In this document: positions 1 through 64,000 of the stretch, piece after piece
How positions within the stretch are numbered: position 1 is the first letter of the stretch
Layout: each line of letters starts with the position of its first letter
Source of the DNA: Armatimonadota bacterium
GTDB lineage: Bacteria; Armatimonadota; Fimbriimonadia; Fimbriimonadales; Fimbriimonadaceae
Assembly: GCA_016223145.1 (NCBI GenBank)
Contig: JACRPN010000014.1
Coordinates: 124,001-188,000 of the forward strand
Direction of reading: 5' to 3'
Length of the DNA: 64,000 bases
Position numbers and translations under genes: made by a program
Notes under the pieces: generated by a model
What the model was told of the DNA's origin: nothing
Database searches by the model: none
Seen by the model: the letters and a program-made list of their open reading frames with translations, nothing else

Positions 1-1817
1 TGGTTCTCTACGAGATCGCGACAGGCAAGAGGAGTCCGGTGATCCAGGGGCTTTCGGACGACTTTTCGCCGTCTTTCAGCGCCGACGGCAAGTGGCTGGC
101 ATTTCTATCAAAGCGGGTCTTTACGCCTCGGTGGGACGGCATCCAGAACCTGATGGCCACGGTGCTGACAGTTAGGCCCATCGTCGTCGCACTAAGAAAC
201 GATACGCCCAGCCCATTCGCGCCTAAAAACGAAGAGGAGGAGGCGGCCGCAGAAAAGAAGGACCCGCCCAAGGAGGACCCCTTCCGCGTCGATTTCGAGG
301 GCATCGCTCAGCGCTGGTTCGAGGTGCCCACACCCGCGGGAGCCTATTCCAGGGCGTCTTTCGCCGGAGACCGGCTTTGCTTCTTGAGTGTAGAAGAGAG
401 TGGTTCGACCCTGGCTTACTACGACCTCAAGGCCAAGGCGTTTGGCTCGCTCGGCGCGACATCCGCCTACAAGGTCTCGTCAGACGGCAAGAAGCTGCTG
501 GTCGGCAGCGGCGCGAACCTGCAGGTCATCGATGCTACGGCCAAGAATGTGGACCCAAGCTCGGGCAAAGTGGGTTTCGGGGGCCTTCAGCTTACGATTG
601 ACCCCGTTGCCGAGTGGCGTCAGATCTTCTGGGACGCCTGGCGTCTCTGCCGTGACTATTTCTACGTGAAGAACATGCACGGCGCGGACTGGCCGGAGGT
701 CGGCAAGAAGTACGCGCAATATCTTCCCAGCGTCCGCTCGCGCGATGAGCTCGACGAGTTGATCCGGTGGCTGCAGGCCGAGCTTGGCATCTCCCATTCC
801 TTCCTTAGGACCGGTGACCGGAGGAGCCTGTACCGCGCCAACGCAGCGGGCTTTCTTGGGGTCGACCTGGAGCCCGATCCCTCCGGGTTCTATCGGATCG
901 CCAAGGTGCTTTCCGGCGATGCGTTTCGTGAGGCGGACCGGTCCCCCTTGCTGGGTCCGGGCCTCGATGTGAAGCCCGGCAGCTTCCTGATTGAAGTGTC
1001 GGGAATCCCGGCGCGGGTTGGGACGGATTGGCAGGCGGGGCTCGTCGGCAGGGTTGGACAGATCGTGAGCGTGAAGGTGAACTCCGAGCCGAAGGCGGAA
1101 GGCGCGAAGGTTTACTACGTCAAGCCGATGGAGACCGAGCAGGACTTGCGCGTCCTGAGCTGGGAGCAGGCCAACCGGGAGTATGTCGACAAGGCCTCTG
1201 GCGGCAAACTCGGCTACATCCACCTCTCCTCGATGATCGCCCGAGACGTGGCCGACTTCGCCAAACAGTACTACGGCCAACGCAGCAAAGAGAGCATTGT
1301 GCTCGACATCCGCTACAACACGGGAGGAAACGTGTCCGACCTCATCGCCACCGTGCTCAAGCAGAAGCCGGTCGTGCTCTGGAACCAGCGAAACGCCCCA
1401 TCCTTCTGGACCCGTCAGCAGGATTTCTTCCCAGGGCCGATCGCGTGCCTCGTCAACGAGTTCAATTACTCCGACGGCGAGGAGTTCCCGTACCAGTTCC
1501 GAAAGCTGGGGCTGGGCGCCATCATAGGACGTCGGACTCGGGGAGGGGAAGTTGGCTCCGATCCTGGCTGGCCGCTCGTCGATGGAGGACGGATCAGTGT
1601 GCCGAATTACGGCGCCTGGACCCCAGACGAGGGATGGATCATCGAGAGCAAGGGCGTCGAGCCCGATATCGACGTGCCGAGCGACCCGAACGCCTTCGCA
1701 AGAGGGCAAGACCCACAGCTCGACCGCGCGATCGCGGAGCTGCTTGCCCAGCTCAAGAAGAACCCTGCCAGACGCCCCATACAGCCTCCCGATCCGGTGA
1801 AGATCCCGCCGGGGTAG
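1..1817 (+). CDS. Tricorn-like S41 protease, C-terminal part (5' end outside window)
   Basis: The reading frame is open from base 3 into the window edge, so this is the C-terminal part (about 604 residues visible) of a longer protein. The first visible residues (SPSFSADGKWLAF) are the last beta-propeller blade. They are followed by a helical C1 region, a PDZ-like segment and the S41 core. The core shows LDIRYNTGGNVSD and NYSDGEEFPYQF; in archaeal tricorn the nucleophile Ser and following Asp lie in an equivalent SDG motif. Tricorn proteases degrade oligopeptides. Whether this copy is cytoplasmic or exported cannot be told because the N-terminus is missing. A GTG at 39 is internal and is not taken as the start. 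The family call is firm; the substrate is unknown. Confidence 0.88.
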   Translation, partial: VLYEIATGKRSPVIQGLSDDFSPSFSADGKWLAFLSKRVFTPRWDGIQNLMATVLTVRPIVVALRNDTPSPFAPKNEEEEAAAEKKDPPKEDPFRVDFEGIAQRWFEVPTPAGAYSRASFAGDRLCFLSVEESGSTLAYYDLKAKAFGSLGATSAYKVSSDGKKLLVGSGANLQVIDATAKNVDPSSGKVGFGGLQLTIDPVAEWRQIFWDAWRLCRDYFYVKNMHGADWPEVGKKYAQYLPSVRSRDELDELIRWLQAELGISHSFLRTGDRRSLYRANAAGFLGVDLEPDPSGFYRIAKVLSGDAFREADRSPLLGPGLDVKPGSFLIEVSGIPARVGTDWQAGLVGRVGQIVSVKVNSEPKAEGAKVYYVKPMETEQDLRVLSWEQANREYVDKASGGKLGYIHLSSMIARDVADFAKQYYGQRSKESIVLDIRYNTGGNVSDLIATVLKQKPVVLWNQRNAPSFWTRQQDFFPGPIACLVNEFNYSDGEEFPYQFRKLGLGAIIGRRTRGGEVGSDPGWPLVDGGRISVPNYGAWTPDEGWIIESKGVEPDIDVPSDPNAFARGQDPQLDRAIAELLAQLKKNPARRPIQPPDPVKIPPG

Positions 1818-2092
1818 GGGGGCATTGAAGAGATGAGGTGATGGTGGGATAAAGAGATGATGGGAGGGAGGGCTGAGGACCACTCCCCGCCCAGGAGAGG
1901 GTCTGTGAGCGCTAGCGAACCAATAATCCCGATGAAGTCGGGACTGGGTGAAGGCTTCCTTTGCGCCTTTGCGGGAGATCCCTAGGGATGGGCCGTCTAT
2001 AGCTCGCTCCGGAGTCTCCACCCCCAACCCCCTCCTCACTTACGAACCAAAACGAGGAGGGGGCTAATCGGCCAGACCCGTGGACCGGGGGA
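1818..2092. repeat. Intergenic repeats: family B copy and family A palindrome
   Basis: The gap between two convergent genes is filled with repeat sequence. Around 1879-1922 lies a family B copy, recognised by GTGAGCGCTAGCGAACC. At 2007-2065 lies a family A copy: the box CTCCGGAGTCTCC, then a perfect 10-base inverted repeat (CCCCCTCCTC at 2028-2037, GAGGAGGGGG at 2054-2063) around a 16-base loop. Bases 2041-2065 recur identically at 39395-39419. The palindrome could act as a transcription end for both genes, but no T-run follows. Confidence 0.8.
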
Positions 2093-2701
2093 TTACGCCC
2101 CGTCCTTCTTGTCTTTCTTCTTCATGGGCTCGCCCTTCATCTTTTCGAAGGCCGCGCGCTGCTCATCGGTCAAGAGCTTCTCGATCTTCTTTCCGGTCGC
2201 GACCTGAACCGCCTTGGCCGCTTTCTGCGTCGACTCATCGTGCGCGCCTGAGCTGAACACACCGTGCATCTCGTCAGCGCCAACCTCGAGGGCGCGTTCG
2301 ACATCCTTGCGCTGCTTGTCGGTGAGCTTGAGCTGTTTGGCAATCTCGTCGTCAGCGACCGCGATCCCTCCGAGAACCTGGATCCAGCACTCGGTCAGGC
2401 GCTTGATCTGGGCGGCATCGAGGACCTTCATCGCCGCCTTTTCCATGCCCGCCATGTCTTCGCCGCCGTGCATCGTCACCATGATGCGATCGCCCTCGAT
2501 GGTTAAGGCGCCTTCAAAACAGTCCACGATCTTCTGTGACTGGGCTGGGGTCAGCTTGATCTCAGCCCTGATCTCCGGCCCAAGGGCATAGAATATCTTC
2601 TTGCCGAGCATCATCTCGCGGGCCGGGGGCTCCTGAGCGATCGCCGGAAGCGCGCAGAGCAGGACGAAAAGAGTAAGCAGAGATTGAAGGGGTCGCTTCA
2701 T
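2093..2701 (-). CDS. Exported LTxxQ-motif protein (Spy/CpxP-like)
   Basis: A 202-residue protein with a clear signal peptide (MKRPLQSLLTLFVLLCALPAIAQ). The mature part is helical and charged, with LTPAQ, LTDKQ and LTDEQ motifs spaced along it and a lysine-rich tail (KKKDKKDG). LTxxQ motifs mark the Spy/CpxP/heavy-metal-resistor group of periplasmic chaperones and sensors, so a periplasmic protein-protection or metal-related role is possible but not shown. The start at 2701 is chosen because the signal peptide begins there; the frame is open further upstream. It is divergent from the acyl-CoA dehydrogenase, with about 150 bases for promoters. Confidence 0.75.
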   Translation of the reverse strand: MKRPLQSLLTLFVLLCALPAIAQEPPAREMMLGKKIFYALGPEIRAEIKLTPAQSQKIVDCFEGALTIEGDRIMVTMHGGEDMAGMEKAAMKVLDAAQIKRLTECWIQVLGGIAVADDEIAKQLKLTDKQRKDVERALEVGADEMHGVFSSGAHDESTQKAAKAVQVATGKKIEKLLTDEQRAAFEKMKGEPMKKKDKKDGA

Positions 2702-2853
2702 GGCTGGGGATACCTGGATAGGTCCGGTCGAAGTTCCCAGGCGGAACGAGCCGGGACTTTCGGACCTTTGGCCGAGGCCTTTGAAGAGCAGTCCGAGCTG
2801 ACCCAAGAGCGCTCTCAAAGCCGAAGACCCGCTCCCCAAAGTACACTCTGGGC

Positions 2854-4041
2854 ATGGATTTCTCCCTCACAGCCGAGCACGAGCTGATCCGCGAATCGGC
2901 GCAGAAGTTTGCACAGACCGTCATCGTCCCCGGCATCAGGGAGCGGGACCGCGAGGCCAAAGCCGACCCGTCGTTCCTCAAGGAGCTTGGCAGATCGGGT
3001 CTTGCCGGGGTGAGCATCCCCGCCAAATACGGCGGGACCGACACAGATTACATCTCGCTGGGCATCGTGTGTGAGGAGCTGGAGCGCGGCGACAGCACGG
3101 CGCGCGTGGTCATGAGCGTTCACAGCGGCCTTCACTCCATGACGATCCTGCAATGGGGCACCGAAGAGCAGAAGCACCGCTGGCTGCCGGCGCTTGCATC
3201 GGGCGAAAAGATTGGCGCCTTCGGGCTCACCGAGCCGAACGTGGGTTCCGACGCGATCAACATCACTACCCGAGTGAGGCCAGACGGATCCGACTTCATC
3301 CTGAACGGCGAGAAGACCTGGATCAGCTTGGCGGACTTCGCCGACCAGTTCCTCGTCGTTGGTGTGATCGAGGATTCCAAGCCCAAGCAGCATGTGGCGT
3401 TCATCGTGGACCGCACCCTGCAAGGGTTCTCCAGCCGCCCAATTCACGGCAAGCTGGGCGTTCGGGCCGGAAATACGGGCAGCATCTTTTTCGATAACGT
3501 TCGCGTGCCAAAGGAGAACATGCTCGGCGAGATCGGCGACGGGTTCAAGATCGCGATGTCGGCCCTGGACCACGGCCGCTACACGGTTGCCAGCGGGGCC
3601 GTCGGCATCATCCAGGCCTGTCTGGACGCCTGCATCCCTTATTGCCACGACCGTAAGGTGAGCGGGGAGGAGATCGGGCGAAAGCAGCTTGTGCAGCAGA
3701 TGATCGCTTCGATGGTGCAGGGCCGGGAGATCGGCAGGTTGCTTTATTACAAGGTCGGTTGGCTCAAGAATCAGGGGATTCGGCACACGAAGGAGGTCTC
3801 GCTCGCGAAGTGGACGAACTGTGCGGCGGCGTTCGACGCTGCGCACAAGGCGATCGAGGTTCACGGGGCCTATGGGTATTGCGACGAATTCCCGGTGGAG
3901 CGTTACTTCCGGAACAGCCGCGGCGCGATGATCTATGAAGGCACTCACGAGATCCATACGCTGATGCAGGCGGAGTACGAGCTGGGATACCGCGAGGACC
4001 GCCCCCTCCGGCACAGTCTGCCGGCGTGGCCCGTGAAGTAA
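2854..4041 (+). CDS. Acyl-CoA dehydrogenase
   Basis: A 395-residue FAD enzyme of normal family length that oxidises an acyl-CoA thioester to the 2-enoyl-CoA and passes electrons to ETF. It has the N-terminal helical domain, the middle beta-domain signature AFGLTEPNVGSDA (about residues 125-137) and the C-terminal helical domain. The C-terminal signature IYEGTHEIH (about residue 361) carries the Glu that serves as catalytic base in medium- and short-chain enzymes. The chain-length or branched substrate cannot be read from sequence. It stands alone, so no beta-oxidation operon helps to define the substrate. Confidence 0.93.
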   Translation: MDFSLTAEHELIRESAQKFAQTVIVPGIRERDREAKADPSFLKELGRSGLAGVSIPAKYGGTDTDYISLGIVCEELERGDSTARVVMSVHSGLHSMTILQWGTEEQKHRWLPALASGEKIGAFGLTEPNVGSDAINITTRVRPDGSDFILNGEKTWISLADFADQFLVVGVIEDSKPKQHVAFIVDRTLQGFSSRPIHGKLGVRAGNTGSIFFDNVRVPKENMLGEIGDGFKIAMSALDHGRYTVASGAVGIIQACLDACIPYCHDRKVSGEEIGRKQLVQQMIASMVQGREIGRLLYYKVGWLKNQGIRHTKEVSLAKWTNCAAAFDAAHKAIEVHGAYGYCDEFPVERYFRNSRGAMIYEGTHEIHTLMQAEYELGYREDRPLRHSLPAWPVK

Positions 4042-4346
4042 TGGCAGCAGAATTACCGCACCATCCGCAACACGCCTGATTTGGGCCGCCAGGCTCACCG
4101 GCGCAGGCACGGAACCTGCGGCTACGGACGGCAAACTCAATTGTAACTCTGATGAACGCAGACACGGAACCTGCGGCCACGGGTTCACATAGCTACCGGC
4201 TGTCTTGGCTACGGTGTCTGGTGGCAGCAGAGGGATGATCTTGGAGGCCCAAAGGGCCGTTGGGTGGAATCTAGGGGCAACGCTCTGGCTGGTGGCGCGC
4301 CTAAGAATCACGAGCCATGGAAGGGCAGCAATCCGGCTAGTCGTTC
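4042..4346. repeat. Gap with two direct copies of repeat family C
   Basis: This 305-base gap between convergent genes contains no convincing gene. It holds two near-identical direct copies of a 22-25-base word, at 4103-4127 and 4158-4183, with the core ACGGAACCTGCGGC. A diverged copy lies inside the S9 peptidase gene at about 45631-45657. In one reverse frame the word reads VAAGSVPA, the same peptide found in the S9 protein. The rest of the gap shows nothing recognisable. Confidence 0.65.
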
Positions 4347-4811
4347 TTAATCCGTACCGGACCGGTCGTCTCCAAATGGAACGGGCAGGAACCGGCTGAA
4401 CAGCCGGGGCCTGATGATGACCGCTGTCTGGACAATAGTCATCCCCACTGCGACGCCGAATACGATCCGATAGTACTGGGAGTCTCCCGGAGAGGTGAAT
4501 CTGGGTGGAACAGCAACTAGGGCGACCGCCAGGAAAGCAAAAGCTGATTGCACTCGCTCCCACTGGCCCCATGCCGCCATGCCCGCCAATGTGAGAAGAA
4601 GCACGATATTGGTGATGATGATCGTGATTTGAAGCCAGACCGGGATTCCAGACCCTTTGGCCGCTGCGACGAACTCATCCGGATAGTGGCGCACGGCGAC
4701 CCAAGAGCTCGAGCAGGCGAATCCCCCGGGCAGAAGGACCATCACAATTCGCGCAATGGCATCTCCTGTCCGAGTCTTGAGAAGGTCCTTGTTCCAAATG
4801 GAGCTCCTCAT
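4347..4811 (-). CDS. Small integral membrane protein, unknown function
   Basis: A 154-residue protein with about four hydrophobic segments (around residues 17-40, 55-77, 84-102 and 112-133) and a basic C-terminus. I do not recognise the family. Hydrophobic-helix periodicity and the absence of a better ORF on the other strand support it as real. It is transcribed away from the next small gene on the plus strand. Confidence 0.6.
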   Translation of the reverse strand: MRSSIWNKDLLKTRTGDAIARIVMVLLPGGFACSSSWVAVRHYPDEFVAAAKGSGIPVWLQITIIITNIVLLLTLAGMAAWGQWERVQSAFAFLAVALVAVPPRFTSPGDSQYYRIVFGVAVGMTIVQTAVIIRPRLFSRFLPVPFGDDRSGTD

Positions 4812-4897
4812 CGTACTTTGACTTTACCCTTGTGGCGGGCACAGACCTCAATATTGGCTCCGCTAACGTTTGGTGTACCTTCGTGCGTCTAAAGGGC

Positions 4898-5173
4898 ATG
4901 AAGCCGATGTTCTTCATGATCCGCGACTGGTGGAGCCAGTGGGCGGTCGACCGCGCCGGAGAGGAAACCGGCCGCCACCGGCCCCTGGAGCTTCGCACGA
5001 TGCTGGGAACCGGCGAAATCACGCCCAACACTTGGCTGCGGCATATCTGGACCCGCCGCTATGCTCTGGCGGGTGAGGTCCTGTTCATGAACGACCTCGC
5101 CAGCGAAGAGGAGTTCGAGAAGTGGTTTCCTGTGCGGCGCGTTTGCCGCGTCACGGCAGGAAAGCCGAGTTAA
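4898..5173 (+). CDS. Small hypothetical protein, possibly GYF_2-like
   Basis: A 91-residue soluble protein beginning MKPMFFMIRDWW. The segment PLELRTMLGTGEITPNTWL followed by an aromatic-basic stretch and VLFMND recalls GYF_2 domains (a residue pattern of leucine-x3-leucine-x-glycine-x-isoleucine-threonine-proline), but the match is weak. The ATG at 4898 is preferred over a GTG at 4832, which would leave only 20 bases between divergent starts. Function unknown. Confidence 0.55.
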   Translation: MKPMFFMIRDWWSQWAVDRAGEETGRHRPLELRTMLGTGEITPNTWLRHIWTRRYALAGEVLFMNDLASEEEFEKWFPVRRVCRVTAGKPS

Positions 5174-5255
5174 GAATTGTGGGCCGACTGGAAGGCATTC
5201 GTTAACGCCTTCGTTCTGAGATGAACGGCGTTTGCCCAGTTTCGTCAAGACCGGT

Positions 5256-5732
5256 ATGCGCCCGTACAGCGAGCATCTTCCGCCGGAGCGGCGCCGTCGC
5301 ACCCAGTGGACCGGCCTGCTGTTCCTGACGATTATCACGGCTATCGGACTGTGGGCGATGATCGTTCCTCGATACTACCGCCGCATCGAGGCGGCCAAGG
5401 AGGCGAAGGCTCACGACGACCTCGCGACCTTGGGCAAGGTGCTTGAGACCTATCGCGACGACGTGGGCCATTGGCCCACATCCTCGGCGGGCCTCGACGC
5501 ATTGCTCGTGAAGCCTGCCGGCGATCAGGGCTGGCGCGGTCCCTACGTCTCTCCGTCCATCCCGCTCGATCCCTGGGGGAACCCCTACGGCTATGAGCCG
5601 TTTGCCACGGGCGGCAGACAGCAGGTCCGGCTGGTCTGCTTGGGGTCCGACGGCTGTTCCGGTGGCGAGGGATCTTCGGAAGACCTCGAATGGAGGTCGG
5701 ACACAGGGTCGCTCAGTTTCGGTCCGAGGTGA
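5256..5732 (+). CDS. GspG-like pseudopilin without a normal prepilin cleavage site
   Basis: About 158 residues. After a basic stretch (PPERRRRTQ) comes one transmembrane helix (GLLFLTIITAIGLWAMI). Then follows the typical major-pseudopilin region: a long helix (DDLATLGKVLETYRDD), VGHWPTSSAGLDALL, GWRGPYVS and PLDPWGNPYGYE. These last motifs are diagnostic of type II secretion GspG. The usual G-F-T-L-x-E processing site is absent; WTGLLF occupies its place, so the protein may stay membrane-anchored. A TTG at 5232 is an alternative start. The 3' end overlaps the convergent epimerase-like gene by 20 bases. Confidence 0.75.
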   Translation: MRPYSEHLPPERRRRTQWTGLLFLTIITAIGLWAMIVPRYYRRIEAAKEAKAHDDLATLGKVLETYRDDVGHWPTSSAGLDALLVKPAGDQGWRGPYVSPSIPLDPWGNPYGYEPFATGGRQQVRLVCLGSDGCSGGEGSSEDLEWRSDTGSLSFGPR

Positions 5733-6774
5733 GGGACTGGATGGCATCTTCAAGCTTCGGAAAATCGAACTGAAACCTCACTTCAATCAGCTTGAAAGGA
5801 ATAACCCTTTGGCTCTGGAGAATCAGTTCCGCCTCCGTCCCCATCAAGGCCGATCCGATTCGAAGTGCCGCAACAGGGACGGGAGGGCTCCAAGGCCGGT
5901 GAGCCGCATTGCGCAGCGTTGCCATTAGGTTCTTGTTTCTCACGGGCTCGGGCGCGGCCAGGTTGAATGGCCCTTCGGCCCCGCTGTTATCGAGGAGAAA
6001 GAGCACCGCCCGAACCCAATCCTCCACATGAATCCAACTGAAGAACTGCTTGCCTGATCCTGCAGCACCGCCAAGGCCGAGCCTGGTGAGCCTCCAGAGC
6101 TTTGGGAATGCCCCTGAGTGCCGACTCAGGACGACGGCGGTCCGAAGAACGACTTTTCGTGTGTAAGGCGTTTCTGCCTCGGCGCAGGCTGCCTCCCAGA
6201 GCCTGCAGCTTGTCGCCATGAACGCGGTGACAGACCCATCCAGACCACCTCGCCCCTTTGGGGAGAGGTCGGTGAGCGAAGCGAACCGGGTCAGGGTGTC
6301 TGGTTCCACACCCTCGCCGAAGGATCGGGGTGTCGCAGGGAAGGGCACAGCCCCTTCGTCGAGCTCCCAATCGCCTCCGTCGCCATAGACCCCGATCGCG
6401 CTGGCTTGCAGCCACACTTTTGGAGGCTCCTTGCAAGCAGCGATCGCCTGGCCGATGACCTTTGTAGATTCCACCCTCGACTCCAGGATCTGCCGCCTGT
6501 TTTCGGGCGTGAACCGGCAGTCAATGCTCCGTCCCGCGAGGTTGATGACGGCCGTCGCCCCTTCGAGCGATGCCGTCCACGAGCCCAGAGTTTTGGCGTC
6601 CCACACGATCGTTGTGGGCCGGAAATCAGAGTTCGGCGTGTGAAGGGTCGAGGCGCCTTCGTGCGACGTTCGGCGCGAGAGCATCACGACCTCGCACCCT
6701 GCTTCCACGAGCTTCGCCTTCAGGGCTCCCCCAAGAAAGCCGATTCCTCCAGCGATGACGATCGTCCCGGACAC
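5713..6774 (-). CDS. TIGR01777-family NAD(P)-dependent epimerase-like protein with repeat-encoded insert
   Basis: A 353-residue protein of the extended SDR group related to YfcH and plant SulA homologues. The N-terminal dinucleotide motif is GGIGFLGG, followed by INLAGRSI, a catalytic-region tyrosine (VYGDGG, about residue 130), FSWIHVEDW and a C-terminal FKLIEVRFQF. The substrate is unknown for most of the family. Residues about 147-178 are proline-, glycine- and charge-rich and do not belong to the family pattern. They are encoded by a family B repeat at 6241-6336 that keeps the frame. Family members continue directly from the acidic loop (DEGA) to the helix RLWEAACAEA. Confidence 0.88.
   Translation of the reverse strand: MSGTIVIAGGIGFLGGALKAKLVEAGCEVVMLSRRTSHEGASTLHTPNSDFRPTTIVWDAKTLGSWTASLEGATAVINLAGRSIDCRFTPENRRQILESRVESTKVIGQAIAACKEPPKVWLQASAIGVYGDGGDWELDEGAVPFPATPRSFGEGVEPDTLTRFASLTDLSPKGRGGLDGSVTAFMATSCRLWEAACAEAETPYTRKVVLRTAVVLSRHSGAFPKLWRLTRLGLGGAAGSGKQFFSWIHVEDWVRAVLFLLDNSGAEGPFNLAAPEPVRNKNLMATLRNAAHRPWSPPVPVAALRIGSALMGTEAELILQSQRVIPFKLIEVRFQFDFPKLEDAIQSLTSDRN
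6241..6336. repeat. Family B repeat inside a coding region
   Basis: A dispersed palindromic element containing CCCCTTTGGGGAGAGG, followed by GTGAGCGAAGCGAACCGGG. Similar sequence is present in the gap at 1879-1922, and a diverged reverse copy at about 32790-32860. Its length here is a multiple of three (32 codons) and it adds a stop-free segment to the epimerase-like protein. Confidence 0.75.
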
Positions 6775-6869
6775 GCCACATTATGGACCGAGACCGGAGA
6801 CTCCAAATCGATTGGATGCTCGCGGCGTGAGCGATGCTGTTCCCTGGCCCCCAGGTACCCTAACTCCCT

Positions 6870-7172
6870 ATGCTCGATCGCTACTGCACGCCCGCGATGA
6901 CCGCGCTTTGGAGCCGCCAGGCCAAGTATCAGCGGTGGCTGGAGGTCGAGTTGGCGATCTGCCGGGCTTGGGCCGCTGCCGGTGTGATTCCCGAAGCTGA
7001 TCTGAAGGCGATTGATGCCAGGTCCGCCTTCGATCTGGCGCGGTGCGACGAGATCGAGAAGGAGACGCGCCACGATCTCGCGGCGTTCGTGAGGAATCTC
7101 GAGGAGAGCGTGAACCGGCCGGATCTCCCTCCCCAACCCCTCCCTCATCAATCCCAGAGGCTTGACGAGTGA
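6870..7172 (+). CDS. purB: Adenylosuccinate lyase, N-terminal fragment (gene interrupted by repeat)
   Basis: One hundred codons. The first about 81 match the start of bacterial PurB closely (MLDRYCTPAMTALW, SFDLARCDEIEKETRHD, FVRNLEESV). PurB cleaves SAICAR and adenylosuccinate in purine synthesis. After ESV the frame runs into a family A repeat and ends at a TGA (7170-7172). The second half, from GRWIHFGVTS onwards, continues in the same frame at 7239. Either this is a broken gene, or two polypeptides are made that assemble, or the stop is misread. No frameshift is involved. Start ATG 6870 is divergent from the epimerase-like gene. Confidence 0.85.
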   Translation: MLDRYCTPAMTALWSRQAKYQRWLEVELAICRAWAAAGVIPEADLKAIDARSAFDLARCDEIEKETRHDLAAFVRNLEESVNRPDLPPQPLPHQSQRLDE

Positions 7173-7238
7173 GGGACTCCGGAGTCTCCCTCCCCAACCC
7201 CTCCCTCATTTTCGCTTCACAAAAACGAGGGAGGGGCT
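7119..7238. repeat. Family A palindromic repeat inserted in purB
   Basis: A 24-base word (CTCCCTCCCCAACCCCTCCC plus TCAT) occurs twice, at 7125-7148 and 7186-7209. The second copy belongs to a full family A element (CTCCGGAGTCTCC box at 7176-7188) with a perfect 10-base inverted repeat, CCCCTCCCTC at 7198-7207 and GAGGGAGGGG at 7227-7236. The element separates two otherwise contiguous parts of purB and contains the in-frame TGA at 7170. Confidence 0.9.
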
Positions 7239-15761: not shown

Positions 15762-17180
15762 CTAGCCCCCAAGCAAGCACTCGACGACGTCGCGAGCCGT
15801 GTAGCCGTTCTTGCCATCCTGCAGGAAGTCCTTGAGGTTCACGACTTCGTCCCCCGCTGTCACGAGCGGCGGCTCCAGGCTCCCGTCCTTACGAGCCTGG
15901 GGAAACCCTGCCGTCGCCATCAGCCCATTGCATAGGCACATGCGGCAAGCGCATTCGTCTGCGTTGCCACCCTTTTCGGCAAAGTCCTTTTCCGGCTCGG
16001 CCGGGCACCTGTAGCCGATCGTCCCGTCCTCGCGCAGATACGGCGCCCGGAGATACCCAAGGTCGCACACCCTTGCCCGCCCGCCATAGACCGCCTCTTC
16101 GGAGAGGGAGCCTTCTGCCGCGAGGACCTTGAAAGGGAACCCGGTCGGTGAGGCCAAGGCGTTCGTGAACACCTGGGCGTTCTTCTGCCTTGCCCTGGAG
16201 AGGACTCTTTCCCTGATCGAAGGGGCCATCCCGGATTCCTCACAGAACGCAAAGGCGGTGCCGACTTGGATGCCCGTCGCACCAAGATCGAGCGCTCGGC
16301 TGAGCATCCCCGGTCTGCCGTAGGACCCCGCGAGCCAGAATGGCAGGCCCAGGTCCTTGATCGCGTTCAGGTCGGGGACGTCGCGCTCTCCATAGACCGG
16401 TTCCCCCGTTTCGCCAAGGACCATGGGGCCGCGAGGCGGCGCATTGTGCCCTCCGGCTCGGGGACCCTCGACGACGAAGCCGTCAACTCTGCCGCTGCTC
16501 TTCTTGGCCAGAGTGGCCGCGATCGGGCTGGACGCGACGATGGCCAGGAACTTCGGCCGCCTGAGGTTGACGCTTCCGGAAGACAGATAGGCCGCTGGAT
16601 CGAATCTGCTATAGAAAGCCTCATCCTTAGGGGCGTTGGCGACATAGATGGGCAGTTCCGCCCTTTCGCCCTCAGCAAGCCTGTCCAAAGCGCCAGGCAC
16701 GAACCGGGGGATTCCCGCGCCCATCAGCACATAGTCCACGCCTGCCAGCAGTGCTCCAAAAAGGGACGGAAGCGTTGGAAGCTGGATCTTCTCCATGAGG
16801 TTGATCCCAACGAGGCCTTGATGCCCAAGCCTGGCCAGGTACACCTCGACGAAGTTGGCAAGCACGACCAGGTCGGCTAGTGCCCGGTTTTGCTTGAGCG
16901 AGGGCATGGGCTTCGACTTGAATGGCGCATGGAGGTCCTTTCCCCCGGAGACGTAATACTTGTCCCAGACCTCCTGGGCGATCTTCACGATTGGAAATGC
17001 GTCGAGCGCGAGCCGCATGTGTCCGCCGGGATCGCCAAGCTGAAGCCTGCGCACCAGCACCGTGTCGAGCGCCGTGCTGGACACAACGCCAAGCTGCCCG
17101 GCGCTAGCCACCGCCTGGGCAAGCCTCCAACCGGAGATGCCAACCCCCATTCCACCCTGGATGATCTGGGGGTAATTCAT
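15762..17180 (-). CDS. Nitronate monooxygenase-family protein (PfaD-like)
   Basis: A 472-residue FMN TIM-barrel protein. It starts YPQIIQGGMGVGISGWRLA, the N-terminal motif of 2-nitropropane dioxygenases. GFVVEGPRAGGHNAPPRG carries the conserved region with the catalytic-site His, and GATGIQVGTAFAFCEESG is the FMN phosphate-binding part. The C-terminal extension contains a cysteine cluster (DECACRMCLCNG) not seen in small nitronate monooxygenases and more like PfaD-type enoyl-reductase relatives. Physiological substrate unknown. Confidence 0.85.
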   Translation of the reverse strand: MNYPQIIQGGMGVGISGWRLAQAVASAGQLGVVSSTALDTVLVRRLQLGDPGGHMRLALDAFPIVKIAQEVWDKYYVSGGKDLHAPFKSKPMPSLKQNRALADLVVLANFVEVYLARLGHQGLVGINLMEKIQLPTLPSLFGALLAGVDYVLMGAGIPRFVPGALDRLAEGERAELPIYVANAPKDEAFYSRFDPAAYLSSGSVNLRRPKFLAIVASSPIAATLAKKSSGRVDGFVVEGPRAGGHNAPPRGPMVLGETGEPVYGERDVPDLNAIKDLGLPFWLAGSYGRPGMLSRALDLGATGIQVGTAFAFCEESGMAPSIRERVLSRARQKNAQVFTNALASPTGFPFKVLAAEGSLSEEAVYGGRARVCDLGYLRAPYLREDGTIGYRCPAEPEKDFAEKGGNADECACRMCLCNGLMATAGFPQARKDGSLEPPLVTAGDEVVNLKDFLQDGKNGYTARDVVECLLGG

Positions 17181-17338
17181 CGGTTCTCACACCCTACAGT
17201 CGATGGAACCATCGATGCGTTGAAGAGAGGGGACTTGGGGGCGAAAACTTCCATGTTCCACCCATTGTGATGCGCCCGGGCACTCAAGCGGTATGTTTCA
17301 AATCACACGAAAGAGTGCAGATTATCAAAAGGGGCCAA

Positions 17339-18058
17339 CTAACGATGTTCCTTCACAGCGTTGCGCGCCGCCGCCAGCAGAGTCTTGGCTGCCTGACGGC
17401 CGACACCTGTTGCGACAAAAGTGATCTTTGCGCCAGGCTTCAGAAACCAGGCAATCGTCGCCGCCGATAGGTAGCTTCCAGGGAGGTTGGCGTGGTTGCC
17501 ATCGAACTCCCACAGATCGAGCTTGGGGTCTCTTTTAAGCGCTTCCGCATAGGCGTAACAGACGGGCGCGATGCCGATAGCCTTGCCTCCCGTGTCCTTC
17601 GAGACCTTGGTCTGGATCTGCTGGTACTGCGCGTATTGCCAGGCGGCCTCGTCCCATCCTCTGCGAGGGTGCTCGGCGAAGAGGACAGGCGTCTTGCCCT
17701 TCTTGAGCACCCTCTTGGCCAGATCGATCCCCGGCATCTTGGAGTATTCAAACCGGTGGCTGCTGCTGAGCCTGGCGCCCTGCAACACCACAAAGGTCCA
17801 ATTGCCTGAGTCAATCTCCTTCAACACGTTCGGGTTCACGGCAAGGTCATCGAGGAACGCCCCGAAAATCGCCTTGACCTGGACCTTCTCGCCTCCGGAT
17901 TCAAGCATGGACTTGACCATGTCGGGAAGCTGATGGCCCGCGGTGTGGCTGTTTCCCAAGAAGAGAATCGAAAGCCCGGCCCTGCCTTCGGCACGGCTCG
18001 CGGGTTGGCCACCAACGGGGAGGATCAAGGCAAGAGCGAACGATAGGGTCGTGACCAT
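17339..18058 (-). CDS. Exported SGNH/GDSL-like hydrolase
   Basis: 239 residues with an N-terminal signal sequence (MVTTLSFALALILPVGG). ILFLGNSHTAG is the block I GxSxT serine motif and LWEFDGNHANLPGSYL fits the block V DxxH motif. Such proteins are esterases or carbohydrate deacetylases acting in the envelope. The substrate is not evident. It is divergent from the membrane protein at 18152 with 93 bases between. Confidence 0.72.
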   Translation of the reverse strand: MVTTLSFALALILPVGGQPASRAEGRAGLSILFLGNSHTAGHQLPDMVKSMLESGGEKVQVKAIFGAFLDDLAVNPNVLKEIDSGNWTFVVLQGARLSSSHRFEYSKMPGIDLAKRVLKKGKTPVLFAEHPRRGWDEAAWQYAQYQQIQTKVSKDTGGKAIGIAPVCYAYAEALKRDPKLDLWEFDGNHANLPGSYLSAATIAWFLKPGAKITFVATGVGRQAAKTLLAAARNAVKEHR

Positions 18059-18151
18059 GAAGCTTCAGACGGTTCCGAAAGCCCGCTGGTCACGAGGACC
18101 TTGGCTACACCCGGCGGGGCCGGTGAGATTGCGGGGTAGGCTTCACGTACT

Positions 18152-19174
18152 ATGAGCCTCGCTCAGTTCGCGCTCTGCTCGCTTTTCGCGCTCTATGTGG
18201 TGGCGATGAACGCCCTCGTGGGCACCCTCGTGATAGCCGGCGTTTGCGGGCTGAAGCGCAGGTCCTCGCCTCTCCACGCTGCCATCCTGTGCACTTTGGC
18301 CCCGGCCATGCCCATATTGGCGGCGGCCACTGTGTTTCTGGGAATCGGCCAGCTTTTTGGCCTGGACGCGGTTTACGGCTGGCTCTTCATCGGCGAGTCC
18401 GCCCAGCAGGCGTGGTTGGTTCCCGCCGCGATCGCGGGCATCGTGGCCATCGGGCTTTCCGTTCTCATGGCCTCTGGCGCCAAGAAGGGCGCCATTTCGT
18501 GGGGCTATTCGTGGGTGCTCGCGATTCTCGCGGTGGGCATGAGCGCCGTCGCCACCACCAATGCCCTGACTCTTCCGGACGTCCTCGCCTACGATCAACT
18601 CCAGGCGCAGGGATTTGGAGGGCATTCTGTGAACCTCGCCGGAAACCTCGCCTTTGCCAGGTTCTTCCATTTCCTCGTGAGCGGCCCCGCCATTGGCGGC
18701 CTGTGGCTCGCGTTCATTTCAAGAAAGGTGACGAACGATGCCGGCCTGAAGACGACAGCGCTGGGCGCGCGGTGGTTCATCATCGCCACCGCCATCAACT
18801 TCATCGTCGGACCCTGGTACCTCTTCGCCATCCCCAAGCCGATCCGCCTCGAATTCCTGGGCCAAGGGCAACTGGAGACCGGAGCGCTGTGGTTCGGTGT
18901 CCTCTTTGCCCTGGCGGCGATGCACTTTTGCCGCAAGAAGGTCGTGCTGGCGAGCGTTCTGACGTTCGGCTCGCTCTTGTTGATGGTGGTCAGCCGTCAG
19001 CGCCTAAGGGACATAAAGCTCTCCGAGGCTTTTGCGTCGCCCATTCCTCACGAGGCGGCGTCCAGCCTCTGGGCACAGGCGGGTCTGGCGTGCGTGGTGG
19101 GCCTTGTGTTCCTAGGGTGGGCGCTGCGCCCAAGAACGATCGCGTTGGCCGAAGAATCCCTTGACAACCAGTAG
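18152..19174 (+). CDS. Multi-pass membrane protein, unknown function
   Basis: 340 residues with about nine hydrophobic transmembrane segments spread over the full length and short polar loops. A conserved-looking FARFFHFLVSGPAIGGLW segment contains a His within a membrane helix, which could bind heme or metal; that is speculation. I do not recognise the family. It is followed after 25 bases by the DinB gene, so the two may be co-transcribed. Confidence 0.75.
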   Translation: MSLAQFALCSLFALYVVAMNALVGTLVIAGVCGLKRRSSPLHAAILCTLAPAMPILAAATVFLGIGQLFGLDAVYGWLFIGESAQQAWLVPAAIAGIVAIGLSVLMASGAKKGAISWGYSWVLAILAVGMSAVATTNALTLPDVLAYDQLQAQGFGGHSVNLAGNLAFARFFHFLVSGPAIGGLWLAFISRKVTNDAGLKTTALGARWFIIATAINFIVGPWYLFAIPKPIRLEFLGQGQLETGALWFGVLFALAAMHFCRKKVVLASVLTFGSLLLMVVSRQRLRDIKLSEAFASPIPHEAASSLWAQAGLACVVGLVFLGWALRPRTIALAEESLDNQ

Positions 19175-19199
19175 ACTAATGTCGTGTAATATGGGGGTG

Positions 19200-19664
19200 A
19201 TGAACACAGAACAACTGATCACCCAACTCGAAGCCAGCCGAGCCTGGTTTCTGAAGCTCGTAGAGGGTCTGACCCCGGAACAGTGGGACGCCAAACCCTA
19301 TCCCAACGTGATGAGCCCCAGGGAGACGCTGGCTCACCTGATCGTCGACGATAGGGTGTTTCCGCTGATGCTAGAGGGCCATGGTGAACCCGATTACGAG
19401 TCGTTTCGGCCCGATCCTTCGGCTTCGGTCGAGGAGCTGATGGCATTGATGGGGGAGACCCACAAAGCCAAGATCGAGCGCGTGCGGGCTTTTCTGACAG
19501 GCAAGGACCTCAGCGCGGAAATCGACGCGGTGTATGCGGGCAAGCAGCCCCTATGGTGGGAGGTCGTCTCCTTCACGACGGAAGACTGGTACCACATCGG
19601 CCAAGTGAGCGCGATCCGGCAGGGCACCGATCCAGACTTCGACTATTACGCTACGTTCTATTGA
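19200..19664 (+). CDS. DinB-like four-helix-bundle protein
   Basis: A 154-residue protein of the DinB/YfiT fold: LEASRAWFLKLVEGLTPEQWDAKP, SPRETLAHLIVDD and a C-terminal helix TTEDWYHIGQVSAIRQ with a His. The family includes metal-dependent thiol (bacillithiol or mycothiol) transferases with three His ligands. Here HL and YHIGQ supply two clear His residues; the third is not obvious. ATG 19200 has a purine-rich GGGGG stretch directly upstream; the frame is open further up. Its end overlaps the convergent GNAT gene by 7 bases. Confidence 0.78.
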   Translation: MNTEQLITQLEASRAWFLKLVEGLTPEQWDAKPYPNVMSPRETLAHLIVDDRVFPLMLEGHGEPDYESFRPDPSASVEELMALMGETHKAKIERVRAFLTGKDLSAEIDAVYAGKQPLWWEVVSFTTEDWYHIGQVSAIRQGTDPDFDYYATFY

Positions 19665-20161
19665 GGCTCGGGCTTGGGCAAGACCTTGGCCCAATACCCG
19701 ACGCTTCGCCATGCGCCGAGTTTGAAGCCCACTTCGGGCAGGGTGCCCACGTGGGAAAAGCCGAAGCGCTCGTGGAGGCGCACGCTCGGCTCGTTTGGCT
19801 GCGCGATGCCAGCGAGCAGGGTGTGAAAGCCGGCTGCCTCCACGGCCTGCAAGAACGGGCCGTAGAGCGCCTTGCCGAAGCCTTTGCCTTGCTGGTCCGA
19901 ACGCACGTAGATGCCGACCTCCACGGTCTGCGCGTAACCACCACGAGCCTTCCACGGGCTCGTGCGGGCGACAGCCAGCACCTGGCCCTCGTCCTCGAGG
20001 ACCCACCAGGGGTACTTCTCGGCCCTACTCTCGAATTCGGTGGCCAACTGCTCCAGGGAGATCGGAACGGTCCCAAAGTGGGCAAATCCGTGCTCGATCT
20101 CGTGGTTCAGGATCTGCTGAATCGCGGATAGGTCACGTTTTTCTGCGATTCGGGCCATCAT
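19658..20161 (-). CDS. GNAT N-acetyltransferase (phosphinothricin acetyltransferase-like)
   Basis: 167 residues with the PAT/MnaT pattern: IQQILNHEIEHGFAHFG, WWVLEDEGQVLAVART, the acetyl-CoA loop VEVGIYVRSDQQGKGFGKAL (Q-x-x-G-x-G) and LHERFGFSHVGTLPEVGFK. Family members acetylate amino-acid analogues such as phosphinothricin or methionine sulfoximine. The exact substrate is not readable. Confidence 0.87.
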   Translation of the reverse strand: MMARIAEKRDLSAIQQILNHEIEHGFAHFGTVPISLEQLATEFESRAEKYPWWVLEDEGQVLAVARTSPWKARGGYAQTVEVGIYVRSDQQGKGFGKALYGPFLQAVEAAGFHTLLAGIAQPNEPSVRLHERFGFSHVGTLPEVGFKLGAWRSVGYWAKVLPKPEPQ

Positions 20162-20215
20162 GGGCGGTTTGATACCCGATAATGGAAACCAATTCCATTT
20201 GGTGCACCCGTGTCC

Positions 20216-20908
20216 ATGTCCATCAGCGCAATCGTATCCTTCGCCATCGTGAGCCTTGTCGCTCCGAAACCCAGCGTGCCAGTCTCAGCGCCTCAACCTC
20301 AAGCTTTCGTGGCTCCCGGTTTCGCGAAACTGGAGTGGTACGTGTCCCCCAATTTCGACGAGCGCCCTTCCGGCACCGTCGTCGACACGATCGTTCTGCA
20401 TCATACGGCGAACGGGAGCCTGGAAGGAACGTCGAAGTGGTTCGCGAGCACCGAAAGCCGCGTGAGTTCGCATTACACGATCGGCAAGGACGGTTCGATC
20501 CTTCAGCATGTTTCCACCTTCAGCCGAGCCTGGCACGCGGGGGTCAGCAAAGATATCGAGGGTCGGACCGGCGTCAATGCTTTCTCGATCGGCATCGAAA
20601 TCGTCAACGCCGGGGACGGCGTGGACAAGTTCACCGAGGAGCAGATCAAAGTGGTCGGCTACCTGATTGGGGCGATGCGCTTTCGGTTTCCGACGCTGAA
20701 GTACATCACCAGCCACGAGTACATTGCGATGCCGCCTGGGCGCAAACCGGACCCGAAGGGCTTCCCGTGGGAGCGGCTTCAGTATCTCGGGCTCAAGCTC
20801 GTCTACGGGCTGCAGAAGCCGCCGACAGCGGCTGAGGCGTTCGAGCCGATCTGGCAGGCAAGCCCGCCTGCGCCTGCCGTGCCCGTCAGCGAGACAGCAC
20901 GATTTTGA
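20216..20908 (+). CDS. Exported N-acetylmuramoyl-L-alanine amidase (Amidase_2)
   Basis: About 230 residues, beginning with a hydrophobic export signal (ISAIVSFAIVSLVA). The zinc-amidase core shows VLHHTANGS (first ligand His), SSHYTIGKDGSILQHV, SRAWHAGVS and ITSHEYIAMPPGRKPDPKGFPW (last His and the K/DP element). It cleaves the amide between muramic acid and the peptide stem in the periplasm, for turnover or recycling. The C-terminal about 25 residues overlap the convergent giant gene by 23 bases. GTG 20210 is an alternative start. Confidence 0.9.
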   Translation: MSISAIVSFAIVSLVAPKPSVPVSAPQPQAFVAPGFAKLEWYVSPNFDERPSGTVVDTIVLHHTANGSLEGTSKWFASTESRVSSHYTIGKDGSILQHVSTFSRAWHAGVSKDIEGRTGVNAFSIGIEIVNAGDGVDKFTEEQIKVVGYLIGAMRFRFPTLKYITSHEYIAMPPGRKPDPKGFPWERLQYLGLKLVYGLQKPPTAAEAFEPIWQASPPAPAVPVSETARF

Positions 20909-23900
20909 CCAGCGATGCGGCTCCGGGCCGAGGGCCCTCGCGAAGGGGATAGGCCTCCTTGTTTCTGACCCAGCTCCAAAGGGTGGCGAGTCTGGCCGCT
21001 TGGTCGGCACGGGGCATGAACGCGTGGGTCGGAGCCTGCCCGCTGAAGCCGTCCTCCCACTTCTCCAGCCCGTCCAGCCCCACGACGCCGGTGACTCCAG
21101 GCTCCAGAAGATTGGCAAAGAGGGCAACTTGCGATCCGGTCGCCCCCTGGCCGGCCACAACCACCTTCTGGCCCTGTGCCACAAGATGTTTTGCGGCAAC
21201 GGCGGCGTCCCATCCCATCGCGAAGGCGTCGGCGGTGCCGAGATAGGTCATGAGCCGTGGGTCCAGCCCCTGAAGCTCGCCAAAGCCGCGAACGTCGATC
21301 GCGAGGCAGGCGTAGCCCTCCTTGAGCATCGAGGGCACGTCGAACTCCCGCCCGGCCGCGGCCTTGCCACCCTCGCTGATTAGAACCACGGTGGCCTTGG
21401 GCTGGCCCGCCGGCTTCCAGAGGATGCCAGGAATGGTCAAGCCGGCTTCTGATTGGTAGGTTACATAGGACTTATTCGACCCATCGATTGGCTTCTCGCT
21501 CCAGTTCAATGGGCAGGCGGTGGGCGTTCCGCCGTTCAGCTTCAAAACCTCTTCCCATGTGTGGTCCCTGGCGCGCTTCAGGTTCTGGAGCGCGACGTCG
21601 CGTTGGGTGATCGCCCTGTCGGGCGTCCTGCCGCCAAGTACCTGAGTCTCTGGGCTGCTGTCGGGCTCATTCTTGAACGCGGGCCTAGGGACGGGCGAGC
21701 CGTCGCCGACCCCCTTCAGATGCTTGTCAAAGAACCCCATCGCAAGTTCTTGCATGGCCTGGTTGTAGTCGTGCCCGCCGGGGAAAACCTTCCACTGGGC
21801 GTCGTCTTCCTTGCCGAAGAGCTTCCAGATCGCCCGCAGCTTCTCGCCGGTCTTCTGCGTACCTGCAGGCGGGAATTCGGTGTCGACGGTCGCGCCGATC
21901 ACGAGCACGGGGTTGGGTGCGCGGATCGCCAAGATGTCGCTGCGGTCGCCCACTTGCAGGGTCCCCGGAACGTGGTTGCACAGGCATCCGTTGTGCGGGT
22001 TGACCTCCAGACTCGTGGCATAGACCACGGGCACGGCGACCTTGATGCGGTCGTCGGCAGCAAAGGTGTAGAGCGTCGCCAGCCCGCCGCCCGAGGCGCC
22101 GGTGATGCCGACCTTGTTCGTGTCGCACTCGGGCCGGGTCTCCAGATAGTCCAGTCCGCGCATCGCATCCCAGGCGTAGAGGGCGGTGGTGTTCGCCGAG
22201 CCGAGCATCAGCGACCAGTCGTTGTGCTGCCCCTGCCATCGGCGCTCGATCGGCGCGTCGTCGGCTTCGAAGCTGTGCCCCGGCGTGTCGATGCAGAGCG
22301 CGACGTAGCCGCGCAGCGCCTGGAAGATACAGCGGTCCTGAACGACGCCGGTCTGCTTTTTCACGGGCCAATGTCCGTGGACGTCGAGGATGACGGGAAA
22401 TGTTTGGGAGTGCGCGAGCTTGCTCGCGCTTTCACTTTCATTTTCCTCAGCCGCAGAAGGAAAAGCGCGAGCAAGCTCGCGCACTCCCAAAGACGCTCCC
22501 AAAGGCTCTGGCACATACAACAACCCCGTCACGAAGAACCCCGGGCGGCTCTCATAGACCAGCTTCTCGACCCGATAGCCGGGCCGATGGAAGACGCCTG
22601 TGATCTTTGCGTTCAGCGGCGTGCGCGGGGGCAGAGGGTCGAGCCCCATCATGCGCATGAACTCCTTGCGGTCCACGGGGCGGCGTTGCCCGACTTCGGC
22701 GACGGACTTCGGCAAAGGACGCGCGGCGGCGGCCTTGACTTTGGCCTCGAGGAAGTTCTTCATGATGTCGGGGCCCTTGCCGCCGAGCACGGCGTCGTCC
22801 GAAACGGCGCCGGGGATGATCTTGTTGGAGTTCATGCCTTGTTCCTTGGCGATGACCTCGCCGAGCGTGAGGAAGGGGAGGTCGTGCGCGTTCATGAAGT
22901 CGGGGATGACTGAGGTCGCGTAAGTGGCGTTCTCGGTGCCGGTGTCGATGAGGATGGCGGGCCTTCTCATTTCGGATTTCGGATTTCGGATTGTGGATTG
23001 GGGATTGCGGATTGGGGCGGTCTGTTGAAGCAGCGCCAGCAGAGCCTTTGCCGCGTTCGGGATGTGCATCCGCTGGATGATCCGGGCCTGGACCATCCAG
23101 ATGGTGCCCTTGCCATAGCGTAGGCTGGCGACTCCGCCGTTGCCGAAGACCTTCCAGGCTTTGTCCGAGGGGTCTGACTTGTCGGACCTGTCCGACTGGG
23201 CCGACGGCGCGCCACCCCCAACGATAGGCTGAGAAAGGATCTCTGCCGTCTCTACCTTCGGCATGCCGAGCGCTCCCTGTGGGTCGAACACCGCGCTGGC
23301 ACGATTCTCTAGCCTTGGTTTGATGGGGAAGTAATCCGACCTATAGCGGCCCGAAACGAAATCCTGCTGCATAACGAGCAGGTTCATGCCCTTGTCGACG
23401 GCCGTGAGGAGTTTGCGCTGGGTGGCCGTGTCGAAACGGTTGAAGTCGCCTGCGCGGAACGCCACGACCAGCCAGCCGTATTTGCTGGGGTCGAGGATCT
23501 TGGGATCGAGATAGGCCATCGCCTCCTCGCTGGAGTAGATCGTCGGCGTCTGCTTGGGGAGGGAAGGGACGGTGAGGTAGGGCTGCTCCTTTTGCCACCA
23601 GGGAATGCGGCGGACCGTGCCGTTTTTCATCTCAACCTCCGCGGCGACGCAGTGCCCCCAGACCTCCCGCTTGAAGGTGGCAACGAACTTGTCGCCTTGC
23701 CGAACCATCGGGGACTTGTGAAAAAAGGTCGAGGAGGGAAGGGGTTTCTCCAAGAGCCAGGCTTGGTTAAGGCCGGTGGCCAGAATAGAGACCTTCACCT
23801 CGGAATCGAACACGGCGACTTTGAGGGAGGTCGGCGGCATTGCCGATGGGCCCGCTACGGCTGCCATCCCGCCCTGTGGAAGCCCTCTTGCCAGGTCTGA

Positions 23901-26042
23901 CAGACTCTTGGCGGCTCCTTGAACCGAGGCGAGCTGGGAACTCCAGGCATATGCATGCGTGCCCATTCGAAGGCGGTCGGTAAATGGCTTGTAAAAGGGC
24001 TCTTCAGAGATCGCTTCCCAAGCCTTGGTCATCTCCTTCGAGGCTTGAGAGAGTTGCTGTCCAATCGCGGGATTCTTAAGTCCGGCTTCAAGTTGAGCAA
24101 CAGCATCTGCACCCATGAAACGAGACCCGTAGTAATTGGCGAACGCCTTCAATTGCTCGACGGCGACTAGGATCTCCGCCGCTTGTAGATTCTTGGCTGC
24201 CGACTCCTTCCATCGGGCCGGGAAGCCGTCGTTTACGGCAAAGAGGACCGGCGAATGGAACATGAAGGCTAATGTGTCTTGCCAAGCCGAGCGGCCGTCC
24301 TTTCCTCCGGTCCACCTGTAGGCGAGGTTCTCGGCAGGGGTTTTGAAAGCGTGCTCATCGAACGGACCGTTGACGATATACGAGCCCGTATCCCCTCCCC
24401 ACTCCAACTCCGGAGCGTGGTTGCGATGGTCCGGACCAAGACTGTACGCCATGTACGCCGTCGGGATGACCTTGCTGGCCGATTTCCAGGCTTCCGCCAA
24501 GGGCTTGCCGACCTTCGCCCCGAACTTCCGCTCGATCATCTTGTCGAACTTCCATTCGGGCACCGTCGGGTCGTAGCCCAGCCGTCCCCAACAGGCCATG
24601 TACATCTCGTTGCGCTGGTGCAGCCACCGGTAGCCTGCTTTGCTCGGGTCCTTCATGTAATAGGCAGGCGACTGCGGGAAATACGCCCCAACCGGCTCGA
24701 CCGTATAGCCACTCGTGGTGCCGACCTTCATGCTCAGGATTGAGCGCCGCGTCCACTCGGGCTGATAGAACGGGAAGATGCGGTGCGTGCCGTCTGCACG
24801 GACCTGCCAGACGATTTTGTAGGGCTGGCTGGGCCAGCGGGAGAGGTTCTCAGGTTGTCTGGTTTTCGGGTTTTGGGGCGCTGCGGAGTTCCTCGTGTCT
24901 CCGGTCAAGCTCCGAGCACCTGAATACCTTGCCACCTGGCCACCCTCCCCGGGATTCCCCGGCCACATCCGCGCCCCCTCCGGCCCGGAATACGAAAGAT
25001 AATCCTCCCAGAAGTAGCTGTACCAATTGGCAACCCGGCCGCCCTGCATGATGTACGGCGCGCCCCACTGCTCGCCGTTGTATTTGATCTCGACGGTGAA
25101 GTCCTTGCTCGCCCGCGCCAGCGGCACCACGCGCGCCTTGCGCGTCACCCAACTTCGGGTGTAAAGCGGGATCTCACGCCCGCTGTCCTTTACGGCTTCT
25201 CCATAACACTTGAAGAACTCCGCCCCGCGCCCACTCTCCCCTACGCGGTAGCCGATCTTATCGAGCTCCGGGACCTCCCGAATCATCTTGGAGACGACCT
25301 CGCGCGTGTAGTCGTAAACCTCCTTCTCGGTGCCCGCATAACCGGGGCGTGGGTTGGTCGGGATGTCGAACCGAGCCTCATAGCTCATGAGGCTGACCTT
25401 GATGCCGTGTTCATGCGCCAGCTTGATGATCCAGCGCAGCCGGTTCAGCAGGATCTTCTTGCTCTCCGGCGCAACGCCGACGTTCGGAAACTTGTCGCTC
25501 TGGATGAAGTAGGCGTAGAGGTTGGGGAAGCGCGTCGTGTCCAGATCGTACGGGCCGTGGATGTCCAGCCAGTTCAGCCGCGCCCAGGCCATCTGCCTGA
25601 AGAGCGTCTGCCAATAGTCGTCGTCCATGAAGAACCAGCGTTTGGGGTCGATCAGCGCGGCGGGATCGGAGTCGTTCCGGTTGTTCGCGTAGTCCCAAGG
25701 CAAGGGAAGGAAGAGGTTTAGGCCCCTGTCCACCAGGTAAGGGTTACCTATTGCCGTGCCCTTTGCGAGGGCCTTGTCGCCGGCGTTCTGAACCCGCTCC
25801 GCTAGCTCCAGATACCCGTACATCACGCCGTTTGCGTCGCCGCCGACGACGGAGACTTTCTTGCCGTCGGAGGTGATCCGATAGCGCTCGACACCAACCT
25901 TTGGGTCCACCTTCGCAGTCACGTTTGAAACACGGCTGCTGAGACCCGCGGACTGCAGGACGCGGCTGAACTCCTGATAGCCGAAGGTGATGGGGCTGGG
26001 TGGGGAAGCGAATGCGACGCCGAAAAGCAGTGCCGTAAGCAT
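20886..26042 (-). CDS. Exported 1718-residue glycosidase-esterase fusion
   Basis: A signal peptide (MLTALLFGVAFASPP) fixes the start. Residues about 20-620 resemble alpha-glucuronidase/GH20-type enzymes: VERYRITSDGKKVSVVGGD, GVMYGYLELAE, then a TIM-barrel region (DRGLNLFLPLPWDY, WARLNWLDIHGPYD, HGIKVSLMSYE). Residues about 800-1030 form a beta-rich linking region. About 1040-1450 is an acetyl-xylan-esterase-like alpha/beta hydrolase with nucleophile GASGGG (about 1316) and His in PGGHDYNQ (about 1422). A second hydrolase-like domain closes the chain (GQGATGSQ, about 1639), apparently without a proper nucleophile. This suggests combined removal of glucuronosyl and acetyl groups from hemicellulose. 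Four low-complexity repeat segments lie in frame: about residues 380-400, 945-963, 1007-1024 and 1185-1213. Confidence 0.8.
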   Translation of the reverse strand: MLTALLFGVAFASPPSPITFGYQEFSRVLQSAGLSSRVSNVTAKVDPKVGVERYRITSDGKKVSVVGGDANGVMYGYLELAERVQNAGDKALAKGTAIGNPYLVDRGLNLFLPLPWDYANNRNDSDPAALIDPKRWFFMDDDYWQTLFRQMAWARLNWLDIHGPYDLDTTRFPNLYAYFIQSDKFPNVGVAPESKKILLNRLRWIIKLAHEHGIKVSLMSYEARFDIPTNPRPGYAGTEKEVYDYTREVVSKMIREVPELDKIGYRVGESGRGAEFFKCYGEAVKDSGREIPLYTRSWVTRKARVVPLARASKDFTVEIKYNGEQWGAPYIMQGGRVANWYSYFWEDYLSYSGPEGARMWPGNPGEGGQVARYSGARSLTGDTRNSAAPQNPKTRQPENLSRWPSQPYKIVWQVRADGTHRIFPFYQPEWTRRSILSMKVGTTSGYTVEPVGAYFPQSPAYYMKDPSKAGYRWLHQRNEMYMACWGRLGYDPTVPEWKFDKMIERKFGAKVGKPLAEAWKSASKVIPTAYMAYSLGPDHRNHAPELEWGGDTGSYIVNGPFDEHAFKTPAENLAYRWTGGKDGRSAWQDTLAFMFHSPVLFAVNDGFPARWKESAAKNLQAAEILVAVEQLKAFANYYGSRFMGADAVAQLEAGLKNPAIGQQLSQASKEMTKAWEAISEEPFYKPFTDRLRMGTHAYAWSSQLASVQGAAKSLSDLARGLPQGGMAAVAGPSAMPPTSLKVAVFDSEVKVSILATGLNQAWLLEKPLPSSTFFHKSPMVRQGDKFVATFKREVWGHCVAAEVEMKNGTVRRIPWWQKEQPYLTVPSLPKQTPTIYSSEEAMAYLDPKILDPSKYGWLVVAFRAGDFNRFDTATQRKLLTAVDKGMNLLVMQQDFVSGRYRSDYFPIKPRLENRASAVFDPQGALGMPKVETAEILSQPIVGGGAPSAQSDRSDKSDPSDKAWKVFGNGGVASLRYGKGTIWMVQARIIQRMHIPNAAKALLALLQQTAPIRNPQSTIRNPKSEMRRPAILIDTGTENATYATSVIPDFMNAHDLPFLTLGEVIAKEQGMNSNKIIPGAVSDDAVLGGKGPDIMKNFLEAKVKAAAARPLPKSVAEVGQRRPVDRKEFMRMMGLDPLPPRTPLNAKITGVFHRPGYRVEKLVYESRPGFFVTGLLYVPEPLGASLGVRELARAFPSAAEENESESASKLAHSQTFPVILDVHGHWPVKKQTGVVQDRCIFQALRGYVALCIDTPGHSFEADDAPIERRWQGQHNDWSLMLGSANTTALYAWDAMRGLDYLETRPECDTNKVGITGASGGGLATLYTFAADDRIKVAVPVVYATSLEVNPHNGCLCNHVPGTLQVGDRSDILAIRAPNPVLVIGATVDTEFPPAGTQKTGEKLRAIWKLFGKEDDAQWKVFPGGHDYNQAMQELAMGFFDKHLKGVGDGSPVPRPAFKNEPDSSPETQVLGGRTPDRAITQRDVALQNLKRARDHTWEEVLKLNGGTPTACPLNWSEKPIDGSNKSYVTYQSEAGLTIPGILWKPAGQPKATVVLISEGGKAAAGREFDVPSMLKEGYACLAIDVRGFGELQGLDPRLMTYLGTADAFAMGWDAAVAAKHLVAQGQKVVVAGQGATGSQVALFANLLEPGVTGVVGLDGLEKWEDGFSGQAPTHAFMPRADQAARLATLWSWVRNKEAYPLREGPRPGAASLVKIVLSR
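22404..22490. repeat. Perfect 27-base inverted repeat in coding sequence
   Basis: Arms at 22404-22430 and 22464-22490 are exact reverse complements over 27 bases, with a 33-base loop. Each arm contains the palindrome GCGCGAGCTTGCTCGCGC. The 87-base element equals 29 codons and inserts an Ala/Ser/Glu-rich stretch into the esterase domain just before the strand TFPVILDVHGHW. Confidence 0.93.
22970..23020. repeat. Heptamer array AATCCGA in the glycosidase-esterase gene
   Basis: About seven tandem 7-base units on the minus strand (AATCCGC, AATCCCC, AATCCAC, AATCCGA three times), translated as IRNPQSTIRNPKSEM. It is the same class of unit as in purB and at 35355. Confidence 0.85.
23160..23205. 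repeat. Nonamer array (YTGTCSGAC) in the glycosidase-esterase gene
   Basis: Five tandem 9-base units encode the acidic-basic peptide SDRSDKSDPSDK. A related array lies in the UroD-family gene at 47465-47500. Confidence 0.75.
24846..24905. repeat. Octamer array (AACCTGAG-like) in the glycosidase-esterase gene
   Basis: On the minus strand, units such as AAAACCCG, AAAACCAG, ACAACCTG and AGAACCTC encode APQNPKTRQPENL within the catalytic part. The same octamer type is found in the phenylalanine hydroxylase gene. Confidence 0.7.
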
Positions 26043-26118
26043 ATTTGGACTCCGAAAGCCAAGTTTCAACTTCGACAAGGGTTCCCGCGCGTCCTCTTGG
26101 GTTCTCTGCGGAACGTGG

Positions 26119-28683
26119 CTAGTCGTCGCTGTCTCGGAGATTGCTTGCAGCGAGCTTGAGCCCTTTGCGAGCGAGTCCGCGCCCGTGGGCGCCTGCCCAT
26201 TCGGACGGATAGGGCTTCGCGCCCATCGTCGCATACCAAAGGATGCGGTTCCTTAGGTCGTCGTTCCCTGCGTCGGGGCGCGAGAAGTCGAGCTTTGAAG
26301 ATTGCTCGGCCCAATACTTCGCTTCGCCCTTCAGAGCGCTCTTCTTGGGGTTCAGTTCATCGAGGGGAACGTTTGAGGGCAGACACCGATAGGGCCGCAA
26401 GTCCGCTCTCGCGCCAAAGCACGCCGACATAACCGGGGCCATGGCGTCCATCTGATTCATCGGAGGTATCCCGAGAATACGCTCCATCGTGTGCAGGACC
26501 GACGTCTGGTTGTAGAACTGGCTTACCACGCCGCGATTGCGCGAATAGGGGCTGAGAACGAGGCAGAGCGATCGGTGGCCGTCGATGTGGTCGAAGCCGT
26601 TCTGCGGGTCGTCCTCGTTGACAAAGATCGCCATTTTCTTCCAGAACTTCGACTTCGAGAGCCCTTCCACGATTCTCCCAAGGGCAAGATCATTGTCCGC
26701 CATGTGGGCGCGGGGCGTTGGCATGCCCTCCTCGGAGCCTGACGTGTGGTCCTGGGGCAAGTAGATGATCACGAAGTTGGGAAACTGGCCTTTTCGCTCG
26801 AATGCCTTCAGGTCGTCGAGGAAAACCTTGGCACGGAGGACGTCGGGAATCTTCATCCCCCATCCCGGGAACCTGGGATTGGCGTAGAGCTTGGCGCGTT
26901 CGACTCCAATCTTGTGCTCGATTCTGACCTTGTTCGTCCCCTTCGTGTAGTCGTCGTAGACCTGCTTGAACGTCTTGTCGGGCTTTGGGTCGGAATAGAC
27001 GAACTCTCCGTAGTTCCTGAAAGTGAGGCCGTGCTTCAGGACGTTGTCCCAGATGAACCCGGTGGTGGTGTAGCTTAGCGGGTCGTCACCGAATGGATAG
27101 CTGCGGGTCCAGCCGCCAAAAGACCGCTCGAGGTGTGCCGAGGCGTTGCCCTCGACGGCCCAGGCGTGCCCGTCGGCCGAGTTCACGCCGTTACAGTAGT
27201 AGTTGTCAAGGAGCACAAACTGCTCGGCGAGCGCGTGGTGGTTTGGTGTGATCTTGCGGGGAAACGTGCATAGCCTGGGGTCGCCGTCCCCCGGTTCAAG
27301 GTCGCCGAACACCTGGTCGTAGGTTCGGTTCTCCTTGATGATGTAGACGACGTGCTCGATCGACGAGGGCTCACCCAGCCTGGCTGGCACGGGCCTTGCC
27401 GCACCTTTCGAACGGCCACGCTCCAATGCCATCAAGGCTTCTTTGAACTGGGCGTCCGCCTTGGCGCGCTGGGTCATCGCCTTCAGAGCATCGGGAGTGG
27501 GCAAGGGTATTAGGCTCACGCTGCCTTTGAAATCGTAGACGCTATGGCCTCCACCCTCACGAGGCCCAGAACGAGACCCAACACCCTTGACGTTCGCCAC
27601 GCAGAGCGTCTGGCCCGAAAGCGCGAGGCTCCCTGGGTACCACCCGACGGGAATCAGGCCCAGGATCTTGGCAGGGCCAGAGACATCAAAGACGGCGACG
27701 GCGTTGTTGCCGCCCAGCGTTACAAAGAGCCGCTTCTCGTCGGGCGATAGGGCGAGGGCTCCCGGAGCGCTCCCAAAAAGCTGGCCCGGCTCGGTATGCG
27801 TCACGAGGGTCTGTGAGACCCTCCATTTCGCCAAATCGATCACCGAGACCTGGTCGGAGTTGGCGTTCGCGACGTAGAGTCTCTGTCCTTTCGGGGCGAT
27901 CAGGAGGTCGCTGGGTTGAAGGCCGGCCGGAACGCGATGCACGCGTCGCTTCAGGTTCAAATCGATAAGAACGACGGTCCCACCCTTCGCGATCCCCCGG
28001 GCGTCGACGGCGACCTGCGTGCCCGAAGACGGCGCGCGCCTGGCGCTCGAGTCGGGAGGAGGGCCGCCCCAGCAGGACACATAGGCCATCGAGCGTTCCC
28101 AATCCACCGTCACCGAGTAAGGGCAAATGTCCGAGGGGATTTGGACGGTGACTCCCGAGGCGAGGTCTACGATCCCGATCGCGTTGTTGCGTGAAAGGCA
28201 GACCACGGCGGATTTGCCATCCGGCGAGATGGCGAAGCCGCAGGGATAAGCCTCTCCTTTGTCGATGGGTTTTGGAAGGGTCAAGGTCTCGGCAACCGCC
28301 CAGCGGCCCTCGGCAGACCGTGTGACGTGCACGAGGTCGGAAGCTGCAGTGGTGGTCCAGAAGGAGCCGTCCGGCGAAACCTCGATGCCTGTGTAGGAAG
28401 CGCCGCCTTTGATCTCAAGCTCTTGCAGGACGCGCACCGACCCAACGTCGACGATCGTGACGCCGCGGTTCTCCCTGACGAAGGCGATGGCGCCGTCGCT
28501 GGACAGCGCCATGTCCACGGGGCGCGCCGCAATGTGAACCTGCTTGCCGGCAGGGTGTAGGTACTGTCCCGTGGCAACCTTGTGGCCGCCATCAGGTTGG
28601 GGGCCGATCCTGTCAGGCGCCGAACAGCCGGAAGCGAGGACGAGAGCGGCAAAAAGCGGCCACCGAGTCGTACAAACCATCAC
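26119..28683 (-). CDS. YncE-like beta-propeller / phosphoesterase lipoprotein
   Basis: 854 residues with a lipoprotein signal (LVLASGCS, Cys about 20). Residues about 50-400 are YncE/YVTN-type propeller blades (IEVSPDGSFW, FAISPDGKSAVVCLSRNNAIGIVD, LYVANANSDQVSVIDLA). From about 435 on comes an alkaline-phosphatase-superfamily phosphoesterase domain of the phospholipase C type: VVYIIKENRTYDQVFGDL, LLDNYYCNGVNSADGHAW, PNFVIIYLPQDHTSG and FVNEDDPQNGFDHIDGHRS. These contain the metal-binding Asp/His residues expected for the fold. It probably hydrolyses phosphate esters at the cell surface. Confidence 0.9.
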   Translation of the reverse strand: MMVCTTRWPLFAALVLASGCSAPDRIGPQPDGGHKVATGQYLHPAGKQVHIAARPVDMALSSDGAIAFVRENRGVTIVDVGSVRVLQELEIKGGASYTGIEVSPDGSFWTTTAASDLVHVTRSAEGRWAVAETLTLPKPIDKGEAYPCGFAISPDGKSAVVCLSRNNAIGIVDLASGVTVQIPSDICPYSVTVDWERSMAYVSCWGGPPPDSSARRAPSSGTQVAVDARGIAKGGTVVLIDLNLKRRVHRVPAGLQPSDLLIAPKGQRLYVANANSDQVSVIDLAKWRVSQTLVTHTEPGQLFGSAPGALALSPDEKRLFVTLGGNNAVAVFDVSGPAKILGLIPVGWYPGSLALSGQTLCVANVKGVGSRSGPREGGGHSVYDFKGSVSLIPLPTPDALKAMTQRAKADAQFKEALMALERGRSKGAARPVPARLGEPSSIEHVVYIIKENRTYDQVFGDLEPGDGDPRLCTFPRKITPNHHALAEQFVLLDNYYCNGVNSADGHAWAVEGNASAHLERSFGGWTRSYPFGDDPLSYTTTGFIWDNVLKHGLTFRNYGEFVYSDPKPDKTFKQVYDDYTKGTNKVRIEHKIGVERAKLYANPRFPGWGMKIPDVLRAKVFLDDLKAFERKGQFPNFVIIYLPQDHTSGSEEGMPTPRAHMADNDLALGRIVEGLSKSKFWKKMAIFVNEDDPQNGFDHIDGHRSLCLVLSPYSRNRGVVSQFYNQTSVLHTMERILGIPPMNQMDAMAPVMSACFGARADLRPYRCLPSNVPLDELNPKKSALKGEAKYWAEQSSKLDFSRPDAGNDDLRNRILWYATMGAKPYPSEWAGAHGRGLARKGLKLAASNLRDSDD

Positions 28684-28725
28684 GGTTAGGATAGCCGCAA
28701 TGGGAGCCGGATTGGGTTGCCTGGA

Positions 28726-29094
28726 TCAGTCCTCGTAGATGGTCATTCGCTTGAGACGCCACTCAAGAAAGAGCGCCACGAGAAGCGACGCAAAGGGCAA
28801 GAGGAACGAAGCGTAGTGCGCGATACGAAGCTTCTTGTTGGGGCCGCCGCCCTCGATCTGGGCGCGGTAGAGGAGGGCATCGGCGCTGCCGCCAAACATG
28901 TTATAGAAGTAGCTCCAGCCCACATAGCAGCCAAGAACGAAGAGCGCTACGCCGAGCCAGCGCCACACGCCCTTCTCACCCGCCATTTCCTTTCGATAGC
29001 CGACGATGTAGACGAAAAGCCCGAAGATCACCGCGAGCAGGGGAAGCATGAGGACATCCGTCCAGGTGACGTCGGCTTGGGCGAGGAACGACAT
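28726..29094 (-). CDS. Small membrane protein, unknown function
   Basis: A 122-residue protein with three transmembrane segments (VLMLPLLAVIFGLFVYIVG, WLGVALFVLGCYVGWSYFY, SFLLPFASLLVALFLEW). ATG 29094 is preferred because GGAG lies 8 bases upstream; the ATG at 29136 has its GGAG too close. No family recognised. Confidence 0.65.
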   Translation of the reverse strand: MSFLAQADVTWTDVLMLPLLAVIFGLFVYIVGYRKEMAGEKGVWRWLGVALFVLGCYVGWSYFYNMFGGSADALLYRAQIEGGGPNKKLRIAHYASFLLPFASLLVALFLEWRLKRMTIYED

Positions 29095-29203
29095 GGGGTT
29101 GACTCCAGACGAATGATCGGGCACGAAACGATCCATCTCCAGTATGGCTGATAGAAATGCTGGGCGAATTGACGCCTGAGGGCTTTTGAGCAGGAAGCGG
29201 GGT

Positions 29204-30475
29204 CTAGTCGAGCGCCTGCGTAAACACCGCTCGCAACACCTCGTCGGCAGTCGTCCAGCCCTGAAGGACTTTCGACTTTCCGTCTTCGAGCATTGTCCTG
29301 AATCCCTGCTGGCGGGCGGCGGCCATCAGCTCGCGATAGTCCGCCTTGGAGGCCACTGCGTGGCGGAAGTCCGTCGTTCCTACAATCAGCTCAAAGACAC
29401 CAATACGCCCCTTGTAGCCCGTTCCGCGACAATCCGGGCAGCCTGCGCCCTTAGCGAATTTTGCCGTTTCACGCTCTTCGGGTGTCACCTTGAGGAGTTG
29501 AAGCTCGTCATCGTCGGGTGTATAGGGAGTTCGGCATTTGGGGCAATTGAGGCGCACCAGGCGCTGGGCCATGATGGCAACGCACGTACCCGCGATGAGG
29601 TAGGGTTCGGCGCCCATGTCCATCATTCGTCCGATGGTCTCTACGGCGTTGTTGGTGTGGATGGTGGTGAGCACAAGGTGGCCAGTCAGACCCGCCTGGA
29701 TGCCAATGGCAAGCGATTCAGGGTCGCGCATTTCACCGACGAGCATGATGTCGGGGTCCTGGCGCAGGAACGAGCGCATGACCCTGGGGAAGCTCATCTT
29801 TTCCGAGACCTGAACCTGGGCGATGTTTTGCTCGAACTCATATTCGACCGGGTCCTCGACGGTGACGATGTTCTTTGTCTTGTGGTCGAGCTGGTTCACC
29901 GACGCGTAGAGTGTGGAGGTCTTTCCAGAACCTGTGGGGCCCGTGACGATGACGAGGCCATAGGGAATATTGATCGCTCGCTGCCAGTTCTTGAGCACGT
30001 CCTCCGGCATTCCGAGCTTCATCAAGTCGACCTTCATCGCCGTTGGGTCGAGAATACGAAGGACCATCTTCTCGCCGTTCAAGCAAGGTACGCAGGAAGC
30101 GCGGGAAGAGAGCCGCCGTCCCTGGTACTCCATATCGATGCGGCCATCTTGGGGTTCGCGCATCTCGTCGAGCCGCATGCCCGCAGAGAGCTTGAGCCTG
30201 GCGAGCACGTTCGTGGCCTGCTCCGGCGGAAGGAATCCAGTCGAGTGGAGAACACCGTCCTGGCGGTAGCGGATGCGCAACTGGTCGCGCTCCGGCTGAA
30301 GGTGGATGTCGGAAGTGCCCGTTTCAAGGGCGTTCATGAAGATGTTGTCCACGATGCCGACGGCGAGCGACATCTCTTCGCCACCCATCTCGCGCGTGAC
30401 GCCGGACTCGCGGAGAATCAGTCGGAAGCGCTTGGAGGCGCCGAAATTGGTGTTGGAGAGGTCTTGCATCGACAT
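29204..30475 (-). CDS. GspE/PilB-type secretion ATPase lacking the N-terminal domain
   Basis: 423 residues, against about 560 for typical PilB. The core is complete: GTSDIHLQPERDQLRIRYR (Asp box region), Walker A GPTGSGKTSTLYA (about residue 180), VEDPVEYE, Walker B QDPDIMLVGEMRDPESL, HLVLTTIHTN (His box) and the zinc tetracysteine pairs CPKC / CPDC (about 313 and 345). It powers assembly of type IV pili or type II secretion pseudopili. The N-terminal platform-binding domain is missing. The frame is open upstream but there encodes YdbT-overlapping nonsense, so ATG 30475 is used. A pseudopilin-like gene occurs 24 kb away; no other pilus gene is nearby. Confidence 0.92.
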   Translation of the reverse strand: MSMQDLSNTNFGASKRFRLILRESGVTREMGGEEMSLAVGIVDNIFMNALETGTSDIHLQPERDQLRIRYRQDGVLHSTGFLPPEQATNVLARLKLSAGMRLDEMREPQDGRIDMEYQGRRLSSRASCVPCLNGEKMVLRILDPTAMKVDLMKLGMPEDVLKNWQRAINIPYGLVIVTGPTGSGKTSTLYASVNQLDHKTKNIVTVEDPVEYEFEQNIAQVQVSEKMSFPRVMRSFLRQDPDIMLVGEMRDPESLAIGIQAGLTGHLVLTTIHTNNAVETIGRMMDMGAEPYLIAGTCVAIMAQRLVRLNCPKCRTPYTPDDDELQLLKVTPEERETAKFAKGAGCPDCRGTGYKGRIGVFELIVGTTDFRHAVASKADYRELMAAARQQGFRTMLEDGKSKVLQGWTTADEVLRAVFTQALD

Positions 30476-30533
30476 GGCGGTTCTCTGATCTTGACGGAAG
30501 TGGAGTCGGTTTGGCAAGCGAACTTCGTTCGTC

Positions 30534-32000
30534 TCAGTTGCCGCCGTGCCAAGCCTTGCGCCTGTCTTGGCTCTCGATCGAAAGGCGATCCTGCAGGCTG
30601 TAGGCGAGGTCCAGGTCCAGGTTTTCGATGTGCAGGACGCCAAAGGGCGAGCTCGTCGTGAGCGCCAAGTCGGCAAGATGCCAGCGCCTCTGGAACCAGG
30701 ATTGGTTTACCGTTAGAATCTGCGTGCGATCCAAGGGGACCACCGCCACCTGCTTGCGGAAGATGCCTTGGCGAGCGGCCAGGAATCCGTCTTGCTCCGC
30801 ATAACCCACGTAGCGGTAACGCAAGACCGCCAGCATATAGCTTAGGGGCGCCCACACCACCATGCCGAGAAGGGGCCAGGCGCTCCGAGCGGGAATGCAC
30901 GCCAGTCCGAAGAGGAAGAGGAACACCAGGAAGTTGCGGATCGCATAGCGCAACACCGCTTTCGGGCTCACTCGACGCCACTGAAAGTGCATGAAGCGGA
31001 ATTGAGGAAACACCAGCTGCCCGATGACGTCGATCTGCTCGATGGAAGCCAGCGGGCATAGCTTGTTCGTCGCGCCCAACTCCTTGGCGTCGAATGAACC
31101 TGCCGTGTCGGCAAACATCTCACAATAGCCGAACGGCTGGTAGAGCAGCGGCTGCGCGATTCTCAGGCTCTGGACGCGGCCCAGAGGTACGACGCTCTGA
31201 ATCTTGGTGAAGAGCCCGTAGGTGAGTTTGAGTCCCTTGATGTGTCGCTCCATGCGGAAGCCGTAGAACCTGGACAGCGAGTAGATCACCGATAAAAGCC
31301 AGCCCACCAGAAACAGCGCAAAGAACGACGCAACGGAAAGCAAAACTGCCTGAACAGGTGACAGCCGATGGGCAAGACTCTCGATCGGAGCGATGAAGCG
31401 GTCCACAACGTCGTCGAACTGGAAGACGCCGGCGATGCCGGCCACGATATACATTAGGCGATTGCTCAATGCGCCCGCGATAAAGAGCTGCTTGGGGGTG
31501 AGCTGGAAGAGCGCGGGTGGCTCGGCCTCCATAATAGGCTGTTCGGACTGGCTCTTCCTCTGGAGCAGCGCGTTTTGGAGCTCGATCGAATCGGCGCGAG
31601 AGACGGCCGCAAGCTCTGCCTCGACGCCGTGTCCTGCGGCCGTTTCCACCATGACGGCTGCCGCTCCCATCAGCCGGTGCAGGAGGTTTTGGCGCGTGTT
31701 CACGTTCTGAATGCGCGCCAATGGAATCACTCGGGTGCGCCTCCAGATGAACCCAGAGTTGACGATCAGGGAGTCGTCCGAGATCCGGTAGTTGGTGAAG
31801 AAGTAGGAGAAAACCGGCGCGACGAAGCCGAGCAGTCCCACAACCGCGCCACCCACCACCAAGATCAGCATGATCTTTCCCTCGCCGGACTTCGTGGAGG
31901 TCATGACGGTGAGGATGAGCGGCCAAACGCCATGGCGCAAGTAAGCCATGCCGCTGATCAGGATGGAGGCGACGTGAAGCCGTCTCGGAGACTCAAACAT
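30534..32000 (-). CDS. YdbT-like bacterial PH-domain membrane protein
   Basis: 488 residues with alternating membrane segments and three bPH_2 domains. Each domain has the repeated pattern I(S/D)-x-D-x-L-I-V-N-S-G, R-x-x-V-I-P-L-x-R-I-Q-N-V. Examples are DDSLIVNSGFIWRRTRVIPL, LTYGLFTKIQSVVPLGRVQ and AARQGIFRKQVAVVPLDRTQ. In Bacillus, YdbS-YdbT limits sensitivity to class II bacteriocins of the LCI type. It overlaps the YdbS-like gene by 8 bases, confirming an operon. Confidence 0.88.
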   Translation of the reverse strand: MFESPRRLHVASILISGMAYLRHGVWPLILTVMTSTKSGEGKIMLILVVGGAVVGLLGFVAPVFSYFFTNYRISDDSLIVNSGFIWRRTRVIPLARIQNVNTRQNLLHRLMGAAAVMVETAAGHGVEAELAAVSRADSIELQNALLQRKSQSEQPIMEAEPPALFQLTPKQLFIAGALSNRLMYIVAGIAGVFQFDDVVDRFIAPIESLAHRLSPVQAVLLSVASFFALFLVGWLLSVIYSLSRFYGFRMERHIKGLKLTYGLFTKIQSVVPLGRVQSLRIAQPLLYQPFGYCEMFADTAGSFDAKELGATNKLCPLASIEQIDVIGQLVFPQFRFMHFQWRRVSPKAVLRYAIRNFLVFLFLFGLACIPARSAWPLLGMVVWAPLSYMLAVLRYRYVGYAEQDGFLAARQGIFRKQVAVVPLDRTQILTVNQSWFQRRWHLADLALTTSSPFGVLHIENLDLDLAYSLQDRLSIESQDRRKAWHGGN

Positions 32001-32538
32001 GGTCGGCTTGAGACTCCAGAATCATGTCGCGCAGGTCTTCGGCCTCTTCAGGCGTGAGGCCGGGAATGACGCCAACGGTGCCTGCGCCGCCTGCCGTGTG
32101 GATGCCCACCTGCACCAGCCCAAACCGCCGGTCGAGCGGTCCCGAATTGATGTCGAGATGCTGGATGCGGTCCCGAGCGACATGGCGGCGTGTCTTCCAG
32201 AACACCCCCCAGCTCAGCACGACGTCGTGCTCGCGGACCTCGTACTGCCAGCTCTCCCACTGCCTCCGGATTTTCGCAAGTGTGAAGGCGATGGTCCCCA
32301 GCCAGATGAGGGCAAAAACGGTGAACACGGCCACCGCGATCGGCTTGGAGATGTTTCGATCCCGCTGAAGGTCGAACACAAGGTAGCCGGGCACGATGAA
32401 CATCGCCCCAGAAAGGAGCGAGCCAAACAGGCCCGAAACCACCCAGACCTTTTTGATTGCGGGGTGGATGCCTCTCGGGCCGCCGGTGGTGCGTCGTGCA
32501 GCAGGCGGGGCAGGGGTTGGGGTGCTGGCGTCGTCCAT
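31993..32538 (-). CDS. YdbS-like bacterial PH-domain membrane protein
   Basis: 181 residues: a Pro/Thr-rich start, two transmembrane helices (about 31-55 and 66-87) and one bPH_2 domain. The domain shows WQYEVREHDVVLSWGVFWKT, HVARDRIQHLDINSGPLDRRFGL and VGIHTAGGAGTVGVIPGL, a highly typical ending. It pairs with the downstream YdbT-like protein. ATG 32538 is chosen since upstream residues are repeat-derived. Confidence 0.88.
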   Translation of the reverse strand: MDDASTPTPAPPAARRTTGGPRGIHPAIKKVWVVSGLFGSLLSGAMFIVPGYLVFDLQRDRNISKPIAVAVFTVFALIWLGTIAFTLAKIRRQWESWQYEVREHDVVLSWGVFWKTRRHVARDRIQHLDINSGPLDRRFGLVQVGIHTAGGAGTVGVIPGLTPEEAEDLRDMILESQADHV

Positions 32539-32911
32539 TGTACGTTGATGGCCCCTTGCCGTTCGGCAGGCGGTTTCCTTAAGGTACGACGATCCCGGGA
32601 GTCGGAGCGGTGCGATGCCGCCTCGAAGTTGTCCGCGGGGCCCTCCATTCCTCACTCCTGTTGGCAATGGGGGGCGGGTGAAGGGCGAGGGAGAAGGCGG
32701 TACGGGTTGGGCGATGGGTGATGGGGAGCCGCTTGAGCATCGGGAAGTGCGGAACATGCCGGCCCCCTCGCCTGGTCCTGGTAGGCGCGAGATCCTCGAT
32801 TCGCTAAGTCTCTCCGACCCCTTCGGCAAGCTCTGCGCAGGCTTCTCCTTCAAAGGGAAGGGTAGTCCCCTGTTCCCCCGTCGCCCCTTGCATTTTGTAC
32901 CGCTGTCGTCT
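32539..32911. repeat. Gap with a diverged family B element
   Basis: A 373-base gap without a credible gene. Around 32790-32860, on the reverse strand, lies GGTCGGAGAGACTTAGCGAA, a diverged match to family B (GGTCGGTGAGCGAAGCGAA). A G-rich low-complexity stretch covers about 32660-32740. The promoter of the ydbS-ydbT operon must lie at the left end. Confidence 0.55.
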
Positions 32912-33943
32912 TTACCCCACGTGTAGGAAGCTCTTGAGGTCGGCTTCGCCCACTTCGGGGTCGCCGGGTGAAACGTTGTTCAGTTTGCCTTGTTTCATCC
33001 ATTCGATCAGCAGGTCCACCTGGCTGAAGAGGTGGTCGAACGAGTCCACATAGAACAGCAGCGGCTGGTAATGGTCGATCTCGAAGTACTGATTGACCAC
33101 CCATTCGAGTTGAAAGGGGTACCTCTGGACGTCGGGCGAATCGATGGAATGGGCGATCTCGCCGTAGCTGCTAAGCAGGCCGCTTCCGTAGACGCAGAGT
33201 GGAGGGGGCGACAGGTTTTCAGGTGATGGGTTTTCAGGTCGTTCCTGAGAACCTGACAACCTGATCACCTGATCACCTGACGACCCTTCCTCCCTCTTCA
33301 TCAACCCAAACTCAATGCTGAACCAAAAGAACCGCGCCATCGCCTTGACCATGCTGGTCAGCACCCGCACCTTCTCGGCGTCGTCCTTGATGCCGGAGGC
33401 GATCTCAGCCGCCTGGTGGGCGGCGTCTCCAAAGCGAACCAGAGTGTCGGCAAACGCCTTGTCTGTGTGCATCGGCACATGCCCCGAAATGTCGTGAAAA
33501 ATGTCCGGCTCAGGCAGGTAATCGAGCCTATCGGACCGGCGAATGGTGATCGTGGTGGGGAACTCCCGTTGCCTGAGGCAATCGAAAAAAGGAAAAGCGG
33601 GCACATAGCCGCTGACCGCCTTGGCCCGAAAGCCCGTGAGCTGGCACAGGAACCTGTTGACGTCTTCGAGCCTGGGAACCCGCTCTGGGTCCAGGCAGAG
33701 GCTCTCGATGCCCTTCAGAAAGTGCGGATTGGCGTACTTGTGCCAGCGGTCCTGCATCCTTGCATAGAGGAGCTTCCAGGCTTGGTGGTTTTCCTCTGAA
33801 TAGAGGTCATAGGGCTGTTCGATGTAGAGCTGCCCGTTCGCCTGGGCCTGCTCGATGAAGGGCGCGAAGGTCGTCGTGAGCCCCGTGCGAAACCGATCGT
33901 CGTTGGGATGGGATGATTGTTCCGCTGGTGTTGCTTGCGCCAC
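32912..33943 (-). CDS. phhA: Phenylalanine 4-monooxygenase with repeat-encoded insert
   Basis: 343 residues. This pterin-dependent iron enzyme converts phenylalanine to tyrosine. The iron ligands are visible in HDISGHVPMHTD (two His, about residue 151) and FFWFSIEFGLM (Glu, about 210). VYGSGLLSSYGE follows, as in the family. Between GLMKREE and CVYGSG an insert of about 30 residues (about 216-246; GSSGDQVIRLSG, PENPSPENLSP) is encoded by an octamer array and does not belong to the family. GTG 33943 is the best start, with GAGGAGG seven to eight bases upstream. Confidence 0.93.
   Translation of the reverse strand: MAQATPAEQSSHPNDDRFRTGLTTTFAPFIEQAQANGQLYIEQPYDLYSEENHQAWKLLYARMQDRWHKYANPHFLKGIESLCLDPERVPRLEDVNRFLCQLTGFRAKAVSGYVPAFPFFDCLRQREFPTTITIRRSDRLDYLPEPDIFHDISGHVPMHTDKAFADTLVRFGDAAHQAAEIASGIKDDAEKVRVLTSMVKAMARFFWFSIEFGLMKREEGSSGDQVIRLSGSQERPENPSPENLSPPPLCVYGSGLLSSYGEIAHSIDSPDVQRYPFQLEWVVNQYFEIDHYQPLLFYVDSFDHLFSQVDLLIEWMKQGKLNNVSPGDPEVGEADLKSFLHVG
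33204..33296. repeat. Octamer array (AACCTGAT-like) in phhA, both orientations
   Basis: The right half (33246-33284) has units GAACCTGA, CAACCTGA, TCACCTGA, TCACCTGA. The left half contains the complement (CAGGTTTTCAGG), so the two halves can pair as an imperfect hairpin. The block stays in frame with the hydroxylase. Confidence 0.8.
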
Positions 33944-33974
33944 GCTGGTCCTCCTCGACCTCTGAGCCACTCGA

Positions 33975-34832
33975 CTATGTACCCGACGCCCGGGCGTTTT
34001 CGGCCCCAAACGAAATGGCTTTCTTGCCAATCAGCACGCGGATCGCGCTTTTGTCGGAGGGGATCCGCTTGATTGCGCTCAGCGCCTTGCCGATCTCGGC
34101 GAGCTGCTCCTGCGCGCGAAGCACCTCCGGGGCGTCGTCCAGGTACTTGATGAGCAGCTTGCGGACGCGGGCCTCGTAGTCGAGCTTTGCATCCCGGAGC
34201 ATCCTCTCAACCCGGAACTGGCGTTCGGAATAGGGGCCGGTCCAGCGATCGGTGGCCTGGGCAGAACCGAGCTTGAGAAGCTCGCTTTCGACCTGTTTGG
34301 CGCGGTCCGGTGGGATGGCCAGCAGCATCTCCCTGGCGTCGCCGAGCCATCCCGTTTCCGAGGTCGCCTGGGATTGGACGCCTGCGCCCGCCGATTTGGC
34401 GAGGTCGGCGACCTGATGGCCGATGGAATCGATGTCTGCCTCCGGCACGATAACCGTGATCTCGGTGAAGGTCACCTCTTTGGCAGCTTCTTGAGCAGCG
34501 GGGTCCTTTACGACCACGGGGGAAACCGGAGGTACGCCGGGCCCGGAGATGGAGCCCTGCAGAGGGTCGGGCCGCCAACTGATGCCAGGAAGGTCCGGTC
34601 CCATGTGGGTTGGGCTGGCGGGGTCGTGGGCGTTCAGAGCGACGCTATCGGGCGCGGTTTCGTGGGGAGGCGTCTGGTCTTCCGAGGATCCGGCGCCAGG
34701 GGGCTGCAAGGGAGCCCCAACCTTTGGCTTGGGTCCGGCAGGCGGAATGGAGTATTGGGAGTCGCTCCACAGGAACACCTTGGCGAACCCGATGCCAAGG
34801 GCGAGCCCGCCGATGATCCACAGAAAGGACAT
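33975..34832 (-). CDS. Membrane-anchored protein resembling DUF4349
   Basis: 285 residues: an N-terminal membrane anchor (MSFLWIIGGLALGIGFAKVF), a Pro-rich linker (about 28-110), then an alpha/beta region (EVTFTEITVIVPEADIDSIG) and a helical, probably coiled-coil stretch (RVERMLRDAKLDYEARVRKLLIKY). The order of a beta-region with a periodic helix resembles DUF4349 proteins. Function unknown. GTG 34901 is an alternative start. It lies 31 bases upstream of phhA, so the two may share a transcript. Confidence 0.7.
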   Translation of the reverse strand: MSFLWIIGGLALGIGFAKVFLWSDSQYSIPPAGPKPKVGAPLQPPGAGSSEDQTPPHETAPDSVALNAHDPASPTHMGPDLPGISWRPDPLQGSISGPGVPPVSPVVVKDPAAQEAAKEVTFTEITVIVPEADIDSIGHQVADLAKSAGAGVQSQATSETGWLGDAREMLLAIPPDRAKQVESELLKLGSAQATDRWTGPYSERQFRVERMLRDAKLDYEARVRKLLIKYLDDAPEVLRAQEQLAEIGKALSAIKRIPSDKSAIRVLIGKKAISFGAENARASGT

Positions 34833-34928
34833 TGCTCCGCGCGATCCAGGCGTTTCAGGCTGCAAGACTTCCTCCAATGGGGCCGCCAACAGGGCGCCCA
34901 CTCCTACATACGGCCAAAAAGCAAGTTA

Positions 34929-35003
34929 TGGAGCCTTCGACGAGATTCGAACTCGTGACCTTCCCCTTACCAAGGGGATGCTCTACCCCTGAGCTACGAA
35001 GGC
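34929..35003 (-). tRNA. tRNA-Thr (GGT), CCA encoded
   Basis: A 75-base cloverleaf on the minus strand: 7-base acceptor GCCTTCG/CGAAGGC, D arm GCTC...GAGC, anticodon stem TCCCC/GGGGA with loop TTGGTAA (anticodon GGT), T arm ACGAG-TTCGAAT-CTCGT and an encoded TCCA end. Confidence 0.97.
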
Positions 35004-35006
35004 GTC

Positions 35007-35092
35007 TGGTGGCGGGTGAAGGATTCGAACCTTCGAAGGCATTCGCCGACAGATTTACAGTCTGTTCCCATTGGCCACTCGGGCAACCCGCC
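35007..35092 (-). tRNA. tRNA-Tyr (GTA), CCA encoded
   Basis: An 86-base class II cloverleaf with acceptor GGCGGGT/ACCCGCC, anticodon stem ACAGA/TCTGT with anticodon GTA, a long variable arm and a T arm with TTCGAAT. It ends ACCA. Only 3 bases separate it from tRNA-Thr, so the two are co-transcribed, Tyr first. Confidence 0.97.
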
Positions 35093-35606
35093 GTGAGGGA
35101 GATTTATACCTCATTGGGATGTTCGGCTGCGGGAGCGCGGGGGACTAGGGATGAGGGGGGCGTGAGGGTGAGTGAGGGTGAGTGAGGGTGAGTGAAGACA
35201 GGACGCGTTGATACAGTGGGGGGTGAGACGATGGGTCGGTGAGGTCCCGTAGGGCAAATGCTCAGTCTGCCTGCTTTCGGCGCTGCTTGGAATCCCGGGT
35301 GAAGAGGTGGGAGGATGAGAAGTTGAGTCGGTGAGGGGGTGACGACTTGGGCTTACAAATCACAGATTTCAGATTTCAGACTTCGAGATCCAGATCCCAA
35401 AGCCCGAAATCCTGTTGTCACTCATTAGGTCCTAGACCTCGAACCTCAAACCCCACACCTCGGACCTTGGCCCCCAGACCTCAGACCTCAGACCTCAGAC
35501 CCCAGACCCCAGACCTCAGACCTCAGACCTCAGACCTCAGACCTCAGACCTCGGACCTCAGACCTCAGACCTCAGACCTCGGACCTCAGACCCTAGACCC
35601 CAGACC
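35093..35606. repeat. Low-complexity tandem arrays with 10-, 7- and 7-base units
   Basis: A 514-base gap. At 35148-35200 a 10-base unit (GTGAGTGAGG) repeats. At 35355-35395 there is an AGATTTC heptamer array (AATCTGA on the other strand, as in purB). At 35440-35612 some twenty copies of a CCTCAGA heptamer run up to the stop codon of the next gene. The same CCTCAGA unit recurs at 57605-57662. The tRNA promoter must lie just right of 35092. No gene seen. Confidence 0.85.
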
Positions 35607-36335
35607 TCAGGGATAATCGCCCGTCGGGATTTCCTTGACCACGATCTGCGGTGTTTGTGCGCCTGCGCCGCCCTCGACGCCCATCACGTACACCAGATAC
35701 ATCTTTCCCGTGCCGAACGCGAAGCTAACAAGCGACACAAACACATCGTCCGAACCGGCGCGCCGGGCGTCGAAGCTGTGGGTTCCTGAGTCGATCGTCA
35801 GCACGCTGCTTGCGCCGAACTCGATGTTGGCCGCCTTGTATTGGGGGTTCTGCCCAGGGGATTGGAAGTCGATGTTGGGGGTCAGAAATCCCGTCGCGCG
35901 GCTAAACCCGTGGAAGATTACGAGCCTCGACTTGTTGCCCTGGATCGTGTGTCGGTCCACTTCGGTGGCCGTCAGCCGAAGACGCTTCTCAAACTCCGTA
36001 CCGAACGTCACGAGCCCGAGCGCCGAGATGACATAGTGCTTGTTGCGGGCAAAGGTCTGAAGGATCGCGTCGTAATCGGTGGTTGTGCCCGTCGCGTTGG
36101 CGATGAGGTCCCTGGCGACGGGATCGGTTGCCATAAAGTCCGTTCCAGCCGCCGAAGCGACCGCGTTGCCGGAGAGCACGCTGTCGATGTAGAAGTCGAT
36201 CCCGGCGTTATCGGGGCCTGCATTGAAAAACATCACTTGGGGCTTTGGTAGCGCGGTCGTGCCGCCCCCGCCGCCACAGCCGGACAGCGCGAGCGCGGCC
36301 ACACATCCCAACAACATTCCAGTGATTCGAAGCAT
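35607..36335 (-). CDS. Lipoprotein, DUF4397-like
   Basis: 242 residues with a lipoprotein signal (MLLGCVAALALSGCGGGGG). The sequence MFFNAGPDNAGIDFYIDSV resembles DUF4397 repeats (hASPDAPxVDVYVDG), which form beta-sandwiches at the cell surface. A second half (LVIFHGFSRATGFLTPNIDF) may be a further copy. Function unknown. ATG 36335 has GGAG six bases upstream. The stop codon abuts the heptamer array. Confidence 0.75.
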   Translation of the reverse strand: MLRITGMLLGCVAALALSGCGGGGGTTALPKPQVMFFNAGPDNAGIDFYIDSVLSGNAVASAAGTDFMATDPVARDLIANATGTTTDYDAILQTFARNKHYVISALGLVTFGTEFEKRLRLTATEVDRHTIQGNKSRLVIFHGFSRATGFLTPNIDFQSPGQNPQYKAANIEFGASSVLTIDSGTHSFDARRAGSDDVFVSLVSFAFGTGKMYLVYVMGVEGGAGAQTPQIVVKEIPTGDYP

Positions 36336-36384
36336 CCTAAACTCCAAGGTTCAAGCTTACCTGCTCTCGCCGAGTTCGTCGAAC

Positions 36385-36669
36385 CTAAGCATCGGCTCGT
36401 CGGAACTCCTCGATAAGCGGCGCGCGCAATGACTCGTAGCACAGAGGACAGCCCACCAAGCCGCTTACGGCAACTTGGGAGGCCGTCCACCCGCAATAAG
36501 GGCACACGTCGCCGCTATGCCTTGGACGGCTGAAGTGGCCTAAAAGGCTCGCTGAGGACCTGCTCAGCGCATGTTGACGGGTACAAAGCTCGCAAAGATC
36601 GGTGGTCTGTCCCCCGAGCGTGGCCCGTCGTGTAGCCGGTTGCCCGCAGAGCGAGCACTTGGGCTTCAA
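36385..36669 (-). CDS. McsA-like double zinc-finger protein
   Basis: About 94 residues with four CxxC pairs: CSLCG, CELCT, CPYCG and CPLCY. The second block, CPYCGWTASQVAVSGLVGCP, matches the McsA/CtsR-partner pattern (CPxCG-x8-GxxGCxxCY). McsA activates the McsB arginine kinase in Firmicutes, but no mcsB or ctsR is nearby. The best start is TTG 36669, which overlaps the ilvE stop (TTGA) and implies translational coupling. The longer open frame lies inside ilvE. Confidence 0.7.
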   Translation of the reverse strand: MKPKCSLCGQPATRRATLGGQTTDLCELCTRQHALSRSSASLLGHFSRPRHSGDVCPYCGWTASQVAVSGLVGCPLCYESLRAPLIEEFRRADA

Positions 36670-37538
36670 AACGGCGTGCCTGACCCGAGCGCGGCCTTGA
36701 AGCGCCGCATGAGCTCGATGGTCACTTCTCCCGGTTTGCCGCACCCGATCGGCGTGCCGTCGAGCGAATTGATCGGCATGATTTCGGTCGCGGTGCCCGT
36801 GAAGAACGCCTCATCGGCCTCAAAAACATCATAGGGCGTGATCATTTCCTCGCTGACGGGAATTCCGGCCTCTTTGGCAAACTCGATCACGGAGTCGCGC
36901 GTGATACCCTTCAGAATGCCCGAAGACGGGTGCGGGGTTCTCAGGCGGCCTTGGGTGACGATGAACAGGTTGTTTCCGGTGCCCTCCGCCACATAGCCCT
37001 CGTGGTTCAGCATCATGCCGTCGCCTGCGCCGATGCGGTTGGCGTACTGTTTGGCGAGGATGTTGGAGGCGTAACGCCCGATGCACTTGACCCTGGGGTC
37101 CAAAGAGTCTGCGGGGATCACGCGTATTGGCGACGTCATGACGGTGATGCCCTTATCGAACAGCTCGGGCGGATAGAGGCTGAGCGTGTTGATCATCACC
37201 ATCACGTTGGCTTTCTGCTCGATGTGCTTGGGGTCGAGGCCGAGCCCCGTGCCGCGCGTCACGTTGAGCCGGATGTAGCCGTCGGGAAGGTCGGCTTGCT
37301 TGCAGACGTCGAGCACGATCTCGCGAAGCTGGACCTTGGGATACGGCATGTTGAAGCCCATGTAGGCAATGCCGTGGTACAGGCGGTCAAGGTGCTCGTC
37401 GAACTTGAAGATCTTGCGGCTGTAGAACCGAATCCCTTCAAAGAGGCCGTCGCCATAAAGGTGGGCGTGGTCCGCCGCGCTGACTGTGGCGGATTCAAGG
37501 GGCGAGACGGTGCCATTGAGCCAGACGATTTTCGGCAT
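36666..37538 (-). CDS. ilvE: Branched-chain amino acid aminotransferase
   Basis: A 290-residue class IV PLP aminotransferase that interconverts Leu, Ile and Val with their 2-oxo acids. It has the N-terminal WLNGTVSPLESATVSAADHAHLYGDGLFEGIR block, a PLP-lysine region (DPRVKCIGRYASNILAK) and EGTGNNLFIV plus a FFTGTATEI phosphate-binding loop. Length is normal. The McsA-like gene follows with a 4-base overlap. Confidence 0.94.
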   Translation of the reverse strand: MPKIVWLNGTVSPLESATVSAADHAHLYGDGLFEGIRFYSRKIFKFDEHLDRLYHGIAYMGFNMPYPKVQLREIVLDVCKQADLPDGYIRLNVTRGTGLGLDPKHIEQKANVMVMINTLSLYPPELFDKGITVMTSPIRVIPADSLDPRVKCIGRYASNILAKQYANRIGAGDGMMLNHEGYVAEGTGNNLFIVTQGRLRTPHPSSGILKGITRDSVIEFAKEAGIPVSEEMITPYDVFEADEAFFTGTATEIMPINSLDGTPIGCGKPGEVTIELMRRFKAALGSGTPF

Positions 37539-37568
37539 GATTGGATATTACCGGTACTATTTCGGCAA

Positions 37569-38690
37569 ATGCTCCCAATCCTGTTCGCCGGTTTGATCCT
37601 TGGAATGCCCTCCAAACAGGAGGCAAGCGTCGTAGACATCGCGCCCTCGATTGCCAGGGCAAAGGAGCCCCAAGGCGCGTTTCTCGCGGACGGGAGGCTT
37701 GCTGTGACGTTCGCCAGCCCGGAGGGGCTCTGGTTCACCGTTCAGTCTGCTGGGAAGTCCGGATTCGATTCCCCTGTGCTCATCAAGAAGGAGTCGAGGA
37801 TGATGGCTGGGATGCGGCGCGGGCCCCGGATCGCAACGGCCGGCAAGGACCTCGTGATCACTGCGACCTTTCCCAACCCGGCGGGCGGCGAGGACCTCTG
37901 TGCCTTCCGAAGCGCCGACCAAGGGAAGACATGGCAAGGGCCGTTTCGCGTGAACGACGTGCCAGGCTGCACGCCCGAAGGATTGCATGGGATGTCCAGC
38001 CTCTCTGGTGGCAGGGTTGCCTGTGTCTGGCTAGACAACCGCAACAAGACGACCGAGCTCTACTATTCCGAGTCTGCGAACGCCGGCAGGACTTGGAGCA
38101 AGAACCGCTTGCTTTACGCCTCACCTGATGGGACCATCTGCGAGTGCTGCCACCCCTCGATTTCGGCGAGCGGAGACGGTGCGCTGGCCATGTTCCGCAA
38201 CTGGCTCGGCGGCAACCGGGACATGTACGCGCTCGAGGTGCCGCGATCTCCTGCGGGCCCAGTCAAAGCAAGCAAGCTTGGAGTTGGTTCGTGGCCCCTT
38301 AAAGCCTGCCCCATGGACGGAGGGGCTATCGCCCGGGTCGGAGCCAGGCAGGTCTCTATCTGGAGGCGTGAGGGGACCGTGTACTTGGCCGGATCGGGAG
38401 CTTCTGAAGTCACGCTAGGTCCCGGTTTCCAGCCCTGGATCGCCTCACACGAAGGTGTGGCCTGGGCGGTGTGGATCGAGCGCCGCAATGGGCCGCTGTT
38501 TCTGCAAGGGATTTCGGCGCAAGGGCACCCGTTGGGCATAAGGCGGCACCTTGCCAACTCGGCGGACGACCCGATGGCCGTGGTGTCGCCCAAAGGAAGG
38601 CTCGCCGTGCTGTGGAACGAGGCCACGGGCCCTAAGGCCGTGATTCACGACGCCAAGAGCCAGAGCACGATGCGGACCCCGCAACCGTAG
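37569..38690 (+). CDS. Exported Asp-box (sialidase-like) propeller protein
   Basis: 373 residues beginning with a short hydrophobic signal ([14 protein letters not shown]). Two clear Asp-box motifs, [11 protein letters not shown] and [11 protein letters not shown], mark sialidase/BNR-type beta-propellers. Sialidase active-site arginines are not evident, so catalysis is doubtful. A cysteine pair (CECCHPS) is notable. The thioredoxin-fold gene starts 8 bases later, so the two form an operon. The frame is open far upstream within ilvE but only from ATG 37569 does it look like protein. Confidence 0.78.
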
Positions 38691-38698
38691 AAATAGAT

Positions 38699-39295
38699 AT
38701 GGAGAACACGTTTACGCTCAAGATCGGCGCTTCAGCTCCAGATTTCTCGCTCCCGGCGACTGATGGCCGCACTTACAGTCTTGGAGATTTTGCGGGCGCC
38801 GCAGTGCTTGTCGTGTTTTTCACGTGCAACCACTGCCCTTACGTTCTTGGAAGTGACGAAGACACGAGGCGGATCGCAGAGAAATATGGGGTGAGCGGTG
38901 TGCGGTTTGTGGCGATCAACTCCAACAGCAGGAACACCTATGCCCAGGACAGCTTTGAGGGCATGGTGGAGCGGATGAGAGAACAGGACTTCCCGTGGCC
39001 GTACCTTCGCGACGAGTCACAAGATGTCGCGCGCCGCTACGGCGCCCTTCGAACGCCCCACTTCTTTGTGTTCGACGATTCGCGGAAGCTGGTCTACACG
39101 GGAAGAGCCATCGACAACCCACGGGACCACACGCAGGCGACGGTTCACGACTTGGAGCGGGCGCTCGACCAGTTGCTGGAAGCGAAACCCATATCGGTTC
39201 CGTTGACGAACCCGATCGGATGTAACGTGAAGTGGGACGGCAAAGAGGCGCATTGGATGCCGGCAGAGGCCTGCGATCTAGTGGAAGTCCGGTAG
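38699..39295 (+). CDS. Thioredoxin-fold peroxiredoxin/TlpA-like protein
   Basis: 198 residues. It starts [20 protein letters not shown] like AhpC/TSA and ResA proteins and has [14 protein letters not shown]: a CxxC pair within the family variant CNHCPYV. Further motifs are [23 protein letters not shown] with the cis-Pro loop. The protein has no signal peptide. It probably reduces disulfides or peroxides in the cytoplasm. The tail ([18 protein letters not shown]) is typical of this CNHCPYV subgroup. Confidence 0.85.
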
Positions 39296-39357
39296 CGGCC
39301 TGTCTCCACCCCTCCCGACTTCGTTCCCCTCGCATTGCCCGGCGAGATCTGCGACAA

Positions 39358-39419
39358 TCCCCTCCTTCCCAACAAGCCGGGACTCGGAAGCGTTTACGAA
39401 CCAAAACGAGGAGGGGGCT
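39358..39419. repeat. Family A repeat, third copy
   Basis: Bases 39395-39419 are identical over 25 positions to 2041-2065 (loop plus right arm, AAAACGAGGAGGGGGCT). The left arm (CCCCTCCTT at 39359-39367) is degenerate. It lies in the 283-base gap before a PEP-CTERM gene; the rest of that gap must hold the promoter. Confidence 0.85.
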
Positions 39420-39578
39420 CAGTTGTCACTGCGAGCAGGTGGAAGTCTGCGAATTGATGGTGAGGTACTTAGGTACCTGTTAATTTTACCTGGTTCTCTT
39501 GGGATTAGTCACAGGCCGCGCCGCATCAGTCAATCCTCTGATGAGCGTGCAAGTTTGTACGCGAAAAGGAGTATTGAT

Positions 39579-40220
39579 ATGTTCAAGCGATCTTTGCTGA
39601 CGATGGCTGTCAGCACTCTGGCGCTGGCTAGCTACGCTGCAGTTATCAGGGCGCCAACGGGAGTCCACACGAACACGTTGGGCGAACCGTACAGCCCGCT
39701 TTCCTACACTTTCGATCAGAGCGGCCTCTCACTGGGATATACCCCGGGTGTTACCGACTTTGACGCCTACATGGGAATGTCACCGGTCCACACCTATGTC
39801 TTTGCAGGATACGAGTGGTTTGGACCGATGGGAACCTACCCGGGCCTCATCGTCTATGATCTTGGCGCATCCTATCTGGTGGATCGCGTGGCACTCTGGA
39901 ACGAGGAATCCGGCGGTATTGCCGAACTTGGATTGTTCACTGCCAACCTGTTCGATCTGTCGGACTCGATGGCAGGCGGCGTTCATTATCCGACCGACCA
40001 CACGACAGCTTCCTCAACATACGGAGCAGACGTGTTCACGCTGGCGGGCGGAGCACGCATGGCGCGCTACATCGGCTTCGAGATGTCCGGGCCAAACTTG
40101 CCGGCGGAGTTTGATTCGCTCTCGATCGGCGAAGTTGCCGTCTCGGTCGTTCCCGAGCCGGCAAGCATGGCCTTCCTGGCCATTGGCGTTGCTGGGCTTG
40201 CGCTTCGAAAGCGGCGATAA
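39579..40220 (+). CDS. PEP-CTERM surface protein
   Basis: 213 residues with a signal peptide (MFKRSLLTMAVSTLALASYA) and a C-terminal PEP-CTERM sorting signal: VPEPASMAFLAIGVAGLALR followed by KRR. Exosortase cleaves such signals on export to the surface. The body is rich in Gly, Tyr and Thr with beta-strand character and no recognisable domain. ATG 39579 has AAAAGGA eight bases upstream. A strong terminator follows. Confidence 0.9.
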   Translation: MFKRSLLTMAVSTLALASYAAVIRAPTGVHTNTLGEPYSPLSYTFDQSGLSLGYTPGVTDFDAYMGMSPVHTYVFAGYEWFGPMGTYPGLIVYDLGASYLVDRVALWNEESGGIAELGLFTANLFDLSDSMAGGVHYPTDHTTASSTYGADVFTLAGGARMARYIGFEMSGPNLPAEFDSLSIGEVAVSVVPEPASMAFLAIGVAGLALRKRR

Positions 40221-40240
40221 GCAGCTGATTGTCGTCATCG

Positions 40241-40276
40241 GGCGGTCCTTCACCCACTCGTGAAGGACCGCCTTTT
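40241..40276. terminator. Rho-independent terminator, convergent
   Basis: A perfect 13-base stem (GGCGGTCCTTCAC / GTGAAGGACCGCC) with a 6-base loop, followed by TTTT. It ends the PEP-CTERM transcript and sits 12 bases before the stop of the convergent oxidoreductase. Confidence 0.92.
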
Positions 40277-40287
40277 GGTTCGCGGAT

Positions 40288-41646
40288 TTACAGGCTCCAA
40301 CCCTCTCGATAGGCGGGCCTGATCAGGCTGTCGAACTCCTTGGTGCCCTTGACCTGCAATCGCCGGGCGTCCCACTCCAACCTCGGCCCATCGGCCCACA
40401 CGGCCAGGTTGCCCAGCACCACCATCTCGGTCAGCGGACCGGAGTATTCGGGCATGTTGGAGCGCGCGGGCTTTCCGCCTTTGATCGCTTCCACCCACTC
40501 CTGGAAGTGCCCGGGCGAATGCTCGAACTCCATCGGCGGAACGGGGTCGCCGCTCCCGAGTTTCGCATTGAAACCGTACTCACTTTCGGTGTAGAGGATC
40601 CCCTTTTCGCAAACGAAGATCGAGCCGTTGGGCGTGTACTTCCAACTCGGGACGAGGTCGGGCGAGGGGCGCTTGCCACCGTCGTACCAGTAGAGCTTGA
40701 GCGGGGCGCGGCCCCTAAGCTCGGAGAATTCATAGGTCACGATGGACCAGTTAGGGAAGCTCTCCCGGTTGTTGCCGGAGGTCTGCGCCTGGATGGCGAT
40801 CGGGTCGCGAAGGTCGAGCGCCATGTACGGCAGGTTCATCTGGTGGCAGCCGATATCGCCGAGAGCGCCCGAACCGAAGTCCCACCAGCCTCGCCAGGCG
40901 AAGGGGTGGTAGCCGTTGGCATAGTCGCGGAACGGCGCCGGGCCCAGCCAAACCTCCCAATCCACGTTCCTTGGAATTGACTTCCGCTCAGGTCGAGGGA
41001 CGCCTTGGGGCCACCAACCGCCACACCGATCGGTCCAGCAGTGGACCTCCTTCACCGCGCCAAGCCCGCCCGACTTCAGGAACGCTGCGGCATTGCGAAG
41101 GTCGTCTCGCGCGGTGCCCTGGTTGCCCATTTGAGTGGCAACCTTGTGTTGCCGCGCCAATTGGGCCAGCCTCCGGGCTTCATAGACGGTTCGGGTCAGA
41201 GGCTTCTGGCAAAAGACGTGCTTGCCCATTCGCATGGCCATGGCTGAGGCCGCGGCGTGGTTATGGTCCGGGGTGCTGACGGTCACCGCGTCGATGTCTT
41301 TTCCCATCCGGTCCAGCATCATTCGGTAGTCCGCGAAAGCGGTGGCGCCGGGGTACTTCTTGACGCCGTCCGACCGGGTGTTGGAGTCCACTTCGGCGAA
41401 AGCCACGAGTACGCCGGCGTTGGCCGCATCGGCGGTGTCGCTGCTGCCCTTGCCGCCAATGCCAATGGCCGCGAAGCGGATCTTGTCGCCTTTGGGGATG
41501 CCTTGCGGCAGGATGAGAGGGGCCTCGAAGCCCTCGGCAGATGTCGACGACGAGGCACTGGAAGTTTTCGGGAGGGCGATGGCGCCCGCGATAGCCGCTG
41601 CAGAGGTGGTCTTGAGGACGTCGCGGCGTGAAGGTTTGTGTGACAT
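40288..41646 (-). CDS. Gfo/Idh/MocA-family oxidoreductase, twin-arginine exported
   Basis: 452 residues with a twin-arginine signal (SRRDVLKTTSAAAIAGAIAL). The Rossmann motif is AIGIGGKGSSD, followed by VSTPDHNHAAASAMAMRMGK, the EKP-type motif as CQKPLTRTVYEARRLA, and the C-terminal alpha/beta domain. Exported members are common in Planctomycetes and relatives and often act on sugars; the substrate is unknown. The family's catalytic Lys is present in CQKP. Confidence 0.93.
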   Translation of the reverse strand: MSHKPSRRDVLKTTSAAAIAGAIALPKTSSASSSTSAEGFEAPLILPQGIPKGDKIRFAAIGIGGKGSSDTADAANAGVLVAFAEVDSNTRSDGVKKYPGATAFADYRMMLDRMGKDIDAVTVSTPDHNHAAASAMAMRMGKHVFCQKPLTRTVYEARRLAQLARQHKVATQMGNQGTARDDLRNAAAFLKSGGLGAVKEVHCWTDRCGGWWPQGVPRPERKSIPRNVDWEVWLGPAPFRDYANGYHPFAWRGWWDFGSGALGDIGCHQMNLPYMALDLRDPIAIQAQTSGNNRESFPNWSIVTYEFSELRGRAPLKLYWYDGGKRPSPDLVPSWKYTPNGSIFVCEKGILYTESEYGFNAKLGSGDPVPPMEFEHSPGHFQEWVEAIKGGKPARSNMPEYSGPLTEMVVLGNLAVWADGPRLEWDARRLQVKGTKEFDSLIRPAYREGWSL

Positions 41647-41735
41647 GGCTAATCTCGGTAGGGAGGGCTCGCGGAACGCTGAAAGTGGAGTCCTCCGCTA
41701 AGTCAGGGAGTTCGACAACGAGATGTCAGAGTCCT

Positions 41736-42686
41736 TCAAGGTGTTCGGACCCGCTTAGCAAGGTCCCCTTCCTGGGCTGCCCTGTCCCACCTTCCCACCA
41801 AGGAGGCCTTGGCCTTATCGCCGCGTACCTCGACGACGCGCACTTCGCCAAGCGCCGTTTCCTCAGTCCAGACCGCCAGCCCCGCGCTGTCCTTGATCGA
41901 AGAGAGCCGAAACACCGTGAGCCGGTCGCCCTGCCGGATTCCGTCGAAGGCGCCCACGTCGAGGATCAAGATCTCGCCATCCGCCAAGGCAAGGACCCGG
42001 CCCTCGGGCGCCAAGCCCCTGCCCGCAAGCTTCTTGACGACCGACTCCACGGCCTTGCGGCTCGCCTTGCCGAGCATGCTCTGGGACCACTCGGTCTTCG
42101 AGATGTCGATGGCGCCGAGCGAGATGCGCCCATTGGCGATCGTGCCGCCGATGAGGGTGGCGCCAGTACTGGATTGCCCGCCTTCACCGTTGGCTGTGGT
42201 CACCACGGAGCCGGACTTGACCTCGATCAGACGCACATCGAGCACCACCCGCGCACTGCTGGTGCGGAGTTGGATCCCACCGAGATTGCCAAGGCCGAAT
42301 GCCCCGCCGATCCGATCATCACGCACCCCGAACTCAGTGGCTTTGACGTACATCAGGTAGTCCGCGCCTAGGAGTTTGCCGGTTGGAGCTGCTGTGCTGG
42401 GATCGACGATCCCCTCGCGTGCCAGCCGTTGCTCCCGGAGCACTGCGTCGAGCTGCATGCGCTCGATGACCCGCATTCCGGACTGTCGGAGTCCTGCTGT
42501 CAGCATGTCGCCGACGGCGAGGTCCACGTCGTGCCCGCCGCGCGATCCGTCCGCGATTACTGCGACCCGGGCGCCTGGGGGCAGTTGTCGCAAAGCGGGG
42601 GCTCTGGAGTCGCCTTGGGTCTCGCCAAGGGCGGAAACCCAAAGAAAGGGAAGCAGCATCACCCAAAAAGGCCGGTTCATGTTCAT
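41736..42686 (-). CDS. CsgG-family exported protein
   Basis: 316 residues with a signal peptide (MNMNRPFWVMLLPFLWVSALG). The CsgG-like core has RVAVIADGSRGGHDVDLAVGDMLTAGL, RVIERMQLDAVLREQRL, GKLLGADYLMYVKATEFG and a C-terminal stretch rich in strands. CsgG forms the curli secretion pore, but in most bacteria this family is found alone with unknown roles. The lipoprotein Cys of true CsgG is not seen here, nor are other curli genes. Confidence 0.85.
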   Translation of the reverse strand: MNMNRPFWVMLLPFLWVSALGETQGDSRAPALRQLPPGARVAVIADGSRGGHDVDLAVGDMLTAGLRQSGMRVIERMQLDAVLREQRLAREGIVDPSTAAPTGKLLGADYLMYVKATEFGVRDDRIGGAFGLGNLGGIQLRTSSARVVLDVRLIEVKSGSVVTTANGEGGQSSTGATLIGGTIANGRISLGAIDISKTEWSQSMLGKASRKAVESVVKKLAGRGLAPEGRVLALADGEILILDVGAFDGIRQGDRLTVFRLSSIKDSAGLAVWTEETALGEVRVVEVRGDKAKASLVGRWDRAAQEGDLAKRVRTP

Positions 42687-42875
42687 GGGACACGCTCCGG
42701 AGTCATTGTAGCGCAGGAGTTTGCGGGCCAATCTATGCAAGATCGGATGGAATGGAAGGAGGCACAGGCTTGAGGCTGAATGGAATCGCGAGGTTCACCC
42801 AAGCCCGGTGTCTGCGACAACCGGATAGCGGTCATTGACCTCTCTGGGGTCAAGAGGACCGAAAGGCACTTGGCT

Positions 42876-43466
42876 TCAAAAGAAACGCGTCTCCTCTACT
42901 GGTATTGGAGGGCTCCCTGGGTAGCGGTCAAGAGCAGGAGGGAGCCTGCGGCTTCGTTTCGGAATTCTGCGCCATTGCAGACTGTGGCATTTTACGGCGA
43001 ACCACAGGCTGCCGCCAGCGTCCGGAAGGAACCAGTCAATCGCATGAAAGATGAGCCGGTGCTCAATCCTGCCGTCCACGACCCAATCGACTTCGTGATA
43101 TGCGAGATCGCAGGCGAAGTAAGTCTGGGACTTAGTGCTTCGGGCGATTCTTGCCAGAACGAGATCATGTTCGGGGCTAATCTCCGCATTCAGATAGACC
43201 AGCTCAAGGTTGTAGTAGCCCATCTGGAGATGGCCACAACGCAAGACAAGTTTGATGTGATGCCGGTGTCGGTCATGATCTACTCGAACCACAAGCCCGT
43301 CCTCCATTCCAGAAGGAACTGCCAGCTGAAGGACATGGTTGGGCAGCCGTCCCTTTAGGCCTTCTATGTGAAGTCGGTAGGCATCGTCAACCGCTCGAAA
43401 TGACTCAACGTCGTCACAAGTGCTGCAAAAGGCGGGAGTAAAGAACTTCAACACTCCTCCCCTCAT
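42876..43466 (-). CDS. Hypothetical protein
   Basis: Up to 196 residues; the true start is uncertain. The middle (LVVRVDHDRHRHHIKLVLRC, MGYYNLELVYLNAEIS) and ACDLAYHEVDWVVDGRIEHRL have the composition of a folded protein. Codon use is less GC-rich than in neighbours, which may indicate later acquisition. The last 25 residues look repeat-derived. An overlapping frame on the other strand (42780-43358) is less protein-like. No family recognised. Confidence 0.5.
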   Translation of the reverse strand: MRGGVLKFFTPAFCSTCDDVESFRAVDDAYRLHIEGLKGRLPNHVLQLAVPSGMEDGLVVRVDHDRHRHHIKLVLRCGHLQMGYYNLELVYLNAEISPEHDLVLARIARSTKSQTYFACDLAYHEVDWVVDGRIEHRLIFHAIDWFLPDAGGSLWFAVKCHSLQWRRIPKRSRRLPPALDRYPGSPPIPVEETRFF

Positions 43467-43501
43467 CCCTTCAACTCATCATCCCTTCATCTCTCCCACG
43501 C

Positions 43502-45868
43502 TCACCCCTTCCCCCACCACTTCAAGATGAACTGCAGGTAGATCTGGTGGCGGTCGTGGTTCGACATATCGCCGCCCATCCCGTGGCCACCGGTCGGGTC
43601 GAGCGCCAGCTCCACCAGCGGCCCCTTGCCGTACTGCAGCAGCTTTTGATACACGTGAACCGTGTCCTGGAAGAGCACGTTCGTATCCTCGATGCCGTGC
43701 AGCAGCAGCAGCGGCCCTTTCAAGTTCTTTGCCAGCTTGGTGAGGCTGAACTTGTCAGTGTCTTCCGACTTGCCGTCACGGGTGTTCGTGATGACCGCGC
43801 CCGTGTACCAGGTGTTGTAGTTCTGCCACTCCGTGGGTCCTGCGCCGGCGATGCCCAGCGTGAATACATCCGGGGCGGTGTACATACACATCTGCGTCTG
43901 GAAGCCACCGAACGACCAGCCGTTGATCCCCACCTTCTTCGTGTCGATGTTGTAGGTCATCTGAAGGTGCTTCACACAGTCTGTCAAGTCTTCAGTTTGC
44001 GGCACGCCGGGCTTGTCAAAGTTCGCCATGCCGAAGGCGTTGCCATAGCCCGATTGGCCGCGCGGGTCGATCGTGCAGGTTACATAGCCGAGGGTGTAGG
44101 TCAAGTACATCGCGAAGATGTAGGCGGTCGAATTGAACGCGCCATCCATAACGGAGTAGCCCGTTCCGAGAGGTCCGCCGTAGACGTACATGAACAGCGG
44201 GCGCGGCTTCGACTTGTCGAAGCCTGGAGGCAGCATCACGTACCCATGGACGGTCTGACCGTTCCGGTTCTTGAAGGTGAAAAGCTCGGGCTTGACCTTG
44301 TTGACCGCGTTCCAGGCGTCGTAGCGGTGCGAGGAAGTCAGCTTCGTTTCAGACGTCCGTTTGTCCCTCTGTCTCTCCGTCCCTATCACGTAGGTCTCGT
44401 TCGGGCTCGACCAGTTGGCGAAGGTCAAAGCGGCCTTGGTGCCGTCCTTGCTCACCTTTGGGCGGCCGTAGTTTCCTGTCTGAGTGGTCCATTTGGTGAG
44501 TGCGCCGGTGGCCATGTCGGCTCGATAGACCTGCATGCGCGCGGGGTCTTCGGCTCCTGCATAGCAGATGAGCTGCTTGCCATCGGGGGTGAGCTGGACA
44601 GGATAAAGGTCGAAATCGCCCTTGGTCACCTGGGTGGCGAGGTTGGTGAGCAGGCTGATCTTCCAAGCCTGCCGGTAGCCGCTCTTGTCCAAGAGGCAAA
44701 CCACTTCCTCGCCGGAAGGCGCAAAGAACGGGTTGCAGAGCCCCGGCGAATCGTGGTCGCCGTCGTCCTTGTCCTTGTAGGCGATCGAGGTCTTCTTCTC
44801 CTTCAGGTCTGCCACCACGATCTGCAGGTCGTTGGCATCGCGCTTCCAACCAGCAAAGACGAACTTGGTGGAGTCCTTGGAAAAGGGGTTTTCGCTGATA
44901 GAGACCTCCCACCAATCCTCACCGCCGGGCCATTTCCAGACTTCCCAGGGCTTGCCGTCACCCTTGGCGTTCTCCATGGCGTCGTCCGAGATATCGTAGA
45001 GGAAGAGGTAGCTTTCTTCAGCGAACTTGTCATCCGCGACGTTCCGGCTGGTCTTTTGCGCCTGCGCGAAGCGGCCCTTGTAGCTGATCCAGTCCACCTG
45101 CCGCTCGCTCCCAAGCGTCTTGCCGGCCTGCACCATCATCTTGGTTCCGTCGGGAGAGATCCGGTAGCCGGCAAAAGTCAGGCCGGTTGGCAGCGCCGGG
45201 TTAAGCTGCTCGGTCACCGCGCTGTCGAAATTGACACGGTAAACGCCATCGCCCCGGCGGAAGGTGAAGCCATCATCGTTCGGAGTGAACTCGACATTGG
45301 ATTCCGAGTCGCGCGTCCGCGTGAGCCGCACAGGGCGCTCAGCGCCCAATCGCCACCGATAGATGTCGCCCTTGAACACCATCAGGAACTCGTTGCTTTT
45401 GTGCGCCCACTCCACTTCGCTGATGCCCGGATAGCTGGGCAGCGGCTCCTTGCGCTTGGCGGCTTCTTCCTTCTGGTTCTGGACCCACTCCCGCCACTCC
45501 ATGTCGCCCATCTTGTCGGCTTTGTCCTCGTCCTCGACGTCCTTCTTGTAGCGCTCGATCGCCTTGGCGATGTCTCGATCGTAGGGCTTCATGAACTCCA
45601 TCGAGGTCATGCGGCGGGGGTTGGCTGACGCCGGCACGGAGCCGGCGGCTACGGGCTTCGAGGTGTCGTAGAGGTAGAGGTCCAGCCCTCCCTTCACCTC
45701 ATAGGGGTTCCAGAAATAGGCCAGGTAGCGGCCGTCGCTGGACCATGTCAGGCCAGATGCAGTCTTTCCCCAGAAGGACTTTCTGGGAAAGCAGTCGTCG
45801 AACTTGAGGTCCGAGTCGATCTGAGGGATCTGGTTCAGAAGAAACGCGGCGGCAAGAAGGGTGACCAT
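43502..45868 (-). CDS. S9-family exported prolyl-oligopeptidase-like peptidase
   Basis: 788 residues with a signal peptide (MVTLLAAAFLLNQIPQ), an N-terminal beta-propeller (residues about 30-510) and a C-terminal alpha/beta-hydrolase domain. The catalytic triad is visible: Ser in GWSFGGFQ (about 652), Asp in HGIEDTNV (about 724) and His in TGGHGMGG (about 759). It resembles DPP IV-type enzymes removing dipeptides. Two repeat-derived segments lie in the propeller: KPVAAGSVPASANP (family C, about residues 70-79) and IGTERQRDKRTSETK (octamer array, about residues 490-505). Confidence 0.92.
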   Translation of the reverse strand: MVTLLAAAFLLNQIPQIDSDLKFDDCFPRKSFWGKTASGLTWSSDGRYLAYFWNPYEVKGGLDLYLYDTSKPVAAGSVPASANPRRMTSMEFMKPYDRDIAKAIERYKKDVEDEDKADKMGDMEWREWVQNQKEEAAKRKEPLPSYPGISEVEWAHKSNEFLMVFKGDIYRWRLGAERPVRLTRTRDSESNVEFTPNDDGFTFRRGDGVYRVNFDSAVTEQLNPALPTGLTFAGYRISPDGTKMMVQAGKTLGSERQVDWISYKGRFAQAQKTSRNVADDKFAEESYLFLYDISDDAMENAKGDGKPWEVWKWPGGEDWWEVSISENPFSKDSTKFVFAGWKRDANDLQIVVADLKEKKTSIAYKDKDDGDHDSPGLCNPFFAPSGEEVVCLLDKSGYRQAWKISLLTNLATQVTKGDFDLYPVQLTPDGKQLICYAGAEDPARMQVYRADMATGALTKWTTQTGNYGRPKVSKDGTKAALTFANWSSPNETYVIGTERQRDKRTSETKLTSSHRYDAWNAVNKVKPELFTFKNRNGQTVHGYVMLPPGFDKSKPRPLFMYVYGGPLGTGYSVMDGAFNSTAYIFAMYLTYTLGYVTCTIDPRGQSGYGNAFGMANFDKPGVPQTEDLTDCVKHLQMTYNIDTKKVGINGWSFGGFQTQMCMYTAPDVFTLGIAGAGPTEWQNYNTWYTGAVITNTRDGKSEDTDKFSLTKLAKNLKGPLLLLHGIEDTNVLFQDTVHVYQKLLQYGKGPLVELALDPTGGHGMGGDMSNHDRHQIYLQFILKWWGKG
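44352..44392. repeat. Octamer array (CTCCGTCC-like) in the S9 peptidase gene
   Basis: Four tandem units (CGTTTGTCC, CTCTGTCT, CTCCGTCC, CTATCACG) of the same octamer class as the gap arrays at 13195-13297 and 54345-54380. They encode a charged loop between propeller strands and keep the frame. Confidence 0.75.
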
Positions 45869-46128
45869 AGCTCGTGTGCGTTTTACCGAATCTCTCCCTT
45901 TGGCGGCAGGTCCAGAGGTCTTAGGGCAACCAAAGCCCATTGAAGCGGCGTTTCGGACAGGAAATAGAGGTTATCTAGGGATTCCTGTATGTCCCACGAA
46001 TATATACATATTTACATTGAAAGTCCGGGTGTTTTCAGCAGGTATCGGGCCTGGTCGATGTGATACCGTTGGGGCTGATAGTCCAACTCGGACATTGGGG
46101 AATTGAATCCCCCAAAAGGAGAAAAAAG

Positions 46129-46758
46129 ATGAATCGCAACTTCGCGCGCGCCTTGATGGGCGGCGCCCTTCTGACGAGCTTAGCTGCCTCGGCCCTTTCC
46201 GCCGTGGCCTTTACGAACTTCGGGCCAGGCTATAGCTACAACCCCAATGTGGGGTGGACAGTAGCAGGTCCCGGTTTCGGGACGGAACAGACCGTCGCAA
46301 CCCAGTTCACCTCGGCCGCGAGCGGCCTGCTGAGCAATATCAAGATCGCTCTCGAGCACGTCGGCGGCCCCAACGTAGCGCAAGTCACCCTCTATGAAGA
46401 CAGCGGATCCGATACGCTCGGAAACTGGCTGATCACATGGTGGGGCGACTGGGGTTGGAGGCACTTTGGAGACAATGCCGGCCCGACCACATTGCCAAAC
46501 CAGTTCACGGTTCCGACGCTGACGCAAGGCGTCAAGTACTGGGTGGAAGCCCGCTATAACGCTCAGGATTCCTGGCACGCTTGGAACTACAACTCAATAG
46601 GTGACGTCCGGCGAACCGGCTTCAGCCACGACAACGGCGCAACCTACTTCTACAGCGACGAGACGGCTCCAACATTTGAGATCAACCTCGTTCCAGAGCC
46701 CGCGAGCCTGGCGGTTCTGGGATTGGGCGCTCTGGCGTTGATCCGAAGAAGGCGGTAG
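46129..46758 (+). CDS. PEP-CTERM surface protein
   Basis: 209 residues: signal peptide (MGGALLTSLAASALSAVAF), a beta-rich body with many Trp and Asn (WWGDWGWRHFGDNAGP) and the C-terminal signal VPEPASLAVLGLGALALI followed by RRRR. ATG 46129 is fixed by AGGAG eight bases upstream. The 260-base upstream gap carries an AT-rich block (about 45990-46015) likely to hold the promoter. A hairpin follows the gene. Confidence 0.9.
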   Translation: MNRNFARALMGGALLTSLAASALSAVAFTNFGPGYSYNPNVGWTVAGPGFGTEQTVATQFTSAASGLLSNIKIALEHVGGPNVAQVTLYEDSGSDTLGNWLITWWGDWGWRHFGDNAGPTTLPNQFTVPTLTQGVKYWVEARYNAQDSWHAWNYNSIGDVRRTGFSHDNGATYFYSDETAPTFEINLVPEPASLAVLGLGALALIRRRR

Positions 46759-46784
46759 TCAGTCTGCGCGTCGGCAAATCATGC

Positions 46785-46811
46785 CGGGCCGCTCCTCCAA
46801 CGAGCGGCCCG
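46785..46811. terminator. Probable terminator hairpin between convergent genes
   Basis: A perfect 10-base stem CGGGCCGCTC / GAGCGGCCCG with a 7-base loop and only a weak T-stretch afterwards. It separates the PEP-CTERM gene from the convergent UroD-family gene. Confidence 0.75.
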
Positions 46812-46821
46812 CGCTTCTCAC

Positions 46822-47835
46822 CTACGCTCGCAAACACGCCAACGAGAGAGCTCGCAGGTTCTTTGGCGGTGTAGAGGGAGTGATTTCACATCCCGCGCTG
46901 ATGATGCACCGGCTCCCGGCTTCGGCTTGGCACTTCCGCGCTTCCGATTGGATCCTCTCCGGCGTTCCGTTCTGCACCACGGACACGGGGTCCACCGAGC
47001 CACAGAGGACCTGGTTGGTGGCCAGCAGCCTTGCAGCCGGCGCCATGGACCCCGCCAAATGGTCCACGTCGACGATGTCTGCGCCTGTGGCCACCATGTC
47101 CGGCAGGATCTGGGAAGTGTTTCCGCAGATGTGCAGCTTTGCGAGCGCGCCGCAGGCATGAATGTGTTCGATGATCTCACGCTCTCCTTCCCAAAAGTAC
47201 TTGCGGTAGTGCTCCGGGCTGATCTGCGAGCAGACTGCATCCCCCATCCCAATGGCATCGGCTCCAGCCGCTATTTGAGCTTCGGCAAAGCGCATTGCAA
47301 AGTCCACGGCGGTCCGAACGGCGGCCCAGACGGCGTCGGGATGGTCGTAGAGGTCGAGACAGGCTTCGCTTAGGCCGCGGAATAGCGAGACCATAGCGAA
47401 GGGCCCCTCGACCCAGCCCACGACGAACTGCTCTGGGGCTCTTTGCCTGAAAAGCTCCACTTGCCGGACTCGTCCGAGCAGTCGGACCTGTCGGAGGTTT
47501 TGCGGAGCCGCCACTGACAGAAGCTCTGCCGCAGTGGAGACCAAGGGACGTTCGTTTCTGGGCAGGTCGTCCTCCGGGTAGTCCACCGCCAGCCCGTAGG
47601 CCTCGGCCTCACAGTAAGGGTCGGACATCACGCTGACCCAGTCCATGCCAAAGTCCTCGGCAGTTCTGATTACGGCATCGACGTGGGCTTCGGGCGATAG
47701 GCAGAAATCGCGGTACTTCACCCCCGCGTGGCGCGCTGCGAAGCGCATGACGATGGGGTGAAAGGGAAGCCGGTTGACGGGGCGGCCGTTGAGGAAGGCC
47801 AGCGTTCGGTCCTTGGAACTCAGCGTCTTGCTCAT
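46822..47835 (-). CDS. UroD-family methyltransferase (MtaA/CmuA-like)
   Basis: 337 residues of the uroporphyrinogen decarboxylase fold. The zinc-binding motif of corrinoid-linked methyltransferases is present: KLHICGNT (His-x-Cys) with the second Cys in IISAGCEI. The Arg-rich substrate motif of true UroD at the N-terminus is missing. It therefore most likely transfers methyl groups from a corrinoid protein; the donor is unknown and no corrinoid protein gene is near. A nonamer repeat covers residues about 112-124 (QVRLLGRVRQV). Confidence 0.88.
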   Translation of the reverse strand: MSKTLSSKDRTLAFLNGRPVNRLPFHPIVMRFAARHAGVKYRDFCLSPEAHVDAVIRTAEDFGMDWVSVMSDPYCEAEAYGLAVDYPEDDLPRNERPLVSTAAELLSVAAPQNLRQVRLLGRVRQVELFRQRAPEQFVVGWVEGPFAMVSLFRGLSEACLDLYDHPDAVWAAVRTAVDFAMRFAEAQIAAGADAIGMGDAVCSQISPEHYRKYFWEGEREIIEHIHACGALAKLHICGNTSQILPDMVATGADIVDVDHLAGSMAPAARLLATNQVLCGSVDPVSVVQNGTPERIQSEARKCQAEAGSRCIISAGCEITPSTPPKNLRALSLACLRA

Positions 47836-47962
47836 GCCAGCAGGTGCCGGACCTAGCGAGGAATGATCACTTGCCAGGACCCCGGAACTAGGAATTTTGC
47901 CAGGATGGGGGCGCCAAATGCTCGGATATGCTCAAGGAAGATTAGCGTAGGCGGGGGGCGCT

Positions 47963-49060
47963 TTGAAGACGATACTGCATGTTGTTGGTGTGTTCGCTCT
48001 CGCCGCAACGGGGGTTGCGGCAACGACATATCGGATTACCGACCTAGGTGATTTGCCGTTTGGTTCCGACCGGAGCCGAGGATATGGACTGAGTTCCACT
48101 GGCCAAGTGGCAGGCTATTCTAACTGGGGGGGCTCGAACTATGAGCGGGCGTTTCGCTGGACAGATTCCTCGGCGATGGAGCACCTCGGAGCCTTGCCAG
48201 GTGGCAATCATAGCTACGCCTTTGGGGTGAATTCCTCAGGCATCGTTGTCGGACACAGCCAATCGACTGCTGGCAAGAGGGCTTTTAGGTGGGACAGTGC
48301 GAACGGGATGTCTGAGTTGTCGGGGCTATTCGGCGGATATGGTTTTGAGGCTATGGCCATCAACAATGCTGGAAGCATTGCTGGAAGTGCGGCAGATGCG
48401 TTCAACTACAGAGCCGTGTTGTGGGACTCCTCGGGAGGGGTCCACGACCTTGGGTTTTTGGCGGGAACACAGGGCGGATACGCACAATCGCTAAACGATG
48501 TTGGTCAGGTTGTCGGTTACTGCCTTTACCCAACGACCGCCTTCATATGGGATGCAACAAACGGCATGCGCTTTATCTATGGCCCCCCGACTGCGAACGT
48601 CGAATCCGTTGCCTACGACATCAACAACTCTGGGCTTACGGTTGGCTATGTTGCGGACCACTCGGACGCTAGAGCTTTCGCATGGACTGAGTCTGGAGGC
48701 ATCTCTTGGATTGGAGACCTTGGGGGTGACAATCCAACGAGCTACGGTTTCTCGGTGAATGATACAGGCATGGTGGTTGGCCATAGCGCATCATCGTTTG
48801 ATAGCAAGGCCTTCATTTGGAGTGCTTCTTCAGGCATCAAGGACTTGAACTCGATGATTGATGCATCAACCCCAGGGTGGGAACTCAGGTCGGCGCGAGG
48901 TATCAACAATGCGGGTCAGATTACAGGTTACGGAAGCATCAATGGCGTTAACCACGCCTTTCTGGCAACGCCGGTTCCTGAGCTTGGCTCGAATTCGACG
49001 CTCTTGGTTGGATTGCTGACGCTCTTGGCTGGAAAGCGCAAATCAGTGCTGCGAGCTTAG
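47963..49060 (+). CDS. HAF-repeat surface protein with PEP-CTERM-like end
   Basis: 365 residues with a signal peptide (ILHVVGVFALAATGVAA) and seven HAF repeats. Each has the form GxNxxGxVVGxS followed by RAFxW and a LGxLxG turn (e.g. VNSSGIVVGHSQS, KRAFRWDS, INNAGQITGYGS, HAFLATPV). HAF repeats form extracellular propellers of unknown role. The end VPELGSNSTLLVGLLTLLA plus GKRK is a variant PEP-CTERM signal with Leu replacing Pro. TTG 47963 has GGGGGG upstream. Confidence 0.88.
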   Translation: MKTILHVVGVFALAATGVAATTYRITDLGDLPFGSDRSRGYGLSSTGQVAGYSNWGGSNYERAFRWTDSSAMEHLGALPGGNHSYAFGVNSSGIVVGHSQSTAGKRAFRWDSANGMSELSGLFGGYGFEAMAINNAGSIAGSAADAFNYRAVLWDSSGGVHDLGFLAGTQGGYAQSLNDVGQVVGYCLYPTTAFIWDATNGMRFIYGPPTANVESVAYDINNSGLTVGYVADHSDARAFAWTESGGISWIGDLGGDNPTSYGFSVNDTGMVVGHSASSFDSKAFIWSASSGIKDLNSMIDASTPGWELRSARGINNAGQITGYGSINGVNHAFLATPVPELGSNSTLLVGLLTLLAGKRKSVLRA

Positions 49061-49408
49061 CTATATATTGCATACCGGGCGGAACACCTCAAGCAGGTCG
49101 AAAACGGCCTGCTTTCGCTCAGCAAGGCTGGCTTCGGGCAAAGGGTGAAATCCGACGTACAGCGCATCGAGTCGCCCGCCCTCGCTCACCCAGCACCGAA
49201 GTTTCGGGTGGTTGGCATAGAAGTCCTGAGTGCTAAGGTCCTCGTGCTCGCCGAAATAGAGGATCTTCAGGTCGAGGGGGTTCGTTTCGGGCTTGGGCTT
49301 GTAGCAGATCACATAAAGGCAAGGGCCACCAGGGGCTTCGAAGTTGGATAGGCGGCGAATCCCTTCAAACGACACGTTGCCAACGGAAAAGGACAGGGCA
49401 TCGCTCAT
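49061..49408 (-). CDS. Hypothetical protein
   Basis: 115 residues ending directly next to the HAF gene. The segments CLYVICYKPKPETN, LKILYFGEHEDLS, ALYVGFHPLPEASLAERKQAVFDLLEVFRPV form an alpha/beta pattern reminiscent of small nuclease-like folds, with no known catalytic motif seen. ATG 49408 is chosen, although no good ribosome-binding site precedes it. Confidence 0.62.
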   Translation of the reverse strand: MSDALSFSVGNVSFEGIRRLSNFEAPGGPCLYVICYKPKPETNPLDLKILYFGEHEDLSTQDFYANHPKLRCWVSEGGRLDALYVGFHPLPEASLAERKQAVFDLLEVFRPVCNI

Positions 49409-49451
49409 AGGAGCATAGTTCGATGGGAAGTGAGGAAAGTCCTGCTTGGTG

Positions 49452-49620
49452 GGCATTTAGGCATTGGGGGCGTTGGGGCATTGGGGGTTCTTGGGAAGGG
49501 CGAAATGTAGCCCCCTCCTTGGTTTTGCGCAGCGAAACTGAGGAGGGGGTTGGGGGTGGAGACCCGTCCAGCCTTCCCAATGCACCAGTGCCCAATGTCC
49601 CAATTCCCAGGATCCTTCGC
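49452..49620. repeat. Family A repeat (reverse) flanked by complementary GCATTGGGG-type arrays
   Basis: At 49511-49563 a family A copy lies in reverse orientation, with CCCCCTCCTT / GAGGAGGGGG arms and GGGGGTGGAGACC as the box. Left of it is GCATTGGGG-type tandem sequence (49452-49500), and right of it the complement (CCCAATG, 49573-49618). The whole gap can therefore fold on itself. Confidence 0.8.
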
Positions 49621-49642
49621 ATCCCCCTGCTAAACTCTCTCC

Positions 49643-50731
49643 ATGAAGGTCATTCGATTTGCCGGCGCTGCACTACTCGTAAGCGTCGCCCTCGCCCTGG
49701 CCCAAACCTGGGACACCAAGATCTCGCCGATCAGGAGAGAAGCGCTCGACCGCATCTCGGCGAGCTCGCTTCGCGGGAACCTCAGCTTCCTCGCCTCGGA
49801 TGCCCTCGAAGGAAGAGGAACGCCAAGCCGCGGGCTCGACCTCGCCGCCGAGTTCATCGCCTCGCGCTTCCGACAGGCGGGTTTGGAGCCCGTAGGCGAC
49901 GACGGTTACTTCCAGACCACGACGGTGAAATCTCGCCCACCGAGAAGCGCCGATCCGAACGCTGCCGCTCCCGAACCCCAAGACGTCAAAGTACGAAACG
50001 TCGTTGGACTCCTGCGCGGTTCGGATGAGAAGCTCAAGGACACCTACATTTTGGTCAGCGCGCACTACGACCACATGGGAATGAACCCAAACCTCCAGGG
50101 CGACCAAATCTTCAATGGGGCGAACGATGACGGCAGCGGCACGGTCAGCGTGATCGAACTCGCCAACGCGATCGGAGCGATGAAGGTCAAGCCGAAGCGC
50201 TCGATCGTTTTCATCTGCTTCTACGGCGAGGAGCGGGGCTTGTTGGGCTCGACCTACTACGGCCAGCACCCGATCTTTCCGCTGGCAAAGACCGTGGCCG
50301 GAATCAACCTGGAGCATATGGGCCGTACCGACGACACGGAAGGCCCCAGGGTGGGCGAACTCAGCATGACTGGCTACGACTATTCCGACATCGGGACGAT
50401 CTTTAGTCAAGCGGGCCAGGAGTTCGGAGTGAAGATCACCAAGCACCCAAAGAACAGCGATCCTTTCTTCATGCGAAGCGACAACGCCGCACTCGCAGGT
50501 GTGGGGATTCCCTCACACACCCTTTGCACGGCGTTTATTTTTCCGGACTACCACAAGGTCAGCGACACCTGGGACAAGGTGGATTACGACAACTTGGCCA
50601 AGGTGCTCAAGGCCTCGTGCCTTTGCGTCTTGACCATCGCGGACTCGGCACAAGAGCCTAAATGGAACGAGGGTAACCCCCGAACCGCGCGCTACGTCGA
50701 GGCTTGGAAGAAGCTGAAGGCCGGGGGGTAA
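49643..50731 (+). CDS. Exported M28-family zinc aminopeptidase
   Basis: 362 residues with a signal peptide (MKVIRFAGAALLVSVALALA). The M28 ligands are visible: His and Asp in VSAHYDHMG, Asp in GANDDGSGT (bridging), Glu-Glu in FICFYGEERGLLGS (catalytic base and ligand), Glu in INLEHMG and His in FPDYHKVSDT. It removes N-terminal amino acids from peptides outside the cytoplasm. It fits with the S9 and tricorn-like peptidases in this window. Confidence 0.94.
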   Translation: MKVIRFAGAALLVSVALALAQTWDTKISPIRREALDRISASSLRGNLSFLASDALEGRGTPSRGLDLAAEFIASRFRQAGLEPVGDDGYFQTTTVKSRPPRSADPNAAAPEPQDVKVRNVVGLLRGSDEKLKDTYILVSAHYDHMGMNPNLQGDQIFNGANDDGSGTVSVIELANAIGAMKVKPKRSIVFICFYGEERGLLGSTYYGQHPIFPLAKTVAGINLEHMGRTDDTEGPRVGELSMTGYDYSDIGTIFSQAGQEFGVKITKHPKNSDPFFMRSDNAALAGVGIPSHTLCTAFIFPDYHKVSDTWDKVDYDNLAKVLKASCLCVLTIADSAQEPKWNEGNPRTARYVEAWKKLKAGG

Positions 50732-50738
50732 GTGCGGT

Positions 50739-51998
50739 TCAGTGAATCGGAAACCGCTCCGTGAGGTTGAGCACGTCTTTGCGCACCTGCGCCAGCTCTG
50801 CTTCGCTCTCGCGGCCCTTTAGCGCCTTGGCGATGTAGGAAGCGATCTGAGCCATCTCGGTCTCTCTCATACCGCGAGTGGTCACTGCCGGCGTACCCAA
50901 GCGAATACCGGACGTAACGAACGGCTTCTCAGGATCGTATGGGATCGAGTTGCGGTTGGTCGTGATGTGGACATTGTCGAGCACTTCCTGGGCCACCTTG
51001 CCGGTCACCCCATAGGGCCGAAGGTCGACCAGGAACATGTGGCTGTCCGTGCCGCCGCTGACGATGCGGAAACCCTCTGAGGTGAGGGCTGCGGCGAGCG
51101 CGTCGGCGTTCTTGCGGACTTGCAGGCCGTACTCCTTGAACTCCGGCTGCAATGCCTCGCCGAAGCAAACGGCCTTGGCTGCGATGACGTGCTCGAGCGG
51201 GCCGCCCTGGACGTTGGGGAACACCGCCTTGTCGATACCCGCTGCGAACTCCTCGTCGCAGAGGATCATGCCGCCTCGCGGGCCGCGCAAGGTTTTGTGG
51301 GTTGTGGTGGTCACGATGTGGGCGTGGCCGACCGGGCTCGGGTAGACGCCCGCCGCGATCAGGCCGCTGTAGTGCGCCATATCGCACATGTGAAGCGCTT
51401 CGACCGAATCAGCGATTTGCCGAATGCGGGCAAAGTCGAACGCGCGGGAATAGGCCGAGGCGCCGCTGACGATGACCTTGGGCCGGTGCTCTTTGGCGAG
51501 CTTCTCCAATTCGTCGTAGTCGATGGTCTCAGTGTCCTGCCGCACGCCGTAAGGGACGACCTTGTAGAGTTTGCCGCTGAAGTTCACTGGGCTGCCGTGG
51601 GTCAGGTGGCCGCCGTGCGCCAAGTTCATGGCGAGGATCGTGTCGCCGGGCTGAATGATGCTGAAATAGGCGGCCATGTTCGCTTGCGCGCCACTGTGGG
51701 GCTGGACGTTCACGTGCTGCGCGCCGTAGAGCTTCTTTGCGCGCTCGATGGCGAGGTTCTCAACTTCATCCACGACTTCGCAGCCCCCGTAGTATCGCTT
51801 TGCGGGGGTGCCCTCGGCGTATTTGTCGGTGAGCACGCTGCTCATGGCCTGGCGCACGGCGAGGCTGGCGATGTTCTCGCTGGCGATGAGTTCCAGGTTA
51901 TTCTGCTGCCGCTTTTCCTCCTGGTGGATGAGGGCCATCACTTCCGGGTCGGCCTGGTCGAGCGGAATCCGGTGGGAGGTCATGGCGGCGATGGGCAT
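50739..51998 (-). CDS. glyA: Serine hydroxymethyltransferase
   Basis: A 419-residue PLP enzyme that converts serine and tetrahydrofolate to glycine and methylene-THF. Motifs [39 protein letters not shown] and the PLP-lysine [11 protein letters not shown] (about residue 234) are canonical. ATG 51998 is used (ATG 51983 possible); the frame is open 130 codons further upstream but there reads as repeat or remnant sequence. Confidence 0.97.
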
Positions 51999-52424
51999 GG
52001 GACTATTATGAGGGAGAGAGCGGGTGAGTGGGTGGAGCCCTGATGGATAGGCCCTATAGATCGGATATGCCCCATGGGTCCAAATTGACCTTGTCGACCT
52101 GCTTTCCCACACCCTCCGCCCAGCTCCGCCACTTCGGGGATTAGGCGGGTGAGGATAGCAGCTCAGCCGCGTATAGGGTCGGATGGCTCCTAGCCATCGA
52201 CTCTCTTCAGGGCTGCGGCCAGCTTTCCCCCATACGACATGCCCCTTCTGCGCACCCTCCTTCGGGCTCAAACGCCGCCGCACTGAGTGAAAACGCAGTG
52301 AATGTGAAGTAATCAGTGGACACAGCGAGGAGAAACCGGTATAGTCGCGGAACGGTTGCCTAGCAGAGCCTTTAGTACTGAACTGGCACAAGGCCTTGTG
52401 AGGTGATGTCCGGGAGGTTTGACC
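51999..52424. other. Gap with a decayed MOSC-like fragment at 52117-52175
   Basis: A 426-base divergent gap. Its reverse strand at 52117-52175 reads AELLSSPA, stop, SPKWRSWAE. This is nearly the C-terminus of the MOSC protein at 54541 (AELLSAPALSPKWRNWAE), about 50 of 60 bases matching. It may be a gene remnant or a dispersed repeat. The rest, which must contain the promoters of glyA and of the gene at 52425, shows nothing else I can name. Confidence 0.6.
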
Positions 52425-53309
52425 ATGATTCCGAAATTGCCGCGATGGCTTCGGCTCGCGATACTTGGTGGCCTACACGATCAGGATCTATACGTGCGTT
52501 CTCCGCTAGCACGGGCGTCCGAGGTTCGCGTTTGGCGCAGGCCCTGCCTAATTGTCTTTGCCGGACTCGCCGCGGCACCCTGCGCCTTCGCCGCCGTTTC
52601 CGCCTCCGATGAAATCAGCTCCCTTCATCTGGACACTCCGAACATGGTCGCGCCTGGTACGTCGAAGGGCAGGATTGAGTTCATCTCGTTTCGAGGGAAA
52701 GAGGCGCTTGCCTACACCAGTTTCGCTGCGAGAGTGGGTGTCAGCGAACGATGCGAGGGCATTCTTCGCGGGGTGTTTGCATCAAGGAAGACATGCCAGG
52801 TGACGGAAGGAGGTTCGATCCTGCACGGCGGAAGCGATGTGGAACTGGCGCTCAAGATCCGGCTTGCCGATCGCTTCAGGCTCACCTTTCAAGGAGGTGT
52901 TGCCTTGCCGGCAACGCCCACTCAGAGCGATTCGGTGCTGACCGCGGGCCTCATGGGTGAAGCGAAGCTGGCCTCGGCCACCTGCTACCTGAATCCCAAG
53001 GCCGTATTCATCGACCACAACGCGATTGTGGGCATCGGCCTGGGGATCAACGTCCCAGTTCGAGAATCTGCGCAATTTGTGGGCGAGTTTACGCCGATCA
53101 TCAGCGGCGACAATACGAGATCGACGACAACAGGGGCTCGCCAACGGCGAAACACCTACAGCTTTGCGTTTCGCTTCTTGACTGGGCAGGACCGGAACGT
53201 CTCGATCGACTTGGGCTACACGAATAGCCTTGGCGCTACAACCGGCTTCAGCATGACGCCTGGGCTGGGCAACAGCGGGGCGTTATTCATCGCCGTCACA
53301 TCCCGCTGA
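52425..53309 (+). CDS. Exported protein, probable outer-membrane barrel, unknown function
   Basis: 294 residues. An unusual N-terminus of about 40 polar residues precedes a hydrophobic segment ([16 protein letters not shown]) that is probably the export signal. The rest has alternating strands ([51 protein letters not shown]) typical of a barrel and ends in [12 protein letters not shown] 52425 has GGGAGG eight bases upstream. The next gene begins 18 bases later. Confidence 0.65.
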
Positions 53310-53326
53310 TGACTGCAAGGAGACAA

Positions 53327-54223
53327 ATGAAGATGAACAACCGAAGGTACTTCTATGGCGCCCTCCTTCCCGTCCTCATCGCTGGGTGTGGGGGGAATGA
53401 CACATACACGGCCAAGTTTCTAGGCCCGCTGAGCAACAAGATCGTGTTTCGCAGCGACAGGACGGGGAACTTCGACCTCTATGCCATCAATCCGGATGGA
53501 TCGGGCCTCGTCGACCTGACGAACTCGACTGAAGACGAGTTCGGCGTCGACATCAACCCGGCCGGTACCGGGATCGTATTTGAGCGGGACCTGGGGAACG
53601 AGCAGATCTTCTCCATGAATGCCGATGGTTCCAATTTTCAGCAGCTGACAAACGCTTCGGCAAATAGCGCCCAGGCGGCCCTGAAGCCGGACGCGACGAA
53701 GATCGCCTTCGAGACCGATCGGGATGGGAACGATGAAATCTACTTGATGGACCCAGATGGAAGCAATTTGGTGAATCTCACGAACGATCCGAGCGACGAC
53801 TCGTACCCACAGTGGTCGCCGGATGGCAGGAAGATTGCTTTTGCCAGCGATCGCGGCGGCGGCTACGACATCTACGTGATGAATGCGGATGGCAGCAACG
53901 TCGTGCGCCTCACGACGGACGGGAACAATAACATCCGGCCAAGTTGGTCACCTAGCGGGAAGAAGATCGCCTTTCGATCCAGTAGAGATGGAAATGCAGA
54001 GATTTATTTGATGAACGCTGATGGCAGCAACCAGGTCAACTTGTCGAACAACGCAGCGCGAGATGGCGCTCCAAACTGGAGCCCCACCGGAGCGATGATC
54101 GTCTTCGATAGCGAACGCGATGGAGATCGCGAGATCTACATCATGAACGCGGACGGCAGCTTTCCGAGGAGGCTCACCCTCGACGCGAGCGAAGACAGCT
54201 CCGCTGACTGGGGGAAAGGCTAA
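53327..54223 (+). CDS. TolB-like PD40 beta-propeller lipoprotein
   Basis: 298 residues with a lipoprotein signal (GALLPVLIAGCGGN). It contains six PD40/WD40-like blades with the pattern KIAFxSDRDGNxEIYxMNADGSNxxxLTN (e.g. SPDGRKIAFASDRGGGYDIY). TolB links to the Tol-Pal envelope complex, but the N-terminal TolB domain is absent, so this is a free-standing propeller. ATG 53327 follows AAGGAG. It is likely co-transcribed with the preceding barrel gene; a hairpin terminates both. Confidence 0.88.
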   Translation: MKMNNRRYFYGALLPVLIAGCGGNDTYTAKFLGPLSNKIVFRSDRTGNFDLYAINPDGSGLVDLTNSTEDEFGVDINPAGTGIVFERDLGNEQIFSMNADGSNFQQLTNASANSAQAALKPDATKIAFETDRDGNDEIYLMDPDGSNLVNLTNDPSDDSYPQWSPDGRKIAFASDRGGGYDIYVMNADGSNVVRLTTDGNNNIRPSWSPSGKKIAFRSSRDGNAEIYLMNADGSNQVNLSNNAARDGAPNWSPTGAMIVFDSERDGDREIYIMNADGSFPRRLTLDASEDSSADWGKG

Positions 54224-54540
54224 CGCCCTAACGAGGTGTCTCGCCATTCGGCGTCCCCGTGAAACGCCGAATGGCCTTATCTCGGCACTACAAGCTTTCT
54301 CATCGATACCCCGCCACAGGCCAAAGACCTTCGGCCACGGTTCCGCGTCCCTGCGTTCCTTTGTCCCTCGGTCCCTCCAACGCGCCTCTTGCAGGATTTT
54401 GGGATCGCTCGTAGACCGCATCTCAAGAGCCGCATGGGGCCCAAAGGGCCGAAAGAAGACAGCTTAGAGCAACGCGCGAATTCAGAAGCGCCTTCTCGAC
54501 TTATGGACCTGTATCCCGAGGCTACCGGCGGGATCGAACG
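54224..54540. terminator. Terminator hairpin (54243-54275) and octamer array
   Basis: Right after the propeller gene a 12-base stem (GCCATTCGGCGT / ACGCCGAATGGC, 9-base loop) forms a probable terminator. At 54345-54380 an octamer array (CCTTTGTCC, CTCGGTCC) of the class found at 13195-13297 follows. The remainder of this 317-base gap shows nothing. Confidence 0.75.
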
Positions 54541-55167
54541 CTACGAAGCGCTTGCCGACTCTGCCCAGTTCCGCCACTTCGGTGATAAGGCGGGTGCGGA
54601 TAGGAGTTCGGCCGCGCGATGCGTTTCGCCGGTTCTGATTCGCGCCATGTCGTAGATCGTGGGGCTGCTTGAGGGCGCAGACTCGACGAAAACGGTTTCG
54701 CCTTGGCCGATTGAGCCTTCTGCGACCACTCGGAAGTACACGCCCCATCGCTGGCCGGCGTCGAACCGCTTCACCCACTCCTCTTCCTTCATGCGCGCCT
54801 GAAAGGTCGCGCAGGGCAGTCTGGGCTGGGTGGCTTCGAGCACGGCGTTCGGCAGGCGCCATAGGTCCCCACTTCGGACTGAGGCCATGTTGATGCCCTC
54901 GACGGTCAAATTCTCACCAAAGAGCCCGGGTTCCAGATCACGGCCAAGCTCTGCCGCCCACCAGGCGTAATCCTCTTTCGAGTAGGCATACACGGCCTGA
55001 AACTCACCGCCGTGGACGTCGGCTGCGTGTTCGTCCCCGTCCAGGCCAAGCGCGCCCAAGGTCACACGCCCTTCGCGGGGCAGCTTGACGATTCCTGACG
55101 GCCGGGCCTTGCCGGTTGGGTCGAAGGGAAGAACCCGGCCGGTGTTCACCGAGAGGATGGTTGGCAT
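54541..55167 (-). CDS. MOSC-domain protein (YiiM-like)
   Basis: 208 residues with the MOSC core: GLDGDEHAADVHGGEFQAVYAYSKEDY (GDxxxxxxxHGG), PGLFGENLTVEGI and ATQPRLPCATFQARM, where the Cys is the sulfur-carrying residue. YiiM-type proteins move sulfur or reduce N-hydroxylated compounds with molybdenum cofactor. The C-terminal helix pair (AAELLSAPALSPKWRNWAE) is normal for the subgroup. A decayed copy of this end lies 2.4 kb away upstream of glyA. Confidence 0.92.
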   Translation of the reverse strand: MPTILSVNTGRVLPFDPTGKARPSGIVKLPREGRVTLGALGLDGDEHAADVHGGEFQAVYAYSKEDYAWWAAELGRDLEPGLFGENLTVEGINMASVRSGDLWRLPNAVLEATQPRLPCATFQARMKEEEWVKRFDAGQRWGVYFRVVAEGSIGQGETVFVESAPSSSPTIYDMARIRTGETHRAAELLSAPALSPKWRNWAESASAS

Positions 55168-55189
55168 CCACGAACTCTACCCTCACACT

Positions 55190-55918
55190 TCAGCCTTTTG
55201 AACGCCGAAGGAACAATAGGAGACCCAATGCGAGTCCGGCAACCGAAGCTGGCTCGGGTACTACCCGCACCCTATACTCGACGAGTCCCATATAGAACCC
55301 TTCTCTCGGGCCCAGCTTGAAGCCGACGAATCCGATGTGGTCGCCCGCTGCGCCAGAGTTGGTGCCACCCTTGAAGTTCTGTGCAACGGCATCGCGTCGC
55401 GTGTGCTGATTAGCGCCAAACCCAGCGTTCCAGGATGCCCCAACGTCCCTAGGCGCGAACCGGGTTGCACGACTAAGGGTGTCGAACTTTTCCCCTCCAG
55501 CCAGATTGGCGTCGAGCCTTCGAACTTCGCCGCTAAACTGGGTCCCGTTCTCGCCCTCGGCAAACGGAATGTGATACTCATCGCGCACGAACTCGATCAG
55601 ATTCGCGGTTGTCACCGTTAGTGTTGTGCTCGGGTTGAAGATTGTCAGGTTCTCCAGAAACATGTAGTGCGAGGTTGGGGTGCTGACGATACGGGCATTG
55701 AGGGCCACGGTGCACCCGCCGCCACCCGGTAGGTCCTCCGGAAGGATGCTGATGTACCCAAGCCTGGGGTCATTGTCGAAGGGGCCGTTATCGTTGGTCT
55801 GGATTTCGGTTCCCCAGAATAGAGTGAACGCAAGCGCTTTGACTGTGGAAGCACCCATCGCTCCCACAAACGCGAGCAGTTTGGGGGCGACAGCCCCGGG
55901 AGAACGCCGCAAAGCCAT
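55190..55918 (-). CDS. PEP-CTERM surface protein
   Basis: 242 residues. The N-terminus ALRRSPGAVAPKLLAFVGAM serves as export signal and the C-terminus is VPEPASVAGLALGLLLFL plus RRSKG. The body is a beta-rich domain with no match I know; GGGGCTVALN contains its single cysteine. ATG 55918 is fixed by GGAGGAGGAG seven to eight bases upstream. It is followed after 22 bases by the MOSC gene on the same strand. Confidence 0.9.
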   Translation of the reverse strand: MALRRSPGAVAPKLLAFVGAMGASTVKALAFTLFWGTEIQTNDNGPFDNDPRLGYISILPEDLPGGGGCTVALNARIVSTPTSHYMFLENLTIFNPSTTLTVTTANLIEFVRDEYHIPFAEGENGTQFSGEVRRLDANLAGGEKFDTLSRATRFAPRDVGASWNAGFGANQHTRRDAVAQNFKGGTNSGAAGDHIGFVGFKLGPREGFYMGLVEYRVRVVPEPASVAGLALGLLLFLRRSKG

Positions 55919-56145
55919 GGAAACTCCTCCTCCGCCCGCCAAAGTTGGCAAGGCAACAGGGCAAATATAGCGGGGCCCGCTGTATTGCGGGCCAGCAATG
56001 TTGCCAGGTTATGCAACTTTTGGCCACTTACTACTCCACGAGAGGGGCCGTAGTTCGTCATTGGGCTGGGCCTGGCCAATAACGAACACAAGAGTTGAGC
56101 CTATCCCGTACCGCTCATGCTTTCAGCCATAATTTCCCAAGCCGC

Positions 56146-56874
56146 ATGAAACAACCCAAGCCCCTCAAACGCGTCCTCGTTAAGCTCTCGGGGGAAGTGC
56201 TTGCCGGGACCAGCGGATTTGGGCTGGACTTAGGCGTTCTGGCTTACATGGCCAAAGAGGTCGCCGCGGTCGTTCAGGCCGGCACTCAAGTTGCGATCAT
56301 CATTGGGGGCGGCAACTTCATTCGCGGCGAGCGGTTCAGCGGAGACACGGGAATTGACCGCAACGTGGCGGATCAAATGGGGATGCTGGGCACCATCATT
56401 AACGGGCTTGCGCTCATGTCGGCCATCGAGAAGGCGGGCGTGCCCACGCGGGTTCAGAGCGCCATCGAGGTGCATGAAGTGTGTGAGTCGTTCATCCGCC
56501 GCCGGGCCATCCGTCACCTGGATAAGGGGAGGGTGGTGGTGTTTGCCGGCGGAACCGGAAACCCCTATTTCACGACGGACACCGCGGCGGCCCTGCGCGG
56601 CCTTGAGATCGAGGCCGAGTGCCTGATCAAGGCGACGAAGGTCGACGGAATCTACGACAAAGACCCCAAGAAGTACCCGGACGCGAGGCGCTACGACCGG
56701 GTCACCTTTGAACAAGCGATCTCTCAGCGGCTGGCCGTGATGGACCAAACCGCATTCACCATGTGCCGAGACAACCACTTGCCGATCGTGGTCCTTGACT
56801 TCCACCAGCCCGGAGCGCTTTTGCGCGCGGTGCGAGGCGAAAGCGTCGGCACCTTCGTCGGAGAAGAAGCATGA
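56146..56874 (+). CDS. pyrH: UMP kinase
   Basis: A 242-residue amino-acid-kinase-fold enzyme that phosphorylates UMP to UDP. RVLVKLSGEVLAG, IIGGGNFIRGE, ADQMGMLGTIINGLAL, VFAGGTGNPYFTTDTAAALR and KATKVDGIYDKDPK are canonical. ATG 56146 is the natural start; upstream open frame lacks homology. Its TGA overlaps the frr start (ATGA). The order pyrH-frr-uppS is conserved in many bacteria. Confidence 0.97.
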   Translation: MKQPKPLKRVLVKLSGEVLAGTSGFGLDLGVLAYMAKEVAAVVQAGTQVAIIIGGGNFIRGERFSGDTGIDRNVADQMGMLGTIINGLALMSAIEKAGVPTRVQSAIEVHEVCESFIRRRAIRHLDKGRVVVFAGGTGNPYFTTDTAAALRGLEIEAECLIKATKVDGIYDKDPKKYPDARRYDRVTFEQAISQRLAVMDQTAFTMCRDNHLPIVVLDFHQPGALLRAVRGESVGTFVGEEA

Positions 56875-57431
56875 CAGTTGAATCCATCCTCAGCGAAACC
56901 GAAACGAAGATGAAGCACGCCATCGATGCGATGCTTCACGACTTCCAGACCATTCGAACCGGCCGTGCCAGCGCCATGGTGCTGGACCGCGTCAAGGTGG
57001 ACTACTATGGCGTCGAGACCCCCGTCACTCAGGTGGCAAACGTCAGCGTGCCGGAGCCGCGTCAGCTCATGATCACGCCCTATGAAAAGCACATGATGGG
57101 AGTGATTGAGAAGGCGATCCAAAAGAGCGACCTTGGCATCAACCCTACCAACGACGGCCAGAACATCCGGCTCAACTTCCCACAGATGACCGAGGAGCGT
57201 CGCAAAGAGCTGGTCAAGCAGGTGAACTCGCGTTCCGAGCAGGGGTGCGTGGCGATCCGGAACGTCCGGCACCACTCGATCGATCACCTGAAGCAGCTTC
57301 AAAAGGACAAAACCATCAGCGAGGACGACCTGAAGGTCAACGAAGCCAAAGTTCAAAAGCTGACCGATAAATACATCGCCGAAGTCCACGACCACCAGAA
57401 GAAGAAGGATGCCGAGTTGATGGAGGTCTAG
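56871..57431 (+). CDS. frr: Ribosome recycling factor
   Basis: A 186-residue protein that, with EF-G, splits post-termination ribosomes. It has the full two-domain pattern: EKMKHAI-type first helix, FQTIRTGRASAMVLDRVKVDYYG, TPVTQVANVSVPEPRQLMI, RLNFPQMTEERRKELVKQV and NVRHHSIDHLKQLQK. It overlaps pyrH by four bases. A dense tandem-repeat block starts directly after its stop codon. Confidence 0.97.
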   Translation: MTVESILSETETKMKHAIDAMLHDFQTIRTGRASAMVLDRVKVDYYGVETPVTQVANVSVPEPRQLMITPYEKHMMGVIEKAIQKSDLGINPTNDGQNIRLNFPQMTEERRKELVKQVNSRSEQGCVAIRNVRHHSIDHLKQLQKDKTISEDDLKVNEAKVQKLTDKYIAEVHDHQKKKDAELMEV

Positions 57432-57436
57432 GGAGT

Positions 57437-57665
57437 TCCTTCCGCGAGAAGCGATAGGCGAGAAGCGAAGAAGCGAGAAGCGAAAGGCGAGAAGCGGAGA
57501 GGCGAAAGGCGAGAAGCGAAGGGCGAGGGGCGAGTGTCGGAAGACTGATGTCGAATGTCGTATGACGAATGACGAATGACGGATGAGGTAACAGAACCCC
57601 ATATCCTACACCTCACGCCTCAGACCTCGGACCTCAGACCTCACACCTCAGACCTCAGACCTGCC
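57437..57665. repeat. Three successive tandem heptamer arrays between frr and uppS
   Basis: At 57437-57530 about thirteen units of GCGAGAA type, at 57540-57596 units of ATGACGA type, and at 57605-57662 units of CCTCAGA type. The last repeats the unit of the array at 35440-35612. Nothing else lies in this 248-base gap except the uppS ribosome-binding site. Confidence 0.9.
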
Positions 57666-57679
57666 ACCGGAGCTGAACA

Positions 57680-58447
57680 TTGCATCCTGACAAAGCCCCG
57701 CTGAACTCTGTACAGGCGTCTGCCGTCGCCGCAGGCATCGACCTATCGCGACTGCCCGTCCATATCGCCGTGATCATGGACGGCAACGGAAGGTGGGCCG
57801 AGGCCAAAGGGCTCCCAAGACTTCTCGGCCATCGCGAAGGCTACAAGACGCTCCGCCAGGTGCTGCTCGACGCCAATGAGCTTGGCATCCGCTACCTCAC
57901 CGTCTACGCCTTTTCCGCCGAGAACTGGAGGCGTCCGCGCGAGGAGGTCGACGGCCTCATGGCGCTCATCGAACAGGCCGCCCGCCAAGAGCTGGCGGTC
58001 ATGCACCGAAACGGGGTCCGTGTTCGGGTGGCGGGCCGCGTCGAGGAGCTGCCGGCGGGTCTACAAGAGGCCCTGCGCGAGGGCGTCGACACCACGCGCG
58101 GCAACACTGGGATTGGCTTCACGCTCGCAATCAACTATGGCGGGCGGGCCGAGATTCTGGATGCCGTGAAGGCGATCGTTCACGAAGGGGTCTCACCGGA
58201 AGCCCTCAGCGAGGATTCCATCGCCGAGCGCCTTTACAACCCCGACGTCCCCGAGCCCGACCTCATGATTCGAACCGCCGGCGAGCTTCGCTGGAGCAAC
58301 TTCTTGCTTTGGCAAGCGGCCTATTCCGAACTTTGGGTAACCGACGACCCTTGGCCCGCTTTCTCGACCGGCCACCTTCTGCGCGCCGTGGCCCACTTTC
58401 AGTCCCGAGTACGGAAGTTTGGGGGGTTGCCGGGGGCTTCCTCGTAG
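57680..58447 (+). CDS. uppS: Undecaprenyl diphosphate synthase
   Basis: A 255-residue cis-prenyltransferase making the C55 carrier for cell-wall and lipopolysaccharide synthesis. VHIAVIMDGNGRWAEAKG contains the catalytic Asp. GHREGYKTLRQVL, LTVYAFSAENWRRPREEV, TLAINYGGRAEI and RTAGELRWSNFLLWQAAYSE follow. In the last motif, RTAGELRWSNF replaces the usual RTSGEQRLSNF. TTG 57680 is supported by GGAG seven bases upstream. Confidence 0.95.
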   Translation: MHPDKAPLNSVQASAVAAGIDLSRLPVHIAVIMDGNGRWAEAKGLPRLLGHREGYKTLRQVLLDANELGIRYLTVYAFSAENWRRPREEVDGLMALIEQAARQELAVMHRNGVRVRVAGRVEELPAGLQEALREGVDTTRGNTGIGFTLAINYGGRAEILDAVKAIVHEGVSPEALSEDSIAERLYNPDVPEPDLMIRTAGELRWSNFLLWQAAYSELWVTDDPWPAFSTGHLLRAVAHFQSRVRKFGGLPGASS

Positions 58448-58534
58448 AATCGCCTGGATTCCTGGCGAATTTGCTTGGAACTTTTTTCTTGGATGTCGGT
58501 CCAATTGCCTGTAGACTTTACGAGGGAGTTGGCC

Positions 58535-59863
58535 TTGAAACGTATCATTACACTTCTATCTCTCTTCGTTCTCGTGACGAGCGTCGCGCTGGCCCAAAGC
58601 CGCGTGATCCGTGGCGAAATGACCCTGACTTACGGCTATGTCACCGGGCCCGACGGCAAAAAGCACTCGGTTGCCGGCGTCCGCGTGCCTTGGACTGCCG
58701 TCCCGATCAAGACGGGGTACGTCAAGGGCGGCGGCTCGAACCAAGAGATCACCGCGCTCCAGACGACCTATAAGAATGACAACGGAGAAGGCTCCTACGT
58801 CGTGACCGGCGACATCACGGGACAAGAATCCTATCCTTGCCCCAGCGCTTGCGACGATGTGACCACCACGGCGCCAGGCCAGGGCGGCGTTTGGAAACAG
58901 CTCACGGTCGGCTATCAGCCGCGAGGACGTGAGGAAGTGCTGCTACGGTGGATCTCCTTTGATGACTACGAAGGTGGACATGGTGCAGGCATTTCGGCGA
59001 TGTACAACGCCGTGAACGATTTCGGCGGGTACTTCACCTTCGACGAAACGCGCTTCCAAGATTTATCGGTCGCCTATAAGGTCACCTTCGACATCTCGGA
59101 CGCCAATGCCGCGGTGGACGACGGCATGTTCTACTTCGCCTCTCAGATCCGCGAGCCCGACCCCATCTATTTCATGGGGATCATTATTGGGGACACCGGC
59201 GAGGGCGCTCTGAACCAGAACTTCTGGACGGTCTTTAGCCTGAACAACCCTACGGTCGGCAATAGCGATGAGGGCTTCTGGTTCGACTACGATCCGCTCG
59301 ACGGAACCTATGACGAATATGAGTTCGACACTTTCGGCGGCGACCATCCGGGCGCCAATCTGCTGGTCCAGATCGACGTCGGAGGCACCGCTCAGCAGCT
59401 CCACCCCGCGACAATCAGCCGCTACCACGGCCGCTACATCTCGGGCGACGTGCTGAGCGTCTATGACACTGACGCTGAGTTTTATGTCCTGGACAACTTC
59501 GACCAATCTGGCGACTTCATCTATCCAATCGGGGTAGAGATGCAGACGCTGTCGCCCTCGACGGCCATCACGGGCCTCCGCCTGACCTGGCATGGAAAGA
59601 TGCAGTACAGCGGGTTCATCCAGAAGGTGAGCTTGTACAACTACGACTTCGCAAGATGGGATGTGGTCTATACCGGCCCCATCACCAACAATGTGGTCCA
59701 GTACGACAAGCTCGTGAACAGCTCCAAAGCCAAGGAATATGTGAGGAAAACCGGCACGAAGCTCATGCGGGCCCGAGTCGAGATCAGGGAAGAGGTGCTC
59801 AACCACCCCAGGCTCTGGCGGTTCTCGCTGGACGACTTCAGCTGGATCGTCACGAAGCCCTAG
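58535..59863 (+). CDS. Exported protein, unknown function
   Basis: 442 residues from TTG 58535 (GAGGGAG six bases upstream). Signal peptide IITLLSLFVLVTSVALAQS, then a Gly- and acidic-rich beta protein (GGYFTFDETRFQDLSVAYKV, FWFDYDPLDGTYDEYEFDTF). One CPSAC motif holds the only cysteines. The acidic loops suggest calcium binding. No family recognised. It is terminated by a strong hairpin. Confidence 0.7.
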   Translation: MKRIITLLSLFVLVTSVALAQSRVIRGEMTLTYGYVTGPDGKKHSVAGVRVPWTAVPIKTGYVKGGGSNQEITALQTTYKNDNGEGSYVVTGDITGQESYPCPSACDDVTTTAPGQGGVWKQLTVGYQPRGREEVLLRWISFDDYEGGHGAGISAMYNAVNDFGGYFTFDETRFQDLSVAYKVTFDISDANAAVDDGMFYFASQIREPDPIYFMGIIIGDTGEGALNQNFWTVFSLNNPTVGNSDEGFWFDYDPLDGTYDEYEFDTFGGDHPGANLLVQIDVGGTAQQLHPATISRYHGRYISGDVLSVYDTDAEFYVLDNFDQSGDFIYPIGVEMQTLSPSTAITGLRLTWHGKMQYSGFIQKVSLYNYDFARWDVVYTGPITNNVVQYDKLVNSSKAKEYVRKTGTKLMRARVEIREEVLNHPRLWRFSLDDFSWIVTKP

Positions 59864-59882
59864 TCCACTCCCAAACAAGAAC

Positions 59883-59908
59883 GGCCCTGCTCCGCGCGGA
59901 GCAGGGCC
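59883..59908. terminator. Terminator hairpin shared by convergent genes
   Basis: A near-perfect palindrome GGCCCTGCTCCGC / GCGGAGCAGGGCC followed by TT. It lies between the exported-protein gene and glyQ, and its symmetry would serve both directions. Confidence 0.85.
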
Positions 59909-59925
59909 TTACTGCGTCGGGGAGT

Positions 59926-60876
59926 CTATTTCTGGGCCGCGGGAGCCTTGAACTGCTCGACGTACTTGAGACAACAGGCGCGAATACGTCCACGGATTCG
60001 ATTGATGTAGGCCGCGCGTTCGGTTGGCGAAATGGCGCCTCTTGCGTCGAGCAGATTGAACGTGTGGGAGCACTTTAGCGCCAAGTCATAGGCCGGGTAG
60101 ACCAGCGCCATCGGCCCGGTTTGCACGCCATCTGGGACTTCGCCAGACGTCTCGCGCGTGGTCAGGATCCCTTGCTCGGCATCCCAGTGAACCTTGGTCT
60201 CGATCGTGCGTCTGGACTCGGCTTCGAACATGTCGAACATCTTGAACAGCATTTCGGTGCTGGCGACCTCGAAGTTGTAGACATTGTCTTGCATCTCGAG
60301 CTCCCAGTCCACGCTTCGATAGGACAGAGAATCGGTCCACATAAGGTCCTCCCAGAAGGAGTTTTGGCCGTTCAGCATCAGGCAGAGGCGCTCGGGACCG
60401 TAAGTGATCTCGGCGCATACGGGATTGCACTCGATGCCACCCATCTGCTGGAAGAAAGTGAACTGGGAGATCTCAGTGCCGTCGAGCCAGACTTCCCAGC
60501 CGACCCCGGCAGCGCCGGCAGCTTGGGATTCCCAGTCGTCCTCGACCAGTCGCACGTCGTGCTTCTTCGTGTCGAAGCCAAGCGCATCCAGCGAGCCCAT
60601 GTAAATGTCCACGATGTCGTCAGGGGACGGCTTGAGGATCACTTGATACTGGTAGTAGCGCTGGCTGCGCTGCGGGTTGCGGGTGTACCGACCGTCGGCA
60701 GGTCTGCGTGAGGGCTGGACGTAGGCGACGTTCCACGACTCGGGCCCCAGGACGCGAAGGGAAGTTGCGGGGTGCATGGTGCCTGCCCCGACCTCGATGT
60801 CGTAAGGTTGCAGAATGGCGCAGCCCTGCTTGGCCCAATAGCCGTTGAGGGTGAAGATGAGGTCCTGAAACGTCAC
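59926..60876 (-). CDS. glyQ: Glycyl-tRNA synthetase alpha subunit
   Basis: A 316-residue subunit of the bacterial (alpha2beta2) glycyl-tRNA synthetase, bearing the class II catalytic core. [48 protein letters not shown] and [20 protein letters not shown] are typical. The start is GTG 60876 ([10 protein letters not shown]); only 47 bases separate it from the divergent kdsB. The glyS (beta) gene is not in the window. Confidence 0.96.
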
Positions 60877-60923
60877 GGGGGAGATTGTACTTGGACAGGG
60901 GGCCTGCGGATAAACTCGGCGCG

Positions 60924-61646
60924 ATGCGCTGCATGATCGTGATCCCGGCCCGGATGGGCAGCACACGCTTTCCCGGCAAGCCGTTGGTGGACCTCTGTGG
61001 ACGCCCGATGATCCAGTGGGTGGTCGAAGCCGCGCAGGTCTCGGGCGTAGCAGACCGAATTCTTGTGGCGACTCCCGATCCTGAGATTGTCGAGGCATGC
61101 GCCAGGTTCGGCGCCGAGGCGGTCTTGACGCGCGCCGACCATCCTTCGGGAACGGACCGGATCGCCGAGGTGGCCGAATCGAGGATCGCCGATGTTTATG
61201 TCAACGTTCAGGGCGACGAACCTCTGATCAAGCCCGAGACCATCCGCGCCTGCGCAGACCCGATGCTGAATGACGCAGCGATCCAGATGGCGTCGGTCTT
61301 CAGCGAGTGCGAGCCGGAGGAGGTGGAGCACCCGGCGGTGGTGAAGGTGGTCACGGATCGAGCGGGTTACGCGCTCTATTTCAGCCGGTATGCGATCCCG
61401 TTCGAGCGAATTCCAAGGGTCGCACCGGTGAAGAAGCACGTGGGCATCTATGGCTACACACGCAAGGCTCTGATGGACTTCGCCACGTGGCCACCCTCGC
61501 CCCTAGAGCAGACCGAGAGCCTGGAGCAGCTTAGGTTCCTGGAGAACGGCGTGCGGATCTTCATGGCGGAAGGGGCAGGGTCGGAGCTGGCGGTGGATAC
61601 GCCTGAGCAGGCGGAGGAGGTCCGCAGGATTCTGGAGGGAGGGTAA
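60924..61646 (+). CDS. kdsB: CMP-KDO synthetase
   Basis: A 240-residue cytidylyltransferase activating KDO for lipopolysaccharide core. [51 protein letters not shown] and [12 protein letters not shown] are canonical, as are [12 protein letters not shown] and [14 protein letters not shown]. Its presence is good evidence for an outer membrane with lipopolysaccharide. ATG 60924 or 60933. Confidence 0.96.
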
Positions 61647-61650
61647 GGCC

Positions 61651-61749
61651 ATGTATACATTTGTTGTTACGATCCCGATTCTGCTCTTCGTCGGCACTCT
61701 GCTCGCAGTTGCGGTGTGGTATGCCGTGAAAGCTGGGAGGAGCAAGTAG
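61651..61749 (+). CDS. Predicted 32-residue single-span membrane peptide
   Basis: An ORF of 33 codons starting 5 bases after kdsB. It encodes MYTFVVTIPILL, a continuous hydrophobic span through residue 24, then a basic end (YAVKAGRSK), so it would sit N-out. GGAGGGAGGG lies 10-15 bases upstream of its ATG, partly inside kdsB. A hairpin follows its stop at once. Short span peptides of this design often stabilise larger membrane complexes; its partner is unknown. Confidence 0.6.
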   Translation: MYTFVVTIPILLFVGTLLAVAVWYAVKAGRSK

Positions 61750-61750
61750 C

Positions 61751-61797
61751 CTCGTGGCCCAGGCTATAGGGCTCGCTCAGGCGGGCCGGGCCACGAG
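61751..61797. terminator. Hairpin after the small membrane ORF
   Basis: A 10-base stem (CTCGTGGCCC / GGGCCACGAG) around 27 bases that can fold further. It lacks a T-run. It probably ends the kdsB transcript. Confidence 0.65.
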
Positions 61798-61812
61798 CAC
61801 AACAGACGGAAA

Positions 61813-62079
61813 ATGACGCCATCATCGGAGCCTGAAGACCTCTGCATTCGGGTTGCCATCCTGCTAGGAAACCGCAATCGATACCGGGCACGGTTCGACG
61901 CCGAGACATTGATCGGGTTCTATCGCTACTTTGACTTCCCGAAAGATGAGGTCGTACGGGCCTTCGGCGATTACGCTCCCAATGTAGTAGAGAAAGGGTG
62001 GAGGGTCATTTCGGAGTACTTCGGAGATGGCGGCGCTGGCGTCGCAGCGATGTTGAAGCCACCCAAGAGATGGCTGTGA
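61813..62079 (+). CDS. Hypothetical protein
   Basis: 88 residues. RVAILLGNRNRYRARFDAETLIGFYRYFDFPKDEVVRAF and the C-terminal KPPKRWL give a helical basic-acidic protein, possibly nucleic-acid binding. No family recognised. ATG 61813 follows GACGGAAA. Tandem CGCCCGT heptamers lie between it and rel. Confidence 0.55.
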   Translation: MTPSSEPEDLCIRVAILLGNRNRYRARFDAETLIGFYRYFDFPKDEVVRAFGDYAPNVVEKGWRVISEYFGDGGAGVAAMLKPPKRWL

Positions 62080-62136
62080 CAGAATCCGACGCTTCTCTTC
62101 AGCCGCATTGAACCTACGATATACTGAATCACCGCT

Positions 62137-62166
62137 CATCGCCCGTCGCCCGTCGCCCGTCGCTTC
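62137..62166. repeat. CGCCCGT heptamer array just before rel
   Basis: Three to four tandem 7-base units end 9 bases before the rel ATG, where a ribosome-binding site would be expected; none other is visible. Confidence 0.75.
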
Positions 62167-62174
62167 CACCGCCC

Positions 62175-64000
62175 ATGACCTCCCCAGCCTACGAAATCAG
62201 CCACGAATGGGAAGAGCCCCAGGAGCTCATGGACCTGCTTGATCAGATTCGCGAGCAGCATCCTGAGATCGACGTCGCCAAGGTCCGCTATGCCTACTAC
62301 ATGGCCGAGCAGGCGCATGCCGGCCAGACCCGCGACTCCGGTGAACCTTACATCACACACCCTCTCGCCGTAGCGCGCATCCTTGCCGAGCTCGAGATGG
62401 ACGAGGACACGATCGTCGCGGCGCTGCTGCATGACGTGATCGAAGACACGGAGACCTCGCGCGAGTCGATCAGCAAACAGTTCGGGTCTGACGTGCTCGC
62501 GCTGATCGAGGGCGTCACAAAGCTGAAGTTCCAGAACCTCTTGGAGGGCTCCGATGTCCAGCGGGCGCGTGCCGAAAGTACCCGCGCCGCAGAGAATCTT
62601 CGCAAGATGCTCCTTGCGATGGCAAAGGACTTCCGCGTGATCATCATCAAGCTCGCGGACCGGCTCCACAACATGCAGACCCTGGACGCCCTGCCGCCCG
62701 TCAAGCGCACGCGCATCGCCAACGAGACCCTGGACATCTACGCTCCCCTCGCTGCGCGCCTGGGAATCTGGGACGTCAAGTGGCAGCTTGAGGACGCTGC
62801 GTTCCATGCCCTTCACCCTCGGGAGTTTGAGGAGGTGAAGGAGCTTGTGGCCAAGAGCCACCGCCAACGGGAATCGGAGATTCAGCGGGCGATCGTAACG
62901 CTTCGCGAGCGCTTGGAGCGCAAGGGCATGCGACACGTGGAGATCGCCGGCCGCCCGAAGCACCTCTACAGCATCTTTCAAAAGATGGTCAAGCAACGCC
63001 GGAGCTTCGACGACATCCATGACCTCCTGGCTTTGCGCGTAATCGTGGACGAGGTCAGCGACTGCTACCTCGCCCTCGGTGTGGTCCACGAGCTCTGGAT
63101 GCCCATCCCGGGACTCTTTTACGACTACATCGCCAAGCCCAAGCCGAACGGCTATCAGTCGCTGCACACGAAGGTCATGGGCTACAACGGCGAGCCTTTG
63201 GAAGTGCAGATCCGCACCAAGGCCATGCACCGCGTGGCCGAGCACGGCGTGGCCTCGCACTGGGCCTATAAAGAAGGCAAGATCGAGCTCACCGAGGCCG
63301 CGCGCCTGGCAAGGCTAAGAGAGCAGCTCTTCGACTGGTCCAGCGACGCGAAAATGAGCTCCGACTTCCTCAGGAGCCTCAGCACCGACCTCTTCAGCGA
63401 GCAGGTCTTCGTGTTCACGCCGAAGGGCGATGTGCTCGACTTGCCCAAAGAGTCCACTCCAGTGGATTTCGCGTTCCGCGTGCACACGCAGCTTGGCCTG
63501 ACCATCGTTGGCGCAAAAGTGAACGGCGTGATGGTGCCGCTCAACTCCAAGCTGCAGAACGGCGATGTGGTTCAGCTCATCACTCGCAGCAACGCGACCC
63601 CGAGCATGGACTGGATGGAGTTCGTCAAGTCGGCCCATGCCCGCAGCAAGCTCAAGGCTTACTTCCGGCGCAACAGTCGCGAGGTGGACGCCGAGCGCGG
63701 AAAGGACTCGGTCGCCCGCGAGCTGAAAACCCAGGGCGCCGACCCCAAAATGATGCTCACCGAGGACCGCATCAGCGCGATCCTGCCGCACTTCGACGGG
63801 TGCGCAGAGGCGATCGACCTCTTTGCCAAGGTGGGTTCCGGGGTGCTCTCTGCCTTCAGCGTCGCAGCCCGCTTGCGTGGCCCCGAGACCGAGGCCAAAC
63901 CCGCCGACACCATCCACACGTCAAAGTCCCGCGAGGGACGGCTGACGGTCACCTCCGACGGAGTGGACAACATGCTCGTCAAGCGGGCGCGGTGCTGCGA
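62175..64000 (+). CDS. rel: Bifunctional (p)ppGpp synthetase/hydrolase, 3' end outside window
   Basis: 608 codons visible, open to the window edge. The hydrolase domain shows YITHPLAVARI, LLHDVIEDT (HD motif, about residue 85) and KLADRLHNM. The synthetase domain shows GRPKHLYSIFQKM (about 259) and FDDIHDLLALRVIV, PNGYQSLHT and EVQIRT. The TGS domain starts at VFVFTPKGDVLDLP (about 412). The last visible residues, RARCC, begin the Cys-rich region before the ACT domain. It makes and destroys the stringent-response alarmone. ATG 62175 is the only sensible start. Confidence 0.96.
   Translation, partial: MTSPAYEISHEWEEPQELMDLLDQIREQHPEIDVAKVRYAYYMAEQAHAGQTRDSGEPYITHPLAVARILAELEMDEDTIVAALLHDVIEDTETSRESISKQFGSDVLALIEGVTKLKFQNLLEGSDVQRARAESTRAAENLRKMLLAMAKDFRVIIIKLADRLHNMQTLDALPPVKRTRIANETLDIYAPLAARLGIWDVKWQLEDAAFHALHPREFEEVKELVAKSHRQRESEIQRAIVTLRERLERKGMRHVEIAGRPKHLYSIFQKMVKQRRSFDDIHDLLALRVIVDEVSDCYLALGVVHELWMPIPGLFYDYIAKPKPNGYQSLHTKVMGYNGEPLEVQIRTKAMHRVAEHGVASHWAYKEGKIELTEAARLARLREQLFDWSSDAKMSSDFLRSLSTDLFSEQVFVFTPKGDVLDLPKESTPVDFAFRVHTQLGLTIVGAKVNGVMVPLNSKLQNGDVVQLITRSNATPSMDWMEFVKSAHARSKLKAYFRRNSREVDAERGKDSVARELKTQGADPKMMLTEDRISAILPHFDGCAEAIDLFAKVGSGVLSAFSVAARLRGPETEAKPADTIHTSKSREGRLTVTSDGVDNMLVKRARCC

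What the first reader, a model, noticed from the sequence alone, without database searches (positions are those of the whole stretch)
1818..62166. Window-wide system of tandem 7-10-base repeats that recur in gaps and inside genes
At least fourteen short arrays with unit lengths of 7, 8, 9 or 10 bases are visible. The same units recur far apart: AATCTGA/AATCCGA (7346, 22970, 35355), CCTCAGA (35440, 57605), CTTCGTCC octamer (12892, 13195, 44352, 54345), AACCTGA octamer (24846, 33246), CTGTCGGAC nonamer (23160, 47465). Units differ yet obey the same length rule. Cyanobacterial STRR heptamers are the nearest known parallel. I infer an active process that makes or spreads such arrays.
Basis: partly seen in the sequence, partly recalled or inferred. 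Interest (0 to 1): 0.82.

Follow-up and report, generated by a model that had tools for sequence, protein, structure and literature searches.

The report
Lineage-specific burst of 7-8-base repeats
This bacterial genome is peppered, in its gaps and even inside genes, with short stretches of DNA in which a 5-6-letter word recurs every 7 or 8 letters; most relatives examined lack them, so some process has been writing them in this lineage, of a kind seen in other bacteria but not explained.

Summary
Nine window arrays of period 7 or 8 score at least 14; 40 order-3 Markov sequences gave none. It is genome-wide: 864 kb of this genome hold 124 arrays, 96 of period 7, 8, 14 or 16; 770 kb from 22 relatives hold 13 such, 11 of them in two genomes. 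(GTCCCTNN)x3 has 194 matches here, none in 60 relatives. Arrays favour gaps, but also sit in in-frame insertions: 27 aa in a biopterin-dependent hydroxylase, 51+16 aa in a biotin carboxylase. Each family repeats a 5-6-nt core with 1-2 free bases; variable positions coincide across loci in 9 of 11 families, which simulated slippage rarely reproduces. One permuted control word for each of two real words was at least as common in viral contigs, so words look arbitrary, although one is shared with a family member. No reverse transcriptase was found; MutS is present. I read this as a lineage-specific insertional process, probably template re-copying through a short core match; that step is inferred. 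It is a new variant of the known, unexplained bacterial heptamer arrays; Geobacter metallireducens is the closest described parallel found.

The parts
7347..7378 (+). heptamer array AATCTGA/AATCTCA inside purB, in frame, with no length change relative to the orthologues aligned
7120..7250 (+). family-B hairpin repeat inserted in purB; two copies of a CTCCCTCCCCAACCCCTCCCTCAT word; holds an in-frame TGA
12912..12982 (-). octamer array GTCCCTNN (reads GGGACNNA on +) upstream of purD
13104..13141 (+). octamer array GTCCCTNN, inverted partner of 12912-12982
13222..13298 (+). octamer array GTCCCTNN
22969..23014 (+). heptamer array GGATTNN inside the long ORF 20886-26042(-), encoding IRNPQSTIRNPKSE
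23163..23198 (+). nonamer array GTCSGACNN-type inside the same ORF, encoding SDRSDKSDPSDK
   Evidence: by eye, below the chance threshold
24845..24878 (-). degenerate octamer array of the ACCTGANN family inside the same ORF
   Evidence: by eye
33206..33286 (-). 27-aa in-frame insertion in the biopterin-dependent hydroxylase gene: inverted octamer arrays TCAGGTNN x5 / ACCTGANN x3 that fold as a hairpin (DNA, -25 kcal/mol, z -5.85 for 33205-33290)
35162..35195 (+). decamer array GTGAGGGTGA
35363..35389 (+). heptamer array CAGATTT (rc AAATCTG)
35434..35610 (+). heptamer array GACCTCR, about 25 units, the longest in the window
44362..44384 (+). short GTCCCTNN octamer array
47463..47497 (+). nonamer array of the GTCSGACNN type
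   Evidence: by eye, below the chance threshold
49451..49487 (+). octamer array GGCATTNN; with 49575-49609 (inverted) it brackets a family-B-like hairpin (by eye)
49575..49609 (-). inverted partner of 49451-49487
54347..54378 (+). GTCCCTNN octamer array with mismatches
   Evidence: by eye
57444..57534 (+). heptamer array GCGARRR in the frr-uppS gap
57548..57586 (+). heptamer array CGAATGA in the frr-uppS gap
57610..57662 (+). heptamer array GACCTCR in the frr-uppS gap
62129..62163 (+). heptamer array CCGTCGC just before the ORF called at 62175

Best explanation
The arrays are the product of a lineage-specific, genome-wide burst of insertional array formation. Tracts of roughly 20-200 bp made of 7- or 8-base units were added to gaps and, where the reading frame survived, to loops of proteins. 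SHOWN: they are absent at the orthologous sites compared in most cases; the pitch is 7 or 8; most families keep a 5-6-nt core and leave 1-2 bases free; a minority occur as inverted pairs, one of which folds as a hairpin; the words look largely arbitrary and mostly differ between genomes. INFERRED: during replication or repair a stalled 3' end re-pairs, on the same strand (slippage) or folded back on itself (giving inverted pairs), through the 5-6-nt core and is extended by one pitch of 7-8 nt. Only units with an intact core can be re-copied, so the core is kept while the spacer drifts. A minority may start at hairpin repeats, near which arrays are enriched. Spread of one word to many loci is inferred from its recurrence and is the least explained step. 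Function: none shown; most arrays are probably tolerated by-products.
For: Insertion relative to orthologues: frr-uppS gap 248 bp here, 5 bp in G001/G002; hydroxylase +27 aa: all 34 other genomes with a match align on both sides and leave this stretch unmatched, and 29 of 29 orthologues read lack it; biotin carboxylase +51 and +16 aa; fumarase +17, three unannotated genes +44, +31/+12 and +12/+11 (1-2 orthologues each). Lineage limits. Pitch: 64 of period 7 and 22 of period 8 among 124; G019 24 of period 7 among 39. Core/spacer: per-position counts; rotation test p<=0.011 in 9 of 11 families, uncorrected; in simulated slippage 0 of 30 families in five settings and 1 of 30 in a sixth. Inverted partner within 250 bp for 17 of 135 arrays vs 1 and 0 for two control words. 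Near hairpin families A/B: 14 of 77 intergenic arrays vs 3.8 +- 1.7 random. Words not special: one permuted word for each of two gave 31 and 77 stretches vs 18 and 65. MutS is present; loops of 7-8 nt are larger than those MutS repairs well (recalled).
Against: Spacers of three octamer families show no lag-1 excess (GTCCCT, ACCTGA, CTCACC), which re-copying of neighbours should produce; GGCATT shows a weak one (10 vs 7.2, p=0.069). In purB and a class II aminoacyl-tRNA synthetase the array brings no length change. Re-pairing alone does not explain one core at many loci: GTCCCTNN arrays at different loci share no unit order. Spacer composition is family-specific. G019 shows no inverted-partner excess (1 vs 2 and 0 controls) and shares the word GGATTNN above chance (6 of 30 arrays vs 1.0 expected), so the words are not wholly private. 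Two relatives without detected arrays in that gap also have long frr-uppS gaps (140 and 528 bp). No polymerase or repair gene has been tied to the trait.
Confidence: 0.45

Rival explanations
1. Arrays of binding sites for sequence-specific DNA- or RNA-binding factors: each core is a site repeated at a fixed pitch with a free spacer, kept by selection (the reading given by the Geobacter metallireducens authors for similar arrays).
For: Core conserved and spacer free at the same positions across loci (chi-square agrees but its counts are not independent); the same core at many loci without shared unit order; simulated neutral slippage rarely gives this pattern. Some families are uneven by orientation: GCGARRR 1 same vs 6 opposite in same-direction gaps, GACCTCR 11 same vs 3 opposite inside ORFs, the latter perhaps because its reverse strand contains TGA.
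Against: Pooled over the 12 largest families there is no orientation bias in same-direction gaps (29 same, 24 opposite); gap types used roughly in proportion to their length (51:14:10 arrays vs 99:39:30 kb); insertion inside enzyme genes; several unrelated cores in one genome; (GTCCCTNN)x3 in none of 60 relatives; control words as common elsewhere.
Confidence: 0.22
2. Miniature mobile elements: arrays are the arms or subterminal transposase sites of small hairpin elements, similar to Rickettsia palindromic elements or MITEs, including in-frame insertions.
For: The hydroxylase insertion is a hairpin of inverted octamer arrays; inverted partners exceed controls; two hairpin families A and B are nearly confined to this genome among the stretches examined and cluster with arrays; GGCATTNN arrays bracket a B-like hairpin at 49451-49609 (by eye); 12 Y1 transposase-family matches in this genome.
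Against: Only 17 of 135 arrays have an inverted partner; GTCCCTNN arrays at different loci share no order; Y1 transposase number does not follow the trait (G019 has arrays and 2 matches; G006 has 9 and no 7/8 array in 20 kb); no target-site duplication was established.
Confidence: 0.17
3. Plain polymerase slippage at chance seeds with neutral decay and no further rule.
For: Runs of identical neighbouring units in heptamer arrays (GACCTC lag-1 45 vs 38.9, p=0.011; GGCGA 13 vs 9.8, p=0.056; G019 arrays); GACCTC arrays share unit runs above shuffled order (20 vs 9.8 pairs); published suggestion that 7 nt matches the polymerase contact (passages of PMC4692102 and PMC4679880).
Against: Positional concentration of variation is rarely reproduced by simulation (six parameter settings, independent loci from one uniform unit); the same core at many loci; three octamer families without lag-1 excess; MutS present.
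Confidence: 0.12
4. Reverse-transcriptase or RNA-templated writing of repeats, telomerase-like.
For: Fixed core plus free spacer and fixed pitch; largely genome-specific words.
Against: No RVT_1 match in this genome at E<=0.001, while 7 of 37 genomes searched have one; spacer composition is family-specific.
Confidence: 0.03

Closest known systems
Geobacter metallireducens tandem octa-/heptanucleotide arrays (PMC2700814, passages and supplement captions seen)
   Same: Octamers with free positions (GTTGCTYN, TWGTTGAY) and heptamers (MTYCTGA, GGGACCG x49) in one genome; binding-site classes mostly in opposite-strand pairs; the GGGACCG family also inside genes
   Different: There two to five repeats per site, called putative regulator sites or elements, some with an insertion sequence at a fixed distance; here arrays of varied length, mostly unpaired, insertion shown against orthologues
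GGGNATC / GGGGA(T/C)T heptamer arrays of Xanthomonas and Nostoc (PMC4692102, passages seen)
   Same: Intergenic heptamer arrays with conserved and variable unit positions, length variable between relatives
   Different: One G-rich family per organism, read as quadruplex-forming; here many families, pitch 7 and 8, several without a GGG run
TAACTGA repeats of Beggiatoaceae (PMC4679880, passages seen)
   Same: Heptamer arrays in many gaps, patchy across taxa; in two Bacteroidetes the relatives' gaps are shorter and lack obvious repeats
   Different: One word; single-base variants rarely repeated in the main genome studied
Cyanobacterial STRR heptamers (recalled)
   Same: Species-specific tandem heptamers in noncoding DNA
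   Different: Octamers, core/spacer pattern and in-frame insertions are not part of the description I recall
Rickettsia palindromic elements (one passage of review PMC10969869 seen)
   Same: Short palindromic insertions, in frame, inside metabolic genes
   Different: RPEs are defined families of about 150 bp; here insertions are made of tandem 7/8-mers, mostly without a palindrome

Membership tests
Bacterial heptamer/long-SSR arrays (as surveyed in PMC6344855) | tandem unit of 7 nt (or 5-11) above chance | tested here: met
Bacterial heptamer/long-SSR arrays (as surveyed in PMC6344855) | mostly intergenic | tested here: met
   77 of 116 arrays in the 21% not called coding (own ORF caller)
Cyanobacterial STRR | carried by cyanobacteria | tested here: not met
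   UppS tree puts the window's clade outside the Cyanobacteriota rows; its phylum was not identified
Cyanobacterial STRR | heptamer units only (recalled) | tested here: not met
   22 period-8 arrays of 124
Geobacter-type putative regulator sites | tandem octamers/heptamers with degenerate positions | tested here: met
Geobacter-type putative regulator sites | mostly opposite-strand pairs | tested here: not met
   17 of 135
Geobacter-type putative regulator sites | bound by a regulator | not testable with these tools
   no binding data
Rickettsia palindromic elements / MITEs | inverted-repeat structure in most copies | tested here: not met
   for the arrays; met for the hydroxylase insertion; hairpin families A/B judged by eye
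Rickettsia palindromic elements / MITEs | in-frame insertion in genes | tested here: met
Rickettsia palindromic elements / MITEs | target-site duplication | not tested
   no closely similar empty site was at hand
G-quadruplex heptamer arrays | GGG or longer G-run in each unit | tested here: not met
   ACCTGANN, CTCACCNN, GACCTCR, GGATTNN and CGAWTGA families lack it

The most novel reading that the evidence does not exclude
Some bacteria possess a largely sequence-agnostic array-writing activity that fixes the pitch (7 or 8 nt) and a 5-6-nt core but not the word: each genome acquires its own, mostly arbitrary set of core words, and the activity lays them down anew at many loci with freely filled spacers. 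It would account for the widespread, unexplained heptamer arrays of prokaryotes.
Probability: 0.15. Interest if true: 0.85.

Novelty: new variant of a known kind. Interest (0 to 1): 0.58.

Why it matters
Tandem heptamers are reported as the most abundant periodic DNA repeats in gaps of a wide range of prokaryotes, with 'no clear clue' to function (PMC6344855, passage seen). This lineage offers a natural experiment: one genome crowded with several families of 7- and 8-mers, two genomes placed in the same genus with almost none in 200 kb each, and two family members (G015, G019) with mostly other words. The core-plus-spacer pattern and the in-frame insertions give testable constraints that plain slippage, as simulated here, does not meet, and they bear on how loops of conserved enzymes acquire new sequence.

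Tried and rejected
Shared vocabulary across organisms: (GTCCCTNN)x4, (ACCTGANN)x4 and (GGATTNN)x5 hit 18, 8 and 65 stretches of IMG/VR contigs and looked like a common dialect; a 27-base GACCTCA array hit none. One permuted word for each of two, CCTGCTNN and TGAGTNN, hit 31 and 77, and this genome's other words were not enriched in those pieces (0 vs 0.8, 0 vs 0.1, 2 vs 3.1 expected). Rejected for those collections; against it stands G019, where GGATTNN is above expectation (6 vs 1.0, maximum 5 in 200 shuffles).

Mismatch-repair loss: MutS_V matches in 17 of 17 genomes searched, this one included. Reverse transcriptase: no match in this genome. Y1 transposases: 12 in this genome but not following the trait. 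Copying of whole arrays between loci: no shared unit order for GTCCCTNN (0 pairs with >=3 identical consecutive units, 18 arrays; 0.1 expected) and near chance for ACCTGANN (1 vs 0.3, 9 arrays); GACCTCR shows an excess (20 vs 9.8, sd 3.5, 18 arrays), so copying or slippage remains possible there. Lone cores in gaps: CTCACC and GACCTC are about 2 sd above permuted hexamers, GTCCCT is below, ACCTGA and GGCATT are near; no consistent picture.

Contamination or chimaera: matches of two array words lie on at least 19 of the 23 contigs, and arrays lie inside genes with orthologues in relatives; not pursued further. Phylum: the only genome-contig scan gave no close named relative, and a UppS tree did not place the clade in a named phylum; Armatimonadota was only a guess from memory and is not claimed. 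The lag-1 Hamming distances are biased by the detection method and were not used. The control was uninformative (near-symmetric pattern).

Insertion count: 25 ORFs of the sample hold arrays; 9 were compared with orthologues because these were at hand. L145 was uninformative (the relative's stretch is cut) and is left out, giving 8. Some ORF calls may be false genes (L309:12065-12895, L317:14222-15409). In one search, 14 of 29 relatives' loci could be measured; 10 lay on the other strand and were not usable, 5 lacked an frr match.

Full report
Observation. Tandem Repeats Finder and a lag-match scan find the reported arrays. At score >=14 the window holds 6 arrays of period 7, 3 of period 8 and 1 of period 10; 40 order-3 Markov sequences gave no period-7 or period-8 array. 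The window is 64 kb of a 3.87-Mb genome in 23 contigs, 97% complete. The gene caller used below is my own script and misses or adds some genes.

Genome-wide. CCTCAGACCTCAGACCTCAG with up to 2 mismatches has 87 matches in the genome and 0 for the reversed control. (GTCCCTNN)x3 with up to 1 mismatch has 194 matches, overlapping ones counted (control 6), and none in 60 relatives: 2 of the same genus, 34 of the same family, 24 of the same order, some of them incomplete. In 864 kb of this genome (window plus 40 stretches of 20 kb) there are 124 arrays of period 4-40: 64 of period 7, 22 of 8, 4 of 14, 6 of 16, 2 of 9, 1 of 10, 2 of 6, 1 each of 4 and 5, and 21 of other periods from 15 to 39. In 770 kb of 22 relatives there are 25, of which 13 have period 7, 8, 14 or 16: 7 in 20 kb of G019, 4 in 9.9 kb of G015, 1 each in G014 and G001; the 20 relatives other than G001 and G002 were sampled there by one stretch of 10-20 kb each. 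A further 400 kb of G019 brought its total to 39 arrays in 420 kb, 24 of period 7 and 1 of period 8, with words such as GATNNCY and TTTAGAT. One word, GGATTNN, is shared between this genome and G019 above expectation (6 of 30 arrays vs 1.0). The trait is therefore patchy, and the words mostly differ. The two same-genus genomes are not close (UppS 67% identical), so the burst could lie anywhere on a long branch.

Where they lie. Of 116 arrays (score >=13; period 7, 8, 14 or 16), 77 are outside my gene calls, which cover 79% of the sequence. Gap types are used about in proportion to their length. In same-direction gaps orientation is even when the 12 largest families are pooled (29 same, 24 opposite), but uneven in some: GCGARRR 1 vs 6; and inside ORFs GACCTCR runs with the gene in 11 of 14, perhaps because its reverse strand contains TGA. 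frr and uppS are 248 bp apart here, with three arrays between them, and 5 bp apart in G001 and G002, by the start codons chosen. Of 14 relatives' loci that could be measured, 12 have gaps under 30 bp and two have 140 and 528 bp; no array was detected in those two gaps at score >=13.

Inside genes. The biopterin-dependent hydroxylase carries a 27-aa insertion. All 34 other genomes with a match align on both sides and leave it unmatched, and 29 of 29 orthologues read lack it. It is a hairpin: TCAGGTNN x5, then ACCTGANN x3 on the same strand; folded as DNA it reaches -25 kcal/mol against -10.3 for shuffles (z -5.85), largely core against core with small internal loops. The biotin carboxylase has 51- and 16-aa insertions holding heptamer arrays and a family-A hairpin; in most relatives with both halves aligned, residues from about 244 to 319 of the query are unmatched, though array-rich G015 has extra sequence of its own in that loop. 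Fumarase has +17 aa, and three genes that I did not annotate have +44, +31/+12 and +12/+11 aa (1-2 orthologues each). In a class II aminoacyl-tRNA synthetase and in purB the array adds no length. So 6 of 8 informative genes, out of 25 array-bearing ORFs, show insertion. Further arrays lie in genes with pyruvate:ferredoxin oxidoreductase, UbiD and urocanase domains, not compared with orthologues.

Grammar of the units. Families found without assuming a core show fixed and free positions: GTCCCTNN, ACCTGANN, CTCACCNN and GGCATTRR at pitch 8; GACCTCR, GGCGANR and GGATTNN at pitch 7. A rotation test that asks whether the variable positions coincide across arrays of a family gives p<=0.011, uncorrected, in 9 of 11 families (7 of 9 here, 2 of 2 in G019). 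Of families simulated under slippage plus substitution, 0 of 30 reach that in five settings and 1 of 30 in a sixth; the simulation assumes independent loci from one uniform unit, so shared descent of arrays is not excluded by it. Neighbouring spacers are no more alike than shuffled ones in three octamer families (GTCCCT 10 observed, 11.9 expected; ACCTGA 11 vs 10.2; CTCACC 4 vs 4.1) and in GGATT (3 vs 3.2), while GACCTC (45 vs 38.9, p=0.011), GGCGA (13 vs 9.8, p=0.056) and GGCATT (10 vs 7.2, p=0.069) lean to an excess (chains there are chosen by their core). GTCCCTNN arrays at different loci share no unit order; GACCTCR arrays do more than expected.

Associations. An inverted partner of the same word lies within 250 bp for 17 of 135 arrays, against 1 and 0 for reversed and complemented control words; in G019 there is no such excess. 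Two hairpin repeat families, A and B, have about 32 and 17 places in 864 kb, none in the stretches of G001, G002 or G003-G022, and one in the further G019 stretches. Of 77 intergenic arrays, 14 lie within 150 bp of A or B, against 3.8 +- 1.7 for random gap positions.

Other organisms. Among 80 named loci (1.26 Mb) 14 arrays of period 7 or 8 were found, nine of them in L129, an uncultured Bacteroidales with many words in 20 kb. Public viral contigs found through one array word hold further arrays, of which period 7 makes up 30 of 46 (GTCCCT-found), 52 of 138 (GGATT-found), 44 of 146 (TGAGT-found), 6 of 51 (CCTGCT-found) and 1 of 5 (ACCTGA-found). The words are not special there: one permuted word for each of two was at least as frequent.

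Mechanism. Absence at orthologous sites, insertion in genes, lineage limits and fixed pitch point to an insertional process. The core/spacer pattern suggests which bases must match; inverted pairs suggest that fold-back occurs. I therefore favour re-copying of a template through a 5-6-nt core. That step and the spread of one word to many loci are inferred. A binding-site reading explains the conserved core at least as well, but is disfavoured by the lack of pooled orientation bias, by insertion in enzymes and by largely arbitrary words. A mobile-element reading explains the hairpin insertion, but most arrays have no inverted partner.

Known or new. Heptamer arrays are known in many bacteria, without an agreed function or mechanism in the passages seen (PMC6344855, PMC4692102, PMC4679880). 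Geobacter metallireducens has octamers with degenerate positions in opposite-strand pairs (PMC2700814, passages and captions). My literature searches did not turn up a description of the core/spacer pattern tested across loci, or of heptamer or octamer arrays as in-frame insertions shown against orthologues; they cover open-access papers only, and I read passages, not whole papers.

Noticed in passing
window 6870-8255 (+), insertion 7120-7250: The one close purB orthologue found in this genome carries a family-B hairpin insertion with an in-frame TGA between its N-terminal part and the rest, both in the same frame. Whether it is split, read through or broken is open.
   Followed up: partly
genome-wide, e.g. 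L308:4731-5029, L320:9895-10026, window 7124-7251: Two hairpin repeat families, nearly confined to this genome among the stretches examined: A (CCCCTCACCCGGTTCGCT...CTCTCCCC...GGGGCGAGGTG) and B (CTCCCTCCCCAACCCCTCCCT...AGGGAGGGGCTCC), in gaps and in some genes.
   Followed up: partly
L129 (CAMHOY010000007.1, uncultured Bacteroidales): Nine arrays of period 7 or 8 with many different words in 20 kb, an independent array-rich genome.
   Followed up: no
L353 (G015), biotin carboxylase gene: Array-rich G015 has extra repetitive-looking sequence in the same loop where this genome carries its insertion.
   Followed up: no
L374:2003-2122 and L382:1-75 (IMG/VR pieces): Long, nearly perfect GTCCCT octamer arrays in contigs classed as viral; whether virus or host DNA is unknown.
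   Followed up: no
window 34929-35092 (-): tRNA-Thr(GGT) and tRNA-Tyr(GTA) close beside the decamer and the long heptamer array.
   Followed up: no
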